From Euborellia annulipes (Eukaryota > Arthropoda > Insecta > Dermaptera > Anisolabididae): a DNA stretch of 64,000 nucleotides. The notes under the pieces were generated by a model. That model saw only the letters and a list, made by a program, of their open reading frames with translations. It was not told where the DNA came from and ran no database searches. Below are positions 1-64,000 of this stretch, in pieces. The stretch spans positions 62,001-126,000 of the forward strand of contig JAKCPI010012513.1 of assembly GCA_023213315.1 (NCBI GenBank), written 5' to 3'. Each line of letters begins with the position of its first letter. The stretch's first letter is position 1. A program made the position numbers and the translations under genes.

Positions 1-56
1 AAAGAAAGAAGCGACCAAGGGAAGAAAAAAGTCATTTCAAACGAAAGCAACTTTGG

Positions 57-105
57 GAGTCTTAATGGCCTTAGATGCCGAAAAAACATCTTAAAACAAA
101 TAAAC
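57..105 (-). repeat. SINE tail remnant
   Basis: Matches the tail of the second SINE family on the minus strand (GGCATCTAAGGCCATTAAG-type). Nothing else is recognisable in 1-207 apart from AT-rich DNA. Confidence 0.4.
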
Positions 106-207
106 GCAAAACAATCTGTCAATTTTGAAAGTAACTAATATTTCAATGTAAAATTATTTTAAAAGAATCAGGCGAAGAAGTGGCAAGGAAAAATATTTGC
201 AAAAAAA

Positions 208-1060
208 TCTGGTGTGATTAAAGCACAGCACATAAATTTTACCTTTCTTTCGGTAATGCTTTCATACCAGATTTTTTTGTGTCGAGATATATTTAGTTTC
301 CCATAGCATCTTAGTTTCAAACTTGCATTTTAAATGTTGACTGCTTGAAATAAACTATCATATTTGGATATTTTATACACAATAGAGAAACCTAAATAAA
401 TACAAAAATTCACAAGAATTGGAAATTTTTTTTTTAAATGTGAGAAAGTTCATAAGGAGACCCCCTTTTGAATCGAAATTTATATGCAAATCCCCATAGG
501 GATTTAACATTGGCTCTATGGAAGAAAGAGCTGAAAAGGGAATTTGATAAATCTGAAATTCTACATCAGTGCTTCAAACAATTTTCTTAAATTGAGAAAA
601 TACATTTTAAAGAGGATCCAAAAAACAATTGATTTATGAATTTTAATCAAAACCATTAAAGTTAATTTTGTGAAAATCGAAAAAATCTGAAAAAGTACAT
701 CCGTAAAGTGTAGTTCAAACAATTTTCACGAAAAATTTTACTGATATACTTTTTAAAGAGCATGTTAAAATAATTGATTTTTGAATTAAAATCGTCAGGG
801 CCAATTTTGAGAAAATCGAAAAAAAAACCAAAAAGGTACTTCATTTGAGTGCTAGTACTTTTTGGCCGATTTTGTTGACAGTCAGGGTCAATGTTAGATA
901 TAAAATTTCAATCTTGTAGCTCAATTCCTTCATGCAGACAGACCAATTTGCGGGACGCAGGAAAACATGTATATTCATCAAAATCTCGACATCGAATTTT
1001 TTATATGATCGCAATAATTTCCTTCTATATATTACAAATATAGGTAAGAGAAAGTAAAAA
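208..1060 (+). mobile_element. Degenerate hairpin element (rolling-circle-like family)
   Basis: 5' end TCTGGTGTGATTAAAGCACA with a decayed hairpin; 3' end with CTATATATTACAAATATAGG and AAGAGAAAGT. The (CA)n region is lost. It is an old copy sitting in the intron that leads to the missing last receptor exon. Confidence 0.7.
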
Positions 1061-1188
1061 ATTATTTTTCTGTGTGTTTATTTTCTCCATAACCTTAGCA
1101 AATAATTTTTTATCCAAATTTCATATATATTATTTTGGAACAATCTTAAATCGAGAACCTTCTAAAATACGATAATTAAAATATTCAC

Positions 1189-1278
1189 CATTCCAATTAG
1201 ATTTAAATTAATTGTAACAAATTCATCAGCTGAGAACTCAAATTTACGCTGAATCATTTGTAAATAAATAAGTTGTAT
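1189..1278 (-). CDS. Shared exon 3 of the gustatory receptor locus (loop 3 to start of TM7)
   Basis: Thirty codons, phase 0 at both ends. The acceptor is a T/C tract ending CCTACAG and the donor is ATG|GTGAAT. The peptide contains MIQRKFEFSADEFVTINLNL, which matches the family pattern before the last helix of insect gustatory receptors (basic, then F-S-A-x-x-F-x-x-I-x-L). The expected last exon, with the TYxxxxxQF-type end, is not found in 1-1188 and should lie left of the window. Known family behaviour: this segment and the last helix form the conserved, pore-side part of the receptor. I see no second copy of this exon among the 18 large exons, so I infer it serves all of them. Confidence 0.78.
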
Positions 1279-1344
1279 CTGTAGGAAAAAAAAAGAGAAA
1301 ATATTTAGAATATATAATAAACTCTCAGATTCAAAATCTTTTAC

Positions 1345-1416
1345 CTTCCCGTAAAGTTTACTTTCGTGTGGAATTACTTCAAGCCATTTATCCAAAATAT
1401 TGATGATTTTATTAGC
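1345..1416 (-). CDS. Shared exon 2 of the gustatory receptor locus (inner loop 3)
   Basis: Twenty-four codons beginning ANKIINILDKWLEVIP and ending KLYGK. It is preceded by a long pyrimidine tract ending TTTTTTAG and followed by AAG|GTAAAA. It is phase 0 at both ends, so it joins in frame to every large exon of the array. Joining gives ...E-A-N-K..., the E-A-x-(K/R)-T-like motif at the inner loop between the sixth and seventh helices of gustatory receptors. The intron to exon 3 is only 66 bases and happens to be open in this frame, so an unspliced reading frame runs through both exons. Whether all large exons really splice here is inferred from phase, order and the absence of other copies. 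Confidence 0.78.
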
Positions 1417-1419
1417 CTA

Positions 1420-2042
1420 AAAAAAAAAGAGAAAAAAAATTCTTTAGTTCTAAAAGAGGAAATCGGCAAGTAATGAACATGTATAGGAAGATTTTTCAAA
1501 TAAGTTTTTTTTTTTTTTTTGAAATAAGAAATTTATAAATATAACATTTTATTTTTACATAACATTCTTACGGGAATCTCAAGCATAGTCAGGAATCTAA
1601 TATGAAATTTTCATGTATGGTCTTTAATTGAGTTTTTCTATTTTATTTTTTTTTTTTTGCAATTCAACAAATAGAAATTTTTTTTTAATTTTTTTTTTTT
1701 ATTTATTATTGATTTTGTTTGGGCTTTTGTAATTTTTTGCTTTTGTAAACAAATAATGTATCCAAAATGTTAAAAAAGGGGCTGGATGGCTTCTGCCGAA
1801 GCCGGTAATAAATTAAAAAAAAAAAAAAAATTTGACTTTGAGAGAAGAGACCGGATTTCAGAGCCACCGAATTGATCTATCGAATGTTTATTAATTCCCC
1901 CATTCTAATTCAAAAGATAATGTTCGCCTGTTAGTTAGGCAACCAAAATGTATCCGTCTAACAAAGAAGCGTCAAATAGAAACATTTAAAATTCGAAATC
2001 AAACTTATATTTTTTCATCTCCTACGATATTTATTAACAAAG
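1420..2042 (-). other. Intron between large exon 1 and shared exon 2
   Basis: AT-rich with T and A runs. At about 1776-1830 there is GGGGCTGGATGGCTTCTGCC, followed by GAAGCC and an A-rich end, which looks like the 3' end of a LINE or SINE. No other gene is visible. Confidence 0.5.
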
Positions 2043-2048
2043 ACTTAC

Positions 2049-2945
2049 TTCAGTTATTGCGAAACTTGTCGAGTAAATAATATAAAAAATCATAAACGGA
2101 AATATGAAAAATCCAAGGAAAAAATCAACTCGTATTAGAAGTATCAAAAACAAATAAATATCACTAATTCTATATTTCAAATAAAAACTAATATTATAAA
2201 AGATCCATAAATAGAAGAAAAATATTTCTAGGATAAATAAGGAGAAATATTTATTGAAAATGCCATTAATTTCATTAGCAATTTTACATAAAACGTAATA
2301 TTGTTTGTTTAAATTTTGTACTTGTGACGTAATTGATTCTAAATCTAAATCTTTAGACAAAAAAAGATCGGAGAAAAGAGAATTGATATGACGAAAATGC
2401 AAGGCTAAAAACATAACCATGGCACTAAATCGAACAGACGTTTGATAAATCACCGAAAAACAAAGAGAAAATCCCGAGAGATGAATAAAATCATATAAAT
2501 TACTTGAATCAAAATAATAAAAATTAATAATAATATTAATGAAAAATAATAAAATTATAGATTCAGTAAAAATATTAAAAATTAAATGTCTAGTGGTGAG
2601 AATTTGAAATTTATTTGCAAATCGAGACATAACACATAAAATATTATAAAAATTCTTTCGGTTAGAAATAGTTAACTCTTGAGCACAAGTATAAGTAGAA
2701 GTCAAAGCAAAAAAATGAAAATTTTGAAAAATTGCAGTCAACCACGTGCCAGATAATTCACTGAATTTTGTATTGGCAAAATTAACACAAGATGTTATAA
2801 AACTAATAGCAATAAAAAGGAAAACTAAATTAAAAATAACAAGAGATCGAGGGGGATATAAAATGTCATCTTGGATGAAAAAAGAAAAAGTGCCAAGAAA
2901 AAAACCAACTAGGATAGTTGGAGATATCACAGTAAAAAAATTCAT
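2049..2945 (-). CDS. Gustatory receptor-like large exon 1 (nearest the shared exons)
   Basis: 299 codons starting MNFFTVISPTILVGFFLG. An upstream in-frame TTG is unlikely to be used. It ends ...FAITE at the donor GAA|GTAAGT; reading past the donor meets a stop within four codons. Hydrophobicity suggests about six membrane segments (near residues 8-25, 33-55, 75-95, 125-150, 160-180, 225-280). It keeps the array motifs around I-Y-Q-T-S and I-N-x-I-F-x-K-Y, but the usual RRFAD is VRFSA. It is one of the two most divergent members and lies 0.63 kb from shared exon 2, so it could splice to it directly. The last helix is missing from this exon and must come from the shared exons. Insect gustatory receptors (7tm_7) are ligand-gated cation channels of chemosensory neurons. 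Confidence 0.85.
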
Positions 2946-3347
2946 CCTCAAGAAATGATAAATTCGTTAGTAAAATCACTAATAAACTAACCAACTTGTT
3001 ATTTAACACAATCAATATTCATTTTTTTTTAATTAAAGTTGTTAATTAATTATTTCATTAATAAATAAAAATTAGAGTATGCCATCGATAAATAATATTA
3101 TCTTTTAATTTTCTCATTGAGTTTATGTTTATTTTCTATTTAGCTAATGAGTTGATTAGTGTCAGAATTGTGGTAGTAATTTTCATGGGATGCGTTTTCG
3201 TTTCCTTTCTCAGGAGGAAGCATCTCAAATAGAATTGAATTTTAATATAAACCCGAATTATCTTTAAAACAAGATTATAAGCTTATAGTTTTATCCTCTC
3301 AGCTCCACAACGCAATTATATACGTAAAAGAAAACAATTCAAAAAAA

Positions 3348-4194
3348 TCTGGTGTGACTGGCGCACAGCACACAACTTTCTCTTACCCTTCGGTAAGAGA
3401 AAGTTGCGCACTGTGCTGGTCACACCAGATTTTTTGTGTCGAGATATATTTAGTTTCCGATAGCACCTTAGTTTCAAACTTGCATTTTAAATGTTGACTG
3501 CTTCAAATAAACTATGGTTATTTTTCAAAATTTTAATCTCATATTTGGACATTTTATACACAATATAGAATCGTAAATAAATACAAAATTTCATAAGAAT
3601 TGGAAAAAAAAATTTTAAATGCCTAAAAAGTTCCAAAGGGGACCCCCTTTTGAATCGAAATTAACATACAAATTCCTATAGGAAATTAACATTAGGCCTA
3701 TGAGAGAAGGCGGAGAGACAGGCGATAATGTTTGCAAGTGAGAGAGAGAGAGATATATGTTTTCTCCTAAGCAATTAAAGACACAAATAAAATAAAAATA
3801 AATGGGAATTTAAATAATAATTGATTTTTAATCTAATAAAAAGAAAAAGATTTAAATTCCGTTACCATGGCAACCAGTTCTATCTTTCCTATGAAGAACA
3901 AGAGTAAAGTGGTCTTCAGAAGATTTCAACGGCAAAATGAGAATATACATTTTAAAGAGCATCTAAAAAATAGTTCATTTATGAATTTTAAAAAAAATCC
4001 TTGGAGGGAATTTTGAGAAAATCGAAAAAAACTGAAAAAGTACATCAGTAAAGTACTAGTACTTTTTGGCCGATTTTGTTCAAAAGCTTATTTTGAGATT
4101 CTTCAAAGATACTTAAGTTAAATATAAAATTTCAACCCGGTAGCTCAACTCCTTCATGCTAAAAATCTGTCCACACATACAGACACACACACAC

Positions 4195-4225
<31 letters not shown>

Positions 4226-4368
4226 GACCAATTTGCGGGACCCACTTTTTTGGACTCAGGGGACCTCAAAACATGTATATCCATCAAAATCTCGACATCG
4301 AATTTTTGACATGATCGCAATACTTTCTCTCTCTATATATTTCATATATAGGGTATGAGAAAGTAAAA
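3348..4368 (+). mobile_element. Hairpin element, near full length
   Basis: About 1.02 kb. The 5' end TCTGGTGTGACTGGCGCACA opens an approximately 45-base-arm hairpin with a CTTC loop. The body has conserved blocks, a (CA)n stretch at about 4170-4225, and a 3' hairpin of TACTTTCTC...GAGAAAGTA around an AT-rich loop. No target duplication is seen. Reading frames in it are repeat sequence only. Confidence 0.8.
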
Positions 4369-4397
4369 TGAATTTTTTTTTTTAATAGATTGACTTT

Positions 4398-5153
4398 TTC
4401 CAACTTCCTTTATTCCACAGGGAGCCCCCTTTTGAATCGAAATGTACATGCAAATTCGCATAGCGATTTAACATTAGCTCTATGGAAAGAAGAGAAAAAT
4501 GAATTTGAAAAATCTGAAATACTATATCAGTAAAGTGTACTTCAAACAATATTCACGAAAAATTTTACTGAAATTCTTTTTAAAGAGCATCTAAAAAATA
4601 ATTGATTTATGAATTTTAAACAAAATCGTTAGAGCCAATTTTGAGAAAATCGTGGGTCCGTCTGTGTGTGTCTCTGTGAACAAAATATCTCAAAAACGAA
4701 AAGAGCTAGGAGGTTGAAATTTTATAATTAAGTTAGGCACCCCCATGGGACGTGACACGAAGCTTTTGAACAAAATCGACCAAAGAGTACTAGTACTTTA
4801 CTGATGCACTTTTTTAGTTATTTTCGATTTTCTCAAAATTCGCTACAACGATTTTGATTAAAATTCAAAAATCAATTATTTTTTAGATTCTCTTTAAAAT
4901 GTATATTCTCATTTTGTCATTGAAATCTTGTGAAGACCACTTTACTCTTGTACTCCATAGAAAAGATAGGAGAAATGGTTGCCATGGTAACAAAATATAA
5001 AATATTTTCACATATAAATCGAATGTACCGTACTGTCGGAAACTAAATACATGTCGACACAAAAAGTCTGGTGAGACAAGCACAGAACACAACTTTCGAT
5101 TACCGAAGGTAAGAGAAAGTTGAGTGCTGTGCGCCAGTCACACCAGATTTTTT
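4398..5153. mobile_element. Rearranged hairpin elements, head to head
   Basis: A plus-strand body fragment (4398-4670) is joined to a minus-strand copy lacking its 3' end (about 4670-5153, finishing in the 5' hairpin). The join is near the CTGTGTGTGTCTC stretch. Confidence 0.65.
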
Positions 5154-5387
5154 CTTTATAAAGACAACAAAAATTTTCTGGCAACATTAAAAATTTTCAG
5201 ATCTAAAAATCCTTAAATACAATTATGACTATTTAGACTACTTTAAATAAAAAATAATAATAATTTAATATTGTAAAAAAAAATTACTAAATAAATACAA
5301 TTTCTATTTGAGATTTCGAATGACCCGATGAAAAGAGCAAGTTACTCTCGAAACGTGAGAGTTTGAAGAAAGAACTCAACACGTTTG

Positions 5388-5560
5388 AATTTTATTTTCT
5401 AATTTCATTAAGGTCATTTCGGGAACGAAAGCCATTTAGGATTGGTAGCCAATCCAAATGAAATAAATTGTCGCTTGAGACGGGATGCGAACTCGCAACC
5501 CTACAAATGACCAGCACGCTAACCAGTTACACCAAGGCCTATTTGAATTTACACAAATAT
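5388..5560 (-). repeat. tRNA-derived SINE (second type)
   Basis: On the minus strand: A-box-like TGGTGTAACTGGTTAGCGTG, B-box GAGTTCGCATCCC, then a body with ATTTCATTTGGATTGGCTAC and a tail near CGAAATGACC. It abuts the donor side of receptor exon 2 and causes a false extension of its frame. Confidence 0.7.
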
Positions 5561-5573
5561 TAAAAATACTTAC

Positions 5574-6476
5574 TTCATTTATCGCTGTATGTGTTGCATA
5601 TGTAAAATAAACAAAGAGTAACGTAAAAACAATAAATCCGAAAAACCAATCAGCGCTAATCAAGAGTTCGAAATAGAAAAGTGGATTTTGCTTATCATAT
5701 TTCAAATAATAACCAATATTATAAAAAAGACAAATATAAAAAAGAAAAAGCTCGGCAATATGAATGAGAAAATATTTAGAAAAAATTGAGTTAATATCAC
5801 AAGCTAAATGACATAATAAGAAATGTTGTTTGCATAAATATTGCGCTTTTTCAGGCAATTGTGTTTCCTCGAATATCGAGCGAGATAATTTAGAAAAACT
5901 TTGATTAATATGACGAAAATTTAATGTAACAAACATAACTAAATCAGCGAATCGACGGGATGTTTGATAAATTACAGATACATAAAAAGCCGGGGCGATG
6001 TATAACAGAAGAATAAACCATCCTTTGAACTCGAAAAAAGAATAACTAATTATGATATTCATAAATAAACACAAGGTCAAAATTTCGCAGAAAATTTCAA
6101 AAAAAAAATGTCCCCATGTTAAAATTTGAAATTTATCTGTAAATTCTTGAATTTTATTTAAAATTTTAAAAATCTCTTTATGTTTAAAAATCCATAAAAG
6201 ATGTGACGAATTATAATTAATACAAAAAGTAATAATATGAGTTCTTTGAAAATATTTTGTCATAGGCGACCGATGAAATTTTTCAAAATTTCCATCACGC
6301 ATATAGAAATAGATTTTCATAAATAGAAAATTTACAATACATATGAGGATTAATTGATAAATAAGAGCAGCTCGAGAAAAACGTAAATTTTTTCGGTTAT
6401 TTAATGAAAATGGAAAATTGCCGATCAAATAGCCCATGAAAAGTGTCGGCCACATTACTGTAAAAAAATCCATCAT
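5574..6476 (-). CDS. Gustatory receptor-like large exon 2
   Basis: 300-301 codons. There are two adjacent ATGs, and the array pattern M-D-F-x-T-V-M favours the second (6473). It ends ...HTAINE at GAA|GTAAGT. It has the array motifs IYQTSRRFADLVMF, NFRHIN, and LACDINSIFSKY. The open frame runs 45 codons past the donor into a SINE (5388-5560, same strand). That tail is rejected because the donor is conserved in all members and the extra residues resemble no receptor. It is a divergent single copy with closest paralogues elsewhere in the array. The spacer toward exon 1 is filled by hairpin elements. Confidence 0.85.
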
Positions 6477-6884
6477 AAAATAAAGGTATTGTTACTGGTG
6501 CATAATATTTTATAATAATTTCTATCATTATATTGATCTGATAAATTTCAATTAATTAAACTAATAAAGTTGATGATCTATATTAAAGTTCAAAATCTAT
6601 TAAGTTAATTGCTGATTGTTATTTTAATTTCTCTACGTAAATATGGACACGCCTACTTAACATACCTAAAGGTCATTATTAATATTTTAGTATAATAAAG
6701 AGAAGTGAAAAACATTTTTTACACAATGTTAGTCAGGATTATAAAACGCTCAAACTTAGATAGGATTCAATGGTTGGAGTCTTTCTATACAAAAAGATAG
6801 AAAATATAACTGGGAAAAATGGCAGCGACCTTAATTTGGGGAAATAAAAGTTTTAGATATAATTATTGGTAAATCTAAAAATTT
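6477..6884. other. AT-rich spacer upstream of exon 2
   Basis: No gene or repeat is recognised. The part next to 6476 should contain the promoter of exon 2, but no block shared with other exons is evident. Confidence 0.4.
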
Positions 6885-6888
6885 CTAT

Positions 6889-7326
6889 GTAGTTTCCTTC
6901 AGGTATATGTGCTGTTTGGCGGCGGATTCTTAGAAATTTTTGGAAGAATGAAACTTTATTGATTGAGACAATTTATTGGTTGTCTCTGCTATGAAATGTT
7001 GGTTTAGTTTCATTCTTCCAACAATTCCTAAGAATCCGCCTTCCAACAGCACATATACCACATATATTCTTAGGAATTTTTGGAAGATTGAAACTCAAAA
7101 CAACAATCTTCAATCTTCCAAAAATTCCTAAGAATATATGTGGTATATGTGCTGATGGAATGCGGATTCTTAGGAATTGTTGGAAGAATGAAACTCAAAC
7201 CAACAATACATAGCAGAGACAACAAATAAATTGTCTCTGCTATTAATTGTTGGTTTGAGTTTCATTATTCCAACGATTCCTAAGAATCCACCTTCCAACA
7301 GCACATATACCTAAAAGAAACTACAG
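6889..7326. mobile_element. Nested foldback element
   Basis: Outer arms TAGTTTCCTTCAGGTATATG and its inverse near 7310 enclose two or three further inverted copies of GGATTCTTAGGAATTGTTGG-type sequence. The whole 0.44 kb can fold into a branched palindrome. It is non-coding. Confidence 0.75.
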
Positions 7327-7611
7327 AACAAATTTTAGATTTTATATTATATACAGGGGTAACATCATTTCTAAGCTTATTAATATATACCTCCTATCAC
7401 AAAAAAGCTTCTTTTTTTTTTAAGAAAACTATCAAATGTTAAAGGCGCAATCAGAGGGGGTTTGGCAACTCAAAGTATTTGGTAAATAGCCTCTCTCTCA
7501 CTTAGAAAAGTACAGTATGTTTATCTCACAAGAGAATAAATCTAATATTGAATAGACTCAGGATCAACCATTCCCGAACAAATGGCCACTTGCATAGATT
7601 CCATTCTATAT

Positions 7612-7810
7612 TTGTAACCAGATACCAGCAACACCTGAACATCTCATTATGGAATGCCCACTTTTACAAACAGCAAGAAGAGCCCTCATGAAAGATATAG
7701 TCCTACAGTTCAGATCTTTCCCTAATTACCATGAAATAATGAAACATGCCTACGACACAAAAATTCAAGAAATAGCCCAATTCAATAAGAAAAGTGTCAT
7801 CACAATATAA
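7612..7810 (+). mobile_element. LINE ORF2 C-terminal fragment
   Basis: Translates to C-N-Q-I-P-A-T-P-E-H-L-I-M-E-C-P-L-L and then R-R-A-L, ending in a stop. This is the C-x-x-x-x-x-T-x-E-H-L-I-x-x-C-P zinc-finger-like tail found at the end of many non-LTR retrotransposon polyproteins. The upstream part (7440-7611) is probably the decayed remainder. Confidence 0.6.
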
Positions 7811-7983
7811 TAGCCACATACTAGACTAGCCTTCAAAACTCAATCTTTTCAGAATGAGTGGCCAAATATTTGTAATCTTTACAAATGAACCACAGTTAAA
7901 CTGAAAACAAACTTCTTTCATTAAAAAATGTGTATAAATAAAGAATTATATATATCATGTGTTGGTCCATGAGGTAATTATGA

Positions 7984-8082
7984 AAAACATATAACCAAGT
8001 ATTTATTAATTTAAATAAGCGAAAAATGTAGAATCTACATTTTTCGCTTATTTAAATTAATAAATACTTGGTTATATGTTTT
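7984..8082. repeat. Perfect 99-base palindrome
   Basis: Two 49-base arms match perfectly around one central A at 8033. The flanks are AT-rich. It could be a young foldback insertion or an assembly fold-over. Confidence 0.85.
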
Positions 8083-8320
8083 AAAAAATGTGTATGTTTG
8101 AAAAATAACAAATCTTTAAAAGATACGTGTATTGAAAAAGAAATAAAAAACATTTTTTTAATGGGCAGTATAGTTTTCTAAGTCATGTATGGGTGTAGGT
8201 TTAAAACATCCAAGTTGTCAAATAGGGGTCTATTTTTTTATTTAAGAATGATAACCGTTTTTCTACAATAGGTAAATAGTTGTATAGGCCTACTAAATAA
8301 ATTTTATAATTCTAACTTAC

Positions 8321-9178
8321 TTCATATATCGTTGAACTAGCTTGGTATGTAATCATGAAAAATGATAAAGTAAAAATGGCTAACCCCCAAAGCCACCCTG
8401 AACGAAACATTAATATAAAAATTAAAAACTCCTCGAATTCATATTTAAAATAGTGGAACAAATAATAAAGGATGCCTATACTATAAAGGAAATATTCTGT
8501 CAAATGAACAAGTAAATATTTAGAAAATATGGCGTCAATTTCTAAAGCTAATTGACACAAGAGAAAGTGTCGCTTATTAAAATTTTCCGCATATGTTCTA
8601 AGTAAATATAGATCTGTAAGTGTAGATAAATCTTCATAAAATTGACAAAAAGTTTTTTTCAAAAACATTACTAAATCTGCGAATCGACGAGAAATTTGAT
8701 AAATTATTGATAAATTTAAAGCCGGTCCTAAAATAAGAACAAAGTCAAACCATTCATTAATAAACAAATAATTAATTAAAATATTAATAAAAAATGATAA
8801 CGTAAGTAATTCAAAAAAAAGAATGATTAAAAAATCTTTAAAACAAAATTTAGATGAAAATTTGGAAATTTTATTAAATATTTTGCAAAAATTCTTTCTT
8901 TTGAATATCATTAGAAGAAATGCCCCATTGTAATTAATAATGAAGGAGAATATTTGAAATATATGATAAATTTTAGTTATATGGGATTGATTTTCATCGA
9001 ACGTACTATCTCGCACTATAAGAACCATTAAAAAATTACTCAGACACAACATCAGAAAGGTATAAAATTGTGCAGGACGGGATACACGAATAGTTCGGTT
9101 TGTGGATATAGAAAAAGGAAACGTGCCAAGGAGATACCCCAAGAAAATCGTGGGGGACATCACGGTTATAAAATCCAT
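8321..9178 (-). CDS. Gustatory receptor-like large exon 3 (8-25 kb subfamily)
   Basis: 286 codons starting MDFITVMSPTIFLGYLLGTF and ending ...SSTIYE at the donor GAA|GTAAGT. The start is the ATG; the in-frame TTG six bases upstream, conserved in most neighbours, is probably part of the ATG context TTGAACATG. It carries the subfamily motifs P-A (near residue 36), IYQISRRFADLVMFLKK and LCQLALEIDAIFSKY. It is the most divergent of the eight subfamily members and its upstream DNA lacks the block conserved 116-127 bases before the ATG of six others. Large loops are short, so almost the whole exon is membrane. Confidence 0.85.
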
Positions 9179-9179
9179 G

Positions 9180-10028
9180 TTCAAATAAAGTTTTATCTAT
9201 AACCTGCTATTAAAGTTTCTCTTTTATAAGTTATTCATTAAATTAAAAACTCATTAATTTAATTAATTGAAAAAAAAAATTAGAGATAATATAAATATAA
9301 GTTAATTTAATTAAGAACAAATAAATAAACATTTGAAAATATGAAGAGAATCCAGAAAATAAACCCAAGAAATTTTGCTTTCAGGAGAGTTTTGGAAAAC
9401 TTTATTGTTGACTAGCCGCAAGGTTCACCTTCGGCGAGAAATTGCCCAACTTCACCGAAGGGTGGTTTGGTTAAAACCACAGGTTAAAACAGGTTACACC
9501 AGAATTTTTGTTTCAGGATATATATATATAGGGTTATATATTTTTTTTAAATTTAATTTAAGGCCTTTTTAGGCATCGAAGGCCATTAAGGCTCCGTCTC
9601 TATTTTCAATTGTATGGGTAGCCAATCCAATTGAAAACAAAGGTTTAAGCAAAGAAAACAAATTGATATCTTTTCTGGTTTATAAATTAATGTAAAATCA
9701 AAATTTTACCCATAAATGACCATTTAGGGTCCTTAAAATTGGAAATTCGAAAAATCGCTTCTTAAATGAGGCCTAGGGCACAAATGCAATCAACATGCCA
9801 AATTACAGCTTTCTAGGCCTTACAGGTTGTACGATGATTGTACGTCAGTCAGTGAGTCAGTGACCCTGACTCTTTATATATATAGAGAGAAGATAGAGAA
9901 GATCTGCCTTTTTTTTGTCTTTTCGGCATCTTAGGCCATATTGACGATATGTTAAAAAAAAAAGGGTATCCGGATTTGAATCGAGAGTATTACTGTATAT
10001 TACTTCTATTAAATACAGTAGATAAATA
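9180..10028. other. Spacer between exons 3 and 4 with repeat relics
   Basis: 9180-9340 is the AT-rich upstream region of exon 3. 9370-9520 looks like a very decayed hairpin element (TTACACCAGAATTTTTGTTT end). 9550-9640 is a second-type SINE tail on the minus strand. 9700-9900 is an unrecognised repeat ending near CAGTCAGTGAGTCAGTGACC. Confidence 0.45.
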
Positions 10029-10034
10029 ACTTAC

Positions 10035-10894
10035 TTTATATATCGTAGTACTCCCTTCATAGGTGATAAAACCAAAAGAAAAAGTAAAAATAATTAATCC
10101 CAAAAGCCAACCAGAACGAATGATTATAATAAAAAGAGAAAATATGTTTATCATATCAAATTTTAAAAAATGAAAAATATAATAGAGAAAACATATAATA
10201 TAAAGAAAAACTTCGATGATGTGAACAAGTAAATATTTAGAAAAAAAATCGTTAATTTCGTTGGCTAATTGACATAGGATGAAATGTCGTAGGTTAATGT
10301 TTTGCACGTTTTTTTTAAATAAATGTAAATCTCTAAGTGCCGAGAAATCCTCGTAAACCTGACAAAAGTTTTTTTCAAAAACATAAGCAAGTCTGCGAAC
10401 CGACGAGAGGTTTGATAAATTATTGATAAACATAAAGTCGGGCCTAAAATGAGAGAAATATCAAACCATGCGTTAAGAAACAAATAATTAAATAAAATAT
10501 TAATATAAAATGATAGCGTAAGTAATTCCGTAAAAAGGATAATTAAAAAATCTTTCCAACTGAATTTTATCGAAAATTTAGAAATTTTATTTAATAATTT
10601 GCAAAATTTGTTTCCTTTAAAAATACATAAGAGTTGCGCAAAATTATAATTAATAACTAAAACGAATATATGAAATATTTCATAAAGTTTAATTAAATTA
10701 GATTGAGTTTGATTATAACGAGTGATTTTAAATAAATAAATAATAGAAAAATTACTCAGACATAGCATTGGTAAAATATAAATTATCGCAGGACGGAATA
10801 CATGAAAAGTTCGGTTTTTAGATATATAAAAAGGAAAAGTGCCCAGGAGATATCCCAGGAAAATAGTGGGGGACATTACGGCGATAAAATCCAT
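10035..10894 (-). pseudogene. Gustatory receptor-like large exon 4, 1-base frameshift
   Basis: Starts MDFIAVMSPTIFLGYLLGTF and stays in frame to MFLKK, then shifts near 10367-10380; a second frame continues NFCQVYEDF to ...TTIYK at a GTAAGT donor. The length is 860 bases, exactly one less than the 861 of its closest relatives. The lost base is in an A/T run (T7 on the plus strand), so either a real frameshift or a homopolymer error in the assembly is possible. Everything else (donor, motifs, promoter block upstream) is intact, so the break is probably recent or technical. Confidence 0.8.
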
Positions 10895-11010
10895 GTTCAA
10901 ATAATAGTCATTATTCAAAAATTTTAATCATTATCAAAAGTTCTCCAATTCATTCAATATTCATTAAATTGGATAAGTAATTAATTTACTTAATAAGGCA
11001 ACTAAAAAGC

Positions 11011-11049
11011 ATTATTAGAAAAACAATTTTAGTTAAGAGTTAATTTATT
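11011..11049 (-). promoter_or_regulatory. Conserved upstream block of exon 4
   Basis: Contains TAAAATTGTTTTTCTAATAA on the minus strand, about 117 bases before the ATG. The same block occurs at nearly the same distance before exons 5-9. I infer a promoter or start-site element of each first exon. Confidence 0.5.
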
Positions 11050-11141
11050 AAGAAACAAGAGCTTCATAAAGTAGAAACATGAGTTTGCAATTGGATATAA
11101 TTTATTGAAAAATTATACTATCAATAGTTTAGATAGAGAAG

Positions 11142-11430
11142 CATGGGCGTACCCCGGATCAAATCTAGAGGGGGGCCTGGTCAGATCATGGACGTTCAGG
11201 GGGGGGGCAGATCATGGTCGTCCAGATTGTGACATAGCTTTTACATTTTTTATATAGAGGGAAAAGCCTTCGAATTAAAGGCCTAAAAACCCTCGAGTCG
11301 TAACAAAAAAAAATCATTCCCCGTCGCCATCCACCAATTTTGTTTCGTTTCACCACTTTATAAACATTTAATTTTTTTTTTTTTTGCTTCTAGGGGGGGG
11401 GGGCAGCTGCCCCCGCTGGGTACGCCCATG
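11142..11430. mobile_element. hAT-type MITE
   Basis: 289 bases with ends CATGGGCGTACCC and its inverse, flanked by a perfect 8-base duplication TAGAGAAG (11134-11141 and 11431-11438). The interior has G runs and no gene. Confidence 0.85.
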
Positions 11431-11708
11431 TAGAGAAGTATTAATGAGTTAAAAGAAAGACAAGAAATGGGAAAATTGATGTCACATTATTTTGAGGTGG
11501 AAATACCTTATAAGCCTTATAAAATAATAATAATTTATTATAATTAGGCTATATAAAAATAATTTAATCCGAATCGTACGAATGATTTAGGACAAAAACT
11601 TACTAAAAATAATTTCAAAGATTATCTCAAAAAATATTTCATTTAGTACTTTTAATTAATATTTTAGAAAAACAAATTTCAAGATCAATTATGTTTCTTA
11701 TCGATTCT

Positions 11709-11980
11709 CAGTGGCGTAGCGAGCTTAACTCGCGCCCGGGGCACAATACCTTTTTAGCGCCATCCCTCCCCCCCATTCGAAAGCCATATAATAATATACG
11801 TAAAATATACAAAATTTTTATATTACACTGGCACAAAATTTAATATATTTTTTCCAGAAATCAATTATAATAAAAATAAAAAATGTCCAGCAATTTTTTG
11901 TTTTGCGGACCATTTGACGACCCTTTGTGAGTAGGGCCCGGGGCATGATGCCCCCTTGCCCCACCCTAGCTACGCCACTA
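11709..11980. mobile_element. hAT-type MITE
   Basis: 272 bases with ends CAGTGGCGTAGC / GCTACGCCACTA and a perfect 8-base duplication TCGATTCT (11701-11708 and 11981-11988). Confidence 0.85.
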
Positions 11981-11999
11981 TCGATTCTCACTCATAGTA

Positions 12000-12485
12000 A
12001 CAAATAGCAGAGCTAGTGACCATAGAAAAATAATTCCTAGGGGATTCTTCGAGCAAAATATAAAAATTTCAGAAATGACTTCCCCAAAACTTTCTCGTAT
12101 ACCCTAAAAACCATATTTGGAATTGTCTGTGTGTGTGTGAGTGTAAACACGATTGCTTAAAAACGCAAGCATCCAGATCGATGAAATTTAGTATATACTT
12201 CTTACACTAAAATTGTAGATCTGTATCAATTTTCGGAGTAAATATGTCAAATGGAAATAAGATTTTATTCTTTGACATTTTTTTGAAAATCAATAGTTTT
12301 TGAAATATTTAATTATTTAACATCTAATTTAAAAAAAGCGACTGTAAAATGAAAATATTTGTTTCACAAAAAACGTGGATCATCATCAAAATTTCGGTGA
12401 AGGACAAGGGCTCAAGGCCTGGGCAAAAAATCTCGAAGACGAATTTTTTACGAGTACAATATTTTCCCTTCGTATACGAGAAAGA
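12000..12485 (+). mobile_element. Degenerate element of a second hairpin family
   Basis: Contains the (TG)n stretch, AAAAACGCAAG block and a 3' end near TTCGTATACGAGAAAG that matches the better copy at about 60640-60908. Boundaries are approximate. Confidence 0.45.
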
Positions 12486-12560
12486 TGGTTGCAAAAGATG
12501 CAAAACGACTGTAATTGAACTCTTTAATTTTTCTGTATTTGAAATAGAAAAATAACTTAC

Positions 12561-13421
12561 TTTATATATCGTAGTACTCGCTTCATAGGTGATAAAACCA
12601 AAAGAAAAAGTGAGAACGACTAATCCCAAAAGCCAACCAGAACGAATCATTATAACAAAAAAGATAAAAATGTTTTTAATTTCAAATTTTAAAAAATGAA
12701 AAAAATAATAAAAAAGACATATAATATAAAGAAAAACTTCGATGATGTGAACAAGTAGATATTTAGAAAAATAATCGTTAATTTCCTTAGCTAATTGACA
12801 TAAGAAGAAATGTCGTACGTTAATGTTTTGAACGTGTTTTTTAAATAAATGTAAATCTCTAAGTGCCGAGAAATCTCCATAAACCTGACAAAAATCTTTT
12901 TTCAAAAACATAAGCAAGTCTGCGAACCGACGAGAGGTTTGATAAATTATTGATAAACATAAAGTCGGCCCTAAAATGGCAAAAATATCAAACCAATCGT
13001 TAAGAAACAAATAATTAAATAAAATATTTATATATAAAGATAAAGTCAGGAATTCCAAAAAAAGAATAATTAAAAAATCTTTCCAACTAAATTTTAAAGA
13101 AAATTTAGAGATTTTATTCAATATTTTGCAAAATTTCTTTCCTTTGAAAATAGATAAAAGTTGAGCAAAATTATAATTAATAGTGAAAAAGAATATATGA
13201 AATAATTGATATAATTTAATTAAACTAGTTGGAAATTCATTATGATGAGTGAGTTTAATTAAATAAATAATAAACAAATTATTCAGACATAGCATTAGTA
13301 AAATATAAACTATCGCAGGACGAAATACACGAAACGTTCGGTTTTTAGATAGATAAAAAGGAAAAGTGCCCAGGAGATATCCTAAGAAAATAGTGGGGGT
13401 CATCACGGTGCTAAAATTCAT
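12561..13421 (-). CDS. Gustatory receptor-like large exon 5 (8-25 kb subfamily)
   Basis: 287 codons starting MNFSTVMTPTIFLGYLLGTF (the ATG, not the TTG six bases before) and ending ...ASTTIYK at the donor AAA|GTAAGT. It is intact, with IYQTSRRFADLLMFLKK and LCQLAKEINDYFSKY. An open frame continues some 80 codons past the donor into repeat DNA and is not part of the protein. The C-terminal residue before the donor is Lys rather than the usual Glu, shared with exons 4 and 7. The conserved upstream block lies 118 bases before the ATG. Confidence 0.86.
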
Positions 13422-13538
13422 GTTCAAATACCTGGAAATTCCATGGACTTAATCATAATTAAAAGATCTCAAGTATTCATTCAATATTTAATCAATTGGA
13501 TAAGTAATAATTTTAATGAGTAAGACAGATAAAAAACA

Positions 13539-13576
13539 TTGTTAGAAAAACAATTTTAGTTAAAGAGTTAATTTAT
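13539..13576 (-). promoter_or_regulatory. Conserved upstream block of exon 5
   Basis: Same block as before exons 4 and 6-9 (here with one changed base in the 20-base core), about 118 bases upstream of the ATG. Confidence 0.48.
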
Positions 13577-13626
13577 TTATCAATAAAGAAGAGCTTCAAG
13601 AAGGATAAATATTTGTTTACAGTTAG

Positions 13627-13995
13627 ATTTTTTTTTTTAATTTGTTTGAGGTCATTTACGGCATCGAAGACCATTTAGAACCCCATCTATATTTATTAGA
13701 AATGCTTGGTGTAGTGGCTAGTTTGCTTGCTTTCTATACCAAGGGTCGCGGGTTCGGATCCCAGGCAGTCTGATGATTTTATTTAAGTATTTTGGATACC
13801 AAATAACTTAAATAAGAATGCCTGGACCCCAAATACATATATATTCAAATAACGGTTATCGTAAAAAGTCTTATATGGCCTGAGTTGCCGAAAAGACTGT
13901 GTATGTGTAAATGTGAATGTGAATGATAAAAAAGTGTGTTAAAAAAAAAAAAATTATTGGTAGCCAATTCAAATGAAATAAATTTTTCTCGATAA
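13627..13995. repeat. First-type SINE nested in a second-type SINE
   Basis: A plus-strand first-type SINE (about 13704-13958; CTTGGTGTAGTGGCTAG, box B GGGTTCGGATCCC, tail GCCGAAAAGACTGTG and poly A) splits a minus-strand second-type SINE whose halves lie at 13627-13703 and 13959-13995. Confidence 0.7.
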
Positions 13996-14008
13996 TTTAA
14001 TCGAAAAC

Positions 14009-14355
14009 TAGGAACCGACTGAAGATTCGGTTTCGGTTACGGCCAAAAAAATAGCCGAAACCTGAGTCCGAAAAGATGGGATGAGACTCGTAAAAAAGGT
14101 CAAATGATTTGCAAAAGCGGAAAAGGTGCGGAAAAAATTTAGTCTCCCTAAAAAAAAGGTAAAATGATTTTCACGGGAGGAGAAAAAAATTTTCTGCAGG
14201 GCGGAAAAAATTGCAAAAAAAAAAAAAAAAGGTAAATGATATGAATTTTTTATAGGAAATACAAGTTTCTGTTTCGGTGGTTACGGTTTCGGCCGAAACT
14301 AAGATTGAGGTCGAGATTCGGTTTCGGCTGAAAATCTTGTTTCTGTCGGACCCTA
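14009..14355. mobile_element. hAT-like MITE with GGTTTCGG ends
   Basis: 347 bases with ends TAGGAACCGACTGAAGATTC and inverse TAGGGTCCGACAGAAAC..., flanked by a perfect 8-base duplication TCGAAAAC (14001-14008 and 14356-14363). Internal TTCGGTTTCGG repeats lie at both ends. Confidence 0.8.
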
Positions 14356-14603
14356 TCGAAAACGTACGAAAGATTTAGAACAAAATCTTACAAGGTATCC
14401 GAAAAAAATTTCAAAGATTATTCAAAAAAAATAATTTATTTAGCAGTTTTAACTAAAATTTTAAAGCAGCAGCAAATGTCAAGAAAATTATGTGCTCTAG
14501 GGAAGTGAATCTATGTGCAAAAAATAATAAGTCGGATGCAAAATGACTAAAAAAAACATTTTATTATTATTTTTTCTCTATTTAAAATCGATAAATAACT
14601 TAC

Positions 14604-15464
14604 TTCATGTATCGTGGCACTCGCTTCATATGTGATAAAACCGAGAGAAAAAGTGAAAACGATAAATCCCAAAAGCCAACCGGGACGAATCAAAATAACA
14701 AAAAGGTAAAAAATGTTTTTCATATCAAATTTTAAAAAATGAAAACAATAATAAAGAAGACATATAATGAAAAGAAAAATTTCGATAATATAAAAAAGTA
14801 AATATTTAGAAAAAAAATCGTTAATTTCGTTGGCTAATTGACATAGGGTGAAATGTCGTGCGTTAATATTTTTCACGTTTTTTTTAAACAAATTTAAATC
14901 TGTAGGTGCCGAGAAATCCTCGTAAACCTGACAAAAGCTTTTTTTCAAAAACATAAGTAAGTCTGCGAATCGACGAGAGGTTTGATAAATTATTGATAAA
15001 CTTAAAGTTGGGCCTATAATGAGATTAATATCAAACCATGCGTTAAGAAATAAATAATTAAATAAAATATTAACAAATAATAATAGCGCAAATAATTCCG
15101 AAAAAAGAATAATTAAAAAATCTTTACAACTGAATTTTATCGAAAATTCAGAGATTTTATTTAAAATTTCGCAAAGTTTCTTTCCTTTGAAAATACATAT
15201 AAGTTGAGCAAAATTATAATTAATAAAGAAAAAGAACATATGAAATATTTGATAAAATTTAAATAAACAAAATTTAATTTCATTATAATGACTCATTTTA
15301 TATAAATAAATAGTAGAAAAATTACTCAGACATAGCAATAGTAAAATATAAATTATAGCAGGACGGAATACACGAAACGTTCGGTTTTTAGATATATAAA
15401 AAGGAAAAGTGCCCAGGAGAAATCCCAAGAAAATAGAAGGGGACATCACGGTTCTAAAATCCAT
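14604..15464 (-). CDS. Gustatory receptor-like large exon 6 (8-25 kb subfamily)
   Basis: 287 codons starting MDFRTVMSPSIFLGFLLGTF and ending ...ASATIHE at GAA|GTAAGT. It is intact and closely related to exons 4, 5 and 7, keeping IYQTSRRFADLLMFLKK and LCQLANEINDFFSKY. It differs from its sisters mainly in the first outer loop (around residues 50-75) and in the fourth membrane segment. The hAT-type MITE at 14009-14355 and nested SINEs separate it from exon 5. The open frame continuing past the donor is ignored. Confidence 0.86.
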
Positions 15465-15590
15465 GTTCAAATAACAATCATTATTAAAAAATTTTTAATC
15501 ATTATTAAAAGTTTTTCAATTCATTCAATATTCAATAAATTAAAAAAAGTAATTAATTTGATTAGTAAGAAAAAAGAGAAAGTAAAAAAG

Positions 15591-15630
15591 CATTATTGGA
15601 AAAACAATTTTAGTTAAGAGTTAATTTATT
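15591..15630 (-). promoter_or_regulatory. Conserved upstream block of exon 6
   Basis: Slightly altered copy of the block, about 127 bases upstream of the ATG; the extra distance comes from a small A-rich insertion. Confidence 0.45.
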
Positions 15631-15664
15631 AATAAATAAGACCTTCATGGCGAATGACCTATGG

Positions 15665-17045
15665 CAGGGGTGGCCAACCTGCGGCTCGCGAGCCACATGC
15701 AGCTCTTTGTAGGATTATTTATGGCTCTCGATAAATGTTACTGAGAAATGCTGTCACCAATTATTCACCAAAATTTAAGAATTATCAATAGAAATAAAAT
15801 GAATTTTTTTTTAATATCTTTTTTTGCACACCTTTTAAATAAGTATTTAATTGCGGGTCGCGAAAAATTTCAAATTTTGGACTATCAAGGAGCTTGGCCA
15901 CCTCTGGCTCAGAGGTAGGTCAAGAGTTCGCATCCAGCCCCAGGCGAGAAATTTATTTCAAATGAGTTGGTTATGAATGAATTCAAATAAATAGAGATGG
16001 AATCAGATACCGAAAAAGACCTTAAAAAAAAGCGTTGTAAAAAGAGCCAAATGAAGTAGAAACATGAGTTTTTTTTTTTTTTTTTTAATTTGTTTAATGT
16101 CTTTTTCCGGCATCTAAGACCGGAATGGTTTTATTTCGAAAGATTAGTAGCCAATTCAAATGAAATAAATTTTTCTGGCTAGGGAGGGGAAGCGATTCCG
16201 GAATATCAGGCACGAAAACATGAAGTTTACAGATAGATACTTTTATTTAATGAAAAATTTTACTATCAATAATTAGATAGAGAAGAATTATTATAAATAA
16301 AATACTTTCTCTCTCAATTTTATATAGTGAGTAAGAGAAAGTAATAATATTTAGAAAAAAATATCGCAATGAGGTAAAAGAAATTTATTCATAAGACAGA
16401 AGATAATTGTATCATTTCTTCTTATTCTTCTCTCCTCGCCTTGTCCCGCGATGCGGGGTCGGCGGACCTCAATCTTTCCCATCTATTTAAGCCATTTGGA
16501 TACCAAATGGCTTAAATAAGAATGCCTGGACCCCTAATATGTATATTAATCTTTATAACGGATATCTTAAGTCTTAAATGGCCGAAAAGACTGTGTGTAT
16601 GTGTGTGAATGTGAGTGTGAATGAGAAAAAAGTGAGTGTTTAAAAAAAAATATTTCCCTCCAATTCTACCATACGTTTTTACGACCGGAAGAAATAGGAC
16701 AGGCCGGCCCGTCGCACGGTCTGAAGTCTGTTGAAAAGAGGAAGGAAGAGACAGACATTTAAAGAAGTGAAGGACTGCCTGTCCCAGCTCGGGCAGCTCG
16801 TGGTCGCCATTCACGTACCCACAATATGTGGGCCCCTGAGCAATAAATCCAAGTAGAGGGGAAATTCTTCATTTTTAAAGTTAAGAAATGATGTGTTAAA
16901 ATGTGTCTTGCCAGAAAAGAATTGAAATTTTGTTAGGAAAGAATATGCATATCGACGCGATCAGTAGAAAAGTGTCTAATTCCACTTTTTTTGGATGACC
17001 TGCTAGGCCACATGCGACTTTCGGACAGTGGTTTGCCCACCCCTG
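15665..17045. mobile_element. Possible hAT element with nested SINEs
   Basis: The left end CAGGGGTGGCCAACC and right end GGTTTGCCCACCCCTG are inverted. Flanking octamers ACCTATGG and TCCTAAGG match at 6 of 8. Inside are SINE relics (about 15900-16030, 16080-16200, 16484-16660), a 3' hairpin of the hairpin family (16305-16345) and a GC-richer stretch. The ends could instead belong to two elements. Confidence 0.45.
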
Positions 17046-17149
17046 TCCTAAGGAATTCTACGTACAAAATAATATAAAAAAATCGTAAGTCTGATGCAAA
17101 ATGACTATAAATGAAGTTTTTTTAAATTGTTTTCTCTTAAATAACTTAC

Positions 17150-18007
17150 TTTATATATCGTTGTACTCGCTTCATAGGTGATAAATCCAAAAGAAAAAGT
17201 GAAAATAATTAATCCCAAAAGCCAACCAGAACGAATCAATATAACAAAAAGAATAAAAAAGTTTATTTCAAATTTTAAAAAATGAAAAAAATAATAAAGA
17301 AGACATATAAAATAAAGAAAAAATTCGATGATGTGAACAAGTAGATATTTAGAAAAAAAATCGTTAATTTCGTTGGCTAATTGACATAGGAAGAAATGTC
17401 GTGTGTTAATGATTTGCACATTTTTTTTTAATAAATGTAAATCTGTAAGTGCCGAGAAATCTTCGTAAACCTGACAGAAATTCTTTTTCAAAAACATTAG
17501 CAAATCCGCAAACCTACGGGAGGTTTGATAAATGATTGATAAACATAAAGTTGGGCCTATAATGAGAGAAATATCAAACCAATCGTTAAGAAATAAATAA
17601 TTAAATAAAATATTTATATAAAATGATAACGTAAGAAATTCAGTAAAAAGAACAATTAAAAAATCTTTACAACTTAATTTCAACGAAAATTTAGAGATTT
17701 TGTTTAATATTTTGCAAAATTTCTTTCCTTTGAAAATATTTAAGATTTGAGCAAAATTATAATTAAAAACGAAAATGACCATATGAAATATTTGATAAAA
17801 TTTAATTAAACTAGATGGAATTTCAGTATGATGTGTCATTTTAAATAAATAAATAATAAAAAAATTACTAAAACATAGAAGGGGTAAAATATAAACTCTC
17901 GCAGGACGGAATACACGAAAAGTTCGGTTTTTAGATATATAAAAAGGAAAAGTGCCCAGGAGATATCCTAAGAAAATTGTGGGGGACATCACGGCGATAA
18001 AATCCAT
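17150..18007 (-). CDS. Gustatory receptor-like large exon 7 (8-25 kb subfamily)
   Basis: 286 codons starting MDFIAVMSPTIFLGYLLGTF and ending ...ASTTIYK at AAA|GTAAGT. It is intact, with IYQTSRRFADLLMFLKK and LCQLANEINDFFSKY. One codon is lost relative to the 287-codon sisters, in the hydrophilic stretch before the last membrane segment of the exon (EINFFI). The first 30 residues are nearly identical to exon 4, so the two are recent duplicates. Confidence 0.86.
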
Positions 18008-18126
18008 GTTCAAATAAATAGAAATTCAATCGACTGAAACATAATTAAAAGATTTCCAATTAGTATTCATTCAATATTCATTAAAGTGGATAAGTAATAA
18101 TTTTAATGAATAGTTGAGATAAAAAG

Positions 18127-18160
18127 CATTATTAGAAAAACAATTTTAGTTAATTTAATG
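18127..18160 (-). promoter_or_regulatory. Conserved upstream block of exon 7
   Basis: Block with the full 20-base core TAAAATTGTTTTTCTAATAA, about 120 bases upstream of the ATG. Confidence 0.5.
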
Positions 18161-18165
18161 GAGTA

Positions 18166-18830
18166 ATTATTTGAACCTCGTGGGAAAATTTACTAAAAAA
18201 AAAAAAACGATATGAATTTTTTATATATTTTATGTGTGACATAATATTTGTAGGGGAGTTTGTTTGTATGTGACTAGCTGTGAGAGGGGGAGGCGGACTA
18301 GAATATCGTCAAAAAAGGCATGAAGTAATTAATATGTGGACGACCCCTTATGAGAATATTGGCAAACTCAATGAATACACAATTGAGATGCAGATAGAGT
18401 TGTAATATATATAAAAAAATAAACAGAAATATATATAAAATATGTTTAACAAGTATGTGAGTATGTTTTTTGTTGGTGAGGTCAAGCGCCCCATGGTTCC
18501 AAGAAATCAAACCCATGATCTCCAGCCTTTCCGGAACATCGTTGTGCTATCCATTGCCCCAAGCCACAGGATATTTTATTTAGCAGTTTTAATTAAAATT
18601 GTAGAGCAAATTTCAAGAAAATGATAATCTGGAATTCGGTATATGCGAGATCTTGTTGATTGTCACCTATACTAGAAGAACGAGTAATAATTTTAATGAG
18701 TCAGAAAAATAAGAAATTCTTAGGAGAGTCTAGGTCCAAAATTATAAATAAAAATAATAATAAAATAATAATAAGCAGGATGCAAAATTAGTGAAATTGA
18801 ACATTTTTTACTCTATTTAAAATATATAAA
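18166..18830. other. Spacer upstream of exon 7
   Basis: AT-rich. It has a SINE-like head on the minus strand near 18470-18570 (AATCAAACCCATGATCTCC) and nothing else recognisable. Short reading frames here are not supported. Confidence 0.35.
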
Positions 18831-18912
18831 TAAATCAAATTAGGAAGTTGTTGTAGTTGAATATGGCTAAATTACAATAATTGTGTAAGTTTACTCCTAT
18901 ATAAAAACTTAC

Positions 18913-20239
18913 TTCATGTATCGTTGCATTCGCTTCATAGGTGATAAAACCAAAAGAAAAATTAAAAATGACCAATCCTAAAAGCCAACCTGAACGAATT
19001 AATATCACAAAAAACATAAATAAGTATTGCATTTCAAATTTAAAAAAATGAAAAATATAATAAGGAAGACATATATTATAGAGAAAAAATTCGACGATGT
19101 GAACAAGTAAATATTTAGAAAAAAGATCGTTAATTTCCTTAGCTAATTGACATAAGAGGAAATGCCGTAAGTTAATATTTTGCACGTTTTTTTTAAATAA
19201 ATGTAAATCTGTAAGGGTCGAGAAATCTTCGTAAACCTGACAAAAGTTCTTTTTCAAAAACATAAGTTTCTTTCCTTCGCTGCATATAAGTCTGGTATGC
19301 GGAGCCCAGCCTGGACTCACGATTATACTGAGATTGGAAGATTGACAGGGTTGAGCACGTTGAAGTCCAGTAGGGACTATGTTGATGCCTGTGTGTTGTA
19401 TAAGATTATCAATAACCAATTATTATGCCCGGATTTAAAATCAAGGTTTGCTTTTAAAGAATCTTCTTATGAATTTCGTGACAAAAAGAAATTTGTAGTA
19501 CCAGCACACAGAACATCGTATGGACTCTACTCCCCTATTGCTAGATTATCCAGATTGGGAAATGATGAGCGTTGTCCGAACGTGGACATACCAACATTTA
19601 ATGTATTTAAGTCAAGGGCTAAATTCTATATATTGAATGTATGTAATTAATACAACAAAAATTTGATAATGTAAATATGTTTGTATTTGGGCTAATTGCC
19701 TGTGAAACAAAGTAAATAAATAAATAAATAAGTAAATCCGCGAACCGACGAGACGATTGATAAATTATAGATAAATATAAAGTCGGACCTAAAATGAGTG
19801 AAATATCAAACCAATCGTTTAGAAACAAATAATTAAATAAAATATTTATATATAAAGATAGAGTCAGAAATTCCGAAAAAAGAATAATTAAAAAATCTTT
19901 CCAACTAAATTTTAAAGAAAATTTAGAGATTTTATTCAATATTTTGCAAAATTTCTTTCCTTTAAAAATACATAAGAGTTGCGCAAAATTATAATTAATA
20001 ACGAAAAAGACGGTATGAAATATTTGATAAAGTTTATTTAAATCAGAATGCATATCATTATAATGAGTCGATCTAATTAAATGAATCAAGAAAAAATTAC
20101 TAAGACATAGGATTATTAAAATATAAACTATCGCAGGACGGAATACACGAAACGTTCGGTTTTTAGATAGATAAAAGGGAAAAGTGCCCAGGAGATATCC
20201 TAAGAAAATTGTGGGCGACATCACGGTGCTAAAATCCAT
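18913..20239 (-). pseudogene. Gustatory receptor-like large exon 8, split by a LINE
   Basis: The two halves are MDFSTVMSPTIFLGYLLGTF...SSRRFADLL (20239-19734) and LMFLKKNFCQVYEDF...NATIHE (19267-18913), with a GTAAGT donor. Between them lies a 466-base LINE piece, including one copy of the target duplication. Subtracting it leaves 861 bases, the exact subfamily length, and no other disabling change is visible. The exon was therefore probably functional until the insertion. The insert reads on the plus strand, opposite to the receptor. Confidence 0.85.
19268..19733 (+). mobile_element. 5'-truncated non-LTR retrotransposon (reverse transcriptase tail)
   Basis: An open frame (19297-19650) encodes RGLSTLKSSRDYVDACVLYK-like and later VVPAHRTSYGLYSPIARLSR-like residues. 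This is the C-terminal region of Jockey/CR1/R1-type ORF2 (the S-L-x-x-R-R-x-x-x-D-x-x-x-L-Y-K-I and final R-x-x-N motifs). The 3' end is an (AAAT)n tail. The flanking duplication is ATAAGT (19262-19267 and 19728-19733). It interrupts receptor exon 8. The clade assignment is tentative. Confidence 0.75.
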
Positions 20240-20356
20240 GTTCAAATAATTAGAAATTCAATAGACTTAATCATAATTAAAAGATCTCCAATTAGTATTC
20301 ATTCAATATTCATTAAATTGGATAAGTAATAATTTTAATGAATAGTTCAGATAAAA

Positions 20357-20392
20357 AGCATTATTAGAAAAACAATTTTAGTTAATTTAATG
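20357..20392 (-). promoter_or_regulatory. Conserved upstream block of exon 8
   Basis: Block with the full 20-base core, about 118 bases upstream of the ATG, still intact although the exon is broken. Confidence 0.5.
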
Positions 20393-20649
20393 AAAAGTTA
20401 CATTATACTATAAAGAAATAAATAAAAATAAATCAGAAAGAATTGTCCGTGGCCCATGGCTCAGAGAGAAGACATTAGCTTCCGGTGACTAGGGGTTCCG
20501 TGAAGTTACATGATTTCCTATCTCTAACTCCTCCTCCTACTTTCGTCTCTAGCTAGTGAACTAATCCTTATTTTTGGTTCCAACCGGCTCTTTATCTTTA
20601 TATCCAACCTCTTCTATGCTATGGAGGATGTCCTAGTAGAGGAGGGACT

Positions 20650-20930
20650 CCTTCAGCACCGGCGTGTAGCCTACTCCTTTCGAAGAATGCATCACTGAGA
20701 GGGAAACTTCTTTACGGCCCTTCCACAAGACGGGATGTCACAGCAACTCCCTCTCCTCGTAGAGTTGCCTGGGGGAAATTGTGGTGAGATCCAATATTCC
20801 AATCCAGTGCTGTTTGAGGATTTTTCTGACATTAAATAAATATTTTTATTTAATGAAAAATCCCGCACGCCAAGGATTTGAACAGGAATAGAAGCAGGCA
20901 CCCTAGATCACTACACCAGCGAGTCCCTGA
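20650..20930 (-). repeat. tRNA-derived SINE (third type)
   Basis: On the minus strand, CGCTGGTGTAGTGATCTAGG (A-box-like) is followed about 35 bases later by TGTTCAAATCCTTGG (B-box-like, GTTCAAATCC). The body downstream is GC-richer than the surroundings. It looks like a pol III-type SINE head, not a functional tRNA, because the arms do not pair well. The body boundary is uncertain. Confidence 0.5.
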
Positions 20931-20975
20931 TCATTTTTTAAAATTTTCTCTTTTTAAAATAGATAAACAACTTAC

Positions 20976-22944
20976 TTCATGTAACGTTGCACTTGCTGCA
21001 TAGGTGATAAAACCGAGAGAAAAAGTGAAAAGGACTAATCCCAAAAACCAACCTGAACGAATCAATATCACAAAAAAAAAAAATATATTTTTCAGCTCAA
21101 ATTTTAAGAAATGAAAAAAATAATAAAGTAGACATATATTATAGAAAAAGAATTCGGCGATGTGAACAAGTAAATATTTAGAAAAAAAATCGTTAATTTC
21201 GTTGGCCATTTGACATAGGAAGAAATGTCGTTGGTTAATGTTTTGTACGTTTTTTTTTAATAAATGTGTATCTCTAATGCCCAATCGCACCGCACAATTT
21301 AAGTATAACTTAAAATAAAGTATCAGCAACATGGCAACGTTGTAAATTTAAGTGATATTCTGCTGATTTATTTGTGATTTAATATTATAAGACTTAAACG
21401 ATACTGTTATTTATTAATAAATATATATTGGGGGTCCTGGCATCTTTATTCACGCCATTTGGGTCTTGAAACATGATTTTATTTTCAATCAGAGAACGTG
21501 TTATCTTAGCAACGAACGTGGTTAGCAACGGATGACAATGAAAGTTTGTTAAATTTCATACTTAACCCCCAAATATTTAAGCCCTCGATTTCGGGGGCTT
21601 AGCAATGACTTAACTTAAAAAACAATATTAATAATATAATATTAATTAACTACTAATAATACATTTTTTGGATTCGATTTAGATTTTTCTTATAAAAAAC
21701 ATGAACAATATGAACTATATTTTCGAGGATGATCTATATTATATTAGAGGAGGGTCTGTCGGTCCATCCGTCTGTCACGCTCTGACCAACTTCCCGTTGG
21801 AATTTTGAAACGAAATTTTCCAGTCTTATATTAGTAGAGCTGTGTTTTTCAATCTTTTTGAATTTACAGGTTGAAAAATTCTGGCGATTCTCTTGGTTCA
21901 TGACCGACAAAAAGATTGTAAATCAAAAGACTATGTAAGTTATATGATTTTCTCTATTTTGGTACCTATTTCCCTTCTCCATGAAATTGTGTTTTTATTA
22001 TCGTGTAGAACTTTGCCTTTTTCCTTTTGCCGCCTACCCTCCGTGTAGGGCTTCGCCACCCCCTAGGGGTCCCGACCCACAGATTGAAAAACACTGTTAT
22101 AGAGTGACAGATCGTTATTAATATTTATATATAGTAGCCTATATATAAAATTTCTATTAATTAATCAAAAATCATGAAAATTAATATTTTGTTTCTGATT
22201 TTCTCATTTTTCTGAAATTAATATTTATAAACAATATGTATTTAATTTAGTTTATGATTATTAAAAAGAAAAAATTATTAAATTAAAAATAAATCACCAG
22301 AATATCACTAAAATTTACAACGTTGCCAGGTTGTTGATACTTAATTTTAAGTCATACTTAAATTGTGCGGTGCGATTGGGCATAAGTGCCGAGAAATCTT
22401 CGAAAACCTGACAAAAGTTATTTTTTAAAAACATAAGTAAATCCGCAAACCTACGAGAGGTTTGATAAATTATTGATAAACATAAAGCCGGGCCTATAAT
22501 GAGAGAAATATCAAACCATGCGTTAAGAAACAAATAATTAAATAAAATATTAAAATATAATGAGAGTGTAAGAAATTCCGAAAAAAGAATAATTAAAAAA
22601 TCTTTCCAACTGAATTTTATCGAAAATTTAGAGATTTTATTTAATATTTTGCAATATTTATTTCCTTTGGAAATTCCTAAGAGTTGAGCAAAATTATAAT
22701 TAATAACGAAAAAGACCATATGAAATATTTGATAAAATTTATTTAAGCCAGATTGAATTTCATTAAGACGAGTCGATCTAATTAAATGAATCATGAAAAA
22801 ATTACTAAGACATAGGATTATTAAAATATAAACTATCGCAGGACGGAATACACGAAAAGTTCGGTTTTTAGATAGATAAAAGGGAAAAGTGCCCAGAAGA
22901 TATCCTAAGAAAATTGTGGGCGACATCACGGTGCTAAAATCCAT
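20976..22944 (-). pseudogene. Gustatory receptor-like large exon 9, split by a MITE
   Basis: Starts MDFSTVMSPTIFLGYLLGTF and reads to ...CQVFEDFSAL. It resumes after the insert as RDTHLLKKNVQNIN... to ...SATLHE at a GTAAGT donor. Removing the 1105-base element plus one copy of the TAA duplication leaves 861 bases in frame, the subfamily length. The MITE is the only disabling lesion I see. The conserved upstream block is present 116 bases before the ATG. Confidence 0.85.
21278..22382. mobile_element. Harbinger-like MITE inside receptor exon 9
   Basis: Terminal inverted repeats of at least 90 bases start TGCCCAATCGCACCGCACAA at both ends, flanked by a TAA duplication (21275-21277 and 22383-22385). 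A three-base TWA target and GCCCAAT-type ends are typical of PIF/Harbinger. The interior has no long frame, so it is non-autonomous. It includes an AT-rich core and GC-rich stretches of unknown origin. Confidence 0.8.
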
Positions 22945-23059
22945 GTTGAAATAAATAGAAATTTAATAGTCTTAATCATTATCAAAAGATATCCAATTAG
23001 TATTAAATCCATATTCATTATTGGATAAGTAATAATTTTAATGAGTAAGACAGATGAAA

Positions 23060-23100
23060 AGCATTATTAGAAAAACAATTTTAGTTAAGAGTTAATTTCT
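23060..23100 (-). promoter_or_regulatory. Conserved upstream block of exon 9
   Basis: Block with the full 20-base core, about 116 bases upstream of the ATG. Confidence 0.5.
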
Positions 23101-23306
23101 TAATAGTTAAATTAAAAGCCCGTTATTCAGGTGCAAACGGATGGCGAACACGAGTTACCCGAGCAAAGAAAACATTTCTGAATAAAAAAAGGCTGGCCGA
23201 TAGAAAAAGATTTCTTCCTTTCCTTTATGTCAAATATTTTATTTAGACAGTTTCGATTTTTGCCATCAATTTTCAGGTCTCAAATCCTTCCATTTCATTC
23301 ATAAAA

Positions 23307-23892
23307 ATTTTTACTTTCTCTTACCTCTATATATATGTTAATATATAGAGAGAGAAATCGAGAGATGTCGAGATTTTGATGGATATACACGTTTTGAGGT
23401 CCTCTGAATCCAAAAAAGTGGTTTTCGCGACATGGTCTGTCTGTGAACAAAATATCTCAAGAACGAAAAGAGCTAGGAGATTGAAATTTTATATTTACGT
23501 TAGGCACCCCCCTGGGACGTGACACGAAGCTTTTTAACAAAATCTGCCAAAGAGTACTAGTACTTTACTGATGCACTTTTTCAGTTTTTTTCGATTTTCT
23601 CAAAATTCGCTCCAACTATTTTTTTTTTTTAATTCAAAAATCAATTATTTTTTAGATTTTCTTTAAAATGTATATTCTCATTTTCCCATTGAAATCTTCT
23701 GAAGACCACTTTACTCTTGTACTCCATAGAAAAGATAGGAGAAATGGTTGCCATGGTAACAAAATATAAATATTTTCCCATACTTATAAATTTTACATCT
23801 GAATTCATATGTTCCGTACTGTCGGAAACTAAATACATGTCGACACGAAAAATCTGGTGTGACAAGCAGTGCTGTGCGTCAATCACACCAGA
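23307..23892 (-). mobile_element. Hairpin element, short variant
   Basis: About 586 bases, minus orientation: 5' hairpin at the right (partly deleted), 3' hairpin at the left (TTACTTTCTCTTACC). A 3' hairpin of the second family follows at 23919-23955. Confidence 0.75.
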
Positions 23893-24415
23893 TTTTTTTT
23901 TATTTTCTAGTCTGATTTTTACTTTCTCGTATAGAATATAAAGAGAAAGTATTGTAATTTAAAGAAAATTTTCAAAATTTAGTTTGTTAAATTTTAGACT
24001 TATTTAATTTTGTATCAACAAATGTTTTGACATAAATATAGAACAATTATTTTTTTTTTAACAGAAATTTGTTTGAAACTTAAAACAAAGATATAAAGAC
24101 ATTTATTTAAAAGTTCACAACTATTTTATTTAGAAATTTTGGTTCGAATTTGAAGAAAATCCAAATTTCAGTAATCGTGAGCAGTTCGAGATCTTATTAT
24201 AAATACTGAATGCATCTCTCAAGTAAGAGGGACCTTTGAAAAAAAAAATTCATTAAAAGTAATGTCACACACACCGGATTCAAATTTACTGTTAAATGAA
24301 CATTTTTTTAAAATATTTTTCGAGATCTATATATTTGAGACATGTGAGTGTTTTGTTCAATTTTTTTAAAATCTTGTATTGTATTTCGTTGCTATATTGT
24401 AAATAAATAACTTAC

Positions 24416-25276
24416 TTCATATAACGTGGTACTCGCTTCATAGGTGATAAATCCAAAAGAAAAAGAAAAAATAAATAATCCTAGAAGCCAACCTGAACGG
24501 AGCAATATTATAAAAGAATTTAAAAAAATTTTCTTTTCAAATTTTACAAAATGAAACAAATAATAAAGGATACATATATTATATAGAAAATATTCTAAGA
24601 TGTGAACAACTAAATATTTAGAAAATAAATCATTGATTTCATAAGCTAATTGACATAAAATAAAATGTCGTTTGTTAAAATTTTGAACGTTTTTTTGAAA
24701 TAAATATAAATCTGTGAGTGCAGAGAAATCTTGGTAATCCTTACAAAAAATTTTTTTCAAAAACATAAGCAAGTCAGCAAATCGACGTGAGGTTTGATAA
24801 ATTATTGATAAATAAAGAGTCGGCCCTATAATGAAAGAAATATTAAACCATGAGTTAAGAAATAAATAATTAAATAAAATATTAATAAAAAATACTAGCG
24901 ACAGGAATTCACAAAAAAGAATAAATAAAAAATCCATACAATTAAATTTAGATGAAAATTTTGAAATTTTATTTAATATTTTGCAAAAATTTTTTCTTTT
25001 AAGAATACATAAAATTTGCGCAAAATTATAATTAATACAGAAAAAGAAAATGTGAAATATTCGGAAAAATTTATTAATGTTAGATTGCAATTCATGAAAA
25101 TTAGACATTTTAATTAAAATACTCATGGAAAAATTACAGAGACATAGCATTAGTAAAGAATAAACTAGTGCAGGGCGAAATATAATAAAAGTTCTATTTT
25201 TCAATATATAAAAAGGGAAAGTGCCAAGTAGATTTCCTAAGAAAATAGTGGGGGACATCACGGTGATAAAATCCAT
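24416..25276 (-). CDS. Gustatory receptor-like large exon 10 (8-25 kb subfamily)
   Basis: 287 codons starting MDFITVMSPTIFLGNLLGTF and ending ...STTLYE at GAA|GTAAGT. It is intact, with IYQTSRRFADLLMFLKK and LCQLAYEINDLFSKY. It is the outermost and a more divergent member of the subfamily. Its upstream region is cut by a hairpin element starting at 25362, only about 85 bases before the ATG. The promoter-like block seen at 116-127 bases before other members is therefore either lost or displaced by about 1 kb. Confidence 0.86.
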
Positions 25277-25361
25277 GTTCAAATGCTAAATAGCTATGCC
25301 TATTGTGTATTCATTTAATATTCATTAAAATCAATAAGCAATTATTTTAATTAAAAAAAAA

Positions 25362-26399
25362 TCTGGTGTGACTGGCGCACAGCACACAACTTTCTCTTAC
25401 CCTTCGGTAAGAGAAAGTTGCGCACTGTGCTGGTCACACCAGATTTTTTGTGTCGAGATATATTTAGTTTCCGATAGCACCTTAGTTTCAAACTTGGATT
25501 TTAAATGTTGACTGCTTCAAATAAACTATGGTTATTTTTCAAAATTTTAATCTCATATTTGGACATTTTATACACAATATAGAATCGTAAATAAATACAA
25601 AATTTCATAAGAATTGGAAAAAAAAATTTTAAATGCCTAAAAAGTTCTAAAGGGGACCCCCTTTTGAATCGAAATTAACATACAAATCCCTATAGGAAAT
25701 TAACATTGTTCCTATGCGAAGATAAGGTGGAAGGGAATTTAAAAAGAGTAGAGAGAGACGATAATGTTTGCAAGTGAGAGAGAGACATTTATGTTTTCTT
25801 TGAAACAATTAAAGACACAAATAAATTTTAAAAAAATGGGAATTTAAATAATAATTGATTTTTAATCTAATAAAAAGAAAAAGATTTAAATTCCGTTACC
25901 ATGGCAACCATTTCTATCTTTCCTATGAAGAACAAGAGTAAAGTGGTCTTCAGAAGATTTCAACGGCAAAATGAGAATATACATTTTAAAGAGCATCTAA
26001 AAAATAATTGATTTTTGAATTTTAAAAAAAATCCTTGGAGGGAATTTTGAGAAAATCGAAAAAAACTGAAAAAGTACATCAGTAAAGTACTAGTACTTTT
26101 TGGCCGATTTTGTTCAAAAGCTTATTTTGAGCGTGTGGGAAGGTACCTAAGTTAAATATAAAATTTCAATCCGGTAGCTCAATTCCTTCATGCTAAAAAT
26201 CTGTCCACACACACGCACACACGCACACACGCACACACGCACACACACACGCACAGACCAATTTGCGGGACCCACTTTTTTGGACTCAGGGGACCTCAAA
26301 ACATGTATATCCATCAAAATCTCGACATCGAATTTTTGACATGATCGCAATACTTTCTCTCTCTATATATTTCATATATAGGCTAAGAGAAAGTAAAAA
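25362..26399 (+). mobile_element. Hairpin element, full length
   Basis: 1038 bases, TCTGGTGTGACTGGC to GAGAAAGTAAAAA. (CA)n at about 26200-26250. It lies in the upstream region of receptor exon 10. Confidence 0.85.
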
Positions 26400-26535
26400 C
26401 AATAAAATTATCAATTGTAAAACAATAAAAAAAATTAATTTATTAGTAAAAAGACGACTTTCTTCAGATCTCATGCGTGTTTGATATATCAGAATGTATT
26501 TTTGATTGATATTTGTGTGGAAAGACTTAAAAAAA

Positions 26536-28204
26536 TCTGGTGTGACTGGCGCACAGTACACAACTTTCTCTTACCTTCGGTAATCGAAAGTTGTGTACTG
26601 TGCTTGTCACACCAGATTTTTTGTGTCGATATGTATTTAGTTTCCGACAGTACGGTACATTCGATTTATATGTGAAAATATTTATATTTTGGCAACCATT
26701 TCTCCTATCTTTTCTCTCAAGTACAAGAGTAAAGTGGTCTTCAGAAGATTTCAATGGCAAAATGAGAATATACATTTTAAAGAGAATCTAAAAAATAATT
26801 GATTTTTGAATTAAAAGAAAAAAAATCTGGTGTGACTGGCGCACAGCACACAACTTTCTCTTACCCTTCGGTAAGAGAAAGTTGCGCACTGTGCTGGTCA
26901 CACCAGATTTTTTGTGTCGAGATATATTTAGTTTCCGATAGCACCTTAGTTTCAAACTTGCATTTTAAATGTTGACTGCTTCAAATAAACTATGGTTATT
27001 TTTCAAAATTTTAATCTCATATTTGGACATTTTATACACAATATAGAATCGTAAATAAATACAAAATTTCATAAGAATTGGAAAAAAAAATTTTAAATGC
27101 GTAAAAAGTTCCAAAGGGGACCCCCTTTTGAATCGAAATTAACATACAAATCCCTATAGGAAATTAACATTGTTTCTATGCGAAGATAAGGTGGAAAGGG
27201 AATTTAAAAAGAGTAGAGAGAGACGATAATGTTTGCAAGTGAGAGAGAGACATATTATATATGTTTTCTTTGAAACAATTAAAACAGAAATAAAAAAAAA
27301 TAAATGGGAATTTAAATAATAATTGATTTTTAATCTAATAAAAAGAAAAAGATTTAAATTCCGTTACCATGGCAACCATTTCTATCTTTCCTATGAAGAA
27401 CAAGAGTAAAGTGGTCTTCAGAAGATTTCAACGGCAAAATGAGAATATACATTTTAAAGAGCATCTAAAAAATAATTGATTTTTGAATTTTAAAAAAAAT
27501 CCTTGGAGGGAATTTTGAGAAAATCGAAAAAAACTGAAAAAGTACATCAGTAAAGTACTAGTACTTTTTGGCCGATTTTGTTCAAAAGCTTATTTTGAGC
27601 GTGTGGGAAGGTACCTAAGTTAAATATAAAATTTCAATCCGGTAGCTCAATTCCTTCATGCTAAAAATCTGTCCACACATACAGACACACACACACACAT
27701 ACATACACACACACACACACACAGACCAATTTGCGGGACCCACTTTTTTGGACTCAGGGGACCTCAAAACATGTATATCCATCAAAATCTCGACATCGAA
27801 TTTTTGACATGATCGCAATACTTTCTCTCCTATATATTTCATATATAGGCTAAGAGAAAGTAAAAATCGTTGGAGCGAATTTTGAGAAAATCGAAAAAAA
27901 CTGAAAAAGTGCATCAGTAAAGTACTAGTACTCTTTGGTCGATTTTGTTCAAAAGTTTCGTGTCACGTCCCATGGGGGCGCCTAACTTAAATATAAAATT
28001 TAAACCTCCTAGCTCTTTTCGTTCTTGAGATATTTTGTTCACAGACACACAGACATACCATGTCGCGAAAACCACTTTTTTGGATTCAGGGGACCTCAAA
28101 ACGTGTATATCCATCAAAATCTCGACATCGAATTTTTGACATGAATCCAATACTTTCCCTCTCTATATATATTAGCATATATATATAGAGGTAAGAGAAA
28201 GTAA
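26536..28204 (+). mobile_element. Hairpin element interrupted by another copy
   Basis: The 5' part (26536-26825) and 3' part (27867-28204) together form one element. The break is inside TTGAATT...TCGTTGGAGCG, a block continuous in the copy at 34752-34800. Confidence 0.8.
26826..27866 (+). mobile_element. Hairpin element nested in another copy
   Basis: 1041 bases, near identical to 25362-26399 and 40635-41676. It is inserted between an A run and T without a target duplication. Confidence 0.85.
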
Positions 28205-28520
28205 CTAGTGCAAAAGAAAAAAAATCGTTGGAGCGAATTTTGAGAAAATCGAAAAAAACTGAAAAAGTGCATCAGTAAAGTACTAGTACTCTCTGGTCGA
28301 TTTTGTTCAAAAGCTTCGTGTCACGTCCCATGGGGGTGCCTAACTTAAATATAAAATTTTAACCTCCTAGCTCTTTCCGTTCTTGAGATATTTTGTTCAC
28401 AGACAGACACACAGACAGACCATGTCGCGAAAACCACTTTTTTGGAATCAGGGGACCTCAAAACGTGTATATCCGTCAAAATCTCAACATCGAATTTTTG
28501 AAATAATTCCAATATTTTCT
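28205..28520 (+). repeat. Duplicate 3' half of a hairpin element
   Basis: Repeats the TCGTTGGAGCGAATTTTG to 3' region of 27867-28204 almost exactly, so it is a short tandem duplication of the element tail. Confidence 0.7.
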
Positions 28521-28526
28521 ATATAG

Positions 28527-28800
28527 AGGAGGCGAGCGTGGCTTATCGGATAAGCTAAGGCTTAGTAATACGAGGTAAAATGTCACTCGAGTCGAACGCA
28601 ACTTGCCGAAAAAATTCAACCAAAGTCGAACGTCTCTGCTGGAGCAAAAGGGAGTACACATCCCCTCCAATTCCAGGCACATAGGGCCTGAGGGATGGAC
28701 ATAGGAATTCAGGGGTAAAACATCACCCGAATTCGAACCATTCCTAGATCGGGAGAGCAAAATAGATCTGACCTAGAAGGTCGCAGTGCAAAGAGAAGCG
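28527..28800 (+). repeat. tRNA-derived SINE (fourth type)
   Basis: GCGTGGCTTATCGGATAAGC (A-box-like) followed by B-box-like GAGTCGAAC / ATTCGAACC and a GC-richer body. It is not a foldable tRNA. Confidence 0.45.
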
Positions 28801-28954
28801 AAGGTAAAAGAGAAGGTAAGACAAAGTAAAAATAAACAATATTCATCTGTCAATAAGAAAAAAAGAAATGTAAATATCGATATACAATAAGAAAATTAGA
28901 AACCAAGGGTCGCGGGTTCGCATCCCGATAATTTATTTCAATTGGATTGACTAG

Positions 28955-29240
28955 CATCATGATCTGAAGGTGGTCCTAAACAGGACCGAAACGTCGGCAC
29001 TGAAGGAATAATAAACGCTGACGCGCGCTACCGTTTCGGACCATCTATCCCATAGGGGTAACTAGAAATTTTTGATGGGGGGGGGGTTAAAGAAATTTTT
29101 TTTTCAAATATTTGAAAAATTTAAGATTTTTTTAGGGTGTTTATTAATCATTTTGGTCTGACGCTTCGGTCCTGTTTAAGACTATCTTCAGAGCATTAGG
29201 GCAGATGGTCCTAAACAACCGAAAAGTCAGCACTGAGGAA
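28955..29240. repeat. Penelope-like repeats with hammerhead-like cores
   Basis: Plus strand 28964-28995 has CTGAAGG, a stem GGTCC/GGACC, then GAAACGTC. Minus strand 29161-29193 has CTGAAGA and GAAGCGTC. A degenerate third copy is at about 29200-29230. They are followed by a module with AGCTGCTCTCTC, shared with repeats at 38.1 and 57.3 kb. Confidence 0.5.
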
Positions 29241-29516
29241 ATAATAAACGAAAATATAATTAGCTGCTCTCTCTTTTTATTCTCCTTCTACTACATACAT
29301 TATTTTAATTTGATTAAAAATCGTGCAAAAATATTTTGGTTTAAAAAAGCCAAAGAATTGAAAAATTTTGCTTATAGAAGAGTGAAAAGGTTAATCTAAA
29401 AGATGATACAAACTAGGTTTTATCATTGGAGTTGCACCCACTGAAGATATTGTTGGTGTCAGCCCACGAATATGCTGTACAATAGTTCACATCGAAAAAA
29501 ATATTTTTTTACTTAC

Positions 29517-30416
29517 TTCATTTGTAGTAAAATGTGTAGAATATATATTATAAAACATCATAATCAAAAGTAGTGAATATCCCGCAATCCAAATGACGCT
29601 TGCTTGTATTTCAAAATAAACAAGTGATTTACTCAAATTATATTTTAAATAAAAATTGATAGAACAATAAACAAAGCTAATACTATAGATAAAAAATTCG
29701 ATAAGATGAAGAAGAAAATTTGTAGAATATAAAACGTTAGTTTTGAAAGCTATTTGGCATAAGTGGAAATGTTGTTTGCAATAAAAATGAACTTTTTTAA
29801 AAGAATTATAATCAGTTGATAGAGTAAGAAGAGTTATGTGTTTATTAATCTGACGGAAATTGATTCCTAAAATCATAATCATGTCACCGAATCGTCGGGC
29901 CGATTGATAAACTGTTGATAAACTTAAAGAAGATACAAAAAAATACATGAGACTAATATTTGAACTAACTTCAGTACAAAAACAAAAAAATAAAAAGACA
30001 AAAAATAGAACTACAGTAAAAAATTCCAAAATTAAAATTAATATAAAATATATCTTCTTATTAAGTGTTTTAAATTGATATGAAAATTTATCAATTTTAT
30101 TTAAAACAATAATAAAATTTTTCGATTTAAAAATAGGTAAAAATTGCGAATAATTATAACTTATTAGAAAAAAGACAATGTGAAAAATTAGAAAATCTTT
30201 TGATATATTGGAATAATTATATTGCATAGAATGTTCAAGATGAGAGTGGACTAATACATTTTCAATATAAAAATAATTTAAAAAGCAAACTAAAAAGAAA
30301 GTATAAATAATGTTAGGCCATGATAAATGCCACTGATGATTTTTTCTAACAAAAGGAAAAGTGCCAAGAAAATAACCAAGATAAATTGAAGGAGACATCA
30401 CTGTGAAGAAGTCCAT
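29517..30416 (-). CDS. Gustatory receptor-like large exon 11 (29-39 kb subfamily)
   Basis: 300 codons starting MDFFTVMSPSIYLGYFLGTF (ATG chosen over an in-frame TTG two codons earlier) and ending ...HFTTNE at GAA|GTAAGT. It is intact. The array motifs appear as VYQSARRFGDMIMILGINF and CQIAFKTNVLYSTNF, so the usual FSKY is changed. The first outer loop is longer than in the 8-25 kb group (His/Ser-rich, around residues 55-75). It is closest to exons 12, 14 and 15, which share RFGDM and T-T-x-E at the end. Confidence 0.85.
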
Positions 30417-30719
30417 GATCAAATGAAAACGGTTTTATAAATAATGGTCTACTATATTAATTGAAAAATTGCATATTTGTAATTAATCAATAAAAATTAA
30501 TCAATCGACTCTAAGTGATGAATTAGCGGAACTTAAGTGATGAGACCCAAATATCTAAATGAAATCTATCCGACAATAAGAAGAAAATAAAATAGACCAT
30601 TATAAAATTGTATTCAAATTTAGATCAAGAAGACAAGATTAAATTTAATGTAGAAAGTGGCTGTGTAGAATTAAATAAAGAATTTAAGAGGAAAGCAGCC
30701 TCTATTAAATTAAACTCCT

Positions 30720-30765
30720 TTTAAGCAAAACGTTTCGGCCGATTTAATCATGCCATCTTCAGTTG
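30720..30765 (-). ncRNA. Hammerhead-like core
   Basis: On the minus strand CTGAAGA, a short stem GGC/GCC and GAAACG (30729-30762). It fits the CUGANGA...GAAA core. Outer stems are not verified. Confidence 0.45.
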
Positions 30766-30775
30766 TTTTTAGTAA

Positions 30776-31145
30776 ATATTTAAGCCATTTGGATACCGGA
30801 TGGCTTAAATAGAAATGCCTGAGCCCCCAATAGATATATATTCAATACAACGGTTATCGTAAAAGTCTTATATGGCAAAGTTGCCGAAAAGACTGTGTGA
30901 GTGTGAGTGTGAATGAGAAAAAAGTGTGAATGTTTTTTTTATAAAAAAAAAAATTTACTCAAAAACATGGAGGTTAGGTGTAACTTTTTTTCTTTGTTGC
31001 CTTTTAATTACCTATCATAGAGGCAAGTTGCCCTCGGGGCTTGGTGTAGGGGTTAGCGTGCTAACCTTGTATACCAAAAGTCGCGGGTTCGGAGCTCAGG
31101 GAGTCCGATCATTTTATTTAAGCCATTTGGATACCAAATGGGCTA
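30776..31145 (+). repeat. Two first-type SINE fragments
   Basis: A tail without its head (30776-30955) is followed by a head without its tail (31030-31145, GCCCTCGGGGCTTGGTGTAG and box B GGGTTCGGAGCTC). Confidence 0.65.
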
Positions 31146-31240
31146 CAAATGGAGAGGACGTTTTTTGATGGGCAAGCTAGTTAAGGGAGATTTCTTCTAC
31201 TATTATTAGTCAAAATAAATTGACTTAATTTCCTACTTAC

Positions 31241-32125
31241 TTCTTTTGTTGTGAAATTGGCAGAATATGTAATGTAAAAGATCATGATGGAATAAATAAT
31301 AAATGCAAAAGCAAAAACGAAGCTTATCACAAATTCAAAAAACAGATGTGGATTTTTCATGTCATATTTGAAAAAATAACAATAATTATAAATAAAGGAA
31401 ATATTAAATAGAAAATTTTCGGTAATATGAAAAAGGAAATATTTAGAAAATAGAGTATTAGTTTCTAGAGATAATTTGCATAAAAGAAAATGTTTTTTAT
31501 TAAAAAAGTTTGCTTTTTTGAAATCATGTAAAAAATAAAATTTAGAAAGATTTTCGTTAATGTGTCGAAAATTTAAACCTAAAAACATAATCATATCACC
31601 AAACCGTAGACTAAATTGATAATTCGTCGATAAACTCAAAATCGTTACAAAAAAAAACATAAGATTAATTTTTTGATTGATATCAGGAAGAAAACAATCG
31701 TAGAAAAAGAGGATGTGAAAAGTAAATGTAAACAATTCAAAAAATAAAACAAATATAAAATGTTTCCTATTTAGTGTTTGAAATTGGTTTGAAAATTCGC
31801 GCATTTTATTTAAAATAATAATAATTTTATTTTTCTTTAAAATAGGCAACAATTGTGAATAATTATAATTTAAATAGAAAAAGGCTATCTGAAAAATTTG
31901 GAAATATTTTGTTATAGAAGAACGATTATATTGAGAAAAATTTGAGAAATAATTGCTGAATAAAATGGTAGAAATAAAATTATAATTTACAAAAGAAATT
32001 ATCAAGAGAGTATATGCAATATAAATGAAAGATATATGCATTTTATGATTTTTTATAATAAAGGGAAAATTGCCGAAAATATGACCAAGAAAAATTAAGG
32101 GAGATATTACTTTGAAAAAATCCAT
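31241..32125 (-). CDS. Gustatory receptor-like large exon 12 (29-39 kb subfamily)
   Basis: 295 codons starting MDFFKVISPLIFLGHIFGNF and ending ...NFTTKE at GAA|GTAAGT. It is intact, with FGDMIMFLGLNFRHINENLS and LCKLSLETNTLFSKY. The tyrosine of IYQT is kept as N-Y-Q-F. The Asn-rich segment around residues 55-65 is the most variable region against exons 11 and 15. A SINE head (31030-31145) lies just downstream of the donor side. Confidence 0.85.
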
Positions 32126-32275
32126 GATTAAATGAGAAACAATTCTAAAAATTAATTTATATAATATATCACTCTATTGATTAATAGATTTTATTAAAAA
32201 TTTAATCACACAATTAATTAAATTAAATCAATATAAAAGTTGAATTTATTTTAATTAAAAAAAAAAAAAAATGGG

Positions 32276-32420
32276 TCCTTGACCTATGGCTCAGAGGTAG
32301 AATATTAGCTTTTGGTGCCAAAGGTCAAGGGTTCGCATCCCGAAGAAGAATCGGATACCAATCAATTGGAATAAATAAGGAAATGGTATAAATCGCCTCA
32401 GAAGCCGATGAAAAAAAAAT
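32276..32420 (+). repeat. tRNA-derived SINE (second type)
   Basis: A-box-like ATGGCTCAGAGGTAGAATAT, B-box GGGTTCGCATCCC, then GGATACCAATCAATTGG and a tail GCCGATG-A(n). Confidence 0.65.
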
Positions 32421-32605
32421 GATGGGAAACAAAATATAAAGTTCAAAAATGTTCATTGTCAAGAAATTTGCTAAGAATTTCCTTGGAAGAGGGATAAAGA
32501 TCTCACTTCACGCTTCAAAAAAAAGGCGATAAAATGTTTTGGTACCATGGATGGAGTCTAAATGGCCTCTGATTCCGAAAAAATTTATTTTTTTTTTTAA
32601 CTTAC

Positions 32606-33496
32606 TTCATCTGTTGTCTTACTTGAGGCATATGTAATATAAACAATCATAAAAATAAAAATAAGACAACCTAGAATCCAATGTTCATGAATTAAAAGTT
32701 TATTAAATGTAAATAAAATTGCACTATTGTTTTTCAAATAGTAAAAGAAATTATAAAAAAAAGCGGTAAATATGAGTAATAGGCCAATGATGAGAAAGAG
32801 AAGGTATTTTGAATATAGGGCATTAATTTCAAAGGCTATTTGGCATAAAAGAAAATGTTGTTTATTTAAATATTCGGTTTTTAATAGACAATTTAAGTCT
32901 GAGTTGAGAAATAATTCAGAAAAATTTTCATTAATTTTACAAAAATTCTTTGTCAAAATTATGATCAGATCACCAAACCTGCATGTTGTTTGATATATTA
33001 CAGAACTAATGAAAAAAGGTCCGAAATAATGCATAAATTGAAAAAAATTATTAATTGGATAAAAGTAATAGTCAAATAAAAGAGCAATAAATGTAATTAA
33101 AATTAGAGATTCAAAAAGAAAAATAAATAAAAAATCCTTCCAGGTGAATTTAATAGAAAATTTAGAAATTTTATTTAAAACCAGACAAAAATTATGTTGT
33201 TTGAAAATACATAATAATTGTGCATAATTATAATTAATAGATAAAATGAGACATTCAATCCATTCGAAAATTTGTGTTGCAGGTGATTTCATTATTTGAA
33301 CGGATTCATTTCTAGGTCTTAACTTAAATAGAAAGTATATTACGATCAAAAAGTTGCCAAGAAGCATCATAAAAAAATTATATACAAGAAAAGGGAGGAA
33401 TATCCGTAAATTTCTATCTTTAGTTATTGAAAAAGGAAAGGTGCCAAGGATATATCCGAAGAGGATAGTGGGGAACATCACTTCAAAAAAATCCAT
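32606..33496 (-). CDS. Gustatory receptor-like large exon 13
   Basis: 297 codons starting MDFFEVMFPTILFGYILGTF and ending ...SKTTDE at GAA|GTAAGT. It is intact. Its sequence is between the groups: SAVIYQT-like with CRFGDLIIILTKNFCKINEN, and LCQIAFEINALYSKY. K-F-S-I-K-F-T-W-K-D-F-L resembles the 8-25 kb subfamily, whereas RFGD resembles the 29-39 kb one. It may be an old recombinant or a slow lineage; I cannot tell which without alignment. Confidence 0.84.
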
Positions 33497-33960
33497 CTCC
33501 AAATAATGGAGAGATTAGAGAATAGCTTAATTTGTATTAATTTTATTAGAGTAAAATCAATACCATTACTTAATGAATAACTATTAAATTTTTAATTGGA
33601 AAATGTTTTATGTGAACTATTAATTCTTAAAAAAATATTTAGGGTTAATCGGATAAGAACAGCGAAAGATAAATAATATAACAGTTAAAATTTTAGTTGA
33701 TTAAATGTAGGTGTTTTAATAGATCTCGCGAGTATCAAAATTAAAATATTAAGTTGTGACAAAAAAGGTGGTGCCGATAAATTTAAATCGAATCATATTA
33801 TTTTTCTTAAGTTAGCGAAGAATTCAAAAAAGTAAAAATATACGGGCTTTTTGAAAATATTTAAAGAAAAGCTTTGAATTCTCGCATTTCATTTCTAAAG
33901 GGGACTTGACTCCCTTTTAGTAAGTTCAGTAAAGTGAACTTAAAACAACTTTCAAGAAAA
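33497..33960. other. AT-rich upstream region of exon 13
   Basis: No gene recognised. A piece of hairpin-family body begins near 33930, and a 36-base A run sits at about 33988-34023. Confidence 0.4.
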
Positions 33961-33988
33961 ATTTTACTGATATACTTTTTAAAGAAAA

Positions 33989-34025
<37 letters not shown>

Positions 34026-34029
34026 GTTG

Positions 34030-34300
34030 GTTTATGAATTTTAATGCACTTTTTCAGTTTTTTTCGATTTTCTCAAAATTCACTTCATCGATTTTGATTT
34101 AAATTCAAAAATCAATTATTTTTTAGATGCTCTTCAAAATGCATATTCTTATTTTAACATTGAAATCTTCTGAAGACCACTTTACTCCTGTACTTCATAG
34201 GAAAGATAGGAGAAATGGTTGCCATGGTAAAAAAATATAAATATTTTCCCATACTTATAAATTTTGCATTTTGAATTCAAATATATCGGGGGGAAACTAA
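34030..34300 (-). mobile_element. Hairpin element fragment
   Basis: Minus-oriented body (TTTTTCAGTTTTTTTCGAT to GGTTGCCATGG) without hairpins. Confidence 0.6.
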
Positions 34301-34311
34301 ATATATCTCAA

Positions 34312-35241
34312 GCCCACGGGGCTTGGAGTAGTTGGTAGCGTGTCTATCTTCTATACAGACTGGCGCGGGTTCGGACCCCAGGCAGTTCGATAACTTCATT
34401 TAAGGCATTTGGATACCAAATGGTTTAAATAGAAATGCCTGGACCCTCAATAGATTTATTAAAAATCTGGTGTGACTGGCGCACAGCACACAACTTTCTC
34501 TTACCTTCGGTAATCGAAAGTTGTGTACTGTGCTTGTCACACCAGATTTTTTGTGACGACATGTATTTAGTTCCCGGCAGTAGGGAATATTTGGATTCAG
34601 ATGTAAAATTTATAAGTATGGGAAAATATTTATATTTTGTTACCATGGCAACCATTTCTACTATCTTTCCTATGAAGCACAAGAGTAAAGTGTGCTTCAA
34701 ACAATTTTGAGGGCAAAACGAGAATTTACATTTGAAAGAGCATCTAAAAAATAATTGATTTTTGAATTTTAATCAAAATCGTTAGAGCGAATTTTGAGAA
34801 AATCGAAAAAAACTGAAAAAGTAAAAAGTAAAAAGTAGTAAAGTACTAGTACTCCTTGGCCGATTTTGATTAAAAGCTTATTTTTCCGGTCCCGCGGGGT
34901 GTTTAACTTAAATATAAAATTTCAGCCTCATAGCTCAATTCCTTCATGCTTAAAATTGAACACCCACCCACCCACACACCCACAGACAGACCATGTCGGG
35001 AAAACTACTTTTTTGGATTCAGGGGACCTCAAAACGTGAAGATCCATCAAAATCTCAACATCGAATTTTTGACATGAACCAATACTTTCTCTCATATATA
35101 TATTACATATATACATAGGTAAGAGAAAGTAAAAACATAAGAGTATCGTTAAAAGTCTTAAATGGCCTAAGTTGCCGAAAAGACTGTGTGAATGTGAGTG
35201 TGAATGAGAAAAAGTGTGAATGTTTAAAAAAAAAAAAAAAA
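34312..35241 (+). repeat. First-type SINE split by a hairpin element
   Basis: The head and mid part (34312-34465, box B GGGTTCGGACCCC) and tail (35136-35241, GCCGAAAAGACTGTG then poly A) flank a 670-base hairpin element. Confidence 0.75.
34466..35135 (+). mobile_element. Hairpin element, short variant
   Basis: 670 bases, TCTGGTGTGACTGGC to GAGAAAGTAAAAA, with a (CCCA)n stretch in place of (CA)n. It is nested in a SINE. Confidence 0.8.
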
Positions 35242-35460
35242 ATATCTCGACACAAAAAAATCTGGTGGGACAAACACAGAAAACAACTTTCGATAACCGA
35301 AGGTAAGAGAAAGTTGTGTGCTGTGCGACGGTCACCACTGATTTAGAACTCAGGGAACCTCAAAACGTGTATATCCATCAAAATCTCGACACTGAATTTT
35401 TGACATGAAACCAATACTTTCTCTATATATTAACATATATAGGTAAGAGAAAGTAAAAAA
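35242..35460. mobile_element. Hairpin element ends, inverted
   Basis: A minus-oriented 5' hairpin (35250-35345) is fused to a plus-oriented 3' end (35346-35456). Confidence 0.6.
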
Positions 35461-35640
35461 TCAAAAGAAATTTTACATAAAATATTTGTTTAGGCTAATT
35501 GGCTGTGACAAAAAAGTGTCCAAATATAATTATTTTTTATAATTTCATTTCGAAACACTTTATAAATAATATCAGAGCAGCACTGCCCAGTCGAAAAGTT
35601 ATGTAGCCTATTTATTGAAATAATATCTTAAAATACTCAC

Positions 35641-36537
35641 TTCCATTGTTGTAAAATTTGCAGAAGATGTATTATATAATATCATTGTAGAATAAAGAAT
35701 AAATGATAAGAACCAAAACATGGTGATAAGAGAATCAAAATAAGAATTTAACATATTCTTATCATATTTTAAATAATAGCATAAATTATAAACAAACGAA
35801 ATATAATAAAGAAAAGATTCTAAAAGAGTAAGAAGAAAATATTTAGAAAATAGAGCATTTATTTCGGAAGTCAATTGGCATAAAAGAAAATGCTGTTTGC
35901 TAAAAAAATGCAATTTTCTAAATGAAATTACATCCGACGTTGTAGAAAAATTTAGGATATTTTCATTAATGTGACGGAAATTTATTCCTAAAAACATAAT
36001 CATATCACCGAATCTTTTAGTTGTTAGATAAATTGTCGATGTACTTAGAGATGATACAAATAAAAATAAAAGATTTACTTTCTCTTGAAAGATTTTTAAA
36101 TTAAAAAACTCATATATTAAAACAAAAAAATGAGGTAAGATTAATAATTCAAAGAACAAAATAAACAAAAAATGCTTCTTTTTGGTAGTTTTAAATAGTA
36201 ACGAAAAATCAGAGAACTTATTTAAAACGAGAATAAAATTTTTCCATTTAAAAATTGGTAATAATTGAGAATAATTATAATTTATAAGAAATAAAATCAT
36301 TTGAGAAAATATAAAATATTTCGTTATAGGAGACCAATTTAGTTGTTTAGCTCTATTAAGCTGTGCGTTAAATACAACAATATTAACGAAATGATATGAA
36401 ATAAAACCAGTTAATAGTAGCGAATAAATAACAATAATCCAAGATAAATGTAATGTATGATTGTTTCTAAAATAAGGGAAATTTCCTAAAAAATAACCAA
36501 AGAAAAATATGGGACTCATCACCGTAAAAAAATGCAT
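35641..36537 (-). CDS. Gustatory receptor-like large exon 14 (29-39 kb subfamily)
   Basis: 299 codons starting MHFFTVMSPIFFFGYFLGNF and ending ...ANFTTME, with the donor GAA|GTGAGT rather than GTAAGT. It is intact, with IYLTTKRFGDMIMFLGINFR and LCQLTSEINALFSKY. It has a His at the second residue, where other members have Asp, Asn or Glu. It lies between two clusters of hairpin elements. Confidence 0.85.
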
Positions 36538-36749
36538 GATTAAATGAAAGAAAAATTGTAAAATTAATTTCTTAAATACATCCTTATTGATCAGAAGGCT
36601 TATAAAATTAATTTATTGTTTAGTTTAATTAGATAAATAAAGACAAATAATGACAAATTTAAAAAACATTCTATCGCCTTGAGTATAGGCTACTGTTACC
36701 ATGGCCTGTCTAACGAGTAGCTTTAAAATCGACTTTTCTCTACCAATTA

Positions 36750-37330
36750 GAATAATTACTTTTTTTTAACTTTGCCAATCAGCCGTAGGTTGGACAGGTA
36801 AAGTTAATGTAATAGTAAAAAAAATCGAAATTTTTCTGAAGCTGCCAAAATGCGTTTTGAGGTCCCCTGAATCCATTTAAGTAGTTTTTGGAATGATGTC
36901 TGTGTGTGTGTGTGTGTGTCTGTGGTAATTTTTTTCGTCAACGAAATCTCAAAAACTATTTGATCAATTGTTTTGAAATTTTGCACCCATAAACTTGGGG
37001 TAGAGGCCAAGAAGTGAAAAGCTTTTGGTAAACATCGGACCATTCCCCCTAATGGCTCTAGGGGGGGGGGGGGACAAAAATTTTTTTCTTTCATAACCTA
37101 TAATTTTTTTTATATATTCAGAAACTAGACTTCCTCCCGAGTAAAATGATATATAATATGTATAACATCGGACCATCAGGAAGGGCTCTAGGGGGGGGGG
37201 GGAGGGACAAATATTTTTTTCTTGAGTATTGGGTGGGCAAAGTTGTGCGCTCGGCTTAGTCCGTCCCTTTATTAGATTAATTATCTTATACAGGGGGCGG
37301 CGCGGGACCTTGCTTATTTTAAACAATGAT
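36750..37330. repeat. Unclassified repeat with G runs
   Basis: (TG)n at about 36899-36919. Two copies of GGCTCTAGGGGGGGG lie about 130 bases apart. No gene is supported. Confidence 0.4.
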
Positions 37331-37370
37331 AAAACAAAAAGTATTGGAGATATCTTTTAAATTTTTTGTT

Positions 37371-37703
37371 CATTGCTTTTGGAATAAAGGTGGCTATTGT
37401 TCTACTCAATACAATGGGAGAGTCAAAATCTGAAGTTTTGGTGAGCTGATCCAGGGATTTCGGACGATTTGGTCCAGCGCGCTCGTCTGATTTATCATCC
37501 TGTGATTTTTTTATGGGGATTTCTCAAATCATTGGAGAATATCAATTGTCTGAAAACCCTGGATCAGCTGAAGTACAATATTCGTGATGGTATTGCCAAG
37601 ATTGATACGGAAATCCTGGGTTCAAAACTTCAAATTTCGACTTTCCCAATGTATTGTGTAGAACGGTGGCCACCTTAAAGATATCATTTTCAAAAAGCAA
37701 TGA
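37371..37703 (+). mobile_element. Rearranged mariner-type transposase relic
   Basis: The frame at 37469-37678 reads PVIFLWGFLKSLE followed by LDQLKYNIRDGI, the C-terminal F-x-L-W-G-x-L-K and E-L-K-x-x-I-x-x-x-I pattern of mariner transposases. The flanks 37371-37441 and 37626-37703 are inverted copies of about 75 bases. Confidence 0.6.
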
Positions 37704-37738
37704 AAAAAATAACGTTTCGGTTTCATATATGTTGACAA

Positions 37739-38015
37739 CAGTGGCGGATCCAGAGGAGTTTCTCGGGGAGGGGGGGGGGGGGTAATCTAGTGTGGCTGGT
37801 CGCACAGCACTCAATTTTTTCTTATTATCGGTAATTTAAAGGTGCATTCTGTAGTTGTTTACCAGAAAATATATATACAAATCAAATTTTAAAGTATTAG
37901 TTTTTAAAATTTTATATTAAAAATACAATTTTTTTCCGAAAAAATATATTTTTTCTCAAGTCTCGGAAGGGGGGGGGGGGGGTAATTACCCCTTTACCCC
38001 TTGATGCCGCCCTTG
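37739..38015. mobile_element. hAT-type MITE
   Basis: 277 bases with ends CAGTGGCGGATCC / GATGCCGCCCTTG and a perfect duplication GTTGACAA (37731-37738 and 38016-38023). It contains two G runs and is inserted in a Penelope-like repeat. Confidence 0.85.
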
Positions 38016-38023
38016 GTTGACAA

Positions 38024-38110
38024 TTGCTTGACTCTCAGTGTGGTCCTATACGAGACCGAAACGTCGGCTCTAGAATATCAATAAAGAAATAAATTGAAAT
38101 AGTATTAGCT
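38024..38110 (+). repeat. Penelope-like repeat end, decayed hammerhead-like core
   Basis: GGTCC...GAGACC GAAACGTCGG is kept, but CTGANGA is altered to CTCAGTG. It is followed by ATTAGCTGCTCACTC, the module seen at 29.2 and 57.3 kb. Confidence 0.45.
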
Positions 38111-38461
38111 GCTCACTCATTGGGAAACCAGAAATTTTTACATCTACATTTGAAAAAGATGAAATTTTTTTCTAACAACGCTTAATAGACGACCTTTGCC
38201 ACCAGAAGCTAAAGCGGTCCTTACACCCTTACACGATTAGTTAGAAAGTCAGTCTGACTGAATCAGTCCGAATCAGAATCAAGTTCCTTTTAGCTCATTC
38301 GACTGTGGGAAGTCACTAATTTTTCTTCTTAACTAAACTATCTTGTAAGACCAACGATGAACTCTGTTTATATTATCGTGCCATTTTAAAAATTTGTCGT
38401 CGGTCTCTCTTCCACTCAAAAAAGTTTTTCGAAGCAAACTGTTCCATAATTTTATACTTAC

Positions 38462-39349
38462 TTCATTCATAGCGAAATTTGCAGAATAAGCAATAAATAA
38501 CAGCATAATAATAAAAATCATAAGTCCGAAATTCCAAATGGTATTTATCAAAAGATCCAAATACAAAAGTTCATCTTTCACGTCATATTTTAGAAAAGAG
38601 AATATATTATAAATAACAACAATCGAAAAGTCGAAAACTTCCATAAGGTGAAGAACAAAATATTTTGAATATAGTGCGTTAATTTCTAAAGCTAATTGGC
38701 ACAATAAAAAATGTTGTTTAGAATAAAATTGAGTTTTTCTAAATAAATTAAAATCGGTAGAAAAGCGTAATTTTGATAAATTTTCGTTAATATAATGGAA
38801 ATTGTAGCCTAAAACTATCACCATATCCCCAAATCTTCGGCTTGTCTGGTAAAGTGTAGATAAACTTATAGAAGACACACAAAAATACATAAGACTAATT
38901 TTTTTTGAATCAAGAAAACAATAAAATAAGAATATAATAAAAACAATCAATGTCAAAAGTTCAAAAAATAAAATCAAAATAAAATGTTTTCTGTTTAGTG
39001 TTTTAAATTGATATGAAAATGTACTTAATTTATTTAAAATAATAATAAATTTTTTTCTTTTAAAAATTGATAAGAATTGCGAACAATTATAGTTAATAAT
39101 AAATAAGCCTATCTGACAAAATTGAAAATATCTTGTTATGGAAGAACGTTGAAATTGATGATAGAAATTAATGTGATTGGTAAATAGAAGAATTTGTATG
39201 AAATTATAATTTACAAAACAAATGACGAAGATCATATAAAGTAAAATAACCCAAGAGAAACTAAATTTATGGTATTTTACAATGAAAGGAAAATTGCCAA
39301 GAAAATAACCAAGGTAAATTGCAGGGGACATCACGGTAAAAAACTCCAT
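38462..39349 (-). CDS. Gustatory receptor-like large exon 15 (29-39 kb subfamily)
   Basis: 296 codons starting MEFFTVMSPAIYLGYFLGNF and ending ...NFAMNE at GAA|GTAAGT. An in-frame ATG 57 bases upstream (39406) would add 19 polar residues absent from all paralogues, so the homologous ATG is preferred. It is intact, with LYQTSRRFGDMVIVLGYNFH and LCQLALEINALYSKY. The open frame past the donor runs about 40 codons into spacer DNA. Confidence 0.85.
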
Positions 39350-39541
39350 GGTCAAGTGAGGAGTCAAATTTATATTTTTTAATTTTCTTTTATATTGATT
39401 GGTCATTATAATAAATTAATTGGAACAAATTCAATACAGGGAAGGAAAAATTAATTTAATAGAGGAAGAAAAAAAATGTATATTGAATAAGGTTACATAC
39501 ACAATTAATTTAATTTTAAAAGTACTTCTTTATGTGTAAAA

Positions 39542-39905
39542 GTCAAGGGCAGATCCAGAGAGCAATTAGGCAAGGGAGGGAGATTATTTTTTTAATAACA
39601 AGATTATAATGACTTGTAATGACCACTGATTACATGCTACCAGGAAGTATAAGAGAATGTACAAATAATTTGCTTGTTGAAGATTTAAAACAGTGGTAGT
39701 CAATCTCGTAGCTACCACCTACTATTGGAAGTTCCACCTTGTCAAAAATTCGATGTCGAGATCCAGTCCAAAAAAAGTGGGTCAATTGCAAATTGGGATT
39801 TAGCATTGACTCTATGGACGGAAGAATCGGAAGATGAATTGGAAAAATCTGAAATACTACATCAGTAAAGTGTACTTCAAACAATTTTCACGAAAAAAGT
39901 TGGTG
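39542..39905. repeat. Mixed hairpin-family and hAT fragments
   Basis: AAGGGCAGATCCAGAGAGC (hAT-like half end) is followed by inverted and direct pieces of hairpin-element body. No gene. Confidence 0.4.
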
Positions 39906-40084
39906 ATAGCATTTCTAGTAACAGACTACGTGGATAACGCATTTTTTGGTGAGTAAAACGCCCATTCTGTTCTGAAAATTGGTTAGGTATTTACTTGTAG
40001 GTGGCCATTTTTGCTTAAAATGAGACCATCGTGTACCTTGGATACACAGTCATCGTGTACCTTGGACCACTGGTCCATGGTACC

Positions 40085-41793
40085 AGATGTCGTAACGCAT
40101 GTGCTGTGCTTATGCTACATTGAACGTTGAACCGTCCAACTCAGCGATCTTGATCAATCAATTGACGCAATTTGCAATTGAAACACCAAATACGCCTACA
40201 CGTAACAAAGCACCAAAACCATGGCTGTCCCCTAAAGGGGTTCAACCTCATCTCAAAGCGGAGCAACGTAAGATGAAGAGGCAAGGTAGACAACCATGGA
40301 GAACCATGATTGCCACTGGTACGCCAGAGAAAAACGTGATTAAAGAACAAAAGTCCAAAAAAGATAAGAAAAAAGGAGCTGTGACTAAAAGAAAAACCTT
40401 TTCAAAAGACTTTGGAAATTTATTTGAGATAACAGAAAAGAAGAAAATTAACAAACATAACAAGAAAAATCAAGCCAAGAAGATGAAGCAAATCACACAG
40501 GAATGAAGCTCCTCCTCTGATTCAGATAAAGGGTTATGCCTAGTTTCCACTGATAATGAGGCAGTGATGAAGAAGAATGCTTGTATTGTTGTTCTTCAAA
40601 GTTGAGCGATAAAGGTGGAGAGCAATGTTAAAAATCTGGTGTGACTGGCGCACAGCACACAACTTTCTCTTACCCTTCGGTAAGAGAAAGTTGTGCACCG
40701 TGCTGGTCACACCAGATTTTTTGTGTCGAGATATATTTAGTTTCCGATAGCACCTTAGTTTCAAACTTGCATTTTAAATGTTGACTGCTTCAAATAAACT
40801 ATGGTTATTTTTCAAAATTTTAATCTCATATTTGGACATTTTATACACAATATAGAATCGTAAATAAATACAAAATTTCATAAGAATTGGAAAAAAAAAT
40901 TTTAAATGCGTAAAAAGTTCCAAAGGGGACCCCCTTTTGAATCGAAATTAACATACAAATCCCTATAGGAAATTAACATTGTTCCTATGCGAAGATAAGG
41001 TGGAAAGGGAATTTAAAAAGAGTAGAGAGAGACGATAATGTTTGCAAGTGAGAGAGAGACATATATATGTTTTCTTTGAAACAATTAAAGACACAAATAA
41101 ATTTAAAAAAAATGGGAATTTAAATAATAATTTATTTTAATCTAATAAAAAGAAAAAGATTTAAATTCCGTTACCATGGCAACCATTTCTATCTTTCCTA
41201 TGAAGAACAAGAGTAAAGTGGTCTTCAGAAGATTTCAACGGCAAAATGAGAATATACATTTTAAAGAGCATCTAAAAAATAGTTGATTTATGAATTTTAA
41301 AAAAATCCTTGGAGGGAATTTTGAGAAAATCGAAAAAAACTGAAAAAGTACATCAGTAAAGTACTAGTACTTTTTGGCCGATTTTGTTCAAAAGCTTATT
41401 TTGAGATTCTTCAAAGGTACCTAAGTTAAATATAAAATTTCAATCCGCTAGCTCAACCCCTTCATGCTTAAAATCTGTCCACACACACACACAGACACAC
41501 ACACATACATACACACACACACACACAGACCAATTTGCGGGACCCACTTTTTTGGACTCAGGGGACCTCAAAACATGTATATCCATCAAAATCTCGACAT
41601 CGAATTTTTGACATGATCGCAATACTTTCTCTCTATATATATATTACATATATACATAGGTAAGAGAAAGTAAAAATGCACTTCATGTGGCCGTTGGGTG
41701 CACTATTTGTGCGCCGGAATTGAAGGAGAAGAATGGAAAATGTATCCGAGCGACTTTTGTGAAAAAAAGACAAAAATAATTTCATGTATCTGA
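40085..41793 (+). pseudogene. Pogo-type transposase relic, C-terminal end
   Basis: 40099-40506 encodes a basic C-terminal segment with PWRTMIATGTPEKN, like the (K/R)-x-x-x-L-T-x-T-P-x-K-N motif of pogo/Tigger-like DDE transposases. After a frame change, 40570-40628 reads D-E-E-E-C-L-Y-C. After a hairpin-element insertion the frame resumes at 41677 as CTSCGRWVHYLCAG and then D-F-C with a stop at 41791. Together these give the Cys/His finger that ends such transposases. It is dead through frameshifts and the insertion. Outer repeats with CGTGTACCTTGGACCA-like sequence (about 40030-40075) recur at 45280-45330. Confidence 0.65.
40635..41676 (+). mobile_element. Hairpin element inside the transposase relic
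   Basis: 1042 bases, TC start after TTAAAA and end before TGC. It splits the zinc-finger region of the pogo relic without a duplication. Confidence 0.85.
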
Positions 41794-42519
41794 TTAATAA
41801 GTGATAAAACCATGTTTGTTTTGTATAAATCCATAAAAAATTTTTGTTTCTAGAAATTAAACAATGTTACAGTTAAAACATTCATTTATTTTCCCTAAGA
41901 CTAACAAGAGTTCTTTATTAGAGTCATTCCACGTCAAATCGATACACTTTTTAACCTCACCATCTCAGATTTCTATGAAATTTGGGTCATAGGTAGAGTC
42001 AATAGAGACTAAGAAAAAGCCCCAATTTCAACTTGATATCTCAACTCGTTTAAAAGATATGGCGGGTTAAAGTTGTCAAAAATGGCAAAAAATCGACCTA
42101 ACCACATCTATTTAAATTGATATAAAATCACTTAGAGATGAGATAGAGAGATGAATGAGGTCATTTTACAGCTTTTTAGACACCCTTTCCAATGATATAT
42201 AATACACCTGGGGTGGTAATAAAAAAATTTTTTTTTAATTTCAAAATCAAAAATTTAAAGTAATTTTTCTCAAAAAAGTACCCTTTCGAAAATTTTGAAA
42301 AAATTCTAAAATAATCCTTATTTAAAGGATTAAAGATAAAACTAAGTTTCATCATGGGATCATAATGGGTTCATATAGAAAAATTAATTTAAAACAACCC
42401 TTTCTTTAGATTTTTGCCATAAAAGTGCAAAAATATAATTTTTTTTTTAAAAGTACCCCTTCGAAAATTTTGAAAAAATTCTAAAATGATCCTTGCTTAA
42501 AGATTAAAAGATAATATAA

Positions 42520-43534
42520 GGCCCAATGCACACGGTGCAACTCAAAAGAAACTCGTTGCAAACATATATCGTCAACTAGTTTGTTTTCAGTTTGATTGTG
42601 TGTATTTGAATGGGACACTGCACACGGTGCAACTCTATGACAAAAGTTTGCAACGCGTTGGCGACGCAACACCAATGCAACTGACCGTGTCGACTTGAAA
42701 GCAACTTATGTTGCAAACTCAAATCGAACTGGCGGTAAAATACAAAATGTATTTATATAATTATTTATTTAATTCAAAACCCCGAAAGGGGATTTGAATT
42801 TAATATTACATACGTGATCTATATAGGCCTAATATCTTAAATATTATATATAGCCTATAAATATAATTGCTTATTTAAAAATTTATTTATTTAATAGCCT
42901 ATTCTGATATTTTTCTCTTTTTTTTATTAAATAATTTCCAAAAAATCTAACCATAAACTAAATTAATTACATTTTAACAAATACATAATATTTCTATAAT
43001 TTTCTCTGGAATTTGAAAAAATAAATTTAGTTTAATACCAGACTTTGGGCCTTTGAAATGACTCTTTAGACATTGTTTTCCATTTGAATGATATTTTATT
43101 CTTCCCCGTAAATTTTTTTCAAAATAAACTTAAGAAATCTAATTATAGTTATTTTAATAAATATTTTTACTAAATTTTAAGTAAAAAATATTTCTTAATT
43201 AAATATTTTAAAAACTATATTTTATTAATTAAAAAATATTCGAAATTCATTTGTCTTGACTACATATATTTCCTTCAATTTTTAATAAAAAATATTAGTT
43301 ATTTCAATATTAATAATATTTTATATTATTATTACTTAAATAAACCCTTAAATTGCCAAAAATATCTTTATTAAGTAACCGACCAAACAGCTGATTGAAA
43401 ACGTCGGCCATTTTGGGTGCAACTTGAGTTGCGTTCGTGTGCGGACCTCCATGCAATATCTGTTTGAAACGCGACTAGTTGACGATATATGTTTGCAATG
43501 AGTTTCTTTTCAGTTGCACCGTGTGCATTGGGCC
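42520..43534. mobile_element. Harbinger-like MITE in the left arm of the foldback
   Basis: Ends GGCCCAATGCACACGGTGCA inverted at both sides, with TAA duplication (42517-42519, 43535-43537). The right arm of the host foldback (about 44350-44400) has the empty site with a single TAA. Confidence 0.88.
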
Positions 43535-44162
43535 TAAGCCTCATCGAGGGATCATGTTGGGATCATAGAGAAAAATTAATTAAAACAACCCTTGCGTTAG
43601 ATTTTTGTCATAATTGGGAAACACTACACAGGCTAACAGTGATTTTGGTACCGGGAATATTTTGAGCTGATCTCTGAGTATATGCGACGTCCTTTTTCCA
43701 AAAATGCCGTCAGTTTTGCTCGAATAGCTCTAGTTTTAGAGATATAGAGAATATAACGTTTTAATAGAAATTCTGCTCTAAAGCGGCTCTTATTTTGAGT
43801 TTTCTAGATTTTTTATGGTGTTTTCTCTTAAAAATATACAGGTAGCTAAGATACATTTTGCATTCATGGATGTTAAAAAAATTGTAGGGTTGTCCAAAGT
43901 TAAGAAAAACTGGAAAAACTGGATTTTTTTACTCTTCTAGCCGTGTTTTGCACCACAAAATCACCTCCAATTGAGCTGAATCTTTAGATTTCTATGTATC
44001 TTAGCTACCTGTATATTTTTAAGAGAAAACACCATAAAAAAATCTATAAATAAGAAATTATATATAATATTTAAGATATTATATACATCGCGTAGGTAAG
44101 CCGCGAAACGGAGATTTATATAATTAGATATTACTTCATGTACCGAAAAAAGATATAAGGGT

Positions 44163-44237
44163 GTGCCGCCGGGAGTTGAACCACGGATCCACCGATTTGC
44201 GCTCAGTGTGCCCTTACCACTAGACCACAGCACGGCA
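44163..44237 (-). tRNA. tRNA-like segment (probable pseudo-tRNA or SINE head)
   Basis: The minus strand reads GCCGTGCTGTGGTCTAGTGG (A box TGGTCTAGTGG) and GTGGTTCAACTCCCGG (B box). Anticodon-stem-like arms CACTG/CGGTG enclose a 9-base loop containing CGC. The acceptor ends pair imperfectly, so a working tRNA is doubtful. Confidence 0.4.
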
Positions 44238-44985
44238 TTCGGGTATATGAACTCAGTTGGAAAGCAAATTTAGCCATCGGGCTAGCCGAGTGTTTCCCAA
44301 TTATGACAAAAATCTAACGCAAGGGTTGTTTTAATTAATTTTTCTCTATGATCCCAACATGATCCCTCGATGAGGCTTATATTATCTTTTAATCTTTAAG
44401 CAAGGACCATTTTAGAATTTTTTCAAAATTTTCGAAGGGGTACTTTTTAAAAAAAAATTATATTTTTGCACTTTTATGGCAAAAATCTAAAGAAAGGGTT
44501 GTTTTAAATTAATTTTTCTATATGAACCCATTATGATCCCATGATGAAACTTAGTTTTATCTTTAATCCTTTAAATAAGGATTATTTTAGAATTTTTCAA
44601 AATTTTCGAAGGGGTACTTTTTTGAGAAAAATTACTTTAAATTTTTGATTTTGAAATAAAAAAAATTTTTATTACCACCCCAGGTGTATTATATATCATT
44701 GGAAAGGGTGTCTAAAAAGCTGTAAAATGACCTCATTCATCTCTCTATCTCATCTCTAAGTGATTTTATATCAATTTAAATAGATGTGGTTAGGTCGATT
44801 TTTTGCCATTTTTGACAACTTTAACCCGCCATATCTTTTAAACGAGTTGAGATATCAAGTTGAAATTGGAGCTTTTTCTTAGTCTCTATTGACTCTACCT
44901 ATGACCCAAATTTCATAGAAATCTGAGATGGTGAGGTTAAAAAGTGTATCGATTTGACGTGGAATGACTCATTAACCCTTTAGTT

Positions 44986-45253
44986 GCCGTCGGGGCTTGG
45001 CGTAGAGGTTAGCGTGCTAACCTCGTATACCAAACGTCGCGGGTTCGAACCCCAGGCAGTCCGATGATTTTATTTAAGCCACTTGGATACCAAATGGCTT
45101 AAATAAGAATGTCTGGACCCCAAATAAATATATATTATAAATACGAGTATCGTTTAAAGTCTTAAATGGCCTAAGTTGCCGAAAAGACTGTGTGTATGTG
45201 AGTGTGAATGAGAAAAAAGGGTGAGTGTTAAAAAAAAAAATAAATAAAAAAAA
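44986..45253 (+). repeat. tRNA-derived SINE (first type), complete
   Basis: GCCGTCGGGGCTTGGCGTAG, box B GGGTTCGAACCCC, AAGCCACTTGGATACCAAAT, GCCGAAAAGACTGTG and an A-rich end. The target duplication is CCTTTAGTT (44977-44985, 45254-45262). Confidence 0.88.
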
Positions 45254-45555
45254 CCTTTAGTTTATTATACCTGATCCAAGGTACAAGAGATTGTCCCAAG
45301 GTACACAAACATCGTGTACCATGGACCAATTTACATATCAATAGATTTAAATTTATCTTGTCTAAAGTTAATCAAATATATAATTTATCAATATTTTATG
45401 TTGTTCTGAAAGGTTTAAAGTATAGCTGGATCCTGTTTAAGTATTATAATTTCAAAAAAACTTTGGCGTAAAAAATAAAATGTAAAAAGTGGTCCAAGGA
45501 ACAACAGTCTCCCCTATTGTTTAAAAAATTTCCATAGCATTAGATACAATAATTT

Positions 45556-45720
45556 GTCCTCAGGCTTGGTGTAGCTGGTATCGCGTGTGTCTTGAATACC
45601 AAGGGTCGCGGGTTCGGATCCCAGGCAGTCCGATAATTTTATTTAAGGAGTGTGTGTATGTGTGTGAATGGGAAAAAAGTGTGAGTTGTTTTTTATATAT
45701 ATAAAAAAAAAAAATACAAT
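45556..45720 (+). repeat. First-type SINE with internal deletion
   Basis: Head with box B GGGTTCGGATCCC joined directly to the GTGTGTGAATGGGAAAA tail. Confidence 0.7.
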
Positions 45721-46318
45721 AAGTTGTTTTATAAAGATTTATTCTGCCAAACTTAGGCTGATCGCACACCAATTAAGCAAAAAAGTTTTTGGACAAAACG
45801 TTTTTGACTAATCGTGCCTAAAACTGTTGTTTCAATGTTTTTCTATGGGTCAAAGCACACCGAGGAGGCAAAACACAATTGAGCATGATTCGACAGCATT
45901 GAACAACATTTAATCTTGACAACACAGAAGATGCCAACATTTCTCAGTTTTGAAGATATTTTGTAAAAAAGACAAGACCGAGGTTAGAGGGTAATTTGAA
46001 ATACAACCTCCCTCCTTTCTTCCATCATGGAAACAAAATATATAGAACACGAAAGAAATAATATATATATATATATATCATACTTATATATAAAAGGCTA
46101 AGAGGGTGTCCGATGTGTGAAACAACCAATCAGGTCTCAGGGATAGCGCCATGGTAACAAAATATAAATATTTACCCATGTTTACGATTTTTTTATTTAT
46201 TTACATTTTGAATTCTAAAATATCGGCGTAAATTTTTTGTCTGTGTACCGGGAGAGTCCCGGAAAGGATATGATTCACAAAAAATCTTAAGTTCATGAAT
46301 AATTAACCGCTAAAATAA

Positions 46319-46448
46319 TCTCTACATATAAAAATGAAAAGGGAAAATGTATGTACCGTTATGTATATGTAGGCGAGCAAGGGGGGTCCAGGGGGCGCAG
46401 CCCCTGGCTAGACGGAAAGCCCCGCCGAAGGCGGGGCTTTGCGTCTAG
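46319..46448 (+). mobile_element. Miniature Helitron
   Basis: 5' end TCTCTACATATAAAAATGAA. The 3' end has a GC-rich hairpin AAAGCCCCGCC-GAAGG-CGGGGCTTT, then GCGTCTAG, giving the canonical CTRR end about 8 bases after the stem. About 130 bases, no coding capacity. Confidence 0.6.
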
Positions 46449-46470
46449 ATATATATAATATATAGAACAA

Positions 46471-46830
46471 GAAAGGAGCAGGAGCAGCCAAAAATTAAAG
46501 CCTCCGATTTTATTACAATTACAGAGATGTTTCGGGAAAACTTTATTTTCCCATCATCAGTCTTTCAAATTGTATCTGTCCCGGAGTTGTCAAAAAAGCA
46601 CAATACATTTATTATGTATTCTGTTTCATGCTCACTAAACAAGTCAATGAACAACTCACCCTTAAACAGAATACATAATAAATGTAATGTATAAATGTTC
46701 CCTTTTGACAACTCCGGGACAAATGCAATTTGAAGAACTGATGATGGGAGAATAAAGTTTTCCCGAATCATCTCGGTAATTGTAATAAAATCGGAGACTG
46801 ATTTTTGGCTGCTCCATCTCCCTTCCTTGT
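46471..46830. mobile_element. Foldback repeat with paired hammerhead-like cores
   Basis: Inverted arms of about 180 bases. In the left arm (minus strand 46525-46560): CTGATGA, a 7-bp stem GGGAAAA/TTTTCCC, then GAAAC. In the right arm (plus strand 46738-46775) the core reads CTGATGA...GAATC. Confidence 0.65.
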
Positions 46831-47133
46831 GTGTAAATCAACAGTCACGGACTTCATTGATTATCTAAAATAGATAGAAATATGTTGTTAAAATTTTATA
46901 AGTTGTTGAAATTCTTTTTTACTTTTTTGAGAAAATATAGTAATGTTCTATAATAAAAATATGCACCTAGCATTTATGTCGGAACCCGAAACGTCTTTTT
47001 ATATGTAATATAGTATAGAAAAAGAATTATAATCGCTACAAGTTTTGAGGTTTTGACTACTCTAGATTTAAGTTAGAGATCACTTTGTCAATAAGAGAAA
47101 GTAAAAAAATATAAGAAATAAAAGATTACTCAC

Positions 47134-48033
47134 TTCATATATAGTAGAATTTGCACTAATTGTTATATAGGCGATTAAAAATATAAAGAGAATTAATGCC
47201 AATAACCAATCTCCTCGTATTAGAACTTTTATATAATTTTTAATATTAAGATTTGGACTATTAATTGTTATATTAAAAAGATTATAAAAAAAGGAAATTA
47301 AAAAAAGAAAAATGTGTAATAGGTTTATAATTAAATATTTCGAAAAAATGGCGTTAATTTCATATGCCATTTGACATAATTTAAAATGTTGTTTACAAAA
47401 GTATTGTGCTTTAAAAAATAAAAAACTTGTTTCTTTAATGAAGGGGGAGAAACTAGAAAGGGATTTGTTAACGTAACGGAAATTTAATTTCAAAAATATG
47501 ATCATGTCTCCGAAACGACGAGTCGTCTGGTAAATAGTTAATCCAAATAATCCACTACCACTAAAGTATATCAACTGATTTAAATTGTAACATTTAAAAT
47601 AAAAATAATTAATAAAAATACTTTTGAGAAATAACAAAGTGAATATTTCAAAAATTAACATTATGAAACAATTTTTCCGAGTCAAAATTTTAAACTTATT
47701 TGAAAATTTCAAGAATTTTTTTAAAATATTAGACATTTTTTTCAGTTTAAAAATATAAATAAGACGATTGCAGTTATAATTAATAATAAGAAATATAGCC
47801 TCATTGAAATCAAAATATCTAGTTAAGGGGGATCGATCAACAACAGTGAACTCGTTTAATTCGTTTACAGTAAAATACAAAATAAATATATAATTCCCAA
47901 AACAAATAAGAATAAAATTATAAATAACTTCTAATCGACAAAGGTAAAAATTACCGTCCTTAATAAAAAAAGGAAAAGTTCCAAATAAATAGCCTATGAA
48001 AATCGTAGGGGACATCACTGTGTACAAATCCAT
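47134..48033 (-). CDS. Gustatory receptor-like large exon 16 (47-53 kb subfamily)
   Basis: 300 codons starting MDLYTVMSPTIFIGYLFGTF and ending ...NSTIYE at GAA|GTGAGT. It is intact, with IYQTTRRFGDMIIFLKLNFR and LCQMAYEINAIFSKY. From residue about 97 to the end it differs from exon 17 at one residue, while the first 96 residues differ at about 15. It shares conserved upstream DNA (to about 48180) with exons 17 and 18, so the three arose by recent tandem duplication with their promoters. Confidence 0.87.
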
Positions 48034-48195
48034 TTTGAAATAAATAATTACTGAATGAGTTTAATGTTTTAACCAAGATAATTAAAATTAAAATCGACGT
48101 TGTCCTCTCAATCAATAGCGTCTCTATCATAATTAAGCTAAATTGATTGATTCACTCAGTAATAAATGTATTAGAAAATGAATAAATTAAAAAAA

Positions 48196-48782
48196 TCTGG
48201 TGTGACTGTCGCACAGCACACAACTTTCTCTTACCTTCGGTAATCGAAAGTTGTATTCTGTGCTTGTCACACCAGATTTTTTGTGTCGACATATATTTAG
48301 TTTCCGCCAATATATTAGAATTTAAGATGTCAAATTTATAAACATGTGAAAATATTTATATTTTGTTACCATGGCAACCATTTCTCCTATCTTTCCTATG
48401 AAGTACAAGAGTAAAGTGTGCTTCAAACAATTTTGAGGGCAAAACGAGAATATACATTTGAAAGAGCATCTAAAAAATAATTGATTTTTAAAGTACTACT
48501 AGTACTCTTTGGTCGATTTTGATTAAAAGCTTATTTTCTCGGTCCCGGGGGTGTTTAACTTAAATATAAAATTTCAGCCTCATAGCTCAATTCCTTCATG
48601 CTTAAAATTGAACACACACACACACAGACAGACAGACCATGCCGCGAAAACAACTTTTTTGGATTCAGGGGACCTCAAAACGTGATTATATCCATCAAAA
48701 TCTCGACTCGAATTTTTGACATGAATCCAATACTTTCTCTCTCTATATATTAACATATATATAGAGGTAAGAGAAAGTAAAA
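48196..48782 (+). mobile_element. Hairpin element, short variant
   Basis: 587 bases, TCTGGTGTGACTGTC to GAGAAAGTAA. It is followed directly by a fragment of another start (TCTGGTGGGATTAATCC at 48783). Confidence 0.8.
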
Positions 48783-48879
48783 TCTGGTGGGATTAATCCA
48801 ACATTTAACTACAATAAATTAGGTTCTGATCATAGAATAAATAATATAGTTCTGATATAAAAAATTAAAAATATATCGA

Positions 48880-49660
48880 CATCAAAAATATGGTGTGACA
48901 GAACATTACGCAATTATCCATTTCCTAAGGTAGTAGAAGGTTGTGGGATGTGCGGTAAGTCTCAAGAGATTTCTAAATTCTGAACTTCTAATAGGATTGA
49001 CTTAAATAAGTAAAATTTTAATTGAATATTAAAAATACAGACTAATCAGGTAAGGGCAAAATCCTTTAAAAAGGATTTGCGATCCGATCCGAAGATTCGA
49101 GCAGTTCGGACGATCCGATTCACTAACTGGGCTGCTGCAAAAGGATTAGCGATCCTATCCAGTGATCAGACAAGCTCAGCGATCCGATCCAGTGATCTGA
49201 CAAGTTCAGCGATCCGCAAATCCGATCGAGTTTCTCATAAAACTCGAAAAAACAGGGCCCGTACGATTTCATAAGGTAGAAGAAGTTCGTGGGATGCGCA
49301 TCAAGTCTCAAGAGATATCTAACAAGTTCAGAGCTTCTAATAAGATTCTGATAAGATATGCTTCTAATAAATTTTTAAATGAATATTAAAAATACAGACT
49401 AATCAGGGAAGGGCAAAATCCTTTAAAAAGGATTAGCGATCTGATTCCAAAGATTTGAGCAGAATGGATGATCAGATTCCCTATTCCTGATGCTACCCGA
49501 TTCCCTATTCCTGATGCTACAAAAGGATTAGCGATCCGACTTAGAAAAAGGATCACTGTTCCGATTCGCAAATCCAGATCCGCGATCCGGAAATCCGATC
49601 GAGTTTCTCATAAAACTAGAAGAAACAGGGTACGGGCTTCGAAGTCTTCCCATCTCAGCG
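48880..49660. repeat. GATC-rich repeats, two tandem units
   Basis: Units at about 48905-49260 and 49265-49640 share CAGACTAATCAGG, AAAGGATTAGCGATCCGATC and a CTCATAAAACTCGAAAA end. They are full of GATCCG words. Open frames through them on both strands are a result of the repeat. A third unit is at 51400-51780. Confidence 0.65.
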
Positions 49661-49832
49661 TCTGTTTTTATGTAATAAGAAGAGCCCTGATGTTCATGCA
49701 GAATCAAACCTAAAAATATGCCTGCATTAATGCATTACAAAATGACCAAATATGCACAATGAGGGGAAAAACAGAAAAAATATGCTCTATCACAAATTGA
49801 GTCGCATTTTATGTATTTTTAACTTTGCACAT

Positions 49833-50092
49833 GCCCTCGGGGCATGGCGTAGAGGTTAGCGTGCTAACCTCATATACCAAACGTCGCGGGTTCGGACCCC
49901 AGGCAGTCCGATGATTTTATTTAAGCCAATTGGATACCAAATGGCTTAAATAAGAATGCCTGGACCCCATATATGTATATTAATCTCTATAACGGATATC
50001 GTAAAAGTCTTAAATGGCCTAAGATGCCGAAAAGACTGTGTGAATGTGTGTGTGAGTGTGAGTGTGAATGAGAAAAAAAAAAAAAAAAAAAA
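49833..50092 (+). repeat. tRNA-derived SINE (first type), complete
   Basis: GCCCTCGGGGCATGGCGTAG, box B GGGTTCGGACCCC, tail and poly A. Perfect 12-base duplication AACTTTGCACAT (49821-49832 and 50093-50104). Confidence 0.92.
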
Positions 50093-50210
50093 AACTTTGC
50101 ACATCAGAGAGATAACTCTTTGTCAAAACAAAAATATAAGAATTGATACAGGACCAAGGGAGTAGTCTTATATCTACAAAAAATATAAGAAATTAAAGAT
50201 TACTACTCAC

Positions 50211-51110
50211 TTCATATATAGTAGAATGTGCACTGATTGTTATATAGGCGATTAAAAATATAAAGAGAATTAATGCCAATAACCAATCTCCTCGTATTAG
50301 AACTTTTATATAATTTTTAATATTAAGATTTGGACTATTAATTGTTATATTAAAAAGATTATAAAAAAAGGAAATTAAAAAAAGAAAAATGTGTAATAGG
50401 TTTATAATTAAATATTTCGAAAAAATGGCGTTAATTTCATAAGCCATTTGACATAATTTAAAATGTTGTTTACAAAAGTATTGTGCTTTAAAAAATAAAA
50501 AACTTGTTTCTTTAATGAAGGGGGAGAAACTAGAAAGGGATTTGTTAACGTAACGGAAATTTAATTTCAAAAATATGATCATGTCTCCGAAACGACGAGT
50601 AGTCTGGTAAATAGTTAATCCAAATAATCCACTACCACTAAAGTATATCAACTGATTTAAATTGTAACATTTAAAATAAAAATAATTAATAAAAATACTT
50701 TTGAGAAATAACAAAGTGAATATTTCAAAAATTAACATTATGAAACAATTTTTCCGAGTCAAAATTTTAAACTTATTTGAAAATTTCAAGAATTTTTTTA
50801 AAATATTAGACATTTTTTTCAGTTGAAAAATATAAATAAGACGACTCCAGTTATAATCAATAATAAGAAATATAGCCTGATAGAAATCAAAATATCTAGT
50901 TAAGGGGGATCGATCAACATCAGTGAACTCGTTGGCTTGGTTCATGGTAAAATACAAAGTAAATACATAATTTCCAAAACAAATGAGAATAAAATTATAA
51001 ATAACTACTAATCGACAAAGGTAAAAATTACCGTCCTTAATAAAAAAAGGAAAAGTTCCAAATAAATAGCCTATGAAAATCGTAGGTGACATTACTGTGT
51101 AAAAATTCAT
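50211..51110 (-). CDS. Gustatory receptor-like large exon 17 (47-53 kb subfamily)
   Basis: 300 codons starting MNFYTVMSPTIFIGYLFGTF and ending ...AHSTIYE at GAA|GTGAGT. It is intact. Differences from exon 16 are concentrated in residues 1-96 (for example E35V, V64D, C88W, N89S, K95Q) and almost absent afterwards. The upstream flank (51111-51260) matches those of exons 16 and 18, then runs into a GATC-rich repeat shared by the three spacers. A SINE with a perfect 12-base duplication lies just beyond the donor. Confidence 0.87.
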
Positions 51111-51264
51111 TTTGAAATAAATAATTACTGAATAAGTTTAATGTTTTAACCAAGATAAATAAAATTAAAATTGTTTTCTTAATCAATAGAGTCTCTATCA
51201 TAATTAAACTAAATTGATTGATTCATTAAAAGAATTACAAAATGAATAAATTAAAAAAATCTAG

Positions 51265-51780
51265 TGGGATTAGTCGAACATTTAACAACAACAAATTAGG
51301 TTCTGATCACAGAATATATAAGAATATAGTTCTGATATACTAGAAGAAATTAAAAATATATCGAAACCAAAAATATGGTGTGACAGCACAACCCGCAACT
51401 ATCGATTTCCTAAGATAGAAGAAAAAGTTGTGGAATGTGCGGTAAGTCTCAAGAGATTTCTAAGTTCTGAACTTCTATTCTGAATTTCTAAATTGTGAAC
51501 TTCTAATAAGATTGACTTTAAAGAAGTAAATTTTTAATTGAATATTAAAAAACAGGGAAGGGCAAAATCGTTTAAAAAGGATCCAAAGATTCGAGAGGTT
51601 CGGACGATCCGATTCACTAATCCGGCTGCTGCAAAAGGATTAGCGATCCGATCCAGTGATCTGACTCGGTGATCCGATCCGATTTAGAAAAAGGATCACT
51701 GTTCCGATTCGCAAATCCAGATCCGCGATCCGCAAATCCGATCGAGTTTCTCATAAAACTCGAAAAAACAGGGCCGGAGA
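51265..51780. repeat. Third GATC-rich repeat unit
   Basis: Diverged hairpin-element 5' piece followed by the GATCCG-rich unit, as upstream of exon 16. It was duplicated together with the receptor exon. Confidence 0.6.
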
Positions 51781-51967
51781 ATTTTTGCCTTTCCGTGTTT
51801 CAGAAAAATATTCAGCAAACATGCATTTGCATGAACTCTAGTAATAAGGTATAGAAAAAGTAAACTTATAATCGCTAAAAGCTTTGAGATTTTGACGATT
51901 ATAGATTCAAGTTAGAAATAACTCTTTGTCAAAACAAAAATATAAGAAATTAAAGATTACTACTCAC

Positions 51968-52864
51968 TTCATATATAGTAGAATTTGCACTAATTGTTAT
52001 ATAGGCGATTAAAAATATAAAGAGAATTAATGCCAATAACCAATCTCCTCGTATTAGAACTTTTATATAATTTTTAATATTAAGATTTGGACTAATATTT
52101 GCAAAATTAAAAAGATTATAAAAAAAAGAAATTAAAAAAAGAAAAATGTGTAATAGGTTAATAATTAAATATTTCGAAAAAATGGCGTTAATTTCATATG
52201 CCATTTGACATAATTTAAAATGTTGTTTACAAAAATATTGTGCTTTAAAAAATAAACTTGTTTGTTTAATGAAGGGGGACAAACTAGATAGAGATATGTT
52301 AACGTGACGGAAATTTAATTCCAAAAATATGATCATGTCTCCGAAACGACGAGTCGTCTGGTAAATGGTTAAAGTAAATAATCCACTACCACTAAAGTAT
52401 ATCAAATGGTTTAAATTATAACATTTAAAATAAAAATAATTAATAAAAATACTTTTGAGAAATAACAAAGTGAATATTTCAAAAATTAACATTATGAAAA
52501 AATTTTTCCGTGTCAAAATTTTAAACTTATTTGAAAATTTCAAGAATTTTTTTAAAATATTAGACATTTTTTTCAGTTGAAAAATATAAATAAGACGATT
52601 GCAGTTATAATTAATAATAAGAAATATAGCCTGAGAGAGATCAAAATATCTAGTTATGGGGGATCGATCAACATCAGTGAACGCGTTTAAATCGTCCAAA
52701 ATAAAAAATAAAGTAAATATATAATTTCCAAAACAAATAAGAATAAAATTATAAATAACTACTAATCGACAAAGGTGAAAATTACCGTCCTTAATGAAAA
52801 AAGGGAAAGTTCCAAATAAATAGCCTATGAAAATCGTAGGGGACATCACTGTGTACAAATCCAT
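51968..52864 (-). CDS. Gustatory receptor-like large exon 18 (farthest from the shared exons)
   Basis: 299 codons starting MDLYTVMSPTIFIGYLFGTF and ending ...NSTIYE at GAA|GTGAGT. It is intact. It differs from exons 16 and 17 in the first third (ILDDLNAF loop) and slightly near FANISPN, with one codon lost in the S-L-F-F-K region. If it uses the shared exons at 1.2-1.4 kb, the first intron would exceed 50 kb, so processing may depend on its own promoter and very long transcripts. No further receptor exon is visible to its right. Confidence 0.86.
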
Positions 52865-52867
52865 TTT

Positions 52868-52985
52868 GAAATAAATAATTACTGAATAAGTTTAATGTTT
52901 TAACTAAAATAATTAAAATTAAAATCGATGTTGTCTTCTCAATCAATAGTGTCTCTACCATAATTAAACTAATTGATTGATTCAC
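52868..52985 (-). promoter_or_regulatory. Conserved upstream flank of exon 18
   Basis: AT-rich flank shared with 48037-48180 and 51114-51260 upstream of exons 16 and 17 (ends with ATTGATTGATTCACTCAATA-type sequence here). It ends where a LINE fragment begins. A promoter role is inferred from its position only. Confidence 0.35.
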
Positions 52986-53282
52986 TCAATAAGGAGGGAT
53001 GGCGCTCGCTGGTTTAGTCGTGAAATCGCCACTGCTATTCCCACCGATTATGAGACTTTTAGATGTCTTAGGAACCAGACAAGATCCCTGGTACGGAATG
53101 CTAGGAGGCGTGTTTTGAGAGCCGATCTGGCCCCCGATCTCTCTCCGCGAGTACTCTGGCGTAACCTGAAGAGGCATGGCTTTTTGGGTGGGGACCGCCG
53201 GATTGTTCACTTGATCCTGACGTACTTAATTCCCATTTCACTGGTCCCTCCGGAGGAGTGTCCTATCCACCTGAGTGTCTAA
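52986..53282 (+). mobile_element. LINE ORF2 fragment (endonuclease-RT linker)
   Basis: The frame reads RDGARWFSREIATAI, YETFRCLRNQTRSLVRNARR and SPRVLWRNLKRHGFLGG. This is the usual linker before the reverse transcriptase of R1/Jockey-like elements (R-N-x-x-R-x-x-x-R-x-A-R-R, then P-x-x-L-W-x-x-L). It is truncated at both ends. Confidence 0.6.
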
Positions 53283-53289
53283 ATGAGAC

Positions 53290-54689
53290 ACTTTCTAATG
53301 GGTTTTAGTTCTCCAATATTACTGATGGGCATTGTCTAGGGTTGGATCTAGGGCGGTGGGGACCGATGTTATCTCTGTTTTTTTCTAGGACATTCTTCGA
53401 TCTACTATTTTTTAGTATATTAATATTAGTAAATGATGTCCAAATGATTTATAGAAAAGTTTCTTGAATGAGATGGCGAATAGCTAAGCAGGACAAGCTG
53501 CAGATTAAGGAACTGTTCGAGAAATCTCCTCGTCGGGATTGAAAGGTGGGAGATAATCTCACCCTCCATTAACAGACACAAATGAGTCAATTTCAATTCT
53601 TGAATGTTGGATAAGTTGATTACGTGGATGAAATTTTCTTTTCTTCTAAGTAATTCAACTTGAGCAACTTCAATTCTCGACTTGTTTCAATTTTATCAAA
53701 GAAAATAATTTGCAAAATGTATAAGTGAGTGGCAAATATAATATTATTCTTTTCTGGACGGTCTTTTGCTTGAGTTTCGAATTTTCTGAGATTTCATTCA
53801 TGTTTTAGAAGATCCTCTACAAGTTAGCTGAAAATAATTTTTATTTTAACTAATAATATTCAATCGAAATTATTTAAATGTTAATATATAATAAGATAAA
53901 TATATGTTTAATATATTAATTTTATAATATTAAAAAAATCACCTTTCAGTAATATCTTCTAGGAGAAACATTCCATAAGAGCGAAAATTAAAATTTTGAC
54001 TTCATTGCTTAAAGAAAAAGGCAAATGAAAAGATTAAAATCGATGGGCTCTGAAGTCAAATGCAACTTTCTGCATCGCTGGCTTTTTATACCAGTATTTT
54101 TATTATAAGTCAGATTTATAGAGAGCACATCTTTCGTCGCTCTTTTGGATAAATATTATTATTTATTTTTGAAAATGAGTCGTTCTAAAAACAAAAAAAA
54201 TTGAATTAGTATTAACTCTAATCAGTTGATTATAAGAATATCAAGTTCGTGTTCTATTTACCTTTCATTTGCGAGATTTTTTCTCTTCTCTCGCACAAAT
54301 ATTCACTAATTAAAAGTAAACACCAAAAAAATTATCTCTTTAGTTTTCCGACAATAATTATTTACTTATGGATTATATTTAAATGTCTCATTTGTGTTAT
54401 TAAGTATGTTATAATTCCCGACCTGAAAAAAAGAAAAATTTAATTCTAATCAGTTAATTTATAAGAATTATGAATTAGTGTTCTAATTAATTTATGTTTA
54501 CCTTAAATTTCCTAAGAAATATTTAAAATTTTCTTTCTTCTCAACTTTTTCTCACTCACATAAACACTAAATAAAAAATAAACACCAAAAATCTTCATCT
54601 ACAAAAAGTGTTTGTAGTAAATGAAATTAATAAAAAAGAGAACACCAAGTTCTTAAATGATTAATTATCCCTTGCTTGCAGAATACAAA

Positions 54690-54690
<1 letters not shown>
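53290..54690. other. Gene-free AT-rich stretch
   Basis: The first part may be LINE 3' flank. The rest is AT-rich with two related AGAATATCAAGTTCGTGTTC / ATTATGAATTAGTGTTC blocks (about 54235 and 54465). No gene seen. Confidence 0.4.
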
Positions 54691-54691
<1 letters not shown>

Positions 54692-54750
<59 letters not shown>

Positions 54751-54770
54751 ATGAATATATATATATATTT
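54692..54770. repeat. (AT)n microsatellite
   Basis: About 28 AT units and a short second tract. Confidence 0.9.
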
Positions 54771-55440
54771 TTAAACCGTAAACCGGGAGTCTGAGGAAAT
54801 CGTATCAGTGAAAATGAACGTGATTTTTGGATTACGAGCAAGCGAGTGCGGGGCCTAACCGGGGAGAGATCCTACCTAGCCTAACACGAAATACGAAGAC
54901 AATAGAGAGAGTATTTGTGACCCCGTCTCCACCATCAGATCGGTGGAGCCCTCGGGTCTGTCCCTAGCCTCAAGGATTGCAATTTGGACCCTCCAGGCTA
55001 TTCCTGGAGAAACTGCACCCTTCCCTGACTCGCTTTACTCACAGAGCCATCTCAAGCTCGCCCTCAAAGATACAAAAACATCAGACTCCCGAGTGCGCCA
55101 ACGAAAGACGCTTTTCGCAAACACAAGAACACTTGGAACCTGGGCTTCGATCTCTCAATCAGATCTGACCGCATCTCCTCATGGAAAAAATCAACGAGAA
55201 TATCTTTCATTTTGGCTCTCGGTATGGATCCTAAATTAAAAGAACAAATCAACACATCCTAACAAAACGAACGAGCAAAGGCACCCGAAGCTAATAACAA
55301 CAACAACAACAGCTATCCAACAGAGGGCTAAAATGAAAGTATTCACGTTGGTTTCTCCACTGTTAGATTCACGAGGAGGCGCTACAGGTTCAAAAAAAAT
55401 CCCTCTTGTTGGCAAAGTGCACCCTCCACCCCTCTAGATT
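54770..55440. other. GC-richer unclassified segment
   Basis: Noticeably richer in G+C than the surroundings, with overlapping short frames in several phases and an AACAACAACAACAAC tract. It may be a LINE 5' region or an untranslated exon; I do not recognise a protein. Confidence 0.3.
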
Positions 55441-55667
55441 TAAATCTTTAAACTTAATTGAAGGTGTGAGAATAAATTTTCTAAATTATAAATATCGAAA
55501 AGTGAATACAATTAAATTTGTATTCGTTTAGCAATCACACCTTAAGCCCTAGGTACTAATATGAAGAAGAACTCCCGCGGTGGTAGAGGCTGTTATTTGA
55601 ACTCAGTTGAAAAAAAAATCCTAAAAAGCTAATCTAATCTAACCCCTTAAATATTCTTGCATCATGC

Positions 55668-55692
55668 ATAATATACCTTTGTTCTGTTGACC
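55668..55692 (-). CDS. Candidate 25-base microexon
   Basis: Minus strand: pyrimidine tract ending TTTTGTTACAG, then ATTCCTGAGGGTCAACAGAA plus CAAAG, then GTATAT. It would continue the frame of the next candidate exon (IPEGQQNK). Evidence is splice signals only; boundaries are approximate. Confidence 0.25.
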
Positions 55693-55796
55693 CTCAGGAA
55701 TCTGTAACAAAAAAGAAAAAAAAAAAGAAATTAGAAACAGATCATTTATATATATTTGGATTTATGTGTGTATGTCTAGAGAATAAAATATTCACC

Positions 55797-55981
55797 TCCT
55801 GAGGGGTTGACGGTCGCTCGAAGCCGCTTGCCTGGCACTCGTAGAGCTGATCCATCGAGGCTCCCGTAGAGCTGATCCAGGTGATGGCACTAGGTGAACA
55901 CTGAGCACTGAACACTGAACACTGAACACTGAACATTGAGTACTGAACACTGATCACAATTCCACTGAAGTAACACAAACC
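55797..55981 (-). CDS. Candidate internal exon
   Basis: Between TTTTTTTGCAG and GAG|GTGAAT lies an open stretch ending MDQLYECQASGFERPSTPQE. The middle is an 8-base tandem repeat (ACTGAACA type, about 55898-55955), and a GTAGAGCTGATCCA pair is repeated. The protein is unrecognised; it may be noncoding. Confidence 0.3.
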
Positions 55982-56593
55982 TGCAAAAAAGAGAAATTAT
56001 TTAAGAATCTATGCTTTAGAGGTCTAGCAATCTAGTGAAAATAATTTTCCATTTGAATTTTAAGAATGAAGTTTAAAGGAGTACAGTGCCCTGGGGGGGA
56101 AGCCCCGAAATTTTTTAAATCTATATACGGGTATATGCCCAATTTCTATATTTTTTTAGAGAAAGTGTATCGCATAAATAAAAGTAATTACAATATGTAA
56201 GCATTTTTTTTAAATAAAACTTTTGTCTTTGAAAGGGTCCGGGCTCACAAAAAATATTTTTGTGTATTGGGAGAAGGGGATCTTTAAAAATGAGTTCGCC
56301 CTCCTCTCAACCCCTCTCCCTTCAACGAAAAAAATTCTATATATTCGCCGCATAATAAATAAACTACAACCTTTTGATATCATGAAAAAGGGCGATGAAT
56401 GGACACCGAAACTTCTATAAAGGATAACATTCTCATATCAGTATAAAATCAAGATCATTTCCCTCACTTTTTAAGTTTATAAATTTCGATGCATTTTATT
56501 ATGCAAATAATGCATTTCTCGCAAAAAATTTTATTCTAATTTATCATTTGATCCTTAATGAATGTATCTAACTAGAGAATGTAAATCTACTTA

Positions 56594-56735
56594 CCAAAAT
56601 GCCGAAATTATAGGAATCCTGGGTGGAGTGACTGTCACCCTGTTGTCATGTCAAGCAAGCCCTCCTGCATTACTAAAGGCGATGATTTGTCTCAACTTGA
56701 GGCAAGCAGACAAGTGCAGGCTGGCAAAACTAGAA
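56594..56735 (-). other. Candidate noncoding exon
   Basis: GC-richer segment bounded by TTTTCTTTCTAG and TTG|GTAAGT on the minus strand. All three frames are closed, so if transcribed it is untranslated. Confidence 0.25.
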
Positions 56736-57054
56736 AGAAAAATGAAAGAGAATTAGAAAAAATCTTCAACTCATTCGTTAATATATACACACACATTTAA
56801 TAGATAATTTAATAAATATTTTTTTGAATATTTGCCATAATTGGAACAAAAGGCTCAATGCCCAATGCTTTCTAATAGAAAAATCCTCGATTTTTCAAAA
56901 ATATTTTTAGCCCCCCAATTTGGGGATTTTCCTGGGCTGTCCATAATGTCCTAAAAGGGTGAAAAAAAATTTCATTCAAAGGGAAGTTGGCCAAACAGAG
57001 TGTGACATCAGGGCCAGAGCATTCTGCAATTATTTTAAATACAACAATAAATTT

Positions 57055-57345
57055 AAATAGGTAGAAAGAATGAGCAAAGCAGCTAGTTTATATTTCAATT
57101 TATTATCAAACTAGGGCCGACGTTTCGGTCGCATATGGGACATAAATATATATATCCTCACCAAGGTATATTGGGCATATACAATATAACTTGGCGAGGA
57201 TATATATTTTCAGACATTAACCTGGCTCTGAAGATTGTCCCATATGCGACCGAAATGTCGGCCCTATTTTAAAAATAATAAATTGAAATATAAACTAGCT
57301 GCTTTGTTCATTCTTTCTACCTATTGACTCGATTAGGCAAATGTT
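57055..57345. repeat. Penelope-like inverted repeat with hammerhead-like core
   Basis: Arms with GGGCCGACGTTTCGGTCGCA at left and CTGAAGATTGTCCCATATGC, GACCGAAATGTCGGCCC at right (core 57228-57262: CTGAAGA...GAAA). Ends share ACTAGCTGCTTTG. The left arm lacks the CTGANGA half. Confidence 0.55.
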
Positions 57346-57477
57346 AAGTTAAATATTTTTCATTTCCTTAAATTATCTTTCTTACTTTTGTTTTCTAAAT
57401 CCTTTAAATAGCACGTTTTATTAATTTATGGAAAGTCTTATGGTTTAGTTAGTGAGAGGGCTAATCAAGATGTACTG

Positions 57478-57640
57478 TAAAATAAGAATGCCTGGACCCC
57501 AAATATATATATTATAAATAAAAAAATGCGAGTATCGTTAAGTCTTGAATGGCCCAAGTTGCCGAAAAGACTGTGTGTGAATGTGAGGCTGAGTGAGAAA
57601 AAAGTGTGAGTGTTTAAAAAAAAAAAACAAAAAAAAAAAA
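57478..57640 (+). repeat. First-type SINE, headless
   Basis: Begins at AATAAGAATGCCTGGACCCC and ends in the GCCGAAAAGACTGTG tail and poly A. A (TG)n tract follows at about 57706-57722. Confidence 0.7.
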
Positions 57641-58011
57641 GATGTACTGTGTGTGAAATGTATTAATGTAAGCCGTGATTGTTTGTTGATTTGAGATCCC
57701 AAAAGGTGTGTGTGTGTGTGTGGTTTTTTTTTTAATGTGATTGAGTTAATATGTGTATTATTTAACGTTTAATTAAATATCTTTATCTTATTAATTCTAG
57801 TCCCTTTTTCCCACTTCTCTCTTATTTGATATTAAATACAAAAAATTAATTTTCAAATAGTTTTTATTCATTTTGGGATTTTTTCTCCAATTAATTCAAC
57901 ATTTGAAGAACTTCTTTTTATTAGAAAAAATCAATTTTAATGTTAAAAATAAAGAATATTGACGTCTAAGATATATTGCTCTAATTCTGTTGCCATTGTC
58001 AATTGAGATAA

Positions 58012-58593
58012 GATGATTGAGTAAAGTAAACAGAATTTTATTTGTAAAAATATTTATTAAATCTATAGGCGATCGATTTTGTCACGTGGACATCGTCAGA
58101 CCAGCTGGAATTAAGAATATAAAATTATTATAATTTAAATAAACTTACATAAATATTATCATCGTATAATCGATCAAATAAACATATGACATTATTCATT
58201 ATTTCTTTTGAGAGATACATAATTTAAAATTGAAATTGTGATGACATAAGGTGATTCATTAGAGACTAATTTATAGGAAAATCATAGATGTTATTATAAA
58301 ATTGTATAGTACCATTTATACTGACCGTTAATAAAGTATAATATATATATATACATCACCTTATGTCATCACAATTTCAATTTTAAATCTCAAAAGAAAT
58401 AATGAATAATCTCATATGTTTATTTGATTGATTATACGAAGATAATATTTATGTAAGTTTATTTAAATTATAATAATTTTATATTCTTAATTCCATCTGG
58501 CCTGACAATGACCACGTGACGAAATCGATCGCCTATAGATTAAATAAATATTTTTACAAATAAAATTCTGTTTGCTTTCCTCAATCATCTTAC
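58012..58593. repeat. Foldback repeat with paired hammerhead-like cores
   Basis: Arms of about 240 bases. Left core on the minus strand is CTGACGA with AAAATCG; right core on the plus strand (58502-58530) is CTGACAA with GAAATCG. Each arm lost a different half, so the ancestral core fits CTGACGA...GAAA. Confidence 0.55.
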
Positions 58594-58754
58594 CTCAAAA
58601 GGATATCGACTGTAAATGTAAGAGAGGATGATTTAAAAAAATAAATAAAATATTTTTCTAATGTGAAAGGTAAGAAAATGAATTTATCAAAATCAATTAA
58701 AAATAAATAACTTTAAGTTGAATATATATAATCAGGAACAGTAAAAATAAATAA

Positions 58755-58890
58755 GTATATATATATATATATATATGTACCGGTATATATATTTGGAATA
58801 GGTAGGAATGAAAGAAGCATTTAATTAGATCACCGTGTCACTTTATATATATATTATATATATATATATATATATATTGGTTCACATTGA
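58755..58890. repeat. (TA)n microsatellites
   Basis: Two TA tracts separated by about 70 bases. Confidence 0.85.
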
Positions 58891-58899
58891 CACTTGTTA

Positions 58900-60240
58900 T
58901 TATTAGAAATAAAAATTTTTTTCTATTATATTTTATTTGTTAAACTTTAAGCCAAAAATCCTGGTTTATTCTCTTCAATGCATGCTAATAATGTGTCTGT
59001 AACTAAATTATACTTGAAAGTCACAGGCTAAAAGTTGAACAAATAAAATAAGAGAAAAAAAATTTTGGCTAATAAAGATTAACTAAAATTTTATTTGTTA
59101 ATGGCAAGAATTAGTGTGATCCAATATATATAAATGGGGATATAAATTCATTTATGATTTTGATAAATCTATTCTCTTCTCCAAATTAGAAAATCATCTT
59201 AAATATGAAAATTGATTTTTTCTAAAAAAAATATATATATATGCCAATATGAACATGTGAGCACTTTATATATTCAAAGGAATTATTTAAAAAGAACCTT
59301 TAAATTCGGAAAGGAGAAAAAAAATTTTATTTTATTAAAAAAATTTATATTTATACTGAATATTATCTGATACCATAATGAAATAAAAACTGGAAATTTA
59401 TTAAAATATTCATGTTTTTAATTGCATTTAAATAAGACTTCCTATAAATTAATAAAACATGCTATTAATTTAAATCATATTAAATAGAATTATAAATTCA
59501 AATGTAAAAAGGCATTATATTAAAATTTTATTACCTGTCATTTGCATGAGCTGTCTGTCTGATTTGGAACACAGATTATATTTAAAAATTCACTCACATT
59601 TAAGAAAATAATTAAAGATATTAAAATATTTAATAAAATAGAATCAAGAGTTAATAAAACAAATTAAATAAATGTGGAATATGTAAAGAGATGGGCAACT
59701 AGGTTGGTTAAGTGACACACACATATAATGATTTAATTTTGTTAGAAATAAATAGTACATAATAAAATCATGCAAAATGGATTAATTATCAAAAGAAATA
59801 ATTAAATTTACCTTTACTATGCACTAGAAAGATTCAATGAGACAGGCTTTTAGGCGGGCTGACATGAAGGTGGAAGGCGGGCAGAGAGAGTCAGAGAAGC
59901 TGCCAAAATGGACGACCAACTCTTTGACATTTATTCTTAAAAAAAAAAAAATTAGAGCAAAAAAAAATGTATAAAATAAATTATTCTAACTTTAAAAAAT
60001 AATTTAGAATAATTTTTTATATAAATTTTTCTTTTTCTTTTAAATAATTTTTCATTATATTAAAATTCACATAACTTATATGTTAAAAATTCCTATTTTC
60101 TTTTTCTAAAGCAATAAAATTATTTTAAAAACAAAATTAATTTTAAAAAATTATTACATCCTATATTTTAAAGTTAAAATAATTTATTATTTAAATTTTA
60201 TTTTTCATATGGATTTTGTTATAAGAGATTCTGTTTCCTA
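58900..60240. other. AT-rich stretch with one GC-richer island
   Basis: Mostly AT. At about 59822-59935 a GC-richer piece on the minus strand ends AAAG|GTAAAT and contains GGTCGTCCATTTTGGCAGC; it could be an untranslated exon. No gene is recognised elsewhere. Confidence 0.3.
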
Positions 60241-60249
60241 TCTTTGTCA

Positions 60250-60600
60250 TCAGCAGAGTTGGCAAGTTTTATCCCGCCTAGTATAATTATTTACAGAGTT
60301 GGGTTTTATACACGATTTTGCAGTTTTATACAGAAATTGCGGATAAAACTTGTATAAAATGTATAAAACTTGGATGAGCATGCGCAAACCCGACGAGAAA
60401 GGAAGTTCAAATAAAATTTCATTTTTCAATTATTAACATTTTGATTATATTATTCACTAAATAAAAAGCAAACAACATCGTCAATGCTTTAGAACATTAT
60501 AAAATATGAAAAGCTTTTAAGCTGTTTTTTCAGGGGGAGGGGGTTGGTTTTTTACACTTTTATACCTTTTATACATTGGCCTAGTTTTATCCGCGATAAC
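60250..60600. mobile_element. Possible hAT-like MITE
   Basis: AGAGTTGGCAAGTTTTATCC at left and TTGGCCTAGTTTTATCCGCG at right resemble degenerate ends; several GTATAAAACTTG repeats and a G run lie between. Orientation is unclear. Confidence 0.3.
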
Positions 60601-60639
60601 AAAAAAATTGAAAAATTCAAAATTTTTGAACAAACTTTT

Positions 60640-60908
60640 TAGGTAAAGTACTACTTCCAGGTGACGAATTTACTCCAAAAATTTATAGAAATCTACAATT
60701 TTAGTGAAAGGAGTATATACCAAATTTCATCGATATGGCGGCTCTGGTTTTTAAGCAATTGTGTTCACACACACCCAGACATAATGCCCAAAATGTTTTT
60801 TTTTAGACTCAGGGAGGTCTAAAACATGGAGAAACATCAAAATCTCGAAGTCGAATTTTTTTACGATTACAATACTTTCTCTTTATATTCTATACGAGAA
60901 AGTAAAAA
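60640..60908 (+). mobile_element. Second hairpin-family element, 3' part
   Basis: Ends in ACTTTCTCTTTATATTCTA plus TACGAGAAAGT, a 3' hairpin related to the main family. The body resembles 12000-12485. Confidence 0.55.
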
Positions 60909-61050
60909 AAAAAAATTCAGGCCAAAAGAAAATTTTCAAATAATGAAAAAATATAACCAAAGAATATTATTATAAATTATTTTAACATCCCACTAATCAT
61001 AGGTGACTATACATTTTAAAAATATAAAAAAAAGAATGAAGGGAAATACC

Positions 61051-61265
61051 TGTGAGATGATGGTTGGAAATCAATTTTGAGGAAATACATTGGAATGAGG
61101 AAATCCATCTCTACAGATTAATCAGTCTTCTTGAAATGAAAGGTCCATGAACCGCGATCACTTCTTGTCGTTGAACTTATTTTACTGAATGCTAATTGGC
61201 CCTCGTAAAACAATTGAATCACGTGACTCAAAGCTCCACTCCAATTGGTGGAAATATTTAAAAAA
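61051..61265 (-). promoter_or_regulatory. Candidate promoter and first exon
   Basis: On the minus strand two CCAAT motifs and a CACGTG box (61190-61260) precede a GC-richer segment ending CATCATCTCACAG|GTATTT at 61051. An ATG (MDFLIPMYFLKI) lies near its end. The link to the candidate exons at 55-57 kb is a guess. Confidence 0.3.
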
Positions 61266-61481
61266 AAATAAATTTGAAATTATTTTAATTTATTTTTTTA
61301 TTAGATAGATATTTTTTTTATACAAAATGAAGTATTTTTAATTAAGTAAAATTAATTAACTTTTTCATTATATGAGCTTCTCATTATATTAAAATCATTT
61401 TGAATGTCCTTATTTATTATAGTTAGCTTTATATTTATTCAAATATATATGTATAATTCTATAATATAATTAAAAATAAGT

Positions 61482-61610
61482 TAGTAGTGAGGTTATTCAA
61501 GGTAGCCAAAAGCAATAAGATAAAATTATATCTATCTTTAGCTTTATTTCATACTTTTGTCGAAGTTTCGGCCCATATTTGGCTGCCTTGAATATCCTCA
61601 CTACTCATTA
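61482..61610. repeat. Small foldback with degenerate GAAAC motif
   Basis: Inverted GTGAGGTTATTCAAGG / CCTTGAATATCCTCAC arms. GAAGTTTCGGCCC recalls the other hammerhead-type repeats, but the CTGANGA half is not kept. Confidence 0.45.
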
Positions 61611-62169
61611 TACATTCAGCCACTACTCCTGAAATTAAAAAGTAAAAATAAGTTATTTTTAGTTGATCTTTTGGTATAAAATAAATTTGAGGAAGAAATA
61701 AAAATATTTTTGAATGGATATTAAAAAGATGTTAACTGTTCTAAATAATATGATAATAGTTTTTTTATTTTAATGAAAAATATACAGAAATAATTGACAT
61801 ATATATATATTATCAATTTAAAAGAAAAATAGTTTTGGAATGTTTTATCATACATTGTAATTTAAAAACTTTCAAATAACTAAAAACTATCATTCAATTT
61901 TTTTTTAATAATAAATAAATTAATAATTATTTAATTAGAAACACAGCCTCAAAATATCTAAGACTAAATGTCAAAATACTGATAGCTTTAAATGAATTTA
62001 GCAATTTTTTTTTTTTTTTTTATGAAAGAATATATCTAATTATTCACATCAACATAATAAATAATTTATTCTTATTATTAATATTATTATAAATGAAATT
62101 TAAATATTATATTAGGATCTACTAAAAAACTAATTAATTAAATAAGAAGAGGTGAAAATATTTAATTAA

Positions 62170-62756
62170 TTAATTCTGAACGGTTTGTAGATGTGAATAA
62201 TAATTATTGAAATATGCTTCATAGGGATTGAACATGCCTTGAGTGGATGGTGGTGGTTGTTGAAAATTAGGAGGTGGATGAGTGAATTGTGGTGGAGGAT
62301 GGTTAAAGACCGTTGGTGGAGAGTTATTATATTGTTGGTTTGGTGGTGGGTAATGCGATCCTTCAGACGAATTTTGTGGCATCTGCTGCTTGTTGGTGTT
62401 GTCATTGTTGCCGAATGTATGGTTCGGTGGTGGAACCGAAAAATCATCCTTTCCATAACCATAACCATTTCCAACCAAAGAAGTGGAGTTTTCTGCGTTA
62501 TTAGGTGGAGAAAATCGTGATGGTTTATGTTTTGGTGGCGAATTTTGATTGGCGGGTTTTGGTTTGTTATTTGATTGATGATCGCCGTTATTATTATTAC
62601 TGTTATTGTTGTTGTTGTTGTTATTGGTAAACTTTTTTCGATTAATTCCTCCAACAGCGAAAACGTAACCGTTGTCTTTAGGTTCAAATCGTCTTCCATT
62701 ACTATTATTATTGTTCATAGAGTTGATATTCTTGTAAGAATCATTATTCAAACGAC
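62170..62756 (-). CDS. Last exon of a gene for an Asn/Pro-rich protein
   Basis: An acceptor TTTTTTTCAG precedes GTCGTTTGAATAATG, and the frame is open from the splice site to a stop at 62170, about 195 residues. The peptide begins RLNNDSYKNIN and has an Asn-run of eight followed by N/S repeats. Later it has PPP-rich segments (SHYPPPNQQY, NHPPPQFTHPPPNFQQPPP) and ends SHLQTVQN. Such low-complexity tails occur in RNA-binding proteins and transcription factors; I recognise no domain. Earlier exons lie right of the window or beyond 62.8 kb. A frame-shifted reading of the same bases is a shadow. Confidence 0.6.
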
Positions 62757-62898
62757 CTGAAAAAATAAAAAAAAATTTTACTTACAAGTAGTATTTTAAA
62801 GATTTGGGATTGCTTTTGCCTTTATAAATTATCAAATAGTTACCTTTCGAATTAAAAATTTTATCAAAGAAACGATTTTAAAATATCCATAATCTTCT

Positions 62899-62901
<3 letters not shown>

Positions 62902-62930
<29 letters not shown>
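62902..62930. repeat. (TA)n microsatellite
   Basis: About 14 TA units. Confidence 0.85.
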
Positions 62931-62931
<1 letters not shown>

Positions 62932-63011
62932 GAAGAATATGGCTGTTTAACTTGATAAGGATAGCGGAGGGCAGCCAGGAAAAATTAAATCAGATAAAAA
63001 TACAATCAATT

Positions 63012-63261
63012 CAGGGGCGTATATAAGGGGGGGGGCCCCCCCCCCCGAAATTTCCCAAACTCATATACATATATAGGGATATACAGACAAATTTTTCCGC
63101 AGGAGGGAAAACTTTGGTTCCGCAAAGGAAAAAATGTTCCGCAAAAAATTTCGTGTGAAAAAAAATTTAGTTTCTTAAAAAAAAAAATTTCCACAGAAAA
63201 ATTTTCAGTTCGGGCCCCTTCGGCCCCCCCCCCCCGAAAAAAATTTCTATATACGCCCCTG
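63012..63261. mobile_element. hAT-type MITE with G/C runs
   Basis: 250 bases with ends CAGGGGCGTATATA and its inverse, plus a perfect 8-base duplication AATCAATT (63004-63011 and 63262-63269). Inverted G and C runs lie next to the ends. It is inserted in a Penelope-like repeat. Confidence 0.88.
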
Positions 63262-63293
63262 AATCAATTTCTATCAGATTTTCTTTATTTGAT

Positions 63294-63335
63294 TGTCGAC
63301 GTTTCGGACGCCAGTTACGCCCTTCCTCAGAACAA
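63294..63335 (-). ncRNA. Hammerhead-like core
   Basis: Minus strand: CTGAGGA, a stem GGGCG/CGTCC, then GAAACGTCGAC. This is one of the best matches to CUGANGA...GAAA in the window. The outer stems need checking. Confidence 0.5.
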
Positions 63336-63339
63336 TCAA

Positions 63340-64000
63340 TCGTTAAGGAAAAAATACAGATTGACGTATTAAGTACTTTAAAGAAAACTGAAATCGAAAA
63401 AAATACTACATGAAAATTTTCTTGATACAAGCATGTATATTGAAAATTCTTAAGGATATATAATATTGTTTCAAGAAATCGTTAGTATTGTTTGAAATTA
63501 ATTTTATTTACTTCAATACTTAAAGTAAAGTCATTTTTTTGTGCAATAACAAAAAAATTTAAGTTCTTTTTAAAAAAAAATTATGATTACTAATAATAAA
63601 AAAAAAAACTAATTTGACATTGCTTTAGAAGGCGCTGATCCTTTTCAAAATTCCCTGATATTTCCATGATAATTTCCGGTTCCATTTAATTCCCTTATAA
63701 ATCCAGTATTTTAAGGTTTTCCAGGTGTGTAGCCACCCTGGATAATAAATAAAATAAAGTATTGAGAAGGATGAATAAATAAAATCCGGAGCTGATGATC
63801 AGGCAATTTATTTGGATTAATTCCATCCACTATAAGTCAACTTCTCAATAATATCCACCAGGCTGCCCCTATCTTCATCACATTAAAATAGAGTATGTAC
63901 TTTGGGCTGTTAAGATGATCATTTAAAGAAGGAATAAACAAAAAAAAATGCATTTCACACAAAATTGGAGAATCTGAGATTTGCAGTTAGTACAGTAGTA
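63340..64000. other. Right-edge AT-rich stretch
   Basis: An hAT-like end (minus-strand CAGGGTGGCTACACACCTGG) lies at about 63721-63740. Nothing else is recognised. Confidence 0.4.

Follow-up and report, generated by a model that had tools for sequence, protein, structure and literature searches.

Large exons of the locus

The window analyzed here is the whole stretch of 64,000 nucleotides of Euborellia annulipes DNA. By tblastn and a six-frame HMM scan of the window we were able to locate 18 related large exons, which all lie on the minus strand from 2049 to 52864; the locus covers 52 kb, and each large exon encodes most of a taste-receptor-like protein. The 18 exons of the original prediction do exist. 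No further large exon was detected by the six-frame HMM scan of the window (best leftover match, E-value = 0.17). The frame from ATG to donor is open in 15 of the 18 exons and spans 286–300 codons within AT-rich DNA. The intact exons are exon 1 (2049..2945), exon 2 (5574..6473), whose structure was modelled, exon 3 (8321..9178), exon 5 (12561..13421), exon 6 (14604..15464), exon 7 (17150..18007), exon 10 (24416..25276), exon 11 (29517..30416), exon 12 (31241..32125), exon 13 (32606..33496), exon 14 (35641..36537), exon 15 (38462..39349), exon 16 (47134..48033), exon 17 (50211..51110) and exon 18 (51968..52864), the last being the farthest, ~50.5 kb from the shared acceptor. Lengths divisible by 3, once insertions are removed and with exon 4 one base short, had been proposed for the large exons, and this holds for the same 15; exon 4 (10035..10894, minus strand) has 860 nt and is frameshifted, while exons 8 (18913..20239) and 9 (20976..22944), both also on the minus strand, are interrupted by insertions and, as they stand, have lengths that are not multiples of 3. 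The donor is kept in all 18, exon 4 included, at a common end position where a Glu or Lys codon is followed by the splice site, with the hexamer GTAAGT in 14 exons and GTGAGT in four, in agreement with the phase-0 ends described earlier. The dN/dS ratio is below 1 in the large-exon pairs measured, a sign of purifying selection.

The insertion in exon 8 (19276..19728, edges approximate) carries an ORF on the plus strand and is TAAA-rich at one end. The ORF gave no Pfam match; it presumably resembles the end of a LINE protein. The insertion in exon 9 (~21278..22382) has terminal inverted repeats of ~110 nt with 92% identity, is flanked by TTA at both sides and appears DNA-transposon-like. The broken exons can be read as turnover in progress.

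Shared small exons and receptor family

Two small exons are located downstream of the array on the minus strand. S1 (1345..1416) comprises 24 codons in phase 0 with the donor AAG/GTAAAA, and its acceptor is preceded by pyrimidines at 15/15 positions; S2 (1189..1278) comprises 30 codons in phase 0 with the donor ATG/GTGAAT, and its predicted product is the segment that runs into S7. The acceptors of both are pyrimidine-rich, and the phase-0 introns from large exon to S1 and from S1 to S2 have matching sites at both positions, while for the third intron, after S2, only a weak donor is present within the window. Additional copies were sought on the minus strand with a splice-aware scan (AG, an open frame of exactly the S1 or S2 length, and GT), which reaches same-length, GT-AG-bounded copies only and was complemented by plain tblastn. 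S1 and S2 scored 127 and 147, the best other candidates -4 and -6, respectively, and simulated copies at 40% identity reached median scores of 43 (S1) and 52 (S2) in the same scan. Plain tblastn of the window did not reveal a second S1 or S2 either (next best E-value = 0.16). The claim that only one compatible small-exon set is visible is upheld for the window. As to the proposed shared 3′ end, S1 and S2 are present, while an exon encoding TYhhhhhQF (TYxxxxxQF in the original prediction) was not found on the minus strand of the window. The 3′ end is consequently seen only in part; no terminal exon was found in the 1.2 kb between S2 and the left edge of the window, beyond which this pore exon would lie. 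Read-through past S2 as a degenerate TYhhhhhQF was rejected, because a stop codon after eight codons precedes the 20 profile positions that are still missing.

Similarity was evaluated against the Pfam family 7tm_7 (PF08395; cutoff 26.6 bits, profile length 370), with exons 2, 18 and 7 of the 15 intact ones covered by the joined-exon test. Exon 2 alone scored 40.9 bits, with a match reaching profile position 294, and together with S1 and S2 63.4 bits, with a match reaching position 350 of 370. Exons 18 and 7 joined to S1 and S2 scored 37.7 and 36.8 bits, respectively, and alone remained below the cutoff (15.2 and 19.6). In the absence of S1 and S2, 12 of the 15 large exons match 7tm_7 at an E-value of 0.1 or better. 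The last 20 profile positions, after S2, fit a TYhhhhhQF pore exon. The structural model of a large exon has insect gustatory receptors as its best match and shows the S0–S6 fold of the solved Gr structures, including the S0–S1 beta-hairpin. The 7tm_7 match and the model support the predicted split of helices, in which the large exons would carry S0–S6 and the shared exons the part leading into S7.

Other searches yielded little. A PDB sequence search with exon 2 returned nothing, and a PDB profile search only weak DsbB matches (E-value of 0.07 and worse). In the protein collection, 197 candidate relatives of one large exon included none at an E-value of 0.01, and 3999 candidates for the 15-exon alignment included no relative; 179 pattern matches in viral contigs gave none that was confirmed. 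Rfam and tRNA scans of the window were both empty, and neither the ORF at 62170-62781 nor six other ORFs matched a Pfam family.

A probable single gene with alternative first exons

The locus is likely to be a single gustatory-receptor gene of an insect. Its 18 tandem large exons (15 open), which have separate ATGs and a common phase-0 donor, would be used one at a time as first exon and spliced to one shared 3′ set, consisting of the two small exons in the window and a last pore-forming exon beyond its left edge. The evidence from large exons, donors and small exons makes the one-locus claim of the original prediction likely right. Each large exon would have its own short proximal promoter, and transcription from the chosen promoter would pass downstream through the remaining large exons. 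The first donor would then join the first good acceptor, at 1416, because no acceptor consistently precedes the other large exons; an acceptor-like AG occurs upstream of the ATG at varying distances in 8/18 and is lacking in 10/18. For the same lack of a consistent acceptor 5′ of the ATG, large exons as internal exons behind a common leader were rejected. Each product would combine its own ligand-binding bundle (S0–S6) with a common S7 and pore, and since three of the 18 large exons are broken, ~15 products are predicted. Splicing, expression, ligands and promoter activity, as well as the third shared exon, are inferred for this gene.

It is very unlikely that the array is a cluster of independent receptor genes whose own small 3′ exons have disappeared or diverged too far to be recognized. 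Independent Gr genes do often occur in tandem, and short exons that have diverged are hard to detect, but no second S1 or S2 scored above 0 on the minus strand, where a copy with 40% identity should reach a far higher score; moreover, most close paralogous large exons have little in common just 3′ of the donor, and purifying selection on open frames would be hard to explain if a 3′ end were lacking. The use of more than one 3′ set, with only the first inside the window and the others left of coordinate 1, is just as improbable. It would agree with the weak donor of S2 and with a window that stops 1.2 kb past S2; however, the S1 acceptor is very strong and no compatible acceptor was found ahead of it for any of the 18 exons, so that a distant second set could be reached only by skipping S1. 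A decaying or unexpressed array, mostly of pseudo-exons of a former receptor gene, is hardly credible: breaks in three of the 18, two of them caused by insertions, would fit it, but the open frames of the other 15, the conservation of every donor and the dN/dS values speak against it.

Beetles, cockroaches and flies are known to have genes with this architecture of alternative first exons, and a Tribolium locus exceeds the present one in size; the suggestion that 18 first exons would be exceptional does not stand. TcasGr214 of Tribolium castaneum has 30 variants (PMC6720082), its 30 long 5′ exons having three exons in common at the 3′ end (PMC6307266), whereas here two shared small exons were located and a third was not found in the window; PMC8308034 gives 24 functional forms for a gene written there as TcasGr124. 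AglaGr99 (17 variants), LdecGr48 (13) and DponGr38a-d are likewise single genes with unique N-terminal exons and shared C-terminal exon(s) (PMC6720082), compared with 18 large exons, 15 of them intact, in the present locus. In Blattella germanica, Gr60a-m joins several long first exons to three shared short final exons through phase-0 introns, and some splices of that gene set have RNA-seq support (PMC6175461); BgerGr60 has 13 intact forms, in comparison to 18 here with three broken. Each large exon of Drosophila Gr39a encodes six helices, has its own start codon and donor and is joined to three small exons (PMC2204066). These large exons have been gained and lost through duplication. D. melanogaster has four and certain other species have more; in D. 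mojavensis one type of exon is present seven times, including two pseudo copies (PMC2204066). The same type of layout is found here across ~50 kb, with 18 exons bearing their own ATG, 18 common donors and one S1/S2 set in the window. The predicted gene offers a clear and large example of exchangeable ligand-binding parts set apart from a constant pore.

A putative promoter element

What is new at this locus is the motif TATTGAT, which is situated 50–108 nt 5′ of the ATG in 11 of the 18 large exons and is absent before exons 3–9. On the minus strand it occurs before exons 1 (3011..3017), 10 (25330..25336), 11 (30486..30492), 13 (33556..33562), 16 (48111..48117), 17 (51182..51188) and 18 (52942..52948), and on the plus strand before exons 2 (6531..6537), 14 (36585..36591) and 15 (39393..39399), while exon 12 has a distal copy on the minus strand (32227..32233) and a proximal one on the plus strand (32175..32181). 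The Onecut core resembles ATTGAT. The motif test was performed with 11 representatives (exons 1, 2, 3, 7, 10, 11, 12, 13, 14, 15 and 18), leaving out exons 4, 5, 6, 8, 9, 16 and 17 as close copies. TATTGAT is present within 160 nt 5′ of the ATG in 9/11 representatives (family-wise p = 0.002). With one exon per deep clade the support is weaker (5/6, p = 0.11), and a second one-per-clade set, picked after the motif was known, gave 6/6 (p = 0.0066). The same segment (-160 to -1) contains the 8-mer TATTGATT in 7/11 (p = 0.002), TTTAATTA in 8/11 (p = 0.037), TTTTAATT in 9/11 (p = 0.045) and TTAATTA in 9/11, the last with a family-wise p of only 0.22. Among the control segments, those at -320 to -161 and -480 to -321 and the intron segment +7 to +166 had no motif with p under 0.12; the intron segment +167 to +326 had one 8-mer at p = 0.03, and the exon start, as positive control, gave p = 0.0033.

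The shared TATTGAT hints that each exon may have a promoter of its own, an arrangement known from protocadherin clusters. There, and in chelicerate sDscam, tandem variable 5′ exons or cassettes with their own promoters are spliced to constant exons (PMC4835542); the likeness is an analogy only, as the proteins are unrelated and the promoters here are putative. Our literature search found no promoter element that the alternative first exons of any Gr gene have in common, and one may have been published elsewhere; the word promoter does not occur in PMC6307266, which reports an alternative first exon in NlGr10. A more speculative and rather doubtful scenario is a protocadherin-like locus in which each first exon would have a promoter built around TATTGAT, or around a TATTGAAT/AATGAATA variant before exons 3–9, 50–108 nt 5′ of the ATG and bound by an Onecut/POU-type neuronal factor, with each taste neuron choosing one of ~15 promoters and displaying one receptor head on the common pore. 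If TATTGAT is a promoter element, the locus would provide 18 related natural promoters for studying one-receptor-per-neuron choice.

Large exons and their donors

The window has a low GC content (27-32% over 4-kb steps) and harbors 18 homologous large exons between 2049 and 52864, every one on the minus strand and numbered here by rising coordinate. In each of them the initial ATG opens the motif M-x-[F/L]-x-x-V-[M/I], and in 15 the frame is open as far as the donor, with a length of 286-300 codons. The three others are broken. Exon 4 carries a frameshift. Exon 8 is interrupted by ~0.45 kb of inserted sequence, and we take the plus-strand ORF of this insertion to resemble the end of a LINE protein. 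The element that interrupts exon 9 measures ~1.1 kb, has inverted repeats of ~110 nt and is flanked by TTA at either side. A six-frame search with an HMM of the 15 intact exons led to no further large exon better than E 0.17, and no relative was found in the protein or viral collections searched. The receptor family points to an insect.

As the original prediction had described, the donor position is homologous in 18/18 exons, consisting of a Glu or Lys codon followed by GTAAGT (14) or GTGAGT (4). The sequence beyond the donors is weakly conserved. Exons 5 and 7 present 82% protein identity, yet no BLAST match exists between their next 1000 nt, and five of the 14 pairs compared match within 25 nt of the donor (match length 27 to 126 nt). 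Past the donor of exon 2, an open frame continues across a stretch at 5436-5570 that looks tRNA-like to us; a tRNA scan called no tRNA gene there, and the stretch is perhaps a SINE.

Of the 105 intact pairs, 68 had dS <1.3, and their dN/dS was 0.28-0.64, pairwise values near dS 1 being rough; the other 37 pairs (dS 1.3 or more, or saturated) were excluded. Among the 68, the upper bootstrap bound exceeded 1 for 16/17 and 16/18 only. A tree of the 15 intact exons clusters neighbors (16-18; 11, 12, 14, 15; 3, 5, 6, 7, 10, plus 13 at lower support), a pattern consistent with local tandem duplication. Two-copy tandem repeats lie between large exons at 27862-28519 (period 358 nt) and 44301-44634 (period 174 nt).

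Small exons and the proposed shared 3' end

Downstream of exon 1, the minus strand bears two small phase-0 exons with pyrimidine-rich acceptors, S1 (1345-1416, 24 codons) and S2 (1189-1278, 30 codons). The 66-nt intron between them (1279-1344) has no in-frame stop; if retained, it would lengthen the protein by 22 residues and not terminate it. Exon 2 alone matches positions 4-294 of the Pfam 7tm_7 profile (40.9 bits), while joined to S1+S2 the match extends to position 350 of 370 (63.4 bits); with reversed S1+S2 it ends at 329 (46.1 bits). Joins were run for three of the 15 intact exons (2, 18 and 7), and exons 18 and 7 also reached position 350. The absent last 20 positions would correspond to the TYhhhhhQF end. 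The minus strand of the window yielded no TYhhhhhQF exon; the common 3' set is therefore incomplete there, and its last exon, if it exists, would be located past coordinate 1. The observation is confirmed, and the proposal of one receptor locus with a common 3' end is likely correct in its core, the 3' end being visible in part.

The claim of a single compatible small-exon set was borne out by a scan for AG, an open frame of exact S1 or S2 length and GT. Among 35 S1-like and 20 S2-like minus-strand candidates, only the real S1 and S2 scored above zero (control-strand best scores, 8 and -13, respectively). Simulated 40%-identity copies had median scores of 43 (S1) and 52 (S2), so moderately diverged copies would have appeared, although strongly diverged copies or copies of different length might be missed.

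Alternative large exons on common 3' exons are an already established architecture. According to the excerpts consulted, four large exons are described for D. melanogaster Gr39a (PMC2204066), 13 for BgerGr60 (PMC6175461), 13 for LdecGr48 and 17 for AglaGr99 (both PMC6720082), compared with 18 here. The same source gives 30 for TcasGr214 (PMC6720082), so calling the present locus exceptional overstated its rarity; with 18 large exons, 15 intact, it is large but no record. TcasGr214 is also described with three common 3' exons (PMC6307266), as opposed to two small exons in our window.

Upstream segments

No recurrent acceptor-like signal precedes the ATGs of the large exons, which therefore resemble first exons. 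Close paralogs (e.g., 5/7, 7/8, 8/9, 4/6, 16/17, 17/18) have 115 to 185 nt just upstream of the ATG in common and diverge beyond, and a short element in this segment is common to different clades. TATTGAT occurs in 9/11 representatives (close copies left out) against 1.3 expected (family-wise p 0.002). Over all exons it precedes 11/18, with 12 sites 50-108 nt upstream of the ATG, and its density per kb is 4.2 in the pre-ATG segment, 0.57 in exons and 0.25 elsewhere. Exons 3-9 are without it; TATTGAAT is present before exons 4-8 and AATGAATA before six of the seven exons 3-9 (exception: exon 6).

The motif could also have been retained through shared descent. With a single exon per deep clade the enrichment gave p 0.11, and a second exon choice, made once the motif was known, gave p 0.0066. 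A common upstream element of the large exons is suggestive, not proven, and is the part of the locus deserving specialist attention. We take TATTGAT to resemble the Onecut core. In Drosophila, the excerpts consulted report that the sequence just upstream of Or genes shows a peak of Acj6 and Onecut motifs and that an Or19a reporter requires these motifs (PMC3302810), and that Onecut motif dimers are sufficient for class-specific expression (PMC4356613).

Beyond the array, a minus-strand Asn/Pro/Gln-rich reading frame (62170-62781) has no Pfam match and may be one exon of another, unrelated gene lying upstream. A ~266-nt stretch at 63004-63269, with terminal 22-nt inverted repeats (91%) and alike on either strand, is probably a small DNA transposon. 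Finally, a palindromic repeat with a CTCTTACCGAAGGGTAAGAG core has copies at about 3360-3420 and about 25357-25436, and one copy lies ~80-160 nt upstream of the exon 10 ATG, inside the putative promoter segment.
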